Below, one piece after another: positions 1-64,000 of a stretch of DNA of 64,000 bases (its first letter is position 1; the number at the start of each line of letters is the position of its first letter). A program made the position numbers and the translations under genes. Below the pieces are notes generated by a model that worked only from the letters and a program-made list of their open reading frames with translations, made no database searches and was not told the origin of the DNA. The stretch lies in contig JAKZAN010000135.1 of assembly GCA_023053545.1 (NCBI GenBank), positions 1 through 64,000 on the forward strand, read 5' to 3'. Source of the DNA: Lepidurus packardi. Taxonomy: Eukaryota > Arthropoda > Branchiopoda > Notostraca > Triopsidae.

Positions 1-167
1 CGCCCAACCCCAACCCCAACCCCAACCCCCAACCCCAACCCCAACCCCAACCCCAACCCCAACCCCAACCCCAACCCCAACCCCAACCCCAACCCCAACC
101 CCAACCCCAACCCCAACCCCAACCCCAACCCCAACCCCAACCCCAACCCCAACCCCAACCCCAACCC
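1..167. repeat. Macronuclear telomere, C4A2 repeats
   Basis: The tract is about 27 copies of CCCCAA read 5' to 3' on the + strand, which is the orientation of a left chromosome end (G4T2 overhang on the other strand). It ends at 167, where unique sequence starts. One unit near position 26-31 has five C residues instead of four, and the first bases are a partial unit. C4A2 is the Tetrahymena and Glaucoma repeat type; hypotrichs use C4A4. Positions 168-394 are a short unique subtelomere with no gene. Confidence 0.97.
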
Positions 168-394
168 CCGAGTCGGCTGTTGGCATTTTTGGTGATGACT
201 TGCTGGGTGGATGGTTCTACTTTCTGTTTCATGAGGGTGTGTGAATGATAAGTTATATGTATAGTTTCTGGGCTTTATTTTTATCTTAAAGAAATCAGAA
301 CTATGGAGGTCCAGCCTCGAGAAAACAAAAGTAAGACATCTTTGATGCGTAGGTTTGAACCCATACATTCCAAGTAACCTACACACATCACTAC

Positions 395-1067
395 TCAGCA
401 GCATTTAGAATTCCCGTTCTTCTTCTTCTTCTCTTTCTTGACCTCCATACCCTTTCCTTTGCCTTCGTCTACTGTCTCCTTGACGTTGTCCAACTGTTCT
501 GCCAGAGTCGTAAACAGTTCCTACAAACCATCCATCCATCACAATCACTCACAATATGCCTTACGTTGATGCCTTTATTGTCCTTGGCGCTGGTGTATTT
601 GAACACTGCTCCTAACTCCTTAGCATACTCCATTGCTTCCTTGTAAGGAACTTCTTCCTTCTACTTCAGCAGGTCGATCTTGTTTCCAACGATTGCCAAG
701 ACTACAAATTCCGGTAAAAAGAGTTAAAAGTACGGATATTCTTTGGTCCGTTCTCTTTGAGCTATGCGATCCAGACCTTCATGGCTTCGAATGACTCCCT
801 ACTGTTGACATCGTAGACGACGACTGCGATACGTGCGTCCTTGTAGTAGATGCGTGCAATAGCCTTGTATTTCTCCTGGCCTGCGGTGTCCCAGAACTGG
901 AACTTGATGGACTTGCCGTTGCCGTAACTATAATGTTTTTCGAAGAAGACTGCGCCCAGGGTGGACTCCATGTAGTCATTAAATTGGTTATTGACGAATC
1001 GTATTGTAATGCTGCTCTTGCCAACTCCGATGCTGCCAATGACAACTACCTTTGCTTCTTTGATCAT
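395..1067 (-). CDS. Rab family small GTPase (Rab5-like)
   Basis: A small GTPase of about 198 residues that would direct vesicle traffic. Visible motifs in order are the P-loop GSIGVGKS, the switch region ESTLGAVF, WDTAGQEKY, GNKIDL, TSAK and a C-terminal CC for geranylgeranylation. The EST-GA-F effector segment resembles Rab5/Rab22. Two introns restore the frame: 702-733 (32 nt) and 521-564 (44 nt), both GT-AG. The TAG at 762-764 falls on the glutamate of the WxxEL helix that follows the switch regions in Rabs. The stop is TGA at 395. This is the first gene inside the telomere, about 230 bases from the repeat. The exact Rab subfamily is uncertain. Confidence 0.95.
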
Positions 1068-1265
1068 TATTCGGTATGGGGTCTGTCTAGTGCTAACACA
1101 GTATTGATAAATCTAATATCTTACTATCAAACAGACGATACTAAGTTAAAATCTCCATAAACCACCCAACCCATATTACTCTCATCCCATGGTAAGCTGC
1201 CAGTCCTATCAATACAATGCTACTAAATTACTCTAGATACTTACTCCATTCTACTTTGTGACTTC

Positions 1266-2243
1266 TCATATGCGTGTCCCCAGCCAGCTACTCACTTCTG
1301 GTACCACACTATAAATCTATCGGTCAAAACAGATACTGTGCCATGCGTCCTTCACAAAGAAGTGCGTCTTATCTGTGCTGCAGCTTTCCCTTTCGAAGTC
1401 TCTAATTTGGAAAGGATCGATAGTCTTGTCCACTCCGCTCTGTACAAAAAGATAGGGCTTATCAAACTCCTTAAACAGAGTTCTGGTGGCTGGCATAAGC
1501 ATCTGGAGTGCCTTGAGAGTGCCGGCACGCATATCACCGTTGTAGATGAAAGGGTCGGCTTTAATTTTGTCGATGAATAATGTGTGACGCGTGCCTGTGG
1601 TATAGGTAGGAGGGAAAAGGGATGACTCAGGTAGGAACATCATCTGTAGGTAATTTTTCCAATTCAGAGTAAATCTAGGGATGGGAGTGCGGATTAGGCT
1701 CGGACTGAATAGTAAAACTCCTGCGTAAGAAAAGGTTTTGCGCGCAACCAGATTTACACATAGTGCCCCACCTAAACTCAGGCCACAGAGGAAAACCTTC
1801 ACTCCAGCATAACGATACTTTTCCAGACCCCATCTAATGGTCTCTTCAGCATCGCTAATCATCTATCCGGGAGACGGAAGGAGGCCGCGAACACTCCCTC
1901 CAGATCGACCGAAGTTGCGAATGTCCATCCCGATGACGAGTATACCGTGCTAATTGCGGAGAAAGTCTGCTAAGTAGCTCATGGTTCCTACATGACCATT
2001 GAGTCCATGGAACAAGAACATGATGGCTTTGGGCTTCTGGGCAGGCTCCCAGACAGAAAGAGCGATTTGAATGGGTTGGGCGGATGGGACAGAGATTTGG
2101 TGGATATAAGTGGGGGGAATATCTGTGTATTGGAAGTCTGTGTGTTCGAGTGGCACTTTGGCGATGGCATGATTGTAGTGTAGTCTTTACTGTTCAGGGA
2201 TGAGCTTGAACTAGTGGTAAGATCGGGTGTAGTGATTATCCAT
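1266..2243 (-). CDS. Alpha/beta hydrolase (monoglyceride-lipase-like)
   Basis: A serine hydrolase of about 325 residues, likely acting on acylglycerols or other esters. It has the HGLNGH oxyanion motif after the first core strand, DIRNFGRSGG, the nucleophile elbow GLSLGG (Ser in GxSxG), an acid residue in SGVDKTIDP and a histidine in DAWHS, so the catalytic triad looks complete. The frame contains several TAA/TAG codons read as Glu and ends at TGA 1266. The ATG at 2243 was chosen because it gives a usual N-terminus. However, the same frame continues upstream without a stop into the next feature, so a longer protein is possible. No signal peptide is evident. Confidence 0.85.
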
Positions 2244-3245
2244 ATGGGAGAAATGTGAGTATGAGATGTTTTGCTTCTTGAAGATATGGGCTAAAGTTTC
2301 GAACTATATGTGGGGATACTAAAATTCAGAATAATTGACAAATGCTGATCTTCTGGATTCTAAGGGAAAATAAGAATAGAAATGATCCACTCGAAGCCTC
2401 AAAAGAGGAATCATAGAAATTTGGGTCTGGTCTTTGATAAAGCAGAATACACCATCCTGCGACTGTTCCCGTGCGGCTATCTCTCCAGTCCTAGCTCTTT
2501 GCTGCCACTGTGCACGGAAGACATGATTTCCAGGTTGCTGAAGATCGAGGGTTGTGTGTTCACCCGGTTGATTTGTCTATGACAGATACGGTTCTTACTA
2601 AGGCTAAAGTTCATCTGATACCAGTATTTGTTTCTGTTAATGTTAGATGGAAAGTAGGAAGAACACGAAGTAGTCGGATAGGGATTACTTGACGGAAAAT
2701 AGGACTGTTGAGTGGGTTGTTCTTGGTGTGGTCGTTCCATCGGATGAGCTCCTTCTTCAACTGCCGGACTGACTGTGCCTCCTGCATCATGGATACGGTG
2801 TTCCCGATGGTATTGCTGTACTTGCATCCCACATCTATTCTTTCCTCTCTGATGGGCGTTTCGTCGTCTCGGTACTCTTTGTTCACGAGTCCTTCTGTTT
2901 CTTCGTCAAACATCTGCGTCCTGTGATACTGATAACAAGAAGCTTGACTTCCCTAATGCAGTGTGATTGATAAATATGGGGAGGTTGAGACTTATGTGTG
3001 AAGTAAAGAAGCTTGTTCTTTATAGACTTTTGTTGCCGGTGTTTTCTCATTTGTTCCCTGTGGTCAGCCTTGGCAAGTTAGATGTCCTGCAGCTTGTGGA
3101 TTAGATTAGTAGTATTTTTGGCGAGGGAGGGGTCGAGGTTGGAGTTGAAGTTTCTGAGGATGCGGTTGCCAGGAACGATAATGACAGTCCTTCGGGAGTT
3201 GTAGGCGCCATCGTCCTGTGTCTGTTTCTCGAGAAGGTCATTCAT
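2244..3245 (-). CDS. Unidentified reading frame upstream of the hydrolase
   Basis: The frame starts with ATG at 3245 (MNDLLEKQTQ) and runs through two GT-AG introns, 2921-3027 (107 nt) and 2634-2688 (55 nt). It is polar and rich in Glu and Gln, which speaks for coding. I do not recognise a family. After the second intron no TGA appears before the start of the hydrolase, and the two lie in the same frame. This is therefore either a separate gene whose true 3' end I could not find, perhaps through a missed intron, or the N-terminal 280 residues of one 605-residue protein ending at 1266. The exon sum over the whole stretch is a multiple of three. Confidence 0.45.
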
Positions 3246-3475
3246 GGATAAAGATTAAATGAGTTAGGGAAAAGCTATTGACTAGATTTTGATAAAGGTA
3301 AGAGTAGAATAGAGCTTTCCATATTGGAATAAAGTGTGTAGGGTGATATAAAGCATAGGACTCTAATAAAGCAATGGCTGGGTTCACTTTATCTAATAGA
3401 AATATCGAACAAAACGTAAACACTGGCAAGGGGGCGAATACTAATATGGGTTGGGGAACACCAGATGTCGAAGAA

Positions 3476-3557
3476 GACACTTTGGCCGAGTGGTTAAGGC
3501 GTTAGCCTGCTAAGTTAATTCCCTCTGGGAGCATGGGTTCAAATCCCATAGGTGTCG
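3476..3557 (+). tRNA. tRNA-Ser(GCU)
   Basis: A cloverleaf can be drawn by hand. The acceptor pairs GACACTT with AGGTGTC, the D arm is GCC..GGC, and the anticodon stem TTAGC/GTTAA has loop CTGCTAA with anticodon GCT. A long variable arm is typical of serine tRNAs, and the T arm is ATGGG-TTCAAAT-CCCAT. The discriminator base is G, as in eukaryotic tRNA-Ser. There is no intron and CCA is not encoded. A T run follows directly. Confidence 0.95.
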
Positions 3558-3558
3558 A

Positions 3559-3564
3559 TTTTTT
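3559..3564 (+). terminator. RNA polymerase III terminator of tRNA-Ser
   Basis: Six consecutive T residues begin two bases after the tRNA, which is the standard pol III stop signal. Confidence 0.8.
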
Positions 3565-3711
3565 ATCCCATCCTTTCCCACGAATCCCTATATTATTTAC
3601 TGGCTGATTCCCTCCCTAATAAAAAATATCCACCATTAGTCCAGTAGGTAGCAAAAAGTAAATAATCCGCACATTCTATCTTCAATCATCTTTGACCCGC
3701 TTCTCCGGCTC

Positions 3712-3963
3712 TCATCTTTTCTCATTCATCTTCTCCTGCACCTTTCCTTTCACGTTTGAGGTTGCGTCGTGCATCGCGTCCTGCACATCGCCTGCGCTAC
3801 CTTTGATGGTCCTATGGACATCGCTAGCATCGTTCTTCAGGCGCTGTGTTTTGTTGTGGGCAGTATTTCCGAAATAGTTGACTCCCATGGCTCCGATGAC
3901 GACGCCTGCGATTCCTGCTGCGATCTTGCCGAACATGGGGCTTTGGGTGTTGAAACGGGACAT
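3712..3963 (-). CDS. Small membrane protein with amphipathic tail
   Basis: An 83-residue protein ending at TGA 3712. Residues 10-32 form one glycine-rich hydrophobic helix (MFGKIAAGIAGVVIGAMG). The rest is a charged, alanine-rich stretch with many D, K and H residues that can form a long amphipathic helix, as in YtxH-like or LEA-like proteins. No TAA or TAG occurs in the frame. The short polar N-terminus and small size would fit an organellar membrane protein, but localisation cannot be decided from sequence. It is divergent from the neighbouring CDC40 gene. I do not recognise a named family. Confidence 0.7.
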   Translation of the reverse strand: MSRFNTQSPMFGKIAAGIAGVVIGAMGVNYFGNTAHNKTQRLKNDASDVHRTIKGSAGDVQDAMHDATSNVKGKVQEKMNEKR

Positions 3964-4406
3964 TAGGGTTGAAAGATCGAGATAGTCTTGTTCTTTGTCT
4001 TTGAAGCAATAAGGTAAAATTACAGGGTAAAGGCGCTGGGATTTAAAGGATCTATCGATCGGTGCCTTCGTCGATCGTTTATGCTAATTAAACATAGTCC
4101 AATATCTCAACTATGCTTATATACAGTAAGGATACCAATATTGAATGAAGGAGTAGCTCTACCGCCTCCCTCTTTCGTAGTAAGCCTTCCCTCACTTTCA
4201 TAAGTACGGTTTGTGTTCTCCCAGCAGTTAGCTTCGGGGTTACCTTGATGTGTCGCTGTAAAAATACCTTATCAGCAGACTATCGACCTCGCCTCCTTCA
4301 AATCTATGTTCTTCATTTAGGTCCTTCATTCAGCTCATGCTCTACCTATTGTTATAATTATAAGTGTCTTTTTAAACTAGAATCCCCCTCATTATAATCG
4401 CCCTAT
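3964..4406. other. Intergenic region (divergent promoters)
   Basis: AT-rich spacer between the divergent small membrane protein gene and CDC40. I see no ORF of coding character, RNA fold or repeat in it. Both promoters must lie here. Confidence 0.5.
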
Positions 4407-6135
4407 ATGACTTCCAAACAGGCTCCCCCTCCAACATAATAACCTGCCCAGCCGTCTCCTCTGCCCTCAGATCAGGAAGAGGACGAGATCGCCAACAAGT
4501 ACAGGTCGTTACCTATTGTCGTGCGGACTACGCCCGAAGTCGACATAACCTCTGTCGCCGTGCAAAAATACCACGAACTCAAGCAGAATTACCACTTCGT
4601 CAGTTTTGAATAAGCTGACACTCACAAGCGTGAAACTCACACGGGCATCCTCGAGCCCTATGCTCTGCCTAACTTCGATTTCAACCAAGAGTTTGTCTCG
4701 TTTCAGAAGAACGGGTTTACTGCTAACCCCAACACGAACTTCAAGGGACTCCTTTTTAACGAAGAAAAGCACCCCTAGTTTAAGAAGATGGTCGATCAAC
4801 TCGGAGAAGAAATTGGAGAAGACCACCCTGATTTCCTGCAGAAGATGTACGCTCAAACATGCAAAAAGGTCAAAGCGTAGAAGTCCAAGCTTATCAAGGG
4901 TCAGAGAGAAAAAGATGGTGAAGGATTAGCGTACGCAGGACCTTGGGCTGGGTACGGTGAGTGTCTGATCAACACGGGACTGACCGAGGAACAGAAGGAA
5001 GCCCTGGTCAAGGCGGAAGAACGCAGAAAGCAAAAGATTGAAGAAGCAAAGAAGGAGGAATAACGCTTCGAACCGTTCTCCACATTCCACCTCACAAACT
5101 TCTATGACTATAAGGGGAAGTCATACTTAGAACCTCCTTCAGACTTTAGACTGAAACGCGAAGTGTCCTATATTCCTAAGAAGCAAGTCCATACCTATAT
5201 TGGCAGCAACATCGAGGGCTACCAAGTCATCAAATTCTTCCCCAAGGTCGGTCACTACTTCCTGCTCGGAAATGCTGAAGGCCACGTGAAACTGTTCGAT
5301 GTCTACAAGGGACGTGACTTGGTGCGTACGTACGTAGGCCACACCAAGGCTATGAGAGATGTGGAGTTCACTAACGATGGGAAGCATTTCTTGAGTTGCA
5401 GTTTCGACCGGAGTATCCATTATTGGGACACTTAGTACGGAAAAGGTAAATCCTATTTTAGTCATTCTATAATGTCTTTTATTCTGTGCAGTGTCTTCGA
5501 CTTTCAAGCTCAAAAAGTACCCTTTCTGCCTGCGGTTCAACTCATAATTCGACAAGCAGAACATCTTCTTAGTCGGTTCCAGCAGCAAAAAGGTTTACCA
5601 ATTTGATGTCCGCACAGGCACAAAGGTGTTGCAGTATGACCAGCATTTAGGCACAGTCAATACCATCACCTGGATCGAGGACCGTAAGTTCGTCACTTCC
5701 AGCGATGATAAGAAACTGTTTGTGTGGGAGTTCGGAATCCCTGTAGTCTACAAGCATGTGTCGGAACCCGAAATGCACGCAGTGACAGCTGCGACTATGC
5801 ACCCTAATGGCGAATACTATGCAGGCCAGAGTTCAGATAATCAGATCGCTATTTACGAGTCGAAGGCAGGCAATTTCCGCAGGAACAGAACCAAGAAATT
5901 CGGAAACCACTCCTGTGCTGGTTATGCTTGTGGTATCAGTTTCAGTCCAGACGGCCAGTTCCTAGCGTCGGGAGATGAGCGGGGAAGGTTGTTCTTCTAC
6001 GACTGGAAGACAGCGAAGAACTATAGGACTCTGGACGCACATTCAGGTGTTTGCATAGGAGTGCAGTGGCACCCGAACGAACAGACACAGGTGCTGACTT
6101 GCGGCTGGGAGGGTCTTGTGAAGCTGTGGCAGTGA
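4407..6135 (+). CDS. CDC40: Pre-mRNA splicing factor PRP17/CDC40
   Basis: A WD40 protein of about 560 residues of the catalytic-step spliceosome. The N-terminal third carries the family's GPW and YDYKGKSYL motifs. It is followed by the repeats, where YIPKKQVHTYIG, RTYVGHTKAMRD, the DDKKLFVWEF repeat, HSCAGYACG and the final CGWEGLVKLW align closely with human and plant CDC40. One GT-AG intron at 5446-5491 (46 nt) is needed. TAG at 5433-5435 falls at the Glu of the WDTE turn. ATG at 4407 is the first in frame, and TGA at 6133 is the stop. Several TAA/TAG codons in the N-terminal half read as Glu. Confidence 0.97.
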
Positions 6136-6453
6136 TATAATATGAGTGCTATGTTATAAAAGATGTTTCGGGTTAAGAAGATATCTACATATTGATAATT
6201 TTGGACATTGGGAAGGTGGTGGAGGGAAGAAGAGAGTAGATTTTTTGAATTGGTAATTCAAGATATAGTGTAGGGGAGTCGAGGATTTTTTGAAATTCCT
6301 ATCAAAATACACATAAGCGAAGAATCTATCAAGGAGTGTTGTTCAGTTTTTAACTTTAGGTCATTTCAAAGAGTCGCACATACCACTGTCAGAACCAGCA
6401 AATACTTCAAATACTATACACTTATTAGGAATTACCCACACACACACTCCTCT
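6136..6453. other. Intergenic region
   Basis: AT-rich spacer between two genes in tandem. I see no ORF with coding character, RNA or repeat. Confidence 0.5.
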
Positions 6454-9400
6454 ATGTCCCAGCCTCTCACTCTAGAAGACATCCTCAAATAAAAATAATC
6501 ATACTCAGACTTCTCCGAGTCCCCATCTGAAACTCTCGAAGATGTACTTAATGAAGTACTCCTCGACGAACAGGAAGAAGACGACTATACTGACGACTTA
6601 TTCCAGGATACACTCGAGCCCTCTGAAGACTATCCCCTCGAAGACTAATCAGCAGAAAACCAACAGCTACGCCAGGATTCCGAGTCTGCCAAAAGGTCAG
6701 GCACCTGCAAGTCTCTCTCAACTCTATCCATGATAAAGCCATCTTCTCAGGGCATGCGCCGCTACTCTCGTATCAAAGACATGGCCATCAAATCAGAATT
6801 ACTTGATAAAAATGCTACAGAGGTTCTGTTGACTAATGTAAGCCAAACATTCGAGACAGCCAATAAGAGAGCGGTGGGAGTTGGTGTGCCGACGTGCCTC
6901 TGGTCAACCAGTTCGAAGTTTCTCGCCGTCGGTACTGGCTTATCCAATGTGGCTGTCTTCGAAGTCGGCGTTCGAGATTTTAGGCTTTTGCAGGATAGGG
7001 TGAGACGAGGAGCTGTAACGACTGTTGCCATCGGTTCTGATAACAAACTCCTAGCTGCAGGCCATGAAGATGGAACTATCAATTTGTGGGATTTAGGGAA
7101 TTTCACTCTCGCTAAGACCATCACGTCGGCCGACCTACAGTTAAATTCCTCGTGCTGCATAACAAAAGTTCTTTTTTGGAAGCAGTCAAGTGAGCTAATC
7201 AGTTTAGACACGACTGGCACGATCTTAGTGCATAGCATACAGAGACATCTTTGGACCAGCACAACCAGCAAGAAACTCTTTAACAACATTCTCGTTTGCC
7301 ATGACATCGTGGTGGGTAGACTTGAAAACGGAGTATCGGTCGTCCTTTTCGCAGGTCTGGAAACTGTATTGATGGTCAGCATGGAGCCAACTGTCAAGGT
7401 GTTATTCAAATTCGAGAGACCCAAGAATCAGACAGATGATAAAATACCGAATGTGGACATTGGTAGGTTGAAGGTTCGGGGACAGATGAGCGATATTGCT
7501 GTCGTGAGCTGGGGCCATACTTTCTACCTGTACGAAAGAGACCCAGCAGCACGCGAACCTTCTGATATGTTTAGTATGACAGCTAGCCATGATTTGAAGG
7601 AGGCACCCATGAGTCTGCAACTAATTTCGGAAAACATCCTAGCTGTATTGGATGAGCGCAATCGCTTCACAATTTATGATTTGAGGGAGCTGACGAACAA
7701 GGAAACGGGGGGCGTCCTATACGAATCGCCCAACCTGTACGACATCATTTCGCAGAAATACCTGAACGATAAAAAGGGCAAGGAGCTCAGGCTTAACACA
7801 AATACAATCGTCAAGTGTTCAGATGTCTACAAGTAACTGTTTTTTCTGGCCAAGGACGGCGTTCATCGGTTGCGCATGCATCGATGGACTTAGTTCATAC
7901 ACTTCCTCCTCGAAAAGAAGGAATGGCTCCAGATGCTCAAGATTACCCTGTAAATATTCAAGGGTAAGTACAACAAGTTTGTTGAAGATGTAGCTATCTC
8001 CCCCCTCACCTTCAAGCTCATGAACGAAATGGTATATGTCTACCTCAAGGCACGACTTGAAAATCTCGCATAAAGGGAACTACTTTCAGTCAGAGCCGGG
8101 GAGGAGGAGTTAGAAGAAATTCTGGACACAACAATGGAGTTCTGTCTTGAACTCAATAGCTACTAGCATCTTTTTGGGTCCATCTATCAGCTTTGTGAAC
8201 ACTACTACAAGATCTCGACAAAGTTCATCTAGTGCCTGGGTCCCTTCATAGAAGCCGACCTCATCAAACAGTTCCCGAACAAAGCTCTACTCAAATAGGT
8301 GATGACATTCTACGCGTAACACAGGGTGGAGTTAGTGGACAGACTGGTTTCTAATCTGCCGCAATAGCACCTCGAATACTTCACAGTTGTGGATATCTGC
8401 AGCAAGTACAAACTGTACAACAGTCTGGTCTATGTAAGCCAACTGCATGGTGACTTCGTAACTCCTCTGAACACTTTGGTCCGTGAATGCATCCATCTTG
8501 CTGACCAGGGGTACCAGGAAACCAAAGTACAAGCCTATCACTACCTCCTCTATAAATTCATTCTGAATGCAGTCGACGGCAAGACTGTGACTGGTAGCTT
8601 TATTCCCAAAGCACACCACGAGCGTGCCCTCCGGAACATTCTTTCGTGGATGCTTATCGCTGAGAATGTGAAGTACTTACTGGAACAGGATACCTAGAAC
8701 TACTTCAATACTCTCCTCCGCGTCCTTAATGATTCCGACACCCTCACGATTTCCCATGCATAATTGTAGCCCATCCATTTCTAGCACTCCATACTTGATC
8801 CTCTTCTAGAAGTCATCGAGAAGCAGCCTTCTCCCTAATCTAAACTCCAGATGCGCTCGCTCGTAAAGTTAGTGGTTAACATCAACGTAGGCTGGTAGCT
8901 CGCAGACTAAACTATCATTTGGACTCTTTAGAACATGCCCCAAGATATTGACATTTCTTCACTGATAGCCTTCATTGACCGCAATTACAGTTTCCTGTCG
9001 GGTCAACACAGCTACTCTAAGCTTCTCGAAAAATTGCCTCCTGCTGCTGCAGCTACGTTCTACATTCGCGACCATCAGTTCTCAAAAGCCGTTGCACTGT
9101 ATATCCAGAACCCCGAGACTGTTCCGAAAAATATTTTATTGGATAATCTGAGTAGCGACTTCTTTAGTGAGAGTGGCGACAAACTTATCCGCATCGACCC
9201 CGATGTCTCTGCGCTGTTCATCATCCGCAACTTCGACTCTGAACAGATCAACGCCATCGTCGACAGGATCGACAAGAACTCCATCAGCAAGTTCATGCTA
9301 GTCAGAAAACTAGACAAACTCGATGTCAACAACAATATTCAGTGGAAACAGGAGATTCTGTCAACCTTTCTCGAAGCTTTGGCCAGATACACCAGCGAGA

Positions 9401-10389
9401 GACGGGTTTTGCACGAACTCCGGAGGAATCGACTCGATACTCTCCAGGCTATGCAGGTCGTCACGAAGTATCACCTCAAGGAATGTCAGGCATACCTGCA
9501 CCGAGCAGACAAAGAGCCACATCTAGCAGTTCCTCTGTACATAGAGTTATACGTGAAGACCTTCAGAGAGGATTTTAGTGCTATTCTGAAGTACAAATAC
9601 TCATCAGGACGCCGACTGAGGAAGCTGTGGAACTAACTGATGCAGACTCTCAGAGAAGATACGAATCCGAGTGCATATTGGCAGAAAATAACTCCCGTGG
9701 TCCTGGGATGTCTAGTCTAGCCGTTCCCCAGAAAAATCCTCGGGGTTGAAATGCAGCATCTTTCGAATAAAAAAGGTATCCATCGGCAGTTCCTAGAGAC
9801 CTACTTCCGCATCCTCTAGTCCTTCTTCGTGAACCTCTCCTTGCATCCCCCAGAGTTTTCTCTTTAGAATCTTCTGTGCGAGTATTGGAGTGCTTTTTCT
9901 CAGCCCTTCCTACGGACATGCCTGAGGAATGCCTTGTATCAATGCAGGAGTGAAAACAATCTATCGCTGCTCTCCAACAGTATTTACCTCAGAGACATTA
10001 CAGACAGCTTCGCTCAGACCATGTACTAGAAGACAAAAGGCACTAGCAGTGTCCCTGTCTGTCGCAAGTGCGGGACTGGGTTTTCCAAGACTGAAACCCA
10101 ACAACTTTTTAATTGCGGTCACAGCTTCCACGAGGGATGCTGTGAGCATGAGGGCTAGGACTGCGTGTGCAGTCTGTGCAACACTTTTAACAGTCTGAAA
10201 GACGGAGATTGGAACAGTCGGCAGACCAATTTGGGGCTGAGTCGATTATCAGTGACTCCAGTAAAGGCAAGGATGCCAATGAGTAGAGCAGCAGGAATGA
10301 AGGGGTGTGCCTTTACCTACTTGGCAGTTGACGAGATCGTGAACAACGCTGAGAAGGAAATTGATAGTTTGTTGTTCTTACTACAGTGA
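6454..10389 (+). CDS. VPS8: CORVET tethering subunit VPS8
   Basis: A protein of about 1311 residues in one uninterrupted exon. It starts with an acidic, Ser-rich N-terminus and continues with a beta-propeller (VPTCLWSTSSKFLAVGTG; AVTTVAIGSDNKLLAAGHEDG). A long alpha-solenoid follows, including the segment VVDICSKYKLYNSLVYVSQ and the conserved LDTLQAMQVVTKYHLKE block. It ends with a C-terminal RING (CRKC, CGHSFHEGC, CSLC) that binds zinc. This order and length match VPS8, the Rab5-binding subunit of CORVET on early endosomes. Around 25 internal TAA/TAG codons hide the gene from standard translation. Stop is TGA at 10387. A Rab5-like GTPase gene lies 5 kb upstream; that is thematic only. Confidence 0.93.
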
Positions 10390-10731
10390 CTACTGAGGGA
10401 TATAGCTTTGGTAAATATAGTGGGCGAGGCATAGAAAAAGGTTGCTGCTTTTGTGGTATATTATGTCGAATCGGTCTGCCCAGACTGGAGTATGATGGCA
10501 TTGCGTGTTGATATTGTTTGATTGATGCTTTCCTGCTGGTCCCGTATCCAGCTGTTGTCTGATGTTGGTTAAAAATAGACATACACTTGCAGATTCTGAG
10601 AGATAGCATCGGTTGAACAAGTCCTTCACCTCTTCGATACAGCATTGAAACTATTTCTCGTTTTTCTTCAATCTAACCTGTGCTTATATTTTTAAATATA
10701 AAAATAGTGATTTCCATAGTCCCCACCCAAC
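10390..10731. other. Intergenic region
   Basis: Spacer of about 340 bases between VPS8 and MYCBP on the same strand. Apparent minus-strand ORFs in it have no coding character, and I see nothing else. Confidence 0.45.
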
Positions 10732-11165
10732 ATGTACAAAGTCGAGAGCACCACCGAAGAACCCATCGGCAGCAAATAGAGAAAGTCCCAGGAAAAAATG
10801 CGTGAGTTCCGCGAATACCTTGTCCAGAAGGATGTCGTTCTCCTCATCGTCAAGTGTACCCTATTCATCTTACTCGTACAGTCCTCTTGTCCATTAAGAA
10901 TGCTAAATAAGAACCCGAAAACCTCACCAAAGCTTTTGTTGAGTATCTGGGGAACGTACAGACCGACCATTCGGAGTTGGACGCCCTCAAGCAATCCTTC
11001 GACGAGCAAGCCTCGGTGCGTGATCAGTTGATGAGGGAGATCGAAACAGTAAAAAAGTAAATACAAGGGGTGAAGGAGGAGAAGATCCGGAAAGAGGAGG
11101 AAGAGCGACTGAGGAGGGAGTAGGAGTAGGCGAAGAAGGCAAGCAAAAAGCCAGGCAAGAAGTGA
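10732..11165 (+). CDS. MYCBP: MYCBP (AMY-1) homologue
   Basis: A protein of about 135 residues. The core REFREYLVQKDVV, then FLLSIKNAK, EEPENL and AFVEYLG aligns with human MYCBP (REQFRRYLEKSGV ... EEPEKP ... LDFLKHHLG). It is followed by a Glu/Lys/Arg coiled-coil tail with a C-terminal KKPGKK. In other organisms MYCBP binds AKAPs and is found in axonemes and at centrosomes. One very short GT-AG intron, 10856-10881 (26 nt), restores the frame in the middle of the conserved helix. TAA at 10908-10910 corresponds to a Glu of EEPE, which is strong evidence for the codon assignment. Stop is TGA 11163. Confidence 0.92.
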
Positions 11166-11300
11166 GTGCTGAAATCTCGCTCCCCAAACATAAAGATTTC
11201 TCGTGAATACGATCGCCGAAACACAAGTTTCAGTTTTTTGTGGATCCTTCAAATTCATACATTCATTCAATAATTGAATCTGACACTAAATAGAAAGAAG

Positions 11301-12815
11301 TCACATTAGTTTTTTGAGCAGCAGATTCTCTTTCTTCTCGATCAGCGCCTGTCGTTTCGACCTCAGGATGTCGTTGCTCATCACCATCGCCTACAGACTC
11401 AGCAGCTAGAACTCCTACATTTGTCTCCCTGCCTCCTCTTCTCTTCCTCCATCCACTGCTGCTTCCCGAAGGTATAGCAGGTCGTTCCTCAGTTTTTCTG
11501 GCACCAACTACAGGTTACGCTCTAGTTCCCTAAGTTTGCTGCGTGCTTCGTCGAAAGTCTTCCTGAGTTGGTAGATGTGTTTGGGCTCGGACTGCCGCAG
11601 CATCTCGATCTTCTCTTCGTACTCCCTGATCTCTCGGCGGGTGTCTTCCTCCATGCGTCTCTTTTCCTGCGCTGCCTGCATGTGCTCGAGGTTGCGTTCG
11701 AATAGCCTCTGTTCATTGGCTCGGAGTCGTTCTCTGAGTCTACAGATTTCCTCTTTCAATCGGAAATACTCTGCTGGATCGTAGCCTTACTGTAGCTATC
11801 TTCTGAGTTTTTCCTACTTCTTGACATTGATTTTCTGCTGGAGAGAGTCCAGGTATTGCTGTTCTCGCACCTAAGACTCTAATTTTCTCTTGAGATTCCA
11901 AACATCCTCCTTTATCAGGTCGATTTTCTTATTGAATGCCTCCTTCCCACCTACTGACCCACGGGGGTTTACGAAGTCAAGCTCTAGATCTGTCGTCTCC
12001 GAAATCATCCATAAGTGTTCTTTCAGCTGTTTAAGAGTCATACGCTTGGAAGGATCTCTCTGGACTAGCCTGCGAACGACATCTCTCGCGAGGGTCGGAA
12101 AGCCTTAGGGAAACTTGATCTCAAGATGCATAATTGCATCTTCGACATTCTGGTCTGGCTGGGCGACAAAAGGATTATCGCCAACCAGGAGTTCATAAAT
12201 CATGACTCCAAGGTTCCACAAATCCACACTCTCAGTGTAAGGAGTATTGGAGACTATTTCGGGAGCCATATAGATCTGTGTTCCTGCATAGGTTTCCCTC
12301 TTGCCTCCTTTGGTGTCGATAGTATTGGCAGATCCGAAGTCTGTGATCTTACAAATCCCAGATCTGTCCAGCAGAATATTCTCAGGTTTCAGATCGCGAT
12401 GGATGATGGGATACTAATGGGAGTGCAGGTACTCCAGTCCATTCACGATGTCCTTGATATAGCGGAGCACTTTGTTCTCGGAGAACTTCCCGAAGCTCTG
12501 CAGCTGGTCATACAGGGAGCCACCCTCCGCCAGTTCCAAAACCATATTGAGGTGCAACTCATCCTCGAAGGAGTCGTAGAGTTTGATTATATTGTCGTGT
12601 TCCATGCTTTTCATGAGATCTACCTCCATCTGAATCTGGCGCCTGATCCTTTAGTCATGCAGCTTGTACTTTTTGACTCGTTTTAGGGCGAAGTGCTGGT
12701 TCGTGGCAATCTTCCTGACCCTGATGACTTCGGCATAGCCTCCATTCCCGAGTGGCTCGAGTTCCTCATACTATCTGATGATGGATTTACGGAGGTAGTG
12801 CTAGTAGTGATGCAT
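11301..12815 (-). CDS. Ser/Thr protein kinase (Aurora/NEK-like)
   Basis: A kinase of about 504 residues with all catalytic motifs. These are the glycine loop LGNGGYAEV, FALKRV (Lys), HRDLKPEN, DFGSAN, YMAPE, DLWNLGV and a final Arg in DPSKRM. The catalytic domain occupies roughly residues 20-285. The remaining 220 residues form a coiled coil rich in Glu, Arg, Lys and Leu (for example LRERLRANEQRLFERNLEHM). N-terminal kinase plus C-terminal coiled coil suggests a NEK or Aurora relative acting at microtubules or basal bodies. One exon, ATG at 12815, TGA at 11301. Internal TAA/TAG occur, one before GFP in the IKFP-EGFP segment where Glu is usual. Confidence 0.9.
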
Positions 12816-13105
12816 GGCGCTTTAATTAGTAATATAGATATTGGGAGTATGGGACACTGGCTACGGGTGCAGAGTGGTCAAATACAAAGTCTTAATGTTG
12901 GGCTGCGTCGCTCCTAATTTCCTGGACTCCTGCTATGGCTCCAGGTAGGCAAAACTATTGCATTTTAGTTATCATGTGTCGTACTAAAAGCCCAACTAAT
13001 TCATCTGAACAATCCTAATGCAATTCAAAATCATATATTTAGAGCAAGAGTCCATAGCCAAATAATACTGTCTTAATTTAAAATATTAGCACACCCTTAT
13101 CCTTC

Positions 13106-13846
13106 ATGGCAGCTACTCATCAGCACATCGAGTACAAACACGTGGCATTCGACACCTCCTATGCTGCAGTCTGTTCCGTCTGCCTCACCTCCCTCTTTCA
13201 TCTCGAATGCGTAGACACCCTCGCCAAACTCAACCATTCTAACTATCTCCTGCTCGACCCCCAATACCTCCCAGAAAGCCTAAGCATCGACCAGTCCCAT
13301 CACCTACACTTCCTGGAAGGCCCTCTCAGCCATAATCTCCTGTGCTCAGTGCACTGTCAGAAATGCAGGCAAAAAGTCGGGTACAATATGATTGGTCCGC
13401 ACTTCTCAATCTCCGAAATCCTAAAAGACAAACTTCTCATAATGACAGAGACTGTGCGCATTCTATTGGCTTCGGACATCCAAGAGAAGGGTGCAGGATT
13501 AGCAACAGTACTCGATTTGGGCTCAGTGTTTAGCACGAAGTCCTTCTAGCTCTACCAATTCAAATAGATAGCAGCCGACAAGAAAGAGAGCAACGTTCGC
13601 AGTGCTAAGGATTCAGCAGGGACCAAGTAAAATCTAAAGAGGCAGAAGCCAGACGAATAGGCGAGCAGGAAACCAGAACAGGACCTAGCACAGATGAAGC
13701 AGTAGCTGGCCAGTGGAGTGGCTCTGTTCGCGAAGGTACTGGGGAAGTTTTAAAAGAGGCTAGATGAAGTGGAGATAGCGGTGCTCAGATGTAATCAGAA
13801 TGTGGAAGGACTGACAGGGTTGGCTAAACAAAAAGGCAAAAAGTGA
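13106..13846 (+). CDS. Mis18-like zinc-fold protein
   Basis: A protein of about 246 residues. The first 120 residues hold two CxxC pairs, CSVC near residue 24 and CQKC near residue 91, followed by RQKVGYNMIG and FSISEILKDKLLI. This spacing and the glycine-tyrosine after the second pair resemble the Mis18/Yippee zinc beta-fold. The C-terminal half is charged and ends in a predicted helix (LGKFEKRLDEVEIAVL), as in Mis18, which oligomerises through such a helix. Mis18 proteins license CENP-A loading at centromeres. The match rests on motif spacing only, so Yippee-like or cereblon-fold proteins are alternatives. Stop is TGA 13844. Confidence 0.65.
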
Positions 13847-13920
13847 TCGTGCTGTGACTTAGCACATACAACATAGAGTTTGTTTCTCTACTTTTCAAAA
13901 TGATATTAAGGAATATTCTT

Positions 13921-14325
13921 TCACATATCATCATTTCTTAATGCTCCCAGACGAACAAGAGTCAGCTGTCCAGTAATACACTCCTGACCGGTAGAATCAT
14001 CAACCAGCCTCATGCTTGCATCAGTATCTCCATTCGGATTCTCTCCCTTCTCTTCAGTCACACTCAGAGTCACATTGCGATCAGGATACACGGGCGAAAT
14101 GAACTTCACAGCAAGGGTGCCCAGACGGTGAGTATCCTTATAATGCTGCTGTATTATTTTTTGGAGCAGACATGTGCCGAGCATACCATGTGCGATGTTG
14201 TCGTTGAAACGGGAGGCCTTGCCGAACTGGGGGTCCCAGTGTAGACGGTTATGATCTCCGGAGGCCGTGCAGAACATCTTGATGAATTAGCGAGTGATGG
14301 CGACAGTTGTGGAGTACTGAGTCAT
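13921..14325 (-). CDS. MaoC-like hot-dog dehydratase
   Basis: A single hot-dog domain of about 134 residues. The segment ASGDHNRLHWDPQFGKAS carries the hydratase motif with the catalytic Asp and His of (R)-specific enoyl-CoA hydratases, and it is followed by IAHGMLG. TAA near the start, in ITR-E-FI, sits at the acidic position of the usual T-x-E-D-V motif. Such proteins hydrate 2-enoyl-CoA in mitochondrial fatty acid synthesis or beta-oxidation. ATG at 14325 gives MTQYSTTVAIT with no clear targeting peptide. Stop is TGA 13921. It converges with the Mis18-like gene. Confidence 0.88.
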
Positions 14326-14497
14326 TGGGAGGGGTACTATTGGCAATTCTGGATATTTATGAAGGATGGCCTAAACAATATAGCAGGAGGGTCATAGCAG
14401 ATTTAGTGAATGTATAATTCTTGTCTTGGGTTATATGTTAGTCTGGCTGAGCCTTTTCCAAAAACCGTTTCTTAATATCGACATTCTATCGCCAATA

Positions 14498-14668
14498 TCA
14501 TCGATGAAAGTGTCGAGGAATATATTAAAGCAACTACCTCAAACATATCTTTCTATGTATCGCCTCGAGTCCCCACATATACCACTGATTAGATCTCCCT
14601 TGCTCATCCTCTTTGCTCCATAACCACATCATCTCATGCTCTGACCAATAAGTCATCATGCCTCCCAT
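14498..14668 (-). CDS. Possible small Met/Trp-rich protein
   Basis: An open frame of 56 codons from ATG 14668 to TGA 14498 that begins MGGMMTYWSEHEMMW and continues with acidic and aromatic residues. Two TAG/TAA codons read as Glu near the end. The composition (many Met, Trp and Glu) looks more like protein than the neighbouring frames. It also extends upstream without an ATG, so it could be a last exon or a relic. It lies in the 470-base spacer between MaoC and the lectin gene, which otherwise holds nothing I recognise. No family is recognised. Confidence 0.25.
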
Positions 14669-14792
14669 GCTCGAATTAACTACATCAAATTCGATCAGGT
14701 TCCGTTTCTTGCCTGCCACCCTTCAAAAATACCCATTTATTAATGACTCTATCATAATCAATATCAAAACATTCTAAAAAACACTGAACATC

Positions 14793-15680
14793 ATGTGGGG
14801 ACAACAACCGCAAGGCTTCGGAGGCCAACAGGGCTTCGGAGGACAACAAGGCTTCGGAGGACAGCAAGGATTCAATCAGGGCGGGTTCGGCGGAGGCAAC
14901 TACATCGGAGTCCCTGCTAGCATTGGCTCAGTCATCGGCCAGCCCTATTCCCACGGTTTCAACCTGAGCAGCCAACCTCGCTATATGATCAGAACCAAAG
15001 GCACAGGCAGAGCCCTCGATGCTTCTCAGACCAGCGACTGGGGCAACATGGCAGGAGACCTCATTGTCTATGATTACGTAGGTGGAGCCAACCAGCAATG
15101 GTACATCGTAAGAGATGGCATGGACTTCATCCTAGTCAACTGCAAGTCTGGCAAAGTGCTCGATTCAAGCGGAGGCTCGATGGGAGGGGGATTTAACGCC
15201 GGCATGAACACTGGAATAGGTGGCTTTGGCATAAACGCAGGCACAGGCATCGCAGGTGTTGCGGGAGGACATGGGCATATGGATCGCAAGGACAGGACGA
15301 CTGAGAATGTCTACAATGGTTCTGCTGGTCAAAGATGGAGGATCCAGGAAAAAGTTGCTGGCATGGGAGAGTTCATTATTTACAGCTCTGCCTCCGGAAA
15401 GGCCTTGGATGTTTGCGGTGCTAATGGCGACAACAACACTCCGGTCATCACTTACACTTTCCACGGTAAAGACAACCAGGTCTGGTTCATCACTCCTGCA
15501 CAAGGGGCAGGCTTTAATAATAACCAGGGTGGCTTCAACCAGGGAGGCTTCAACCAAGGCGGATTTAACCAAGGCGGATTCAACCAAGGTGGATTAAACC
15601 AGGGAGGCTTCAACGGCGGAATGGGAGGAGGCTTCAACGGCGGAATGGGAGGAGGATTCAACGCTGGAACTGGATGGTGA
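14793..15680 (+). CDS. Ricin-B-like beta-trefoil lectin with Gly-Gln-Phe repeats
   Basis: A protein of 295 residues. The centre is a beta-trefoil of the ricin B type, with three QxW motifs (NQQWYI, GQRWRI, NQVWFI) and the repeated K-x-L-D element (GRALDAS, GKVLDSS, GKALDVC). It is flanked by low-complexity arms: four GFGGQQ-type repeats at the N-terminus and about nine NQGGF or NGGMGGGF repeats at the C-terminus. There is no signal peptide, so it is probably cytosolic or unconventionally secreted. Gly/Gln/Phe/Asn repeats often mediate self-association. No TAA or TAG is used, in contrast to the neighbours, which may reflect high expression. Stop is TGA 15678. Confidence 0.85.
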   Translation: MWGQQPQGFGGQQGFGGQQGFGGQQGFNQGGFGGGNYIGVPASIGSVIGQPYSHGFNLSSQPRYMIRTKGTGRALDASQTSDWGNMAGDLIVYDYVGGANQQWYIVRDGMDFILVNCKSGKVLDSSGGSMGGGFNAGMNTGIGGFGINAGTGIAGVAGGHGHMDRKDRTTENVYNGSAGQRWRIQEKVAGMGEFIIYSSASGKALDVCGANGDNNTPVITYTFHGKDNQVWFITPAQGAGFNNNQGGFNQGGFNQGGFNQGGFNQGGLNQGGFNGGMGGGFNGGMGGGFNAGTGW

Positions 15681-15792
15681 TCAAATATGTACAATCGCTC
15701 CATAGAAATGTTTTTGCTTTCGATGATATGGCTAAGGCAGTTTGTTTTGAATGAAAGCTTCAGGCATTAAGATAGTTAGATCATACACAGTG

Positions 15793-18700
15793 TCACAATG
15801 CCACCAAACTTTCCTCCATACTCAGATTCCGGTAGAAGAGCAGATACACTTGGCTCTCGTCGATGCTCTAAAAGTTTACGATCTGCGTGGTTTCATCATC
15901 GCAAAGCACCCAATTCTTCTTGTTCTTCAGTACGTAGGTGAAGTAGTGTCCTGCGAACCCGCTGCCTCGGTGGCACGTCACTGCATAGAGCTCGTACTTC
16001 GCAGGCAGCATCTTGTTCACTAGGATGTCCTCGATGCTGACGGACTTGGGAATCTCTATATGATTGTCCATTTTTTCGAGATAGTTGTTCACGAATTTGA
16101 ATCTCTTGACGTGCACGATTAGGATGCTGGGAGGTCTCTCCACGAGGGGAGTGATGATGGCTTCGTTGTGCTGGCACTTCTCGCACTTGAATTCTACGTT
16201 CTCTGTCTTTGAATAAAGTCTGAAACATTGATCTAGGGAGTTCTTCAGCTTCTATTTGAGTCTACAGACGTCTTTGTAGGACTCAGTCGCAAAGATTTTG
16301 TGAGTGTCCACTCTATAGGCTGCGGGGTCGCACCAATCCAGACTGAATGTCACTCCCCTGACATCGAACTGCAAACAGGCAGGGCGATCGCCTTGGGGAG
16401 TACATCCTTTACAAAACATATCCAGAGTTTAAGATGTGTCTGTGCTTTCGACTTCCAGTGTATCAATCCTCGTCCTCTTATGGCAAAAAATACAAGTATC
16501 GTTATGGCGGTTTAGAACCTTGATGCGATAGGGGACTGGAAGAGACATGAATTTGGAGAGCCAGCTCTCTTAAACGGGTTGTTCCTAATTGTTCAGGATG
16601 AAAAGACGGGAACGCTCGTCCTTGTTGATGAGGATGCGGGTATCCATCTCCCCAGACATCTGGAGCTCAAAGTTATTGTCGGCCAAAGATTTGCCCCTAG
16701 TATTTTTTTCGAGGTCGATGGAGTCGGGGTTGGGAGTCTCGCCTTTAGCATAGCAATCGTAGATGCTCTAAACGGATATGTCAAAGATAAAAAGTACCTT
16801 GTCGATGAATCTCTCTGCCGATGTATTGATCAATTCCACAATGTCATTCCACAGCATCCATTCTGGGAATCGGATCGTGAAGGGGACGGAGAAGTACTCT
16901 GATTTGTTTTTGATCTTGTTGTGCCGTCTGTGAAGAACGTATATAGTGCTCGCAGGATTCCGACTCGTTTTGCTCTGGAAAGGTGCAACTCGATCCTCAG
17001 TGGTGTCATTTTCACCCTAGAAGGTCTCATATTTGACACGCCCTCTGTCCTCGCCCAGATATCTGCCGACTTGCCACCCTGTGTAGTAGTATGCATCGAT
17101 CAAGGCTCCTGGAGCCAGGTTGTAGGGGAAAGGTTTGCTATTGCTGAGGGTCGGCTGGCGGTAGTTTTCCTGGTCGACCTTAAAATCGAGGTCTTTGAAC
17201 ATCTCGTAGATTACTATCGTGTCAGTTTCCCTCACATACAACTCGCTCAAAGTCATCTTGTATTCGGCATTCTCGAAGAACTTGCGATATTCACTTCCGA
17301 TGAGTTCCGCGAACAGCAAATCGGAGGGTGGTAATCCTATAAGCTGGCTCATTCCGTCCACAAGTTCGCCTAAAGTGGAGTTTTTTTTTAGTCTAAGTCC
17401 ATATCCTTTGAGGCTTTTTATAGGAGCTTCCTTAGATTTGCGAGCTGGGAAGAAAGTAGCGAAATAAAACAAGTCCTTGATTTCTGGGACGGGGACGCTC
17501 AAGACATAGAAATCCTCAGTTTTGCGCAGCTCATGATTACAGGAAGTGCATTTGATATTGCGAGTCTCGGAACCCTGGAAGAACTTCTCTATGATGGAAT
17601 ACTTGTGGCTTTTGTCGTTGATTTCGACCTGGCTTAGTTTCTTAACCTCTCGCAGATTGATTTTGGAAGTAGAGAGTTCATCGGATATCTTGTTCAGAAA
17701 TGATGACAGAAACTACTAAGCGTCCTGCTGGTCGAAGTTCGAAAACATGGGCATGCTTTCGCTGATCGCTCTCCTCAGGTTTATAGGTTTAGCGTAGGAC
17801 TCCTTTTTCTTGCGCATCTGCACTGCCAGATAAGACAGTTCAGCGATAAGTAAGTTACCTGCGGTGCGTTTTTCCGTTAGAACTACTTCTTAGAAGTGTC
17901 GCTCGGCAAGGAAGTTCCCGAAAAGAGGAGTGACCAGGAGACTCTGAATGACTGCGTTCATGTAACAGGAGTTGCCAAGATTCGCGAGTCCCGTATGCAC
18001 GATGTTGGTGGGATCAGGCATCGTGGTAAAGGTTGAACAGATCCTTTCGTAGGCCTCATTTTCATAGTGCTGGTCTGCTTCGAAGGGTTTGTTTTTAAAG
18101 TGTATTTTGACATTTTTAGGATCGATGCTAACCACATATCCCTCGATGATCTAGTGTACATTTCTGAACTGCACAGTATTGCCGTAGTTATAGATGTTTT
18201 TTGCAGGCTTATAGGGGTAGTTTGAGACATCAGGGTTGTTTTAGCTCAGGAATTGCTGTTCGAGGGATTTGTCAACCAGACACACGAAACCTTGATTAGT
18301 CAATCCAGAAGCGGAGATGACCAAATGGCTTGGTAGTACGCTCCATAAAGATTATCCCAGGTTTCGTTTGTAGATTACGGCATCGTGGGGCATTATGTCT
18401 TGCAATAGAGAACTGACGGGAGTGGAGTACCCGACCAGAGCCTGACTCTTCTTGCCAGCTACAAACTTGCCTGTCTTCCTGTTCACCTCGACGACATTGA
18501 TATGTATCTTCTTGATTTCAGGGTACTTGAAAGAAAACTCAGGGCCTCCCTTGTATACTTATAACAGCGTTTTCCACATCCATTCAGGCACATAGATCAC
18601 ATCTTTGTAGTTTTGTAAGGTCTCCTTGATCTGGCCTTCGAACTCGCCTTCGATGAGATGGTTATCGATTTTGTTGGGTCTTCTGAGGGCGAAGTCAATG

Positions 18701-19803
18701 GAGGCTTTCCTGAAGACTGAGGTCTCGAGAGAAATATTGTGCTGAGAGTGATGGAGAGAGACGACGGAGTTTTTGCTGTGCTGGAAGAGTTTGTTGGATT
18801 CTTCGATGATTTCGATATCGAACTTCAGATCATACTTTGACTACACGTATCTCCTCCTACAGATTTGTAATACTCTTATTAATTTGCTTATCGCCCCGGG
18901 ATTTTTACCATGTTTCGAACCATTTGAATTCCAACGCGTAAATACTATCTCCCGCACCCAGAAGCACTTTTCCCTTCAATTTCTCTAGTCGCTCTATCAG
19001 TCCTTCCTCCGCCCTGCTTCTCAGACAGTCGAAACTGCTCCGGAACTCCTTCAGATTAAAATTAGACTGAAGAAATCCCATGAACTATTCCCTCGTAACT
19101 CCCTCGAGCTGACTCCTCAGTTTGCTACCCGTTCCAGAACTGTCGCTAATGAAGGAACGCAGATCGCTCAGAAACCTGGTGAACTCTATCTTGGTGATAG
19201 TGTTGGGATCGAGGGCGTAGGCAGAAAATATGACTTCAGGAAAGCGAGATGACTAGATTTGCATGATCATGCTGAGGCCGTAGATGAGTTCGATTGAAGA
19301 GAGGTTTTGATCTTTATTGAAGTCGAAAAAGTAGAAAATGCGTTATTGGAAGCCCTATGGACAGTCAGTAATGGAATTGCAGAATAAAGAAGAGGAAAAG
19401 GGGTCAAATGCATGAAGGTTTACTGAAGAGTGCATCTGCTGGATGAGCGGGAACATCTAGATAAACATTTTCTGGTTCATTCTTTTCTTGTTATGCTGCT
19501 GGCAGATTTCGAAGTATCTGTCTTTGATGGCGTTGACTTCGCCCGGTGGCCATCTGTTGATGAGTTCGTCGATGTTGAGTTTGTGGTAGTTGACTAAGCG
19601 TAAAGATGGTGCGTGGAGGTGGTTGAGGAGGGAGGTGAGGATTCATTATGGGAGGGCATGAACAATCGCCATCGGACGAACAAGGAAAGAATTGCAAAGG
19701 CTTTAGAAAAGAGTGGCGACGGGCGAAACAGATGCACAGAAAGTAGGTGGTTATTACTTGTGGTCGGAGTGGCTCGAGCCTTCTGGGTAAAACAGCCTCC
19801 CAT
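15793..19803 (-). CDS. USP32-like ubiquitin-specific protease
   Basis: A deubiquitinase of about 1264 residues with the USP32 order. It has an N-terminal MGGC (myristoylation-type), a first EF-hand-like block (EVNAIKDRYFEIC), an EF-hand DFNKDQNLSSIE, and a DUSP domain (WFETWRRYV ... VPEWMWKTLL). The catalytic USP domain follows, with Cys box GLANLGNSCYMNA, QQDA-QFL, zinc ribbons CTSC and CEKC, and His box GSGFAGHYFTYV. The insertion YGLRLKKNSTLGELV matches the UBL segment inside USP32. Introns are 19594-19757 (164 nt) and 18857-18908 (52 nt). Both are in phase, and the first joins the myristoylation exon to the EF-hand block. Stop is TGA 15793. Membrane attachment near the Golgi is likely by analogy. 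Confidence 0.92.
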
Positions 19804-20158
19804 GAGTCAAACAAGATGGATGCGATATTTGGGAAGTAGAAAGGACTTAGTATTTTCAACTATTAAGTATATAGCAGGTATAGTACGATCTCTTCTTCCT
19901 ACTCATTGACTTTAGGATGGAACATTGTAACATTGTGATACTAACAAGCAAAAGCGAATCACTCGGTTGCTAATCTACGATTGTCCGCCACTGTCACTGA
20001 GTTGTACAGTACCTAACAGCAACTCCGAAACCAAGGATTGAATCGATTTCGACTACCAGCCTTGATCGGACCAGTTTTAGTTTAGTGTTGGGAATATATA
20101 GATGTATCTTGAAAAATATTATCCACTCCAAACCCCAGAATCCATCCTTCATTTTCCA

Positions 20159-21610
20159 TCAGTTGCCTCCCCGACTCATTTTCCAGTATATTTTGAACCT
20201 GTCCCACCACCCTATTTCCAGAGTCTACATGCAGCACTTCATTATCTCCTCGTATACTTGCACCCCTCGCCCACCGTGCATATTCTCGATCGAAAGTCCG
20301 AAATCATTGATCTTAAACAACAGCAGTACTTAGCGCTTAAGCTCGTTTAAGACCACATTGATGTTGTAAGCGTATTCCTGTGCCAGCTGCTGCAGTTCCT
20401 ACATCTAGCCTTCCTTTACGATTAGTCGATCCAGTTTTTGTGTTGAGGTCAGAGTGTCATATCTGCGCGATGTTAGCATCGAACAGAAGAGTTGCGGATT
20501 CTGAGTCCCCAGGTCTGCAGACGCCTCGAAGATCTGCTTCTCGTTCTGGGTGAGGATACCCATCCAAAGACGACAGTAGTCTTTGCGTACTTTGGGTGAG
20601 AGTTATTGGTAGAGACCATGGTCCAAAAAGACGATTTCGCTGTCGTCTTTGGTTCCTTACTTTTTACGCACGAGTATGTTGCCAGAGTGGGGGTCTGCAT
20701 GTACGAAGCCATAGGTGAAGATCATACGCGTGAGAATTCGGGCCACATGACGAGCTACTTTCTTGCTGTCCAGCCCCATTTTCCTTATCTCGTCGACCTG
20801 GTGGACATGTGCGCCTCTCAGGAACTCCATGATGAGAAGTCTCTGGGTGGTTGGCCCATAGACCTGAGGCACCACGAAGTTCTTTTCCTTTCTGAGCATT
20901 TACTTGACTCTGCTGATGTTGTGGGCCTCTGCTGTGAAATCTAGTTCGCGCGGTAGGTTTATTTCCATCTCTTCCACGAGCCACATGTATTTAAACTCCG
21001 GAAAGAGTCTCTCGCCCATACTCACGAAGGTCCTGATCATGCGTATATCAGCTTTGGAGCTTTCAATCAGCCCATGATGCTGAACCTTGACTGCTACTTC
21101 CTTTCCATTGCTGGCTAGTCGTGCTCGGTGCACCTGTGCGATCGAGGCAGAAGCGATGGGGTCTTTATCGAACTCACTAAACATAGTTTATAAAGGCTGA
21201 TGGATCTCTTGTTCGACAATCTTCTTGATCTAGGTATAGTCGTCAACTTTGCACTAAGTTGTCAGCTTTCTGAGCTCATGGCGGTATTAGTTGGGTACTA
21301 TGCTGTCAAGGGAGGCTATTATCTGCCCAAACTTGATGTACAGTCCTCCATTGGTCAGGAAAACCTATCGCAATATCCTGCTTCCTTTGTTATGAAGTTC
21401 GCGGGAAGTCAGGTCAGTATTTGTCTTATAGAGCCAAGCGATATGCGCACAGGCTGCGGTAAGGCGGAACATGCGAAGGTTAGCGTGCCATATGCCCTGC
21501 GCGTCGGAGCGAAGATCGGGAAACATATAGAAGAGGGAGGCATAGCCGAAGGCAAGTGGAGTGGCTACGGCGAGTGCGCCCATCTTGAGTATTTTATAAG
21601 GAGAAGACAT
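20159..21610 (-). CDS. ADCK1-like ABC1/UbiB family kinase
   Basis: A protein of about 483 residues in one exon. It carries the ABC1 family signature GLYIKFGQ, then SASIAQVHRA (the A-rich loop), VAVKVQHHG, ELDFTAEAHN, FVHADPHSGN and LDHGLY. C-terminal blocks LLLFKINDF and MKCCM match ADCK1, an atypical kinase of the mitochondrial inner membrane or intermembrane space involved in lipid and cristae homeostasis. The start, MSSPYKILKMGALAV, contains a hydrophobic stretch that may target or anchor the protein. TAA/TAG codons coincide with conserved Glu, for example in VPN-E-YRHEL and YT-E-IKKIV. Stop is TGA 20159; start ATG is 21610. Confidence 0.92.
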
Positions 21611-21866
21611 GGAGTAAGCTTCGAGGAAAGTAGTTTGCCACGGATGCAGAAAGTCGTGAGAATCGATATTTTATTTGGTAGGGATTGGAATTATTGCTGG
21701 TCAGGTGTGTTGATTCAAACTAGCCGACCTACAATCTCAGCGCGTCCTTGTATTTCCAGCCAATTATATATTTTAACCCAGGCTCACGACTGACTGTAAA
21801 ACTCCGGTTCCAACTCTACTATATATCTCGTGCATATCTGTTATCTTTCAAATCATTGCCCGCCAA

Positions 21867-22850
21867 TCACGATCTTTCCACCGTCTTAACCCGCGCATCG
21901 TTGTACACACTTCGCAGGTGATTCTCATCATTCTGCTGGAACACCAGGTCACTCCACGATAGGAAGTAGCTCCACAAGGCCCCGCTGCTGAAGCACTGGC
22001 TGATATCAGGGATCGGTCCATTTTCGGAGAGTGCCAGCATCTTTGTGCCATTCACAATGTCATGGAGTTGCATGAACATGTTGATGTTGCAATCATACTT
22101 GTAAGCACCTGGGTAGCTGTCATACCCTAAAATATCGACTCGATTGCGACCAGGATACCAATCCTTCTAAGGAGTGCTCCATACCCAGATCAGGTTGTTC
22201 AGCTGGTATTGCACGTCCAAAATCTAGAACATTATATCTAGCAGCTTCTTAGTGGCAGTCGATGTTTTGGCACCCCACCAGAACCACTTTCCGCCTGCTT
22301 CGTGTAGAGGTCTCCACAGTATTGGGATATTCTGCTGTTTTAGGCGTTGCAGTTGTACTGCGATTGCCTCGATATCCTTGATGGTAGCGTTGTATTAGGA
22401 AGTACCGACAGTGACTGCTCGTGTCACGTCGAAGTCGGTATAGTTCGTATAGAATGTGCTGGTTCGGAGCTGTCCTCCAAAAGGAGAGAACCAGTGCCAG
22501 TGAAAAGAAACGATGCCCTTTCTATTCGTATCCTTATACCAAGCGATTGCGTTTGCGACTGTGCCGTCGTCCACAGGGCTCCAGTTGAACCAGGGATTAT
22601 GGGGAGAGTAGTTTTGCATATCAAAGGCCTGGACTAAAGGGGACTGGCCAACGAGGGTCTTAAGATCATTATAGTGGAAACTGGTCTGTCCGGAAAGAAT
22701 GGCGTTGCGGTTATAAGCAGCGATTCTGTCAAATAGGGCACGAGCCTCAGGAGAGGGATTGGTTGCAACTAAAGGATCCCATGAGTGCACAGATACGCAG
22801 AATAGCGAGGACAGAAGGAAGACGCAATAATACAAATAGGGTGCCGGCAT
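21867..22850 (-). CDS. Secreted GH26 beta-mannanase
   Basis: A protein of 327 residues with a signal peptide at the N-terminus (hydrophobic core YYCVFLLSSLFCVSV). The motif ILWRPLHEAGGKWFWWG is the GH26 acid/base block (Glu after His). LSENGPIPD carries the nucleophile Glu, and DWYPGRNRVDILGYDSYPG is the conserved strand between them. GH26 enzymes cut beta-1,4-mannan from plant, algal or fungal food. Several Asn-x-Thr/Ser sites suggest a glycosylated lysosomal or secreted enzyme. TAA/TAG occur as Glu in the frame, so the gene is adapted to the host code. GH26 is mainly bacterial and fungal, so an acquired food-digestion gene is possible. Confidence 0.9.
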
Positions 22851-22951
22851 GTATGAATTATAACTATAAATCTAATGGTCCGAGGACAGGGATTTTCTAT
22901 CACAAAATACTGATAAAATCGAGGGACAACAACAGCTAAATAAGGCAGTAG

Positions 22952-23281
22952 ATGCCTTTAAAATGCGACATCTGGACTCCCTGTAATCTTAACATTAGGA
23001 AACTTAAAAAGAGCCACATGCAATCGAACCAACGAGAAGTCGAAACCCCCATAGGACTCATCCGCATCATAGGTCTCAAATAAACTGTCACTGACGGGTG
23101 GCGTCTCCTGACCCTCAATGAGGCCATGGAAATGGAGAAGTTCTTGATATCAATAATGAGTACATGGTCAATCGTGGCATGCGAGACGGGAAAGTTCAGT
23201 GGAGCAGGATACGGGTGGGGGTTCGGCGAGAGCTACGGATCAGAATGCGGGGAGAAGTTCATCGTAACAACGAATTGGTGA
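22952..23281 (+). CDS. Hypothetical small protein
   Basis: An open frame of 109 residues from ATG 22952 to TGA 23279, running away from the GH26 gene. It contains REVETPIGLIRIIGLKETV, then DGWRLLTLNEAMEMEKFL, then a Gly/Trp/Tyr-rich end (SGAGYGWGFGESYG). One TAA reads as Glu. The residues look protein-like, but other frames across 22.9-23.5 kb on both strands are also free of TGA, including a plausible acidic minus-strand stretch, so the strand is not certain. No family is recognised and there is no signal peptide. Confidence 0.4.
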
Positions 23282-23560
23282 GGAGTGATGAATCTGATAT
23301 TTTTGTTAAGATGGAGGTCGTACAAGAAACATCGAGGAAGATTGGAATGATTAGATGAAAGGGTCTGGCATTAGGATAAACATTAGGAACCCAGGTAGCG
23401 ACATCGCGGCGCCATATTCTAAGGATTAGTTGAGATATTTTCTTCAAATGAGCCCTTGAGAACAAAGAAACAATTATTTCTAACCCAACGGCGTGAGGAA
23501 AACCCATCCCGTCCATCCGCCTCATGATAATTAATTAGAGATCAAAATGGAATACCAGCA

Positions 23561-26060
23561 TCACATTAGGCACTGGTAGATCTTCAGTAGACGAACAGAT
23601 TAAGTGATGTTGGCGGAGTCTTTCTTGTTCTGAATTCGTACTTCTCTCCTATTGTCTCCTATCATGTGTTAGAATTCACCCGAGGATCTTTCCAAGTCTT
23701 TTTTGGCCTGTTAGGATTTGGAAGTCGTTCCGTACGTTGCTGGCTGCAGGTGGTATTTCCGAGCCAGTGTGCTGCTAATCGCGTCCATCGTCCTGTGGAT
23801 CGAGTTGCTGGGACCTGCACCCACTATCTTCGAGGAGGCTATATTACTATCCTTCCTGCCTTTATTTGTTAATTTCTGTGTGTTCAGATTTGGTTCATTG
23901 ATTTTTTGGATAATCTTTTTGACAAGGGTGCTCGATTGGTAGTGGCAAGAAGCGATGTAGTATTTTGCAGTAGTCGAGGAGTCCAACAATTCAAGGTAGT
24001 CAGGTTTGTTGAATGGGCGTATTGACAGGTCAGACGATGGGTCTCTACAGGATGCAGAAAACAGGAGGAACTGATTGACGAGTTTAGTTAATTTGGAGTA
24101 CAGCAGCTTGAAAGTTCGAATGTTCTAGATCAACTCATTCGGAGGGGTAGTCCCAGAGGGTATGCAGCTCTTATTTTTGCTTAGAGACTCAGACCTTTCA
24201 TCGACGACCGGAGCAGTCTTAACAGAGAATGCAGCAAAGTTGCGGATGGGTATGATGGTTAAGCTGGGACGGTTCAAGCGTAGATGGCCAACGAGCTGAG
24301 ATGTTATGAAAGGAGGGGTAGCTGTGTCTTCCTCTGCGGAAAGACTATCTTCAGAGAGATGAGATTCGCTGCTGTCAGTGACTTCGCCATAGTCGGGCTT
24401 GGTTGGGGGAGCATTGAGGCCTATAAAAAGCGGTAGGGAAAAGTAAGTCAATAGAGTGTATGTGTGAAAAAGCATTGTACTTGCGGTGAGGATCTGGATA
24501 ATGGTCTCGAAGGAGGAGTTGATCTGGGAAAAACACAGCTGAATGCTGGAGAGTTCGCTGAGATCTGAGTTCATGCTGAAACCGTCAGAGTATCTCTCCA
24601 GATAGAGCAGATCTTCTTTGAGGTATGATGATTTTTCCTGGAGATTTCCCAAGACATGACGCAGGATCGACAGGTCCATGCTCAAGTTCCCTTTACTCTT
24701 GATCTTGACGTCTTCGCCAGGTGCTGTGTCAGGAAAGTGATTCTATTTCTTTTTCTGTGAACGGTAGAATGTACATGTCTTGCTCACGAAATCCGCCACT
24801 TCTCGGTTCATACTATGGAACAAAGTCGATTATGAACTGTTCATTTTGATTTTGGACATGACACTTTTGCTGTTGCCGCTTATTGTTGTACTGAGGGGGG
24901 ACGAGCTGCTGTGGAAGGTGGTGTTGAAAGTCTGGCTGACACTTTTGCCTATGTCTTTCTTGGCTGAAGGCTCCATGTTTGAAAATGATACTCTAATGGG
25001 AGAGAGCAGAGTCTTCATGGATTTGTTGGAAGGCAAGGTTGGGGATTTGAGAAGCCGGTATGAAGTCCCTTCGTTCTCCCTGTCATTCTATATCCTAATT
25101 TTGGGCAAATTGTCTGTGGAGCCAACATTGCTGGTGGGATTGGATGCACAATCCGAGCTTAGGACCCGGAACATTATGGTGTTTTTCTTAGTTCTTCTGC
25201 GGAAAGGACTACGTTGCACAATAAGGGCTTGGGCTTCGCAAAGCTGATGGTGCTGCAGCACGGCCTAGCTAATTTTGGTGCAGTACTCCATGGCTGTTCT
25301 CAGTTCCTGCTCCTTAGGCGTAATAGGGTCAATCGAGGTATAGAAGGTTTTGGGGATAAACCTGTCTCCTTTACTCCTTTTCTTCATGCTGCGTCTGAGG
25401 AAAACATTTTCTTCTTCGCGGCCTACTTTGAGATGAGGAGGGTTGTTCTGCAGGTCGATCTGTTCGGATTACTCTTGACAGTCGGCATTGTAGCTCTTGA
25501 AGAGGGCGATAATCAGGAGTTTCTTTAGAGCCGATGACTAAAATCGATAAACAGACAGAGTAAATTGTATAGTTTAACTACAGTGTCCAAAATCTAATCG
25601 CGACGAGCAAAATGAGTAGTAAGACAAGTCTTGAATAATGCTGCAACAACGAGGATAGGAAGGGGGGTACTCGGAAAGGGGTGAGTCTGTAGGGCTCAAG
25701 GTCGATTTATTTTTTAGATGAGAGGAATCCGCGAGACTAAATCCTGGCAATGGACCTGAGGTTGTGTGGTTCTTCAGGTATCTCTTTAATAGTGGAGCAG
25801 CGTTCGGGAGGAGCTTCTGTCGGAACAGCCAACATGGGAGGGGCAGGAGGGTATTGAGAGACTTTTGGAATGGCTTTAGAGGAAGACTGGTATTTTGTAA
25901 TAAGTGTTTTATGGAATGGAGAGAAATGGACTTTCTATGGAGGCAACAAAATATATGTATGTATAGGATAAATAGTTCTTCGTTCATTCTATATATTCTG
26001 TTCTTCTTCGGCCAATTTAATCAGGGTCAAAAGAGGAGATCCGATATCTAGGCACTTCAT
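23561..26060 (-). CDS. Unidentified 783-residue protein
   Basis: A gene with two in-phase introns, 25538-25625 (88 nt) and 24421-24480 (60 nt), giving 784 codons between ATG 26060 and TGA 23561. Visible parts are an N-terminal basic and Pro-rich region (IARIESRGFLSSKKEIDLEP), a helical segment ELRTAMEYCTKISEAV near residue 230, long Ser/Thr/Asn-rich linkers (TFNTTFHSSSSPLSTTIS), a helix-rich part (LRHVLGNLQEKSSYLKEDL) and a basic C-terminus. The 60-nt intron, if translated, would look like a transmembrane helix, but its GT and polypyrimidine-AG ends argue for splicing. I recognise no domain. The Ser-rich, low-complexity nature suggests a regulatory or scaffold protein. Confidence 0.7.
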
Positions 26061-26298
26061 TATATACAGGGGGACTACTCACACTGCTTATAATTTATGC
26101 TGCACATTATTCGTACTTCCATACCTAATTCTTTCTTCCCATCCCTCTAGTCCCCCTCCTTCAAAGTTATATCCTCAACTCCTTCCTCTCTCTTCCTATC
26201 TACCACTTTTAATCACCGACATCTCCATAATTTCCACAATACTTCAAGAAAAAGACAGAGACGCACCACAGAGAGTCATGCACTCCAACCCCCAACCT

Positions 26299-28854
26299 TC
26301 ACATTCTTCTAGATTCCAACACCTCCAGAGCACCCCTAATGCTCATGCGCCCACTTTATTATGCCTCCAATAGACCTCGAAGCACTCTTTCGTACTACTT
26401 CGCCACTCTCCTCGATTCAAGTAATTCACGTTTCTTCTGCAGCTGTTTATCGATGTAAGTGCTCGGATCATTCTTTTCGATCAGAGGTACCTCTCCTAAT
26501 ATCATCTCGAACCCAATCATTCCCAGACACCAAGCATCAGCCATGGCACCATGTCTACTCAAATTACGCACTTATGGTGACATATACTATTTGGGGATAC
26601 TCTAGGTTGCCCAAAGCTATGCTAGGTCTATCGCCATCCCGAGGTCTTCGATTTTGCAATGGAGACCACCTCCCACAACAGCAATATTCTGTGGGCGTAG
26701 GTCCCGAAGAACAATCTTTTTAGTATGTAGATGCTCGACTGCTTAAAGCAACTCTCTCAACAATATGATCGCAAAATTAGGGTCGATGCAACCATGAGTT
26801 TGTAGCAACTTATGAAGAGTCGTTTAATGAGGCTCCAGAATTAGGTAGTACCTTTCGGAGTCTGAGGAAAAAACGTACGGGGTGCTGATATTGGGGTGCT
26901 AGATCGAAGAGTGTATTTGAACCTCTCTACGCAGCTGATGGAGGCTGGCTGGGTCCAGCTACGACTTCGTATACTCCTTCACGCAGAATAGGGTATTTGA
27001 CACTGTGTCTTGGGCTAAATATTTTTTCACAGACTTCTTGCCTTCATACACCCTACCTCTTCGCACCTTCGTCCAGAACAGTTAACTCTGTCCTTCTCTG
27101 TCTTGGTTTCTCGAAGTGCTTTTCTTAGCTTCCAGATGGCGTTCGGGCTTCTCAAACTCCTCGGGTAGTTATTGGCCTTACTATGTTTTCGAACGAAATT
27201 CGGTATTGTTATAGGTCCGATGACTGAAGAACCCGTTGGACGAAGGTTTATTTGACTCGCCCATAGCAAAAATGTCGTGGTTCTAAATGTAAGTTTGCCT
27301 TGCCGTAGAGTTTGGGTATTTTAGGAAATCTGTTCCATTATGTATTGATGTCTGGTTCTGGTTGGTATTTGACAGACCGGCACTCTGGAGATCGAAACAA
27401 CTGCCTTCATCGTAGGAGTCCTCGAGCTTCTTGCGGTGGTGGCGGAGCGAAGATAGATAAGGCATTGTGCCACAGTTTTTGTAAAGCACCACCGATTGTT
27501 CAGATTCTGGGGCCTGCGAGTTCTAGTCATTGTGCGATACGATTGTTGTAACTTCACGCAGATTTCTTATGACTCCTTGAAATCTGGCGGGGCTATGATA
27601 CGAGCTCTGAAGACTTGTTGTCTCAAATTGACTCTCGTGCATTAAGGTTGTCGGGCTGTTTTAGGCAGAATTCGGTGGAGACGGTTAGAGGTCTATCCTC
27701 TATATTACAGACTCTCTAGATTTAGGATACTGGGAATGCATAGGGGAAGCCTCAGGGCTTGAGGCGAACGACAAAAGCGCTTGGTTGTTATTGAAGGTGT
27801 TGAATGTCAGGGGTTCGCAGCGGATCAAAGGGTACTAACTATACGATGGTGAGAATATTGGGTGACGAATAGGTAGTCGCCCTGGCTCTCTTAAAAGAGG
27901 GTCGAAGAAATTGCGTGTCGAAGGCAGCGACAGACTGGGTTGTTTGGTTGGTTGGATTTGTGCCTAATTGATAGAGTTTTCCATCGTCTTGGTAGATGTT
28001 GTGTCTCGTAGAAGTTTATTCGGGGTGCCAGCGTGCGTAACCGCCGAAACCGTAGCTGGCGTGTGCTAACCGTCAATCAACAAAATGGGGCTGTCCTCAT
28101 CTAAGCATGAGCGAAGATGTCTTTTCTGCTGATCCTGGAGGGAGGTAAAGGGTGAGAGTTGTTCGTTTGAAGATCGAGAAAGAGAGGCAGCGTTAGTGAA
28201 ACTGATATGAATTGGTCTCGGATTTTGTTGGCTGGCGATTATTTTATTTTTGATGGACTGCCCTGTAGGGAGTCCTGCTGGTCTGTACAATTTGAAGTTT
28301 TCCACGGGTGCTTGAGTATGTCTGGGCAGCAAACTCTGTTTTGGGAAGCAGATTGTAGTTTCGGAACAAGGTGTCCGTAGAGATGGAGACTGCGGTTGCG
28401 AAAACGTTTAGAACTGACTATTCTTGCTAGAGTAGACGATTGGCAGCGTTTGCGTCTTCCCTAAAGGTGCATAATTCCTAGGCAGAAACACATCAGTCTT
28501 TTCTTGAAGTTCGCTTTCCATCTTCGTTGTAGTTGTATTGATAGTGACGAAACTTGGGGCTCTGAGGGTCATAGATTTTTTATTAGTCGGGACTTCATGC
28601 TTGGTTTGGTAGCTGAATGACTTTTAGGATGAATAAGACTGGAGGGTTTGGTTGCAGCCGCTCGTGCGGATCCGTTAGTCACTAGACATGTTCTTGGTAA
28701 TCTGTATTTTCTGCTGATTTCTATGATGAGAGAGCTTTGTAGCTTTGGAGAAACGCCTGGGCGGAGCTTAGGTAGCAGGCAGGCAGTTGTGGCATTGGGA
28801 AAGGGCGGCTTAGGTGGGCGAAGACACTTTTTTGGCAGAGGTTACTGTTAACAT
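26299..28854 (-). CDS. Divergent protein kinase with long disordered N-terminus
   Basis: A single 852-codon frame that ordinary stop rules break into pieces. About the first 550 residues are Ser/Thr/Pro/Gln-rich and disordered, with many SP and TP sites. The kinase domain follows: GRGRVYEG near the glycine loop, LFCVKEY (Lys), HLHTKKIVLRDLRPQN, IEDLGMA, YMSPE, ADAWCLGMIGFE and a final SGRMS. The HRD motif reads LRD, the catalytic-loop Lys is Arg, and DFG reads DLG, so activity may be low or atypical. TAA at 26572-26574 encodes the Glu of the APE motif. The first ATG after an in-frame TGA is at 28854. Stop is TGA 26299. SP/TP density suggests control by CDK or MAPK. Confidence 0.85.
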
Positions 28855-29125
28855 CTTTTATTCTAAGAAAGCAGCGACAACTTTATTCGTAAAAGACAGA
28901 GGACAATTCACTATTTTTTGTGTTCAGTTGAATACCTCCCTGAAACCAACTCCGCCTCTCTTTCTCAATTCTGACGCTCAGCATCGTGAAACCAGCCCAG
29001 TCGATCCTATATCAAATCGGTAACACCGTTATCCTTTGCGATTCAAAATGGCACTAAGTCACAAGTTTTCTCCACGAATACAAAAATTAATTCATCACTA
29101 AAAAGATGCCGTTCCTGTTCTCCTA

Positions 29126-29762
29126 TCATCTTCTAACTTCCTCAGCATAGTCATAGTTCTCGATTTCCGTGCTGTCTACGCTACGGTCATACCCATGCGA
29201 GTCTCCAAACTCGTGGCTCTCCCCCATCATGCCTGCGCCGCTATTAGTTTTCCCTCTTTCCAAGTACTCCTCCTCGATTGACTCGTCATTTTCACTCTTA
29301 TTCTTCTTTGAGGCTGCTGCAGCAGGTACGCATCCACCCGATCGGAATTTCTATTCATGGGCAATATAAGGGTTATAGTAAGGAAGTTACTTCGATAATG
29401 TAGACGAGGATGGGTTTTCCAGCTTCGACTTTGCCAGTTAGTCCGAGTTTCTCGATGAGTTGATCTCGTTTGACTTCTGTCCTGGCATTGGCCTCAGAGC
29501 CGAAGACACAATTAGTATAGTCCATGTTGTAGAATTGGAAAAACTCTTTGATGACCAAGAGCAAATCGGCACCATGCTCCTCATCATGGAGTTTTTGGCA
29601 TTTGACATTCTCCCAGTGGAAAGGGGAGACCTTTTTCTGGGTGTTAGGCTCATCAATGACTTTGAAGACAGAAGAGCGAATCTGCGCACGAATGTTGCTG
29701 AGACTGCCATTAGCTTCGAGAGTCTGGATGACAAGGTTCTTGAGTTCGTTGAGTTCTTCCAT
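29126..29762 (-). CDS. CEP20: Basal body protein CEP20/FOR20
   Basis: A protein of about 198 residues. The N-terminus MEELNELKNLVIQTLEANG, then LSNIRAQIRSSVF, matches the TOF/FOP-related N-terminal domain of CEP20 (FOR20, FOPNL). The LisH-like segment (LLLVIKEFFQFYNMDYT) follows, and the C-terminus is acidic and disordered. FOR20 is needed for docking basal bodies at the cell surface in Paramecium and for ciliogenesis in animals. One intron, 29351-29390 (40 nt, GT-AG), joins the conserved domain to the acidic tail, which ends EEVRR then TGA at 29126. No TAA/TAG is used. Confidence 0.88.
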
Positions 29763-30001
29763 GGTTGAAGATGATTATGGTTAGTGAGGTTCTGGTAGGG
29801 TATTTAAAAATATGTGAGTATTGGGAAGTTAACTGGTTATAAAAAGCATATTTAAATTTCCCTAGACGAGAGTGGCACCAGCAGCCACCACGGCATGTCT
29901 CACTCTTTTAATCTCCCCTCAAACAAACATATTTCCTTCATATAAAGGTACTCTTTTACAATCCTGCCAAAGTATTCTGCAATATCTCAACACAATTCCC
30001 T

Positions 30002-31162
30002 TCACCCACTAGGATTTTTCTTCTGCTTCTTCCCCTTTCCCTTTTTCTCTGCCTCTCCTTGTCCTTCGTCTTCCTCTCCTTTCTTCTCTCCACTCTCCAC
30101 ATTCCCTTCACTTCCTAAAGCAGTTACAGTCTCTTTCGTTCTCCATTGTTCTTCCAAGGCCATGGCGAACTTGAAGCTTTGGCCTCCCACCTTTTCCAAT
30201 CCCACTTGCTCAAGGGCTGCCTGTTCAGATACGGACTGTGTCTGGGGTTATGTTGGCTTCTCTGCATTCTCGGCTAAAGCCTTATCCTTCTTGGATTTCT
30301 TTTTGGATGCCTCTTTAACTTGTTGAGCGGGTTTGACCTCCTCGAAGTGCTTGGACGAAGCATACATGATCATAGGCTCCTTGGGTTGGAAGAACTGCTT
30401 GTCTTCAACCCTATTGTAAGAGTAGGCCTTACCGAACTTCTGGTCGATGAGCTCATCGTAGCTTATCTGTGTCTTACGCTTCTCGATCTCTGCCTCTAGC
30501 CACTTCTTGAACTTGTGATGCTCTGCATAAGAAGTGCCGTTGAGCTTAAAAGGGAAAGGCTCCTCGGAATTCCAGAATTATTCAGGTGTAAGTCTAAAAA
30601 CCTTACGTTTTCGAGGTTGAATATTTGATTGATTTTAATAGTCCCAGTTTGGATCATTAGGTTTATACTGTGTAGTCGCCTTCTCATCATAGACCAAGAA
30701 CTGGCTCAGGTTATTATCTTCGAAATAGTACTAGGCAGTACTGCGTTCAAATTGCACAGTAGGCATGTTGCCCTGACCGAACGCATGTCGAAGCCACTTG
30801 GGGGCCACGTTTATATAACTTAACACTTTCAAACCATTTTTGTTGGTCTTCAGCAGACTGATGTTGTGTCCATATACACGCCATGAGGCATAGTCGGCTA
30901 TATCGGTATTGAACTTCGGCCTGTCGTATAGACGGCGCTTTCGACGAGGCAGGACCTCCAGAGCGGAGGCAGCATTTTAAAGAGCCTCTGTAGTCTGTTG
31001 GCGCTGCACTTTGGTGATATAATCTCTGTGTTGTTATTGGTTGATATTGTATCCGGGGTAGGGGGGATTGGTGCTGCTAGGGGGTTAGTAGCTGAATGCA
31101 AAGGTGAGTGTCCTTAAGAACGAAGGATAGGAGTTCCTGAAGTTTGTGAGGCAACGAAGCAT
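30002..31162 (-). CDS. Probable mitochondrial protein of unknown function
   Basis: A protein of 386 residues in one exon. The first 24 residues (MLRCLTNFRNSYPSFLRTLT) are basic, hydrophobic and free of acid, as in a mitochondrial presequence. After a Pro/Tyr-rich linker the body contains RRKRRLYDRPKF, YASWRVYGHN, WLRHAFGQGN and EHHKFKKWLEAEIEKRK. The last 70 residues are Lys/Glu/Gly-rich. Ciliate mitoribosomes, ATP synthase and respiratory complexes carry many lineage-specific subunits, and such a role would fit, but no motif proves it. Reassigned codons read as Glu. Stop is TGA 30002. Confidence 0.75.
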
Positions 31163-31294
31163 GTTTGCGTTGGGTACTTAGTAATAATTTATGTGATTAA
31201 ATAGGAGTAGTTGTTACGCACATCCTAACTTCATCATATGCATAGAATAATAGACCCATCTAAATGAATTATCAGAAACAGGAAGCCTAGGCGA

Positions 31295-32379
31295 TCAGTT
31301 CTTCCATCCCACGAAGATCTAGATAGCCTGTTTTGTTAGCTCAAACTTTATTGGGGCTCCGCTCCGCACCAGATCCTGATTGATACTATTGATCAGCTTT
31401 CTTAATTCCCGTTCAAACTGGTCTAGCGTACGCATGGGGTTGTCCTTGAAGTAGATCAGCAGCAGTGGGAAGCAAAGGGATGCCGTGCATATCAGCATTG
31501 GAAGGGTGCTAAAACCATGGAAAGACTCCAGCCAGAAGTCCAGAAACGTCAGCACGATTAGACTCACATAGAGAATCATACATATTAGGAGGGGTGCTTC
31601 GTACATCTTCATCATGGATGGAATAGGTAAAGAGTTGTGGGCAGTGTGCAGTGTAAATAGTAGCCGATTTAGTTTTGAGGCGTAGAACTTGAGCTGGGGC
31701 TCGACCTCGCGTTTGATTTTTTAATCGAATTCGAAGAGGCCAGTTTGAGAACTAAAATTCATAATATAGTATTTCCCCTTGCCAGTGTCGCGGGCATGGG
31801 CTTTGGTGTCAAGTTTTAGAGGTTCATAGTCTTTGATCCCTATTGTTAGATTGAGTCAGAAAAGCAAGAAGTCAGCACAGTATGATTTTAGGATGGTAAA
31901 AAGAAGAGGTGCCTGAAGAAGAAAAAGAAGAAAAATAGAGAGCAATCGAAAAACCATCTGCCCAGAAACTACGTATTCACAGTCTATCGCTGTAAAAGTA
32001 ACTCAAAAGGATTACTTGCACGAATTGTGGCCATGTACTTGTAGCAGGCTCGCAGTAGATCCCGCTTCTCCATAGACTCGATGTCCGTGGCCTGGTGGAT
32101 TAGCATCACTGCTTGCGTCAAGTGTTCCTTGGCTTTATCGTAAAGCTATTTGTTCATTTCGACGCTTGCATGCACCAGATGCTCGTTAATCTTGTTTTTG
32201 CAGGAGTCATAAGTTGCTGCGTTGGTGTTCTGGACTTGGTTGCTATGGCGTTGACCATAGCCATTACCATTCTTCTGGAGTCCAGTAAGTTGCTGAGCTG
32301 CTTTGTGGGCTGGGTCGGAGTTTCCTGACGATAAAGAGCTATGATCATCTGTGTTTAGTATGAAATTGGAGGGGCGCAT
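31295..32379 (-). CDS. Two-helix membrane protein of unknown function
   Basis: A protein of about 302 residues after removal of one GT-AG intron at 31840-32015 (176 nt), which is in phase. The first exon has a Ser/Asn/Gln-rich start and a helical segment (NKELYDKAKEHLTQAVMLIHQA) that looks like an MIT or TPR-type hairpin. The second exon holds a polar domain (KYYIMNFSSQTGLFEFD), then two transmembrane helices (LLICMILYVSLIVLTFL and LPMLICTASLCFPLLLIYF). A short charged C-terminus follows, ending FVGWKN. The paired helices close to the C-terminus suggest an ER or organelle membrane hairpin protein. No family is recognised. The intron could in truth be two introns. Confidence 0.65.
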
Positions 32380-32735
32380 TTAGTGAGGGTAGCTGTGGCC
32401 TTTCATATGCTTGAGATTGTAGAGTTATTATACGGGGAAGTGCCGAAGTTAGATTCCAGAAACTCTTAGAATATAGGTTCTGACTGTTTTATAAGTACAG
32501 GAAAGACTAATAGTCGGTCAGAACCATCGCGAAGGGAGGGCAGGAAGAAGGCCAAAGCAGATCCACATGGGAGTTGGCTGTTGTCTAGGCTTCAGGCACG
32601 TATAACTATAATAAAGTTATGACAGAACAACAGCCTGCAGGATAGGCGTGTCACCAAGTACCTACTTAATGCAATCGTATTATCATATAATCATAAGCCA
32701 CGCGCAAATCAAAATCCTATCCCATCATAACAAGA
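32380..32735. other. Intergenic region (divergent promoters)
   Basis: AT-rich spacer between divergent genes. I see no gene, RNA or repeat in it. Confidence 0.5.
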
Positions 32736-33219
32736 ATGTTCACCTTCCTTGGAAAACTCCTCCTTGCTGGCGCCCTCACCTTCGAAGCCTACACTCTCTT
32801 CGAGTCTGGTGAAACTGCCTCTCGTTTCCACAACAACCTTCCTACTGCTTTGAAAAACGCCCAAGTTCCTTCCCACCTCATTGCTCAGGCCACTGCCCAC
32901 ACCCTTTATATCCGCTATGCCGTCGCAGCACTCATGGCTTTGTCCCTCCTCGCAGTATGGGTCCGAAGCACCTTCCTCAGATTGCTGGTCGTTCTCGGTA
33001 TGCCTACTCCCATAATTTTTCCTTATCGAATGTCATCCAGGTTTCGTATTGCACACCGCGGTGCTGACCAACCCCATGCTGGACAAGTCTGAGACTACCA
33101 GGAACTTGTTCATCCAAAACGTGGCAATCCTGGGCGGTCTTCTGTTCCTGATAGGTATTAATGACAACAAACCCCAAGGCAACAGACCCGAACTGACTGC
33201 TGATAAAAAGAAGAAGTGA
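32736..33219 (+). CDS. DoxX-like small membrane protein
   Basis: A protein of about 146 residues with four hydrophobic helices: residues 1-20 (MFTFLGKLLLAGALTFEAY), 65-80, 85-105 and about 120-135 (NVAILGGLLFLIGI). The basic C-terminus is KKKK. This layout and the N-terminal GKLLLAG with a helix break resemble the DoxX/Surf4 family of small integral membrane proteins. One GT-AG intron at 32998-33040 (43 nt) restores the frame within the third helix. There is no TAA/TAG in frame. The C-terminal lysines could act as an ER retrieval signal. DoxX assignment is by topology and general resemblance only. Confidence 0.7.
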
Positions 33220-33624
33220 TTTTGTTCAAGAAGGTCATAGAGGAAACGACCATCTATATGTCCATCCTGAAATATGTTTGAATGGTAAGAGTGACAAGGT
33301 ATAGGCGATAAATCGCAACAAAATAATTCTCCTGATTTAACAGGGATCAAATGAACGTGGGGACTTAGGATGACTAGGTTGTGGCAAAGAGGCAGGTGCT
33401 TTGCCAGCTTCCTGCCTCAGCCAGTCTCTGAGCCCCATGTCAAAAATGATTAATGGCGTTGTTTTACCCGTAAGATGCAGACTTTAAAGGATCGCGCTCT
33501 TTCTCCACGCCTTCTTATTGCAAAGCAGTAACCCTCGCGCAACGCCTAATCCCAAATATTTATCAAACGCTCCTACAAAAACCCTAGAGCATTCTAACCG
33601 TGCCACCCACCTGCTCGCTCAAAA

Positions 33625-33900
33625 ATGGGATGTCTTCCCTGTGGCTAATCCAAGAAAACATACTCTCCACATACAAACCCTAACCCTTCAAAACAGTAGA
33701 AAAGGATTTTAACAGACCTCCCGATGATGGTGGACTCGATAGAATCGAACAAGTTTCAGAACACGAGGGCAATGACCCCGCAAACGCGACTCGTCAACAC
33801 ACATATAAAATAGAAGAGATAATATTTGCGTGGAAAACTACAAGAGTAGCTGATCACGGTCCCCGATCTGGAGTCAAACGTCAATATTTATCTATTTTGA
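33625..33900 (+). CDS. Small protein with dual lipidation-type N-terminus
   Basis: A protein of 91 residues beginning MGCLPCGESKK, a classic N-myristoylation (Gly2) plus palmitoylation (Cys3, Cys6) signal for membrane attachment. The rest is polar: a basic Asn/Pro/Ser stretch (THSPHTNPNPS-like), SNKFQNTRAMTPQTRLV and a charged helix KEKREYLRGKLQEEL. Two TAA/TAG codons read as Glu. The frame stays open upstream to another ATG at 33475, so a longer form is possible, but the MGC start is the most meaningful. Stop is TGA 33898. No family is recognised. Membrane scaffold or ciliary membrane roles are possible. Confidence 0.6.
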
Positions 33901-34352
33901 TGATGGGCGAGAGATAGACTAGATTCATAAAAGCCAGCTGTAATCCGGCATAGGCAGTTTCAGTGACTATTTATCTGCAGCCAGTAACCGCGTTACCATG
34001 GCTTTTGACGTGTTAAAATCTGAGATAAAACGATTTCCAATTTCCGATTTTACAATTGGGAATCACAATAATTTCCTCGTCGAGCAACGCTTCAATGTCT
34101 AAAGTTGCATGCTTTCCTGATTCTGGGCTAGCAATTCAGGGTATCATCTTGCTATTTAGTTCCAAATCTATCCTTCCGTACAATAGTTTAAAGATATCGT
34201 TTATTTCCTACTCTCCACGGGACTACTATCAACCCCTGTTCTATATAATATAATAACACCAAAGTATCACATACTCGGAAAAGGCACAGACTCCCTTTTT
34301 GAACCTACTTAGCCATTCTAATCGCCAAACACCAGACTCTCTCTGCCTACAT

Positions 34353-35554
34353 ATGCTAGCTATTTTAGCAATGTCCCTCATCGCCCTCTGCCTATTCAAA
34401 GTTGTCCGCTGGCTGATCGAACCTTACCTTGTCTGGAAGAAAACCTATGCGGCCCGTCAACAGCAGTACCAACATTTTGAGCCTGCTATAATATATTAAC
34501 CCTCTCTTCGTTGCTCCCTGATTTTCTTCCCCACCATCATAACTGTATAATATCTTGATTCTGCCTACCAGAAATATTAAGGTTCTTAATGGCGAGGGCA
34601 AAACCATGACCATGGAATAGTACCGTCAAGCCTCCAGACCTGGTCAAGATTTGGCTCTCAGTCTTGTGATTCCTGCCTACAACGAATAGAACAGATTATC
34701 TGTCATGCTTGACGATGCTATTGCAGTAATACCTTTTCCAAAAATGGTTCACGATAAATTCAACGGCCCTATAGTATCTCAGCAAAGCCAAAATTTCATA
34801 CTAAGTCATCGTCGTGAATGATGGCTCCAAAGACAAAACGTATAATCCACACTCCAATCTAATACCCCGCCTTCAGATCTCAAGTGGCACTTGACTACGC
34901 CCATAAAAAACACCTACCCTTGGTGGTTGTCGAATACCCCACCAATAGAGGTAAAGGAGGGGCGATCCGAGCAGGCATGCAACTAGCCAGGGGCAGACTC
35001 CATCTCATGGTAGATGCTGATGGGGCGACCGAGTTCGCAGAGCTCTCAAAGGTTAAGAGTCTGCTTGAAAAACATCTAGATGAAAAGAAAAATCCTTTAG
35101 TGCTAGTGGCAGGATCCCGACACCATCTGACAGCAGACGAAGAGGTGAACCTGAAAAGAAAATGGTACCGAAAGCTGTTCGCCTTCCTCCTACATGTTAT
35201 TCTAACTTATGGATGTGGAATTAGAATGAGGGTACAACTCTTTGCCATTCGAACTGCGTTGCATAATGTTTTTAGGATACTCAATGTGGTTTTAAGCTGA
35301 TGACCAGAGAAACTTCGAAAATTCTGTTCTAAACAATGCATGTCGAGAGGTGGTCTTTCGATATTGAGTTGTTCGTGATGGCCAACCATTTCGGCATCAG
35401 TTGCTACGAAGTTGCAGTCAATTGGCAAGACGTTGAAGGCTCCAAATTGAACCTTATCGAGGCTTCTCTGTCAATGTTCCGGGATATCGTGTTAGTGCGC
35501 ACTTTGTATCTGTTAGGACTGTGGAAGTACACTGATAAATCCATAGTGACTTGA
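34353..35554 (+). CDS. ALG5: Dolichyl-phosphate beta-glucosyltransferase ALG5
   Basis: An ER enzyme of about 344 residues that makes Dol-P-Glc for N-glycan assembly. It has an N-terminal signal anchor (ILAMSLIALCLFKVV), the GT-A core motif VIPAYNEENRL, VIVVNDGSKDKT, NRGKGGAIRAGM, the DAD-type motif VDADGAT, GSRHHL, then DTQCGFKLMTRE and MHVERWSFDIELF. Four introns are needed: 34545-34581, 34726-34774, 34840-34876 and 35232-35275. The exon sum is 345 codons. TAG at 34687-34689 and TAA at 34802-34804 both fall on family glutamates. The first intron is the least certain. Stop is TGA 35552. Confidence 0.93.
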
Positions 35555-35917
35555 GAACCCTCGTTACAAAAGCAAGGCAATGATGTTAAGAAAGTTGTGC
35601 AAGATATGGATTTCTTTAGTATGTTATGGTGTTAATACGCAGGTCCAAAGGTTAGTGATCGGCTAGTTGAATGGATTGAATGGATTGAAGTATCCTAAGG
35701 GATGTAAAAATAGACTAATTAATTATAACTGCAGCTTCTTCGGCCAAGCTTCTTTATTCCGATACGCCTGTCCGTTCGTTATAACAAATTATCAGATTTA
35801 TCTCTATCCTCATTACAATATTGGTTATAGATAGTCATCTCCAGGTTCTTCAACAATTTTTTAACCCAATCAATAAGTACTCCGAAAAGATAGACATATC
35901 AATGCTTTAAAATCATC
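35555..35917. other. Intergenic region
   Basis: AT-rich spacer between the convergent ALG5 gene and the first Lys/Pro/Glu-repeat gene. I see nothing else in it. Confidence 0.5.
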
Positions 35918-37063
35918 TCAGGGATCTTCTCGTAAATACCTTGACAGTTCCGGCATCATCTAAACACTCTTTCCCATATCTTACCACCATTTCATCTTTT
36001 TCATATTTCCAAAGTTCTCCATCTTAATATCTACCTCCTTCACCTCCACTTTACCCTTCAGCTTTTATCTCATCTCTTTCTCGTACATTGAAGAACCTTT
36101 CTCAACACTTTCGATCTCCATCGATTTAGGAACAGTCTTTTTCATTTCAGGTTTCTTAACCTATGGGGGCTACACAATATCCTCAGGTTTTTTTTCAGGC
36201 TTTGCCTCAGTATTAGGCTTAGCTTCAGTCTTTGCTTACGGCTTGTTTTCAGGTTTCCTTTCCATTTTATTTTACTATTTCGCCAAGGGCTGAACTTCCG
36301 TATTTACTGGAGTGCTAGGTTTAGTCTCTTGTGCTGGCTCAGGGACTTTCTCAGTCTTAGTTTCGGTCTTGACTGTATTTTCCTCCTTAGCTTCGCCTTT
36401 ACCCTAGACTTTAGCATCTGATTTTTGCTACCTAATTTCTCCTTTACCCTAGACATTGGTCGATATCTTCACCGTGTCCGAAGGCTGACCCTCCGCCTTG
36501 GGCTCAATCTTGCCCTCTGCCTTGGGCTCAATCTTACCCTCTGCCTTGGGCTCAATCTTACCCTCTGCCTTAGGCTCAATCTTGCCCTCTGCCTTAGGCT
36601 CGGGCTTGCCCTCTGCCTTGGGCTCAATCTTACCCTCTGCCTTGGGCTCGGGCTTGACAGCCTCAGTCTTCTTGATGAGAGTCATGGTCACCATCACCGT
36701 GCCCTCAGCATTCTTGGCCGTGACTTTGCCCTTGTCGTCCATGGCCCAGTCCGTGATGCTGGAGAAGGACCTCATGCACTCGAGTTCGGTAGGCTTCTTG
36801 TCGGAGAGCCAGTCGCACACCCCACTGGAAGAGATAGAAGTGCCGACGAACTTGACGGCAGTACCTGTCTCCTGCTGGAAGGTGAGGAGGTAGCGACTAC
36901 AGTAGGTGAAGTCGAGACGGCCTTAGCTGATGACGGCGGTGGTCTCGCGGAGAAGGGGGAGTTGGTTGACGGTGTCGATGCGGTAGTGGGCGTCGGGGAT
37001 GGCAGAGAGTGCGGCAGCGAAGAGGCAGGCCGCGCACAAGAAAGACTTGAAAGTGAGAGACAT
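35918..37063 (-). CDS. Secreted Lys/Pro/Glu-repeat protein, copy 1
   Basis: A protein of 381 residues. A signal peptide (FLCAACLFAAALSAI) leads to a small domain with four cysteines (YCSRY, GVCDW, LECMRS) and a beta-rich segment (GTVMVTMTLIKKTEAVK). Then come seven near-perfect 8-residue repeats of the type K-I/P-E-P-K-A-E-G, followed by a long Lys/Glu/Pro-rich tail ending SRYLREDP. TAA/TAG Glu codons are frequent in the tail and absent from the repeats. The first 715 bases of coding sequence are shared with copy 2 downstream, but the tail is not. Function is unknown. Extracellular matrix, lorica or stalk, and lysosomal roles are possible. Stop is TGA 35918. Confidence 0.85.
36349..37063 (-). 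repeat. Duplicated segment, copy 1
   Basis: By eye the 715 bases match 38642-39332 base for base, except that this copy carries one additional 24-bp repeat unit. The match begins inside the tail-coding region and stops exactly at the ATG. Sequences beyond both edges are unrelated. Confidence 0.93.
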
Positions 37064-37919
37064 TGTATTTTGTGGTTTAGTTTTATGAGTATTATTGGCA
37101 AGATCGGTCAGGATATTTAAAATGAATATTTGGAGGGATCTGGTGGTTATACCCAAATAACTGTCCTTTCGCAAAGATGGTTACTTGTATAGTGATAGGA
37201 TTCAGGTAAAATTAATAGCAATAGAAGAGTGGGTGCCTATATTTGTCATATAAGAATGTGCTTGATATGTTTTACAGGTATATGTAGTCTTGAGAAATAG
37301 AGCTGGAATTATGGTCTAATTCAATTTTAATTATGTGAATAACTAAAACTACTAAATTTTGTAAGCTGAAAATGCTCGCAAAATAACTGCCATCCAAAAA
37401 TCACACAACCCACTCTAGCTCGGTCCAACTTGTAGGGGTGTCTTAGTGGTGTACCGTTACAAGAGTTACAGGTGGGAGTCGGGCTAGGGGCAAGGAGACA
37501 GTTTAGTATGGCACGGTTCGGCGACAGCAAAAGGACATATTCTTTTAGAAAATTCTAGAAAGTTCAGAGGGACGATCATAAGACTATTGATAATATTAGC
37601 ACTGATTCTTTGATCTGTCTTTTGTTCGTGTTATCGTGTGTTCGCCTTTTAATATGAGACTGACTTTTTATTCAGAACAATAACTACCCCTTTCACTCTT
37701 CTCTGAGGGACGCTGCCATCGATCCCAAAAATCAATTATACTTCAGAATAAACATCTCATATGTGCGCGCATCTCCAACATCGATCGATCCCTGTTCAGC
37801 CCATTGAGTGCGTTCACTCTCATATTCTATTGCCAGTAAAACACATTAAATGTATATATTCGCATACATGCTGAAGTATCCATCATTCATTTCAGACTCT
37901 CAGTTATATCCGGCATCTA
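37064..37919. other. Intergenic region
   Basis: About 850 bases of AT-rich sequence upstream of copy 1 and downstream of copy 2. It must hold the copy 1 promoter. I see no gene or RNA in it, and no remnant of the duplicated segment. Confidence 0.5.
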
Positions 37920-39332
37920 TCACTACTCGCCAGTCTACCCACTCTCATTATCTCCCATTCCCAAGCCTTGACTTGTCATCAGTCCGAATTTCCTGTACTC
38001 CTCTGTCGGTTTCCAAAAAGATCCAACCTCTTCTGTTGCCTTTTCTGTCGGCTTTTCTCTCACTGGTCCACTTCGTTCCATATTTATTTTCCCCAGAAAC
38101 TCTTCGGTCTTCTTGCTGTTCTTGATGAAATCATCGACTTTAAGTCCTTTGAAGTCAATCGACCGGGTTCTAGTGTCAGATTTTTTGGCGGGATCTTAGA
38201 TATAGGTCTTAGGGGAAGCAGCAGATTGTTGGGTAGGAGATGAGGTCGCACCTACATTGGTTACCACAGTCACAGTCTAATCCATTTTTTCTATTGGCTG
38301 AACTTTGATTGCTTGTGGTTATGTTTTTTTGGGCTCCACTGTATTCGGTATGGTTCTTACGGGAATTTTGCTGATTGTACCTGCTATATTGGTACTCGTA
38401 ACTTAGGTCGGTTTGGTAGGAGTTTGTTTTGATGGGGGCTTAGGAGTCCATTTTTTATTTGGGGTGACTGGAGCTTTATTCTGTGTCTCTGGCTTAATTG
38501 AGGGAGTAGTCTTTTTAGGGGGGTCCAGAACCGTCGCAACTGACTTTACCGGGACAGATTTTTAATTATTCAGTTCAGTAACAGATATAGAGTTAGAAAT
38601 TTTAGATTTATTTTCATTCACTTACTTCGGAACAACATTACTCTCAGTCTTAGTTTCGGTCTTGACTGTATTTTCCTCCTTAGCTTCGCCTTTACCCTAG
38701 ACTTTAGCATCTGATTTTTGCTACCTAATTTCTCCTTTACCCTAGACATTGGTCGATATCTTCACCGTGTCCGAAGGCTGACCCTCCGCCTTGGGCTCAA
38801 TCTTGCCCTCTGCCTTGGGCTCAATCTTACCCTCTGCCTTAGGCTCAATCTTGCCCTCTGCCTTAGGCTCGGGCTTGCCCTCTGCCTTGGGCTCAATCTT
38901 ACCCTCTGCCTTGGGCTCGGGCTTGACAGCCTCAGTCTTCTTGATGAGAGTCATGGTCACCATCACCGTGCCCTCAGCATTCTTGGCCGTGACTTTGCCC
39001 TTGTCGTCCATGGCCCAGTCCGTGATGCTGGAGAAGGACCTCATGCACTCGAGTTCGGTAGGCTTCTTGTCGGAGAGCCAGTCGCACACCCCACTGGAAG
39101 AGATAGAAGTGCCGACGAACTTGACGGCAGTACCTGTCTCCTGCTGGAAGGTGAGGAGGTAGCGACTACAGTAGGTGAAGTCGAGACGGCCTTAGCTGAT
39201 GACGGCGGTGGTCTCGCGGAGAAGGGGGAGTTGGTTGACGGTGTCGATGCGGTAGTGGGCGTCGGGGATGGCAGAGAGTGCGGCAGCGAAGAGGCAGGCC
39301 GCGCACAAGAAAGACTTGAAAGTGAGAGACAT
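37920..39332 (-). CDS. Secreted Lys/Pro/Glu-repeat protein, copy 2
   Basis: A protein of 470 residues. Its signal peptide, cysteine domain and KxEPKAEG repeats are identical to copy 1 apart from one repeat fewer. Beyond the shared part the tail is different: Pro/Thr/Lys/Val-rich (KTTPSIKPETQNKAPVT), then SPKTYIEDPAKKSD, IDFKGLKVDDFIKN and a Gly-rich end. The shared 5' part with different tails gives two secreted proteins with the same head. Stop is TGA at 37920. The start ATG at 39332 is also the edge of homology with copy 1, so the two promoters differ and expression may differ too. Confidence 0.85.
38642..39332 (-). repeat. Duplicated segment, copy 2
   Basis: Direct repeat of 36349-37063, one 24-bp unit shorter (691 bases). 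Both copies keep the same orientation. Confidence 0.93.
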
Positions 39333-39647
39333 TAGAGTGAGGAAAATGTCTAAATTCTGATTTATGTGGGAGATGCGAAGAGATACATTTAATAAACATA
39401 TGTTTCAAAAGATATATCGGATACACTTCTATATAGACTAATTTTTGCAGACTTGCCACATCAATTAAGAACTTAGACCTATTGACACTAATCATCCATA
39501 ATAGCTGCCGAACCAATCAGAGAAGACGATACGCATTGGCCAGCATCATGGAACTAGTCCTTTGCCGGTAACTTCTGATGCGCATTGAAAATTATGGGAC
39601 CACGTATTTATCTAGCCTATATAAGAGATGGCTGCCATCCTGTGTTA
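39333..39647. other. Intergenic region
   Basis: Spacer between copy 2 and the end of the channel gene. I see nothing in it. Confidence 0.5.
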
Positions 39648-42600
39648 TCACAACCCATGAGCTACTCTGTTCTTGACTTTCTGTTGAGTCTCAGTGATCC
39701 TAAGCTATTCCCAATTCTGTTCCACCACCAAGCCTTCCTCCTTTTTTGGTTCTAAAGTATTTTCGATTAGCGACTAGCCCTACTGGTTTATGTTCTCATT
39801 TTGGAAGAAGCTATTTCTTTTTGGCCTCCTACCCTCATGCACTCTGAGCTTTCCTGTTAAATTCCATTCGGAAATATCATTTGCACGGGAATGATTGCGC
39901 CATCTCCTGAGTAGTTTCTGCAGCTCACTCAGGTTCTTCAAGTCCCCCGACCTGAACCAACCTTCAGTTTCATCGCTGCTTGCCTTGTTTTTCTCCATGG
40001 TCTATTCTTTCAACAAATGAACCACAGATATTTTGTATTTCTTCTCGTAGGACAGCCGTGCAATGCTCAGAACAACATCGTGGAATTTGAAACAGAGGCC
40101 GTTGTCACGGATGTACCCACGGATATCGATTTCCTTCATCAGTTTTCTCCGCATATCCGCCAGTTGGTTGGTTTCGGAACCGATGTTCAAAAGATTTGTT
40201 GCCTGCGATGCAAAAGTCCAAAATTTACGATATGTTATGAAGCCTTAGCCCTCAAAGTCGATGTCTTGCCAAAGTTTCAAGACTTGGCCCAGCTGGTACT
40301 AGTTGATGAATATCTCGTCTGCAGCATATACCTCGGTGTAGGTGTCTATGATCACAGTGAAGAGAGTCGAAATGATCAGGATGTACACGAAAAAGTAGCA
40401 GGACAGAAAGTAAAGGAGGGAGAGTGTGACGTTGCCACATTTCTGGTTCCCATATCGCTTGAAGTCTTCGGGGGTGTAAAGATCGAAGCAAACGAAGTTA
40501 GGGGCCAGCGTCGCAGAGGTATCATATATCTGACCTAATGAGTTCTCGAGAGTGACGAAGCGCAACAGAGCATTGAGAGCATTTCCGAACGAATTGTAGT
40601 TGAGGTTGGAGTATATCTATTAACCGAACTTGAGATAGGCGAACAGCTCCACTCCTAGAACCGCATAGATGAAGAACACCACTACCAACAGCATGACAAT
40701 CGACTTCACCTTGGGCAACACTTCGGCTAGTGATCTGAGCAGTCTCTTCGTCGTAGCGATCTTGTTCAACTCTGCACTACTTAAAATGTGTGATTTTTGC
40801 TAGATTACCTTTAAAGAGTCGAGTTGAGTGTAAGATGATGGCGATTCCTTCAACGGCTCGTACTTCTCCCGAGCTGTAGACTCTGTTTCTCCACAAAAAA
40901 TAGTAAATGCATTGGTAGACTAAATTAAGAACTCCTAAAAGCCACCATTTGTCAGACAGACACTTCCGCCCAACACTCATCGTGTGGATCAGCACGTCGA
41001 AGAATAAGACCACAGTCAGCATATGATGCATGTAACCTATAGAATCCAAACCTAAAGGAAGAAAGGGTTTCAAAGATAATACTGACCTAACAAGCCTGAT
41101 TAGAACCGGTCGATAGAAGCGACTGCGAAATAGCCAGTGAGTAAGATAATCATGACTACTCCATATATGCGAGATCTATCGATCAGATAGCAAACTATGC
41201 GGAGCCAATGATTTGGAAGTTTTTCTTTAGCTGCAGCTTTGAGGTCGAGAATCCTTTCGCGGAGTTTTAACCATTATTTTTGCTGCCGGGTCACATGCCT
41301 ACCATACTTTTCTACCTGCCGAATTCTCATGAATGTCTCGGTAGTGACTGCGACGATGACATTGTATATGCATACACTCGAGAAGAAGTAGAAACATACG
41401 AAGAATATCTTGATCACGGAGTTGTAGTTGTTCACTGGTTGTAAATCTGCTCCTCTCTGTGAAGAAAGATTTAACATATAGCCCGACCAGCCTCCTGAGG
41501 TTGATATAAGGATTAGAGAGAGTAAAGCTTCGCCTACGTGACGTTGTCTGTATCTGCCAAGGACCCAATCTCCTCCCCAGTCCAGACACTCCTTCTTATT
41601 GTCTACTTCAAGTGGGGTACTAGCGCAGGTGTACCCTGTGTCCTTGTAGAAAATGACCAGAATATTTCCGAAAAAGACGCATATCAAGCACAGGAGAAGG
41701 AGTAACTTGAGCATTTTGATGATGAGCAGATTGAATGTCTTGAGGACTGATCGCATCTCCGCAGAATAAATCGCAACGAGCTAGATAAAACTCAGAAGAG
41801 TGAACGCACTGATCTTATAGAGATTGTAATGGGGTATGACTTGGGGGAAATGAAGGACTTAGGCTAGGATGACCAAAACGTAGAGGGACTTCAGATACCC
41901 GTTCTTGGTCAGGTATTGTGTCCACCCTTCTGCCAAACCTCCAATGACGATGTCAGCAGCGAGTATAAAAGTCAGCACCACGTCATTGACTGTGCCAATG
42001 ATATCGAGGGAGTAATTATAATCGACCAGGATGATCCGCACTATGTTGGTCGCGATGGCGAGTAAGTACATGCAATTGTAGGAAATATGTCGATGAATCG
42101 TTTAACAGAACGTCGATAAAGCGCTAGAACTTGCCACTTGGGTTGGGGAATGCATATTTCTATCAATATGCTCAAATTCTGGTAGGTGATTCAGGATTTG
42201 GAGTGCGAAATCATTAGCTTCCGACACCGTGCTCGTTTTCTGAACGAAGACAAACTCGAAGACGCACATAAATGTCTTCACGAAGACCATCTGACCAACA
42301 AAACAAATGGAGAGGTGCCAGGCAATAGACACAGACCCGGTGGCAAGGTACTGTTGCTGCATCAGGACATCCCATTCTTCCGAGAAGAAAAGCATAAAAG
42401 TGTAGATTATGCTGTCGAATGGCGTATCATAGTTGACATCGGGTGATGAGCCATTAACCATGTCTAGTTTGTCGCCCAGCAGCTTGACTTTGTTGTTGAA
42501 AAGCATGTAGCCCATAGCTGCGAACATGATGACGACGATCAATTGCAAGATGGTGAAGGGGAACAGTTCCGAAAGAGTGGACCCGATCTACTTGACGATA

Positions 42601-44641
42601 GAACTGATTTCGATATTACGGGCACGGAGAGTTTCACTCAGAAGTCGGAGATACTTGAGTTGTCTGATAGCTAGAGCATACGAATCGAGATTGTAGAGCC
42701 TGAATCCTGTTGACACTTCATATAATAGGCCTATGGAACAAGCGGCGAGTATAATGAGATCGAACCTTTTGGCTGTAGAATCGAAGAACTATTTCCGGTC
42801 AAAAAAGAGTAGGACAAGCACCTCGATGAAAAATCCGGCAAAACAGATCGTATCTACAATGGTCTGGACTGTTTGGAAGGTAGCTGAAGATCCAGAGTGA
42901 TGGAGTGTCATATTGACTGCGCAGACGACAATAATGACCCGCCGAAAGGGCTTGCCTACACTCCGAATCAAATCGCCACAGTATTGACGGCACGTGTTCT
43001 TTTTTTCCTCAGGAAGTTCTTCTGTTTCCATGACTTCGAACCTTCTGTTTGTTGATGAATTCTGATCCTGTCTGGTGGATTGGTCAACCATGTTAAGGAA
43101 TACTACAGGCTAAGAAGACGAAGATGACTACCGCATCTTCCGCATGTAGCTTGTGAAGAAAGACATGCCAATGATCCCAGGCAGGATATAGCCTAGCAGT
43201 GCAAGAAGAAGCAGACCGAGCAGATTTACAAAGAGAGGGTGGATGTTGGCGCTGTTGTAGATGAGAGTAGTGCTCATCCACCCGTTGCCGAACAGGATCT
43301 TAAATGTGTTGACGTATGAGTACATGAAGTTTTCGTAAGAAAGCAGCCCATATCCGAACATTTGAGTAGCCTTCTATTGAGGGTCAGGAAACACCCCATA
43401 GTCCAACGGATTTAGGCAGAGCTAAGAAGAAGGACAGGCGAGTTGACCGCAAAGCGTGTAGACACTGGGGCTGTAAGTCCAGTTTGCTGTAAGAGCGAGT
43501 ACACTCGGAGATCTGCATCTGCTATACTAGAGATCTATGGGTTGAGAACTAAATGGACATGAGTGCATGATTGTGGATTGAGATTTACCTTTAAACATAT
43601 GAAATCCAGAAATGGCGAAGATTGTGGTGATGAGCAGAAGAGGCAAAATAGTGTCTTTCAGACTTCCCATAGATTTCAGCACGGCCACTGTGGTCCGACT
43701 CAGTGCTTCCGAAACTCTCACCACAGTCATGATTCGTAAACACTTCAGCCAAACCACTGCATCTTTTTGTTCGAAATCCACGAATTTAGAGACAAAGGTA
43801 ATTAGCACCAAAAAGCATTCAAGCCAGAACCAACCATCGTTTTTGAGCCTGGACAAAAGATCATGGCAGGAGGCAAGGATTTCGAGTGCGATGTAGAAGC
43901 AAAAGAAGAGATTAGCAGCTAGCTCGAGCAATTGGAAGGGAGTGGTATTGGAGGTTTAATCTTGGGGAGGCGATAAGAAGCAGGAAAGAGTGACGGCGAG
44001 CCAGGAGAACACATATGCTATTTTGAGGCATCTACAAGATATGATGACAAATGGGTATTAATTAAAGAACTGAAGAAGACAATAATGGGGAAATTTATAT
44101 CTGCTGCCCAAAAGTAGGAAGATGATATCTGCCTCTAGAATAGAAAATAGTGTCCAGTAACTGGATGTAATGCGAAGATGTTATAGAAACAATATTCCAT
44201 TAAAGCCTGGCTGTTTTCAGGAAGAATGCATGGTTGGCTCATCTTCGGCACCTGCAAGCCACGCCATCCACTCTGCGACAAACCAGCCAACCATCCATTC
44301 TTTCCTTTCTCCTTACAAACTATCCAACCTTCATTATTATTTTACTTCCATCCTATGATTACTCTAAATACCGAGCTCAGTCTCCGCCATCCTGAAATCT
44401 ATTCTTCTTCATCTTATCTTGTCCTGGCTTCCTACCCGGTCTTGCAGTTCTTGTGATGGTCCAGATAGTGCGAGCGTAGAGGCTAGGCACTTTACTACTC
44501 CCTGTCGCGGGTGGATTTTCGAGCCATCATGGAAGCTGAGGATTCCTAGCTGTGTGGGGCGTCGGGGTCGATCTTGGCAGGGAGGCGGATGATCTGCAAG
44601 ATGTAGGGATTAGGCTGAGGCTCATGTTTAGGAAGAGACAT
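39648..44641 (-). CDS. Four-domain voltage-gated cation channel (CaV-like alpha subunit)
   Basis: A channel of about 1586 residues. Four repeats of six helices can be traced, each with an S4 of spaced Arg/Lys (for example LKCLRIMTVVRVSEAL). The pore segments are FGNGWMS (I), FSEEWDV (II), TSGGWSG (III) and VTLENSL (IV). After repeat IV comes the EF-hand-like LWQDIDFEG-GFITYRKF and a basic C-tail, as in CaV channels. This resembles the Paramecium ciliary CaV genes that drive the ciliary action potential. Introns are 40772-40808 (37), 41052-41086 (35) and 44211-44371 (161). The third is my best fit, joining an acidic N-terminal exon from ATG 44641 (MSLPKHEPQ) to repeat I. That 5' part is less certain and could be a separate small gene. 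The selectivity ring reads N-E-G-E. Stop is TGA 39648. Confidence 0.87.
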
Positions 44642-45123
44642 AGGAATTCTTTAAATATCAGCTTTCGGTATTGTGAATTATTTGTTTAGGAAGTGCAGAT
44701 GGGTGCAATTTTGTATTGATTAGGTTTCTGTTTGTAGGTCTAGACTTCGGCAACACCTATTAGGCTGATATTCGGGTATCCTTCTAAATGGGGAAACTAA
44801 AAGGGTTACGCAAGATCTCGGAAACACTAAAATTATCTGAATCCCGGAATAGAGATGGATGCCACAGAACCTGATCTTGGCCCTAGAGGAGTGGTGCTGA
44901 ACATATGACAGCTGGAGTGAGGATAGGTGGGACTCTGCTGACTATCAACCCAAGCTGCTAACAAATAACCTAACTTCAGCTACCAGAAAAGTATTATATG
45001 TCCCACCCTGACCAGTAGTTCCCATTTATTGAGTCTCTCTCCATTTGAATTCTAATCGACCCACCTTCATAATGATTACTTGCACAAACTTAGACTATTG
45101 TCTTGAGTCTAATTCGCTTTACG
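44642..45123. other. Intergenic region (divergent promoters)
   Basis: About 480 bases between the channel N-terminus and the divergent TPR gene. I see no coding frame, RNA or repeat. Confidence 0.45.
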
Positions 45124-46271
45124 ATGCTCGAAACTACAGACTACTCATCCCTCCTCCACCTCGACTCTCATAACCTGGATCGCATCTAGCTCATTAGACT
45201 CTAGGTAAATTTTCAATACTCTCCTCAAGGCTTTGGAATTTTCTTTTTCTATTAGTTCCTTTTATCGTTGCTGAACTACGTTTTCTCTGTAGATTTCCCA
45301 AAAATATGCATCCTCCTCCTTCCCCTAGACCCTCCAGCTCCTCTAACAAGGCCTCACTCTGCTTGACACCCTCCATCTTCGACACTCTTTTGCTACCCTT
45401 GAAATCTAAATGAGATCCCTCCTCGCACTCACGCTTTTCAAATCAAAAATGCATACAGCTGATCGCTGTCTTCCGCTCCTCGAAAAGTGTCTGCATATCG
45501 ACCCTCAAAATTCCCTCACACAACGCAGAAAAGCATATATACTTTGGAAGGTACTCCTTTACCATACCTCAATATTGTTGATTACTCTCCTAGACAGATA
45601 AACTTTAGGAAGCCTTGAACCTTTATCTCAGATGCGCTGTTCACGAGCCAGACAACCTAGAAGTGCAGACCAGCATCCGAGATATCAGAAAGTAGCTAAC
45701 TAACAAATCGTCGAAGTGTACGAGCCGGTATTCAGGGCCAGGGGACTCCACAGGGGTGAGGTTTGGGAGCTTCTAAGTCATCGAAATCGACGCATAGTAA
45801 TAGACAACGGATGAGAGATTTGCTAAAATCCATAAGGCAGTTTCAGATCTCTCGAAAAAACGAACTAACAAGTCTATCCTGAAGGACAATTTGTCATCCT
45901 CAGCCAGTCAGAGCCAGCACAGCACCAAATAGCTCTCCTAATCGGACTCTCCCCCTTATTCAAAGCTCAAATCCATTGAAAAAGTGTCTGCCAAAAAAGA
46001 AGCGAAGCACAAAGATACAGTCAATCATGCACAAGCTACGAGTTTAGTGTAATCATCAAAGGAAGTGTCATTTAGCATAGGTAACGAGCCAATCATATGG
46101 AGCAAGAAAACGATGTCTGTGAAGGGTGGAGTGAGTGGTAAGTGGGAATAGCCGGAAGAGATACCCGAGACTGAAGATATGCCCAATACGGAGAGCAAGA
46201 AGCATAAGAAGAGTAGTCTGAAGAAATCAAAAAGCGTGGCTTTCAGAAACACTGAGGAAAATGATGTATGA
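45124..46271 (+). CDS. TPR-repeat protein with basic Ser-rich tail
   Basis: A protein of about 338 residues after two GT-AG introns, 45205-45292 (88 nt) and 45551-45593 (43 nt), both in phase 0. The N-terminal half has at least three helical hairpins of TPR type: SFPQTLQLLQQGLTLL, then RCLPLLEKCLHIDPQNSLTQR, then LEEALNLYLRCAVHEPDN. The IDPQN and EPDN turns are typical. The C-terminal half is disordered, rich in Ser, Lys and Glu, and ends KSVAFRNTEENDV. A TPR domain plus charged tail suggests an adaptor or co-chaperone. No named family is recognised. Many internal TAA/TAG codons hide it. Stop is TGA 46269. Confidence 0.75.
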
Positions 46272-46449
46272 CATGATTTCTGCATATTCGTATGGCCGTT
46301 GGAATTATAAATTATGAGTTAGTCAGGGTATAAATGGAGTGAAGATCGTTCGGAATCACATCTCAGAACAGACCCTGAGACCATGAGAATATCTTTTATT
46401 TTTGATACAATAGAATACAAACCCAATGGGAAGGAAAAGGTCTGGTTAC

Positions 46450-49400
46450 TCAATAGTCCACTCTGAGTTAATTCACTGAAAAAGAGTTCTTCAGTCGATT
46501 GTTCTCCAGTTTCAGGGCGTTAATCTTCTCCTGAATCTCCAGTTCAGACAACTCCCAAGCCCGTGAACCCTTCATGTCCACCGTCGGCATGAAGATCGGA
46601 ATCTATTTCACTGATACTTTCCCAGTCTGGCCGACTCTCGCCCGGGAATCCACTGTACTAGTACTTCCGAACGTGTTATTGTGATTCCGATTGCGCCTCT
46701 CCTCATGCCTAGTCATCGAAGCCATCCTTAGTATTTCTACAGGCTGGTCTATTTGTTTGTTTTTCTCAGACGTGGTTCGATGTAACTGCTGCAGGAGAGT
46801 GTATTCTTCTCGAATATCCACGAGAGTTGCATTGGTCGCTCTTATGATTTTGTCTTTCTCCTCGTTTTATTTGATAAGTTGACTATTTCTGTCCTCGAGT
46901 ATGCTGCTTTTCTTGTCCAGCTCTTGTGCTAACTCTTCCACTTGCATGACTTACTGAATCCGGCCTTCAAGTTTCTTGATATATGCCTTCTGCTGCTGCT
47001 GTAACTCGCTCACATGTTCCGAGTCTTTCTTTAGGTGGCTAAGCTGTGTACTAGACTCTAGGGTTTGGGTATGAAGATTGCTGATCTAATTGGCTTTTGT
47101 TTGCAGATGCTTTTCGAGTTGCTATTTCGCTGCTCTGGACTAGATTAGTTGCTCGTAGTATTGTGCCTTTTCTCTGGTCCTTGCGACTAGCTCCTCACTG
47201 GCTCTGGCTTCCTTTTCCTTGAGTCTACAAACTTCGGTCTCATGTTTTCGGGTCAAGATACTGAGTTTTTGGTATGCCTAGTCTTTTAATCGAGAATACT
47301 TTGCCTCATATTCCTTTCTGTCTTCGATAAGGTTATTCTGTGCATTCTAAAGATAGTCCCGTAGGCGATTGATTTAAACATCACTATTTTTTTTCAGTGT
47401 TTAGTACTGTGCCGAGAGTTTTTCGTAGTTGATCCGAGCGGTGTCATCTTTTTCCTTCTTGCTATTTAATGTAAGTGCTAATCCTTTGGCCTTAGCCTCT
47501 GATTCGATCAACCTTTTCTCAGCTCCCGTTAGCTTGCTTTCCATCTAAATGATCTTATTTTCCATGTTTTCTGCTCTTTCCTTCCAACTACTTAGCTCTT
47601 TAGTTGATGTTCCTGCTATTTGGTGCATGATACTTAACTTTTCTTGTTGCTACAAGTGATCCTGTGCTAGACATGCAGATCTCTTGTTTGCCGAGTTCTT
47701 GAAACTGTCATAGTCTAACTGTAGTGCTCCCTTTTCTCTCCTAATCGACTCGTTTTCTCTACTCAGTGTCTCCAGAGTTTTGCGATAGGTCTCAGCTTCT
47801 TCCCTAAGACTTAAGAACTGTACTTTAGTTCTATCTGCTTCTTTTTTAAGCCTACTGTTCTCTTCCTTTAAGACGTTCAGCTCTTTAGATAGATCCTGTA
47901 TTTTTGAAGAGAGGAAAGTAACCTCTTCGCTCAGCTTTTCCTTCGAGTTCCGGATTTTGACGTTCTCAGTCTGTTTTTCCTTTTGCATAGACATTCTACT
48001 TTCGAGCTATAACAGGATAGCCTTCAGGCGATGAATCTCCTCCTCATACTCACGCACCTTTGAGTTTTTGTCCTCATGTGCTTTTTCCAATCGCCCCTGT
48101 TGTAATTTCAATTGTTCCTGTTTCTCTTTGCAGAGATACTCAAGTTAGCGCATCTTGCCTTCGAACTCGATTTCTAACTGCTTGTTCCTGCGCTTCAAGC
48201 TGTCTAGCTCAATTACATGTCGTCGTTTTCCCTATTCCGCTGTGCCTTTGTTCTGGACAAGCATGTTGTCTTTTTCCAACAGGGTCAATTTCAGTCTTTC
48301 ACACTCAGCAGTGAGTTCCGACAATCTTTTACTCAGAGCTTCGATCTCTTCTCGATAACGCAATTCTTATTTCGAGTACTATTCTCTTTGGCATTAAGAG
48401 TTCTCGCTGCTACAACGAATCTGTACTTCTAGTTTTTATAGTTTTTGTGCGCAAGATCGCATTTCATATTAATTGTCCCTGCGTAACTCCTACAGCTTGA
48501 TCTACACAAACTTTTTCTAATTACTGAGGTTGGCAACCTGTAGCTTCCAGTGCGACACCTCATTCCTATCGTCGCTGGATTACTTTTATAACACCCGTAG
48601 TTTAGACTCAAGCGATTCTATCTTGGTTTGCGCGAGTTATTATTTCTCTGTTGCAGCCAGGGTGAGTTCTTCGATCTGTGCTACATACCCCTTTGTTTCA
48701 CCGTTGAGTTGCCTGTTGAGTCGCGAGATGGACTCGATCAGTTACTTGTATTCAGTTACTTTCTCGCTTGACGCTCTGTCTCTCATCAATATCTGGATCT
48801 TCTTCTGAGCATATTAATACTGCTCCTTGAGCGCTACTTCCTTGAGCTGGCACTCTTAATAAAGATATGAGAACCGCAGACAGTCGTTATGCAGCCTGGC
48901 CTTCACACTTTCTAGCTCCCTAAATTATTTTTCCATTGTTTGACTCCTTTCTTTACTGTCTGCTAGCTGCTTCTATAATTGCCTGATGAGCTATTAATGC
49001 TATCGTTCGATCTCCTTCTGACTTTGTAGTTTTTCCCTTAGCCTATTCATTTCCTGATTTGCTTCTACCAGTTCCTCGACGCGATCACTCAGAGTTCTGT
49101 TTTGATCTTGCAGTAGGTCTATGGCCTGCTGTAACTCAGCATTCTGATCATGCTTCTCTTTGATTTCTAGTCTACTACGGTCTTCTCTCCGTTGTAGTTC
49201 AGCTAATTTTTCCTTTAGCGCTCTATCTTCATTAGTTTTACGAGTTAATTCTTCCTGATAACTTTCCCACTATTAATTCTTCTGCCCCAGTAAATCCATA
49301 TTGTCTCTGTACAACGTTTCTAATTCTGCTAGTCGATCTTCTGAAGCCTTAAGGTTCCGATGCGCACTTTATAGATGTGCCTCAGTCTCTGAGTAGGATC

Positions 49401-50448
49401 TAGATAGCCTTTAGTGTTCGTTAGTCTTTCTGGTCAGAGCCTCCTTGTACTCAGCTGCTTGGCGCCTCAATTAGTTGGCATCTGAAGTTAAGTAGCCCAC
49501 TGTGGTTGTAAGAGAAGCTAGTACCCCATTTTGTTCCATCTGAATTCGTCGATTATCCTCCTGTAATGAAAATATAATCCCAGGCAGCCTCTGGACTTCT
49601 GCCTACTTATCCAGTCTATATGTCTCAAAGTCAGTCTTGAGCGTTTACAGCTACTGTAGACTCTTAGAGAGTGTTTCTCTGCACTCCGTCAGTTATCGTT
49701 CCCGCTCTTTGTATTTTTGTTTGAGAGTTCCCAACTGATAGGTGAGCTACTCAATTTGGCTGTTAATTTCGTTGGTCTGCCTTGATTGCTCGCTCCTCAT
49801 TATTTAAAGGTGTTGGGTCTTCTCACTCTACTGAGTACGAAGTTTGCTTGATAACTGTTTGAGTTCTGCTGATAACTAGTCTTTCGCCTTCTGCTCAACT
49901 TCTAACTTCCTCCTACAGGACTAGTACTCCCGGTGCAACTGTTTTTCTCTGGCATCCCTGAGTTCGATCTCATAGACATATTATTGAACACGTGCATCAA
50001 CTCCGTCAAGAAGTTGCTGGTGCACATTTTTGGTGAATTACTGCTCGATAGCAGTTAACTAATTCTCATAATGAGTTTTCAGATCGTCAATCTCTGAATA
50101 GATCCGCTATTTCTCCTGCTTATGGGCAGCTTTGAGTTTCTGGACCGTCTCGAGATACTCAGTTTTGAGCTGGTTAATCTGGGACCTGAGTTCGAACTCA
50201 TGGTTTTGTGCTTCGAAATGCGAGTGGTCTGTTTTGGTTCGCAGTTATTCGATTTGTGCCTACAGTTTGAGTTTGTCTTTGGAAAGGACCTGGTGCTGGG
50301 TTTGGAGGCAGAGGAGGGACTGCAGGAGTTATTATTTTGTTTTTGGGTTGAAGAGGGAGCGGGGTTGCCGAGATTATACTGGGAACTCGTGCATCTTCAC
50401 AAGAGAGTAGGACTCGTAATTTATATTTATATCCTCAAATGCACACAT
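46450..50448 (-). CDS. Large coiled-coil protein (candidate basal body or cytoskeletal structural protein)
   Basis: A single frame of 1333 codons with no TGA and no intron. After about 60 N-terminal residues (MCAFEDININYESYS) almost the whole length is heptad-like coiled coil rich in Glu, Lys, Leu, Gln and Arg (LKEENSRLKKEADRTK, LETLSRENESIRREKG, LESEAKAKGLALTL-like). A short region with Arg/Asn/His repeats precedes the C-terminus near TGA 46450. Its Glu codons are often TAA or TAG, so with standard rules it falls apart into fragments. Rootletin, CEP and kinetodesmal-fibre type proteins have such organisation, but sequence alone cannot name it. A myosin or kinesin head is absent. Confidence 0.85.
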
Positions 50449-50914
50449 TGAGTGATTAGCGGGTAGGATGGCACGAACAAAAGTGTTGAGATAGTCAGGC
50501 AGCAGAAAGAAGGACCCATCAAAACGCTATCACGCATCCAACCGGGCACAAGAATTCTAGACAAAATATGGGTAGAGGTTTGGTTAAGTTATCTAAAAGC
50601 GGGCAGATTTCGATAAGCTCGTTCGCAAAACAAGAGGGAAACGGGGAAGAAGTGGGATGAGCACCTACGGCCTCAAGGAGGAATTTCCTAACCTCATATT
50701 ATAGGTGATCATCGATGTGCAATGCCTACGATAAAATTTGAAAGTATACTCTAACAACCTGCGCGCTACTGTCTCTTTCTGGCACGTATTCTATATACTT
50801 TTATCCAGTTTTAAATCCATAATAGTTTTGGTTAGATTCAGACAATTTTCTGAAACTGGTTTATCTGGCTGGCCACATCATACTATCCTTTGCCAACTAT
50901 GTATCGGTACGTCC
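50449..50914. other. Intergenic region
   Basis: About 470 bases between the coiled-coil gene start and the end of the next minus-strand gene. It is AT-rich with no coding frame that I trust. The coiled-coil gene promoter should be here. Confidence 0.45.
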
Positions 50915-53900
50915 TCAGGCATGGTAATGATACGGGTTCGAGTACTGCTTCAACTGTCTCCACAGTGCCACACTCTCTTATTCGTCGTCCAGCAGCTAGG
51001 CTTTCCCCCGCGAGTCTAGCATCAATTTCGCCCACCCTTTCACTTTCTATTTCTCCTTGAAGTTTAAAATGAATTCCACCTCGGACTTATAAGCTTTGAG
51101 ATTCTTGGGTTCTGAAAGGATAAGAGCCTGTAGGAGTACAAACTTATTCCTCTCATTTTGACCTGCTAATTCTTCAATAGTTTTCAGGTCAAACTTCCTA
51201 TAGTAGAAAAGTCCCGAAATTGTCATCATGGCTTCGCGATGCAGTTGAGGGTTTTCCAAAAGACTAAGCAATAGATTGATAACCTTCTTGTAGTTATCGG
51301 CAGTCTGGAACATGAAGTTGTAGGGGTACTTATGAACACCCAAGTAGTGAGAGGTTTCTGCAACTGGCCTCAAAAGAGGAACTATTGCCCCCAAAACCCC
51401 CTCGAATTCTGCAGGTGAATATATCTGGCTAAGAATGGACTGGAGAGACGCCGTGAAGAGAGTCACTTCTGTCTTAACTTCCTCTCTATTGCTGATTATC
51501 CACTAAATAGCTATTTTCAAGAACCTGATGAGGATGAGGTTGTTGTAATGAGTCTTCCTGAGTCCTGCGTATGCTTTTAGAGAGTCGAATAGGATGTTGG
51601 CTCCAACTTTTCTATCAGTGATGAAGTCGCTCTTGAGGAGCTTTTAGATAAGGTTTTGAAGCTTATTCTAGAACTCGAACTCTCGAACACAGACATAGTA
51701 TTTGCCAAGTTCCTCGGTGAGTCTGCCGTCTGCTTTTAATTTTTCGATATTGAGCACACCACATTCTTGGGCAGTCTCCGTATCAATAACATGCTGCTCA
51801 GGGAATCTGATTAAAGCTTTAAGAAGTTTGATAAATGTGGGGTTCTAAAGGTTGACCTAGGCAAGAGCATTGTTGCTGCTGCAGGCTTCAGCTACCCTCA
51901 AGAAAAGTTTGAAGAGACCAGGATAATAATTGGAGTTGATGATCGAGAGCAACTCGACTGCGCGGAAGTAAGTCGACTGAGTAGGTTGGTAGGATGATAA
52001 AAACTTCTCCAAGAACGAATCGCGGTATGCCCCCACGAGCAACCCTCTGCCCCTAATCAACTTTTCGAAGACAAGGAAGAAATGTCCTGCTGAATTCTCG
52101 ATCACTTTCCTGATGACCTGGATGATGAACTATTCCAGCTCCTTTTCACCATCTGGGAGAGTGCTTCGGAGCTCACTGTACTTGATAAATAGAGCATCGA
52201 AGTAATTCATGACAACAATCTGGCTATCCATCATCTGTAGTTTGTTGAGGGCTTCTAGTACGAACGATCTGGTAGCCCTGAAGAAACGCATACCTGAGCC
52301 CAAGTCAGAATTAAATATCTACTTAAAGTATCTCTCCCCAACGAATCGCTCATAGATGGTATACTCATGATTGGAAAGAACTACTCTGTCATTGAAAAGC
52401 AAGAAAATACTATTGAATAAGTCTGTGAGCTCAGTTATCTCCTTGAAGCTGATTCTTTTGGAAGCTATAAGGTCTTCTTCAGAACTGATCTGATCAGTCT
52501 GGTAGGTTTTCATCAAGCCGAGACACTTCTCAGGTTCATCGAAGAATGGGAAATAGCTTTGCATGCTGACTCGTTCCAGTTTTGTACACTCTTTGTAAGG
52601 TCTATAGTCCCTCAGCAATCTTCTCTTCTCGATGATAAGTTTCTGGTGCTCAGATCGGATGTAGCCTGTTTCCAAAAAGTCCCAAAGGTCCTTTTCGACG
52701 TAATCCGTCAGGCATGTAAGCTTCTATCTCTTGTCTATGGCTTTGTGATGAGTATACATCAGTCCAGCAACCACATACATCCCGAATCTTCTGCAGATGT
52801 AGTGCTAAGAAAAAATAAGAGGCTCGAAGATCTTGTAAAAATCGGAGTACTGCAAAGGCTCGTGATGGTTTTTGGCGCACAAGCAGAGCACCAGTCCCCA
52901 CACTAGCTGCTGTTTGGGATCCTTATTCTTTTTACATTCTTCCCTGACGATCTCCTGCAACTTCGATATGTCTCCCCGGTCATCACAGATCTTGATGATC
53001 AGGTTTTTAAGAGCCGGCAAATAAGCTTGTCGAATACCTCTCTCTGGCGAGTCGACATGCTTTACACAGGCTCGGAACAGCTCTAGAAGCTCAACAAAAG
53101 GGATCTAGATTTTTGTCTTATTGACAAAAGCCCGTACGACATTGGCTACTTTACTATGGAATTTCTTGACCTTTTCGATAACTATTGTGAATGGGGCTTC
53201 GTAATTAATGAGCTGCAGGAGCAGGGGAGTCAGGGAAGCCTGGAACCTACGGCCGGATAAAAATCCTTCGCCTTCATCGGGATGCATAATAAACATGAGG
53301 AGATGTTTTTCGAGTATCTTATGTTTTTCCTAATTCTATTGGAAAACCATCGAGTGGTTTAGTTCCGAGAGCTTGCACTCGACTTCGTAAATCGACATGA
53401 TGTAGTCGATGAAGCCTTCAGGCTCACCAGATTTCTGCACTTTGTGGACTTCCTTGATATGTCCCTTTTGCGAATGGAAATAGTATTCTTCGTGATCGAT
53501 GATATTCAGGACGTTGTTAGAAAGGTTTTCTAGCAGCCGATGGTCCTGGCAATACTTCGTGAAGGCCAGTCCGAACATCTTGTCCAGAAGTACAATGAAC
53601 TTATCACGCATTCCCGTGATCTCCTCGTAACTATCAAAATGAAGCTCCTTGAGTTTTGGCTGTCGCGAGACCACACGCTTGTGGAAAGGGATCTCTCTCA
53701 GAATGGTCTCCAGGATTTCGAGCTTCCAAAGACACCTCTTTCGGAAAACAAAATCAATGGGATAGGTTTCGAAATTTATGTTGCAGATGATTGTGATGGG
53801 GTCTGAAACTGGAGGCACGCCTTCTGATCTGGCACTTACTTCAGCTAACAGCTAGTCGTAGTAGTGGTTCCAGAGGGATGTCAGCTACTTTATGGTCTCG

Positions 53901-56133
53901 CGATTTCTCTGCTCTTCATAGTTGATTAGCTGGATCTCAATCTTCCCCTACCCGTACAGGTACTCCAGGCTCGAAGGCAATGGCTCGTATCTACAGCTGG
54001 TCTCAAGTCGTCGATTACAGAATCGGTGAATTGCAGTGTGTATGCTTCCTACAGCATATTGAGTGTCGACTTCTCCGATAGCTTGCAAATATTGTTTGAA
54101 CTGTTCGAAGGTAGCTGAAGCACACACAAGGACGAGCTCGTTGATACGACGTTCTTGCTGCTCTCCTTTGTAACTAGCCAGGTCCAAAGTAATGAAATCC
54201 TAGATGTCAGTAGCTGGGATTTCCGTATGATACAGAAAACTGAGGATGTGGGAACTGTGCCATTCGAGGTATTTCTCACAAGCATGATTGACGCAACGCT
54301 TTAAGAAGTGTTTGTGACTGTTGAACGCGATGGATAGGAATGGGTTGTCGAGGAAGCTATAGCTAACTTGCTCTTTCGTCTAAGTTTCCTTTATGAGCCT
54401 CTCAAAAGCCGAGAACACGCACTCCGAATACCTCTCATAGAAGGCATCGTGAACGATACCAAAACGGGTTGCAAATTTTTGTTTGATAATTTCATCAACG
54501 GCAAGGTAGTCTTTTTCGTCTAGAACAGGAAGCTTAGACGTAATGTAATAGACCACAGACCAGCCATGCTTAATATAACGAATTTTAAGGATTCCTTAAA
54601 GAATCCTGAGAATATTCTGCAGTAATGTCTCTCGCTTCCCATAGGCAATTAGGAATTGTACGACTTTCTTAGTGTTCTTCATCAGAATAGGGACGTTGAG
54701 TTCAGGGACAAGCACGCCTTTCAGGATGTAAGGAATCGCTTCTTCAGCCAGTTCAGGGAACAATGTGAAGGTTACTTTCAGGATCCTCGACGCTTATTTC
54801 AGTTGCATAAAGAAGAAGTCGTGCAGTCTGGCTTTAAGTTGGTTCCTCAGTTCGTCCAAGACTTCTTGCGGAAGTTCATCCTCCAATAAATGCTGCAACC
54901 TCTTGATCTTAGCCTCCATGTCTTTCTGGCTGGGCTTTTCGGCTTCTCCTTCATCACCTTACTCTTATTCTGACTCATCATCATCTTCAGAAGCTCCTAT
55001 AACGATGAATTGGCGGACAAGTCCGATCTGCTCTTCTTTCTCCTACTCCTTTTCGTCGTCTGAGTCTTCGCCTTTATCCTTTTCGTCTTCATCAAGTTCC
55101 TCCTACTTCTCGGGCTGTTGAAGCTTAGCGAGTTTCTTCTTATTTTTGAGTTCCGTCTGCCTTCTTTTAGAGAGATAGGAAAGAAAGACAGCGAGTAGCT
55201 TTGTTGGATTTTTGATTTAGTGGAGTGCCACTAGAGCATTTTTAAAGATCTCAAAAAACAATCTGATGAGCTCGACTGAACGTGTGTTGTTCTTGCCAAT
55301 GATGTACGCCAGATGCTATCCAATAATTCTTGTACTAAGAATCTCTCCTGTGCCTTTCTCTCTATTCTGGATCAGGATGATTTTGCGGACTAGCGAGTCA
55401 TTCAGAGATGGCAACAGTTCCGCAACGGCAAACCCAGGTACCCTCTTCTTGATCTTGATAATCCATCTCCAAAGATACATGTCCCGCGTGCCTTCGACTT
55501 CCATGAGTTCATAGACTTCGCGCAGGAATTTGGTGACTACCGAGAGGTCTGACTCTCGAGTGATATTCACAAACTGCTCCAGGTACATCCAGACCATATC
55601 AGACCCGAAGTCGTAGCGCCCTTTGAAGTGATGAAGCACGTCCAGGGCATTGTCTTTGTTATAATATCTACGTAGGATGGCGCCGAAGGAGTAGAAGCCA
55701 TTGAGTTTGCTGGCCTCTACTTTGGAGTCCTCGAGTTGCGCGATAATTTGGCGCCAATCGAGGGTGAAGTCCTCGAGCTTAACATTGGCAGCTTTCAGAA
55801 TTTTCAGGGAGTACTTATCCCGTATGTGAATATTTCTCAGATCATTTAGGTCACGTTATAAAAAATCTGGCAGCCAAAATTACAATGAAGCAGAACTTGT
55901 TTACATTTGAAGATCTAGGTTTTCAGGGGCTTCGGCATCGACCCCAGGGCTTTGCGAGAAGTGATGTAGTTGTGCAGTCTCTCCAGCTTCACATTGGTAT
56001 CGTAGTCGGTCGCGGAGGGAGCTTCGCGGAGGGATTGGAATGTGGTGGAGATGAGGGTGTCGAGGTTGTCTTTGATGGGTTTTTTTGCATCTTTGAAAGC
56101 ATGCCTGTGGTTGGGAATATACTATCTCTTCAT
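50915..56133 (-). CDS. Very large alpha-helical repeat protein, unidentified
   Basis: A gene of 1727 codons with one intron (55867-55904, 38 nt). ATG at 56133 gives MKRQYIPNHRHAFKDAKKP. The protein is mostly regularly spaced amphipathic helices of HEAT/ARM character (for example DMYLWRWIIKIKKRVPG, ALVALHEIKNPTKLLAVFLS, FVLEALNKLQMMDSQIVV). It is interrupted near residues 340-400 by an acidic low-complexity stretch (DEDEKDKGEDSDDEKE). Aromatic residues are frequent in the helices. I could not assign a family. Large HEAT scaffolds such as nucleoporins, proteasome activator PA200, cohesin or ribosome-assembly factors are possible types. Stop is TGA 50915. Confidence 0.8.
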
Positions 56134-56285
56134 AAGAGTTGGATGTAGGTGGGTCTGAAAGTACAGGAAGAGGTGTGGAGTGTGGGAGTTTAAAGAGTAT
56201 GATTGATATTTAAGAAAATGTGTATAAACAGGCAGGTGGGTAGATATGGGAGAATCCAGAATAATAGACATGCATATAAATTAAG

Positions 56286-56729
56286 ATGTGCTGCTGCTAC
56301 GATTGTAATTTCTCAAAAACTCCCCAAATATTAAAAGAGCCAAAGGAGCACAAACTCCAGGCCGCACTTTTTACACTTCCAATCATTAAGCAATATCACG
56401 CCCCCTCCTCAGCATATATACCATCAGTCCACGCCCTCTCACGTCCCATCTCTATCACGATCTCCTCCCCAGTCCACTTCTGCACACACTTCCCACTCGC
56501 CAGCACCCATCTTTCACCAACCATCACACTCTTCCTGAACTTCTACACTGTACGTGGCCATAATCAGAAATGATTGGAATTCGATAATGCAAATGACAGT
56601 TTCAAGAAGGACATCCATATGTTAGGGGCGATATTCTGGAGCGATAAAAAGTCATTAGAATAACTTAAGGATGAGAAGTTATGTCTGCATTTCTGGAAAC
56701 TTGGGTATCAGAATGTAAAGTTGGAGTGA
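56286..56729 (+). CDS. Doubtful ORF with in-frame TGA
   Basis: From ATG 56286 (MCCCYDCNF) the frame is open for 95 codons, hits TGA, and then continues in the same frame with convincing residues (LEFDNANDSFKKD, IFWSDKKSLEELKD, HFWKLGYQNVKLE) to TGA 56727. An intron from the GT at the sequence ACT-GTACGT to an AG after TTTCAAG would remove the TGA and keep phase. The CT-rich first half is weak as protein, so a relic or a start elsewhere is as likely. No family is recognised. Confidence 0.3.
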
Positions 56730-56943
56730 GTATTTAGAGAAGGTGGGGAAAAGTGATAAGGAGGAGTTCTGAATGGATGAGGGAAATAGCGAGAAGCAGA
56801 GACGAGGATATGAGTTTATTTTATTGATAGCTGATTGAGAGTGTGTACCTGCCTGGCCGCAGTTCTTTAGTAGAGTCTTAAGTTTATTTTAAACCGAAGT
56901 TAAAAAGACCAACATACAACACAACCGCAACCAAAAAATTATC

Positions 56944-58496
56944 ATGGGAGAGAGGAAGGTTTGGAGCGAAAAAGTAAACCATCACCATAGCAACCATCAT
57001 ACTCTCTTGTCAATCTCCAGGAAGACCATGCACTCACTGATATCATACTTAATAAAAAGGTCACCAAGTGGAGCGCCATTTCCAAAATCATGGACAAAGA
57101 CTACGGCATACCCGGAAGGACCGGCAAGCAGTGTAGATAGAGGTAACACCCGCTCCAAACTATTCCTCAGGTGGCACAACCAACTCGACTCCAATATCAA
57201 CAAGGCAGACTGGACCGAACAGGAGGAAGAGATCCTTTTCCGCCAGCACGATGTCTATGGCAACAGATGGGCCAAAATTGCCACTGATCTCCCGGGAAGG
57301 TAAAATCTTCTGCGATTCGTCCAATAACCCCCTTTTCTATCCTACATATCAACTCCTTGTCTAGAACTGATAATGCCATCAAAAATCATTTTTACTCATC
57401 ACTGAGAAAATCAGTGCGCCGCCTCAACCGATATGTCGCAGAAACAAAGGCCAAGGGCTAAATGAAGGAGATCAAGCCCATTATGCTTTCTAAAGTGATC
57501 AGTGTGGCTGAGGATAAGTTTGAAAAGAGGCTGGGTGTAACTTAGGAACTGATCTAGGATTGTGTCGACATCAAGCACAGACTTATCCTGTACGCCAAAG
57601 ACTTCATGCTGACCGCCGAGAAGGAAGAGGAAATACGCAGACTGGTGACTGACATCATGAACTTCAATAAAAACTATAAACGCAACCGCAACAAAACTAT
57701 AGACTCCGCTCATGAGGAAGAGGAGGACTCCCACTCCCGATAGGTCTCAGAAGAAGTAGATCCTTCAGACTCCTCCAAGGATAAAAAAAAGAAAATGAAG
57801 CAGTCTCTCAAAAGCTCTCGTAAATCTAATCAAGCAGCAATAGCAACCTCTGTTCCTCTAAATCTAACTGTGAGCACCCTGCCCATCAGAGGATCTCATC
57901 TTAACGAGCCAAGAATCCCTGCGTAGAATGAAAGTCCGACTCTCAAGAAATCCATTATACTCACTGCTCCTTCAGTACGCTAATAGGATAAACCCAAACA
58001 GTCACAAACACCCATAAATCAACCAAATCTTACTCCTCTAGTACAACACAATAATGGAGAAACTGCATTCAGAAGACACCCTTCTTACAATAGAAGTACA
58101 GTTTCAGGTGATTTCCAGGATGAGATGTACAGGAAATTCGCAACGCAGAGCCAGGAGAGTCTGTGTCTGGGGGCTCAGTTTCTAGTACGTGGGAGGAGCG
58201 AGTCCGAGTTCGACCCTATCTACCCTTATGGCTCAAATCTAATCCAAACCCCTTCTCAGGGAAACTTTGATGCGGTTTTTTTAGCAGGTTTTTCTCAGGA
58301 TTTCGGATCGAAGACTATTCCCGAACACCTGCTGGAACCCCTGGATGGGAAGGATGTTGGTAACGGCGTAGGGTTCCAGAGAACAGGGAGCTTCAATCCG
58401 ATTCAACAAGCATTAAACCAGAACAGCCTTGCGAGCCAAGGATCGAATCAAAATCTGTTGGGCAACGGCATCCATTACACTAATTCGCTTAAATGA
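56944..58496 (+). CDS. R2R3 Myb transcription factor
   Basis: A protein of about 470 residues. Two Myb repeats start at the N-terminus: repeat one holds WSEKEDHALTDIIL, KWSAISKIMDK, GRTGKQCRERWHNQL. Repeat two holds [35 protein letters not shown]. These are the DNA-contacting helices of the c-Myb type. Three introns are needed: 56974-57020 (47), 57143-57170 (28) and 57300-57364 (65). The second cuts between the RE and RW of the recognition helix. TAG at 57138-57140 encodes the near-invariant Glu of QCRERW. The remaining 320 residues are Ser/Asn/Gln/Lys-rich and probably act in regulation. It would control transcription in the nucleus; targets are unknown. Stop is TGA 58494. Confidence 0.94.
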
Positions 58497-58630
58497 TAGA
58501 TAATAATATTCACAACCATAAACCCTCTAAACAACTGACTACATTAATGCTTGATTTGTGTCGCTTAGCAACATTATAAGTTTTCGGAAGATCAGTAAGA
58601 GTTATTCAGCCTGTTTTACTATGATATGTC

Positions 58631-59413
58631 TCACAACCTTATTACAAACAAGTTATCCAGCTCAACCAGATCGAAGCTATCGATTAGTTCGGTCTGAATT
58701 TTCATCGAGTCGAACTGCACGCAGAATGATGAAGGCTCTCCGAAACTCAACACCTTATTTTAGAAGCTTACAATGTTGCCTTGTACTGTACTGTACTCCG
58801 TGTTGAAGGATTGCCCTTGCCTGAATAACATGAATAGACCACATTAGGTATCTTGAATTTTGGGTTTTCGGACTGTCAGGTCTTCTTTGACGTATGCGCC
58901 GATAAGGCGATCTGGAAGAAGTGAGGCAACCAGTAGGGGTGATTTGCCCTCAACCTTGTCCACAAAGGTTTTCCAACTGATTTTATCGGTCTCTTTAGCG
59001 ATGTAGTGAAGACGAGCTTTCTTCTTGAGGGATATGAGGTAGGCTTCATTAGTAGGAACTGTTTTATAGTCTTTTACCATCTCTTCAATCTTCTTTGTGA
59101 GTTTGGTTTCGGTGTTTCTGGCAGTCCTATAGCTGAGGATGGAGCTACTGAGACTGATTTTGGTGAGGCTGCGGCTGATGATGGAGTCGGATCTATCTTT
59201 GACATTGGGACTCTTCTTAGGCGACTTGCTTCGGAGTTTGAAATAGCAAGGCTGACAGCAGGGTCTGCCGAGGTAGAGTAGTTCACTATCAGCCTTATCA
59301 CAGTAGATACAGCAAGGCTCAGGGATGATTGGGTGTTCAATGAGGCTACTGAGATACTTGATGCAGTCATCACATACTGTGGATTTAGGTTCGGTCAAGG
59401 GCAGGTTGATCAT
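58631..59413 (-). CDS. Protein with N-terminal CxxC zinc cluster
   Basis: A protein of 260 residues. The first 55 residues contain three CxxC-type pairs (CDDC, CIYC, CCQPC) that could bind one or two zinc ions. A basic Ser-rich linker follows (SKSPKKSPNVKDRSD), then a helical, Lys-rich section (TKLTKKIEEMVKDYK, NEAYLISLKKKARLHYIAKE) and a mixed C-terminus (FGEPSSFCVQFDSMK). TAA/TAG codons downstream of KIQDT read as Glu and extend it to TGA 58631. A LIM, FYVE or GATA pattern does not fit exactly. The basic linker could suggest nucleic-acid contact. Not recognised. Confidence 0.7.
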
Positions 59414-59607
59414 GATGGAGAATAGGTATATGTATTTGTGAAGATAATAGTGATAAATCTGTCAGAATGAGTAGATATATCGGAGTTACTTTGTTTGTAC
59501 ATTGGTATCGAGTCTGGAACAGAGTCACTATTATTTTATTAGCAAACCATCAATCACCATGTAACTAGAAAAGAGTTTCCCGTCTTTCCCTAATATAAAT
59601 TATGTCT

Positions 59608-61104
59608 TCATATGCAGAGTAACTCTTGCAGACGTCTGCTCAGCTGGTTGCTCTCCCAGTGTTCTCCATACATTTCTAGAGCCTATTTGTTGTGTTGTCT
59701 AGCCTTCACTAAATTCCCATTCTTCAGATACCACACTGATAAATTGTAAGTCGCCTAGAATCCTCCTGCTTCCCGGTAACTCCTTTCCCCCAGGCTGATG
59801 GCTGCCTGAATATCGCCCCTTCTCGCCTAGATAACTGCGAGGTTACATAGACATTATGCATGCGTGTCCATAGTCGCTACACCATTCCTAAAACACGATT
59901 CAGCCATGTCCATGTTACCAAGGTTGATATACACGATACCCAAGTTATACCAAATATCGGCGTGAACTTCAGGCTCATCGGTTGTATCCTGGAGAGCACG
60001 TTGGAAGCAAGTAGCAAAAAGGTCGTACTTTCCACTATAGAAGCAACAGAGACCTAGATTATTCCATACATCGCCGGAGCTTATGCCGAGCTGTATCAAT
60101 CTTTGGAAGAGCTTGCTTGCGACTTCGGGTTGGTCTTAGTAGAAATAGTAGGCAGCGATATTGGCTACTGCTTCGATATTACAGTTTTATAGCTCGAGCA
60201 CTGCTTTGTAGCTATCCACAGACCTTGGGATGTTGTTCGCTTCTTCGTAGATGCGACCCAGGTACAGATTGAGAGTGACTTCATTCGAGTGATCTTTCAG
60301 CCCTTGGTTGAGCACTTCGATTGCTTTCTGCACTTGGTCTTCTTTCTGGTAGATGCGGGAGAGGTATAGGTAGGGTTCAATGCTATGCTTGTGTTTAGTA
60401 GAGGAGAAAAGCTGCTTCTCGGCATCTTTGAGGAACCCCAGATGGTAGTAACACTTTCCGAGAGCCAGTTTCCACCAGCCATCACGAAACCCTGCATTCT
60501 CCGTAGCTTCTGCGGCAAGCTCCACAGCCTTCTTGAGGTTGTGTTCGACGTGGAATAGGTACTTAAAGACCAGTCTGCAAAGATGTTTCTTTTTTTTCGC
60601 AAAGTGTTTATAGTCCACTTTATCGGAGTCGAAGAATTTGTCTCCTGCTTGCGCCAATGATGCTGTAGCGATTCGCAGTTGTCGTCCATTAGAAGTCATA
60701 GCCCCTGAACGAGTGTTCAGAAGCTTGTCGCGATCACGTACATTAGCATTGCTGCCATGGCCGGTTCGCGATTGTTGTCTACTGGTGCCCGGTCGCATAT
60801 ATCCAGAAGTGACTCTGCCTGTTTTAGAAGTGGGGCGCATCACAGGATTAGCCCCTCCCTTGGATTGGAAAGATGTTCCGATGCGTGCTATGGTGTTTTG
60901 AGTTTTATCGCTCATGAGTGTATCAGTAATGGCTTCCTCCTCGATTTCAAGTTCGTCGATTTCACACTGTTTGAGGAGGGCAGTGCATTTGAGTATCCAC
61001 GCAGCCTCGTCCTGAGGATTGGCTTGGAGCAGCTTATCGCAAGATGCGATGGTCTGTGAGTATTGGTGTCGATGGAGGCGGGAATGAGCGAGGATGAGTT
61101 CCAT
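59608..61104 (-). CDS. TTC8: BBSome subunit BBS8/TTC8
   Basis: A protein of about 498 residues (human TTC8 has about 540). The N-terminus with DEAAWILKCTALL, the Arg/Pro/Gly/Thr linker MRPGTSR, and then the TPR array (GWWKLALGKCYYHLG, KDAEKQL, YLYLSRIYQKEDQV, YEEANNIPRSVDSYK, DVWNNLGLCCFYSGKYD, DIWYNLGIVYINLGN) match BBS8 throughout. BBS8 is part of the BBSome that moves membrane cargo in and out of cilia with IFT trains. Two reassigned codons lie at family glutamates, in THA-E-CLCNLAV and AVI-E-ARRGD. One exon; ATG 61104 agrees with the family start. Stop is TGA 59608. Confidence 0.96.
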
Positions 61105-61320
61105 GAGCTCGGGAGATTTTGTGAAAAAAGTAATGTTTTATTTTAAATGAATCCTTTAAAACCCGACCTTCGGCAGTGATGCTAGTTTCTGGCATTACAA
61201 ATGAACTTCAAAAATCCAGGATTTTATTCGAGCGGGTGAGCCATTTTCGTGTCTGCATAGCTTGGCGCCCCACCCAGGGGTAGCTATAAGTCTTGGCTTC
61301 TAGATTTGTTGGGCTGGGAC

Positions 61321-61924
61321 TCAAATGGTCTCCGTGAAACTCTCAGTACTAAGAGGTGGTGAAAAGGGATAGGCTTACAGGACGCGGATGTTGGTTCTAT
61401 CAGGCTCGTAGTCGTACTCGCTGATGACTGTTTATGTGTCATCGAGGTCGAAGTTGTTGAACTCTTCCGCTGCATACTACACGAGTCACACATAGACGAC
61501 TTGCAAAAATGCTTGGACAAAAAAGGAAAGCAGACGCAATCTCTGCTGTAAAGAACAGAAAAGGGAGTTGTTAAAATTATTGCGCCTGTTGGGAGCGTTG
61601 AAAATGCATCACGAATTCGTTCTGCCCAAAAAACAATGATTGGATATCATCTGATATTTTGTTCAGTGTGATTACATGCACTCCTTCGGGTGCTGAAGAC
61701 TCGGAGATGCCCTTCAACCCACGATTCTGCCTGCTGTACGCGATTTGATACACTATTGAACTCATCTTGAGTCTATTATGATTGGCGTGGTGCCGGATTC
61801 TGTCATGCTCCAGTTTCTTGTTGAGCTCGTCCTAAGTCTGGAAGAACACGAGCCGCGAGAACACCTTGAAGCCAGCAGGTCGGACTTTGACCAGCCGTGC
61901 GAAGAACCGACGAATATACTCCAT
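61321..61924 (-). CDS. Small three-intron protein, possibly mitochondrial
   Basis: A protein of about 160 residues. The Arg-rich start MEYIRRFFARLVKVRPAGF looks like a mitochondrial presequence. A helix DELNKKLEHDRIRHH, the block APEGVHVITLNKISDDIQSLF, a hydrophobic helix RLRLLSFFVQAFLQ and an acidic end (YAAEEFNNFDLDDTE) follow. Introns fitted are 61546-61612 (67), 61477-61500 (24) and 61349-61378 (30). The 24-nt intron contains a TGA and is a multiple of three, so the frame is open only if it is removed. The exon sum is 161 codons. Not recognised. The first intron begins GTGATG and is the least certain. Confidence 0.6.
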
Positions 61925-62276
61925 GAATCTTTAGTGTTTTGCGTTATTACAATATTGTATTATCACTTTTTTTAGAATTCTCATGTCTTTTCAGGCTGTG
62001 CCTGCTTTCCCAATATATTCGATAGCCAGCACAAGCTTGCTGCTTGCTACTGTGCTTGCTACTGTGCTTGCTATCCTTCACAGGAAGATAGTGCTAGCTC
62101 TTTTGCTGACATGAGGTTGACTAGAGTCTTGTTTCTGGATCCTTTTGCTGCAGTTAATTGGCTAATGACACTGATCCTTGATAATATACTGTTAGAAACC
62201 GACCTATCTAGATACCATTTAAACTCTGTGATATATAAAGTTTAATCTGATTAAATACCGAGGCAAATCGTAAGAA
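61925..62276. other. Intergenic region with a short tandem repeat
   Basis: Spacer of about 350 bases between divergent genes. At 62041-62073 the 12-bp unit GCTTGCTACTGT occurs about 2.7 times. I see nothing else. Confidence 0.5.
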
Positions 62277-63014
62277 ATGGAACTTAACACTGTTCAGGAC
62301 ACTACTCCAATCTAGACTGGCAAGCTCTGCGACAAGGCTGAAGATTAGATTGTCTACAAGATAGTAAACAAGAAGGTTCATGACTACAAATCCTAGATTT
62401 CTAAATCTCTCTGGCCCCAAGTCGAAATTTCCAGAAGGTCAGTCCTCATGAAGGTATCTGCGACTTTCGGCACAGCCGTCTGTATTTCGGCTCAAGGCTA
62501 CATCCTTACGTGCAATCATTGTGTGAAGGATAGAAAATCGCTGCAGGTGATCACGATTGAAGGCAAGATTTATGAAGCAAAACTAGTCTATAAAAATAAA
62601 GCATATGATCTGGCATTGCTCAAAATTGATACCAAAGATAAGCTTGATTTCAGCCCCGTTGCATCCAAAGCCGAACCAAAAGGAGCTCAACTTTTTTGTA
62701 TTGGAAACCCATCGAGAAGAGATCGATAGAGTTCGCAACCTAATGCCATAACAGGCTATGACCCTTTTTATGTTTCCGAAGGAAGCGTCAAGGGGTATGC
62801 TACAGAACAAGTGTATCTGCGTCCGAACAGCATTCTGGGCCCTCTGAAGCACGACTGTTGGACATATTGGGGTCATTCGGGGTCTCCTATCTTCAACAGG
62901 GAGGGAGAGATTGTGGGCATCCACAATAGCTGGGACTCCAAGACAGGAACGAGGAGAGGTCTGACTTGTCTGAGTATCCGACAACTCGTGAAGGATGCAA
63001 AGGTGTAACTATGA
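62277..63014 (+). CDS. Trypsin-like serine protease (HtrA/Deg-type fold)
   Basis: A protein of 245 residues without signal peptide. The catalytic triad of the chymotrypsin fold is visible: His in ILTCNHCVKD, Asp in YDLALLKID, Ser in WGHSGSPIF. Segments FGTAVCISAQGYILT and EIVGIHNSWDSKTG are the typical strands around them. There is no PDZ domain, so it is shorter than HtrA and closer to the single-domain trypsin_2 proteases. TAG/TAA codons read as Glu occur in the first 50 residues and once each near the middle and the end. The last codon before TGA 63012 follows a TAA, so ordinary translation would cut it short. Cytosolic or nuclear location is likely. Confidence 0.88.
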
Positions 63015-63167
63015 TTGATGGTGGTGCTTTTGTATTTTTGAAATCCTTGCTATTACTTTTTGGTTTCACATCATTCAATTTGAGACCTGTTAATATATGA
63101 AATAATCAAAAGGCAAGAAGAAGATTCCGACCAAGGATTGTTATCTAGTCTTGGTCTATCAACGATG

Positions 63168-64000
63168 TCAAGATTCCGCTTTCCGCATAATTAGTTTTGC
63201 CGTGGTGGATAGGTAGCTGCTCACGATATGCGCATGCTGAGTCCTTATCACAATAGTTTTGAAGTCTTCTTTGGACTTTTCCTTGCACACACAAAGCATC
63301 AGAGTCTCCTCATCCACAGACCACTTCAATATCCTTCTGATCGGTATCTCCTCGTGTATGTTCATTCGATCTGCCAACAAAATCTTTTTCGGCCTCAGAT
63401 AAACCTTGACTTGTTGCTCGGTGGGGATCGCCATAGCCATGCACAGCTTTGAGGACTCACAACTCTTAATGAAGCTGAATTTCAGGTAGGATGGGTTTGT
63501 AATGCCCTGACTCACCGTCTTTTAACGTTTTATTGACATAGCGACCAAATCACGATCTTTGAATTGCTAATGAGCCCATCCAGGAACCAAAGCCTGCGGA
63601 TCTATGTCAGGACGCTAGCGATTTAGAAGTTTGAGGCAAGCAACAGCATCGACCGTATGATCTAAGTCTAACCGAATTCTGCCAATAAAGAGGTCGAAGT
63701 AGCATTGGGCATAGCATAACTAGATAGATTCAGCGTCCGAAGCCTCAATCTCGAATGCGTACTTCAGTTTCATCATCATGATGAAGAGAGGAGGTTTGAT
63801 CTTGCCTTCTTCGTATTTCTCCTTTGCCCGTTCCCAGTATGTCAGTAGGTCCCATACGTTTCTGCTATCGTCAATGGGACATTACTGCAGCTCCTCGTTT
63901 TCGAAGTTCATGATTTCGAAGAAACCGAAGAGATCTTTGCTAAGTCTGCGACTATTGATGCCTACTTCGGCTAGCACGCTCTCCTTGATGTCATCGAAAG
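63168..64000 (-). CDS. C-terminal FERM domain of a larger protein (partial)
   Basis: The 277 residues seen run off the right edge of the window. The middle part (KPPLFIMMMKLKYAFEIEASDAESIELCYAQCYFDLFIGR) looks like FERM lobe F2, and the last 110 residues (VYLRPKKILLAD, IPIRRILKWSVDEETLMLCV, FKTIVIRTQHAHIVSSYL) look like the PH-like lobe F3. The protein ends right after F3 at TGA 63168, as in MyTH4-FERM myosins (ciliate class XIV and myosin VII/XV). Talin or ezrin types would carry further sequence. The motor domain, if present, would lie beyond 64000. FERM domains bind membrane proteins and microtubules. Confidence 0.72.

Follow-up and report, generated by a model that had tools for sequence, protein, structure and literature searches.

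Almost certainly, the window analysed here, a stretch of 64,000 nucleotides, comes from a ciliate: it covers the opening 64 kb of a macronuclear chromosome contig that is capped by telomere repeats, on which UAA and UAG (UAR) both encode Glu and UGA is the stop codon, an arrangement that equals NCBI translation table 30, the peritrich nuclear code. The meaning of UAA and UAG is directly shown by the data, and the role of UGA as terminator with less strength. The code itself is already known: PMC10553269 and PMC4967479 describe it in Campanella umbellaria and Carchesium polypinum, and no difference from it was found in the present ciliate, in which UAA and UAG are both Glu, UGA is stop, and other codons are standard. 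The new part is its instance on long telomere-capped chromosomes within a mixed assembly.

Codon meaning in protein-kinase domains

An earlier note on this DNA had claimed Glu for both codons and proposed a column-by-column count against reference families; the count was run, and its outcome favours Glu. The profile test used 83 protein-kinase domains from the same contig set, with UAR kept neutral (X). These 83 come from 136 kinase matches, of which nine on contigs C1–C6 were omitted as another organism's, five ciliate rows with TGA were excluded from the codon count and inspected separately, and the other 39 (lower-ranked or exon pieces) stayed outside the count. Both codons separately came out as Glu, UAA (n = 125) scoring +82.4 for Glu, +16.3 for Gln, and −68.2 for Lys, and UAG (n = 139) scoring +118.7, +24.8, and −41.9, respectively. 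As a control, the same method gave 61 of 61 ordinary codons their standard meaning. When genes were resampled 10,000 times, Glu exceeded Gln in 99.7% of resamples for TAA and in 100% for TAG. The kinase test supports Glu as the meaning of each codon independently, against every other amino acid.

At the catalytic alpha-C Glu, 81 kinases carry GAA (38), GAG (25), TAA (12), or TAG (6); at the Glu of the APE motif, the codons are GAA (47), GAG (16), TAA (8), TAG (4), CAG (5), CAA (1), and AAT (1). Among 71 kinase sequences below 60% identity, conserved columns place TAA opposite Glu 23 times and Gln twice, and TAG opposite Glu 17 times and Gln once. Residues of the nearest paralogue at UAR positions are Glu (121), Lys (20), Asp (19), and Gln (17). 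UAR makes up 17% of kinase glutamates, about one in six.

Two other ciliate codes must be weighed against this assignment. Table 6, the code of Tetrahymena and Paramecium, resembles the present one in having UAA and UAG as sense codons and UGA as stop, and differs from it in that UAR specifies Gln. Gln does rank second in the kinase test and scores slightly higher in some Pfam domains of the window; the kinase test nevertheless favours Glu, and with 18 UAR and no CAR at the 81 alpha-C glutamates, a Gln code is very improbable. When UAR was counted as Gln within the kinase profile (60 sequences), a self-reinforcing set-up, UAA scored 52.6 for Gln versus 48.2 for Glu, and UAG still scored as Glu. 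The second code, described in PMC10553269 for Oligohymenophorea sp. PL0344, a member of the same ciliate class, reads UAA as Lys, UAG as Glu, and UGA as stop. Its UAG and UGA assignments agree with those found here, but UAA is Glu in the present ciliate: the Lys score of UAA is strongly negative where its Glu score is positive, no UAR of either kind occurs in the 407 cells of five Lys-majority kinase columns, and 12 UAA codons stand at the alpha-C Glu, which leaves this code a negligible probability. Kinase profile scores and column counts rule out both the PL0344 split code and Gln for both codons.

In-frame UAR codons and genes of the window

C4A2 telomere repeats (1..167, plus strand) mark the start of the contig, C124 (89,009 bp). 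With TGA as the only stop, the window holds seven frames of at least 800 codons, the longest 1826; 50 dinucleotide-preserving shuffles yielded no frame of at least 800 codons (longest 508), and under the standard code frames reach at most 395 codons. Sixteen chosen long frames, 12,796 codons in all, contain 140 TAA and 158 TAG, or one UAR in every 43 codons; intron letters are part of these counts, and some of the UARs in frame mark the end of an intron. With intron letters likewise included, UAR accounts for 298 of the 1216 glutamates of the window frames, about one in four.

All seven sites for which the earlier note gave coordinates are in-frame TAA or TAG, and alignment upholds Glu at most of the family positions it had named. 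The gene for a Rab5-like small GTPase (395..1067, minus strand), interrupted by short introns, has UAG (762–764) opposite the Glu of WxxEL, and this site is supported; the TAG at the lower boundary of its 32-nt intron (702–733, minus strand, placed by eye) belongs to the intron and does not count as a codon. In the first part of PRP17/CDC40 (4149..5603, plus), UAG (5433–5435) lies opposite the Glu of WDTE in the structure alignment. An ALG5-like glycosyltransferase (34561..35300, plus) aligns both UAG (34687–34689) and UAA (34802–34804) with Glu, and its 49-nt intron (34726–34774) supplies an in-frame UAR at its end. The Myb DNA-binding repeats (57060..57430, plus; 28-nt intron at 57143–57170) likewise align UAG (57138–57140) with the Glu of KQCRERW. 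Six aligned UARs of BBS8/TTC8 (59611..61320, minus) face Asp, Thr, Glu, Glu, Glu, and Lys, and the claimed HAE and AVLE sites are borne out as Glu. A second protein kinase (26302..28923, minus) carries UAA (26572–26574) at the APE-motif position, and a ubiquitin-specific protease (15796..18975, minus) has two adjoining UARs opposite the HE of QQDAHEF. Two further claims found no support: the UAA (10908–10910) assigned to an EEPE motif in a MYCBP-like region of weak similarity (10740..11100, plus) stands opposite Ser in a single weak PDB match (E = 0.036), and none of eight UAR sites in the ABC1/ADCK atypical kinase (20162..21700, minus), described as ADCK1, faces Glu in its PDB match, a distant bacterial protein.

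The remaining features are a frame matching Hydrolase_4 (serine aminopeptidase S33-like) that contains UARs in frame (1269..2756, minus), a VPS8-like TGA-only frame of 1397 codons (6196..10386, plus), a protein kinase with an Aurora-like best PDB match (11304..12971, minus), an ion channel frame with three Ion_trans stretches (41073..44216, minus), and two long frames without a Pfam match, one of 1359 codons with 60 UAR and 162 GAR (46453..50529, minus) and the longest TGA-only frame, of 1826 codons, with 33 UAR and 154 GAR (50918..56395, minus).

Taken by itself, the window gives weaker evidence for Glu than the earlier note says. UAR sites aligned to solved structures, considering the best PDB match only for each of eight genes, face Glu in 10 of 29 cases and Gln in two. 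Over seven Pfam domains, Glu exceeds Gln by 4 bits in total; the hydrolase and VPS8-TPR domains prefer Gln, kinase 1 prefers Lys, and ABC1 is a tie, and in two domains scored with split codes TAG = Gln is slightly higher than TAG = Glu. Composition of the window does not discriminate, UAR correlating with CAR about as well as with GAR. The claim that Gln fits worse stands for most of the sites chosen earlier, but is only weakly true across the window in its Pfam domains and structure-aligned sites. An artefact of decayed genes or intron letters, to which the short introns that supply some UARs lend a little substance, has a vanishingly small probability, since intact kinases from many contigs carry UAR at catalytic positions and frames extend to 1826 codons.

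UGA as the stop codon

The earlier note has TGA ending every gene; the 16 chosen frames run from stop to stop, so such ends arise by construction. Of these frames 15 end at TGA, and the frame at 1266 was cut one codon out of place. No in-frame TGA was seen coding a conserved residue. All five in-frame TGAs of the kinase matches lie within or beside intron-like inserts, and in the BBS8 and Pelota frames TGA falls near the ends of the orthologues. As judged from these sequences, UGA is probably a stop and not a sense codon.

A possible trace of Gln at UAA

For peritrichs, PMC10553269 infers a sense-to-sense switch from Gln to Glu. UAR, and UAA especially, may still occupy former Gln positions as a fossil of such a switch, or UAA may even retain some Gln decoding, though both readings are unlikely. 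In a two-state fit, the Gln-like share is 0.31 (0.14–0.50) for UAA versus 0.06 (0.01–0.11) for GAA; with 60 sequences below 50% identity and UAR counted as Glu, it is 0.28 (0.07–0.49) versus 0.07. The nearest-paralogue count gives the fossil reading no support (UAA: Gln 6, Glu 63; GAR: Gln 65, Glu 619; p = 1.0); for UAG it is Gln 11 and Glu 58 (p = 0.095). Residual Gln decoding of UAA, hinted at by the two-state fit, likewise finds no support in that count.

Transitions from CAR to UAR could yield a Gln-like UAA share without any code change. Calibrators of such a mutational cause show the effect in two of six codon pairs and not in the other four: AGR-Arg has a Lys-like share of 0.15 against 0.04 in CGR-Arg, and AGY-Ser an Asn-like share of 0.11 against 0.01 in TCN-Ser. 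In the two-state fit, UAR also has raised shares for other residues, 0.16 for Lys and 0.10 each for Ser and Arg, where GAR has at most 0.02; part of the effect is therefore generally looser placement or intron letters.

Identity of the ciliate

The organism would be a peritrich, because Peritrichia is the one group reported, in the papers considered here, as reading both UAR codons as Glu; the label is inferred from the code itself. The C4A2 telomeres cited in its favour are not diagnostic: PMC7702705 records them in Paramecium bursaria, a feature shared with a table 6 ciliate. Several ciliate contigs have telomeres at both ends, and the assembly is a mixture of ciliate and another genome. A non-peritrich ciliate with a second, independent origin of UAR = Glu is quite unlikely, since PMC10553269 infers a single origin, within Peritrichia. 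Compatible with such a second origin, no peritrich 18S primer site occurs in the contigs within two mismatches, although some peritrichs, such as Campanella, themselves have two to four; and the eRF1-type domains PF03463 and PF03464 match, among ciliate contigs, only C219, which encodes Pelota. Neither a ciliate 18S nor a ciliate eRF1 was recovered from the contigs analysed. In this Pelota, the residues opposite five UAR sites, read by eye, are Pro, Asn, Glu, Ser, and Asp, Glu thus standing at one of the five.

The reassignment would depend on two kinds of tRNA-Glu, one with a UUA and one with a CUA anticodon, and on a release factor, eRF1, that would have lost its recognition of UAR. On contigs C73 and above, strict suppressor-tRNA patterns matched one tRNA-Lys(UUU), two tRNA-Arg(UCU), and one non-tRNA, and a relaxed CUA-anticodon pattern four further non-tRNAs; a relaxed UUA-anticodon pattern gave 207 matches, those listed reaching only into C4. 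Among the matches listed, C73 and above, there is no tRNA-Glu with a UUA or CUA anticodon, and the pattern also misses the ordinary tRNA-Glu(UUC) there.

Significance

Under the standard table, the long frames of the window are interrupted about every 43 codons, and a table 6 reading turns one Glu in six (kinases) to one in four (window frames) into Gln. The contigs reveal ciliate admixture with another genome in the assembly. Correctly read, they are long macronuclear chromosomes of a UAR = Glu species, suited to studying the inferred passage of these codons from Gln to Glu.

Reading frames and introns of the window

The earlier note had placed in-frame TAA or TAG at seven coordinates of the window, and all seven hold (7/7). 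With TGA as the only terminator, seven frames in the window reach or exceed 800 codons (maximum 1826); 50 dinucleotide-preserving shuffles of the window yield none that long (maximum 508). Across 16 long frames, 140 TAA and 158 TAG occur among 12,796 codons, a count that includes intron letters. Two reverse-strand frames have no Pfam match, one at 46453-50529 (1359 codons, with 162 GAA or GAG [GAR] and 60 UAA or UAG [UAR]) and the other at 50918-56395 (1826 codons); the former is richer in Glu codons than the latter. On the forward strand, the frame at 14589-15677 carries ricin-type beta-trefoil lectin domains (PF14200, PF00652), folds common in many proteins, and nothing further is claimed for it. 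A single tRNA gene was found in the window, a tRNA-Ser with anticodon GCT (3476-3557, forward strand).

Several window genes are interrupted by short GT-AG introns, placed by eye, as in Rab (702-733, reverse strand, 32 nt), ALG5 (34726-34774, forward strand, 49 nt), and Myb (57143-57170, forward strand, 28 nt). The AG ends of such introns can mimic in-frame TAG.

Meaning of UAA and UAG

Eight window genes, aligned to their best PDB matches with UAR kept neutral, provide 29 aligned UAR sites and one facing a gap. The facing residues are Glu at 10, Asp and Lys at 4 each, Gln, Thr, Arg, and Ser at 2 each, and Met, Ala, and His at 1 each. Of these, three Lys sites and one Gln site stem from the ABC1 gene, whose match is a distant bacterial protein; without this gene, Glu stands at 10 of 21. 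Pfam bits summed over seven window domains (14 TAA, 20 TAG) are 973.3 for Glu, 969.3 for Gln, 964.1 for Lys, and 937.7 for neutral UAR, with Glu preferred by kinase 2, the ubiquitin protease, and the channel, Gln by the hydrolase and VPS8-TPR, and Lys by kinase 1, and with ABC1 tied. When two domains were scored with split codes, the top score went to TAA=Glu plus TAG=Gln, with leads of 0.3 and 0.8 bits. Across 207 blocks, the density of UAR correlates about equally with GAR and with CAA plus CAG (CAR; rho 0.14 and 0.19). Because these window-only results are mixed, the claim that UAR encodes Glu is carried by a larger set of kinases.

This set comprises 83 kinase domains (80 from ciliate contigs, the window's own, and two more), aligned with UAR neutral, with each codon scored against the residues that the other sequences show in its column (a leave-one-out profile). 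As a control, the test recovers 61 of 61 sense codons with their standard meaning. TAA (n=125) scores +82.4 for Glu, +16.3 for Gln, and -68.2 for Lys, and TAG (n=139) scores +118.7 for Glu, +24.8 for Gln, and -40.6 for Asp. Each codon thus ranks Glu first, and the code proposed in the earlier note, UAA and UAG as glutamate, is right. Glu exceeds Gln in 99.7% (TAA) and 100% (TAG) of 10,000 gene resamplings and is favoured in 41 and 46 of 65 genes, respectively; a thinned set of 71 sequences with <60% identity gives the same picture. An alternative code known from the ciliate PL0344, with UAA=Lys and UAG=Glu (available text of PMC10553269), is ruled out because TAA and TAG were tested apart, TAA scoring -68.2 for Lys vs +82.4 for Glu.

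The plainest evidence comes from the alpha-C position, where a glutamate forms a pair with the catalytic lysine: in the 81 kinases with a residue in this column, it is encoded by GAA (38), GAG (25), TAA (12), and TAG (6). The APE column contains GAA 47, GAG 16, TAA 8, CAG 5, TAG 4, CAA 1, and AAT 1. In the six columns with a Glu majority, TAA occurs 32 times and TAG 28 times; the sole Gln-majority column holds 2 TAA and 1 TAG vs 10 GAR and 47 CAR, the five Lys-majority columns neither codon, and the four Asp-majority columns 1 TAA and no TAG. The column-wise residue count proposed earlier, run on the kinases, accordingly favours Glu over Gln. Residues facing UAR in nearest paralogues are Glu 121, Lys 20, Asp 19, and Gln 17, with no Gln excess for UAA and UAG together (p=0.35).

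The rival reading, UAR=Gln, gains ground for UAA when the profile itself treats UAR as Gln (60 sequences; Gln 52.6 vs Glu 48.2, UAG still reading Glu), which is a circular set-up; when UAR is left neutral, the same 60 sequences give UAA 51.2 for Glu and 12.6 for Gln. A two-state fit, in which every site is classed as Glu-like or Gln-like, yields Gln-like shares of 0.31 (0.14-0.50) for UAA and 0.11 (0-0.21) for UAG, with 0.06 and 0.02 for the ordinary Glu codons GAA and GAG. The UAA share could be a fossil of earlier decoding as Gln, could result from CAR-to-UAR transitions, or could reflect looser placement in general, the last being a candidate because Lys, Ser, and Arg shares are also raised for UAR. 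This signal is worth keeping as an unproven hint.

UGA and the decoding machinery

In BBS8, TGA falls four codons past the last aligned residue, which corresponds to residue 496 of a 501-residue orthologue, and the ciliate Pelota gene on contig C219 ends in EDDGF followed by TGA. A single TGA is present in each of five kinase matches from ciliate contigs, none seen at a conserved position. In four cases the kinase profile has an insert or a break at the TGA; in the fifth, the TGA lies in a variable loop next to an insert, and a GT-AG stretch of 33 nt, identified by eye, can be removed there in frame.

Reassignment of UAR requires tRNAs that read these codons and a release factor that ignores them. 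On contigs C73 and above, the matches listed for UUA/CUA anticodon-loop plus T-arm patterns are only tRNA-Lys(UUU), tRNA-Arg(UCU), and strings rejected by ARAGORN; this result is uninformative because the same pattern finds no ordinary tRNA-Glu(UUC) there. Two eRF1-domain searches of ciliate contigs returned Pelota only.

Source of the DNA

The window covers bases 1-64000 of contig C124 (89,009 bp), which belongs to an assembly of 344 contigs and 108.6 Mb that is mixed, containing a ciliate and one or more other organisms. Contigs C1-C6 measure 10.7 to 14.0 Mb apiece and hold 9 of 136 kinase matches, 4 of these 9 without internal stops. They carry tRNA arrays (Lys, Phe, Thr), and their kinase genes often lack in-frame stops; a dense block of near-identical repeats at C4:405177-474094 contains TTTAGACCTGTTTAAACCGGTTCAAACC. 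C42, C43, C44, C51, and C52 (~230-400 kb each) have tRNA genes, some tightly grouped, and C42 to C52 look bacterial. The contigs examined from C73 upward span 50 to 143 kb, none being <50 kb. Among eight with ends read, C4A2/T2G4 repeats occur at both ends of five (C73, C74, C148, C227, C240) and at one end of three (C337, C206, C169), and contigs from C73 upward have the appearance of macronuclear chromosomes. The ciliate may be associated with the organism of C1-C6, on it or alongside it, or may contaminate its culture, and some of its genome is probably absent from the assembly.

A peritrich is the likely source because the available part of PMC10553269 describes UAR=Glu in Campanella and Carchesium and infers a single origin in Peritrichia, within a class inferred to have had UAR=Gln ancestrally, before the peritrich change; the accessible portion of PMC4967479 also gives predicted codes for these two species. 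The C4A2 telomere repeats cited earlier are present at the start of the window, but as support for a peritrich they are non-decisive because Paramecium bursaria also has them (PMC7702705, in the text available). A peritrich 18S primer (from the available part of PMC4103560) matches nowhere at two mismatches or fewer, a result still compatible with a peritrich, since some peritrichs mismatch this primer and the 18S gene may lie outside the assembly.

The code found is a known one, and the surprise is small. Its value is as a clean instance of UAR=Glu on long chromosomes and as a warning for the annotation of such contigs, where a gene finder must handle both the correct code and very short introns.
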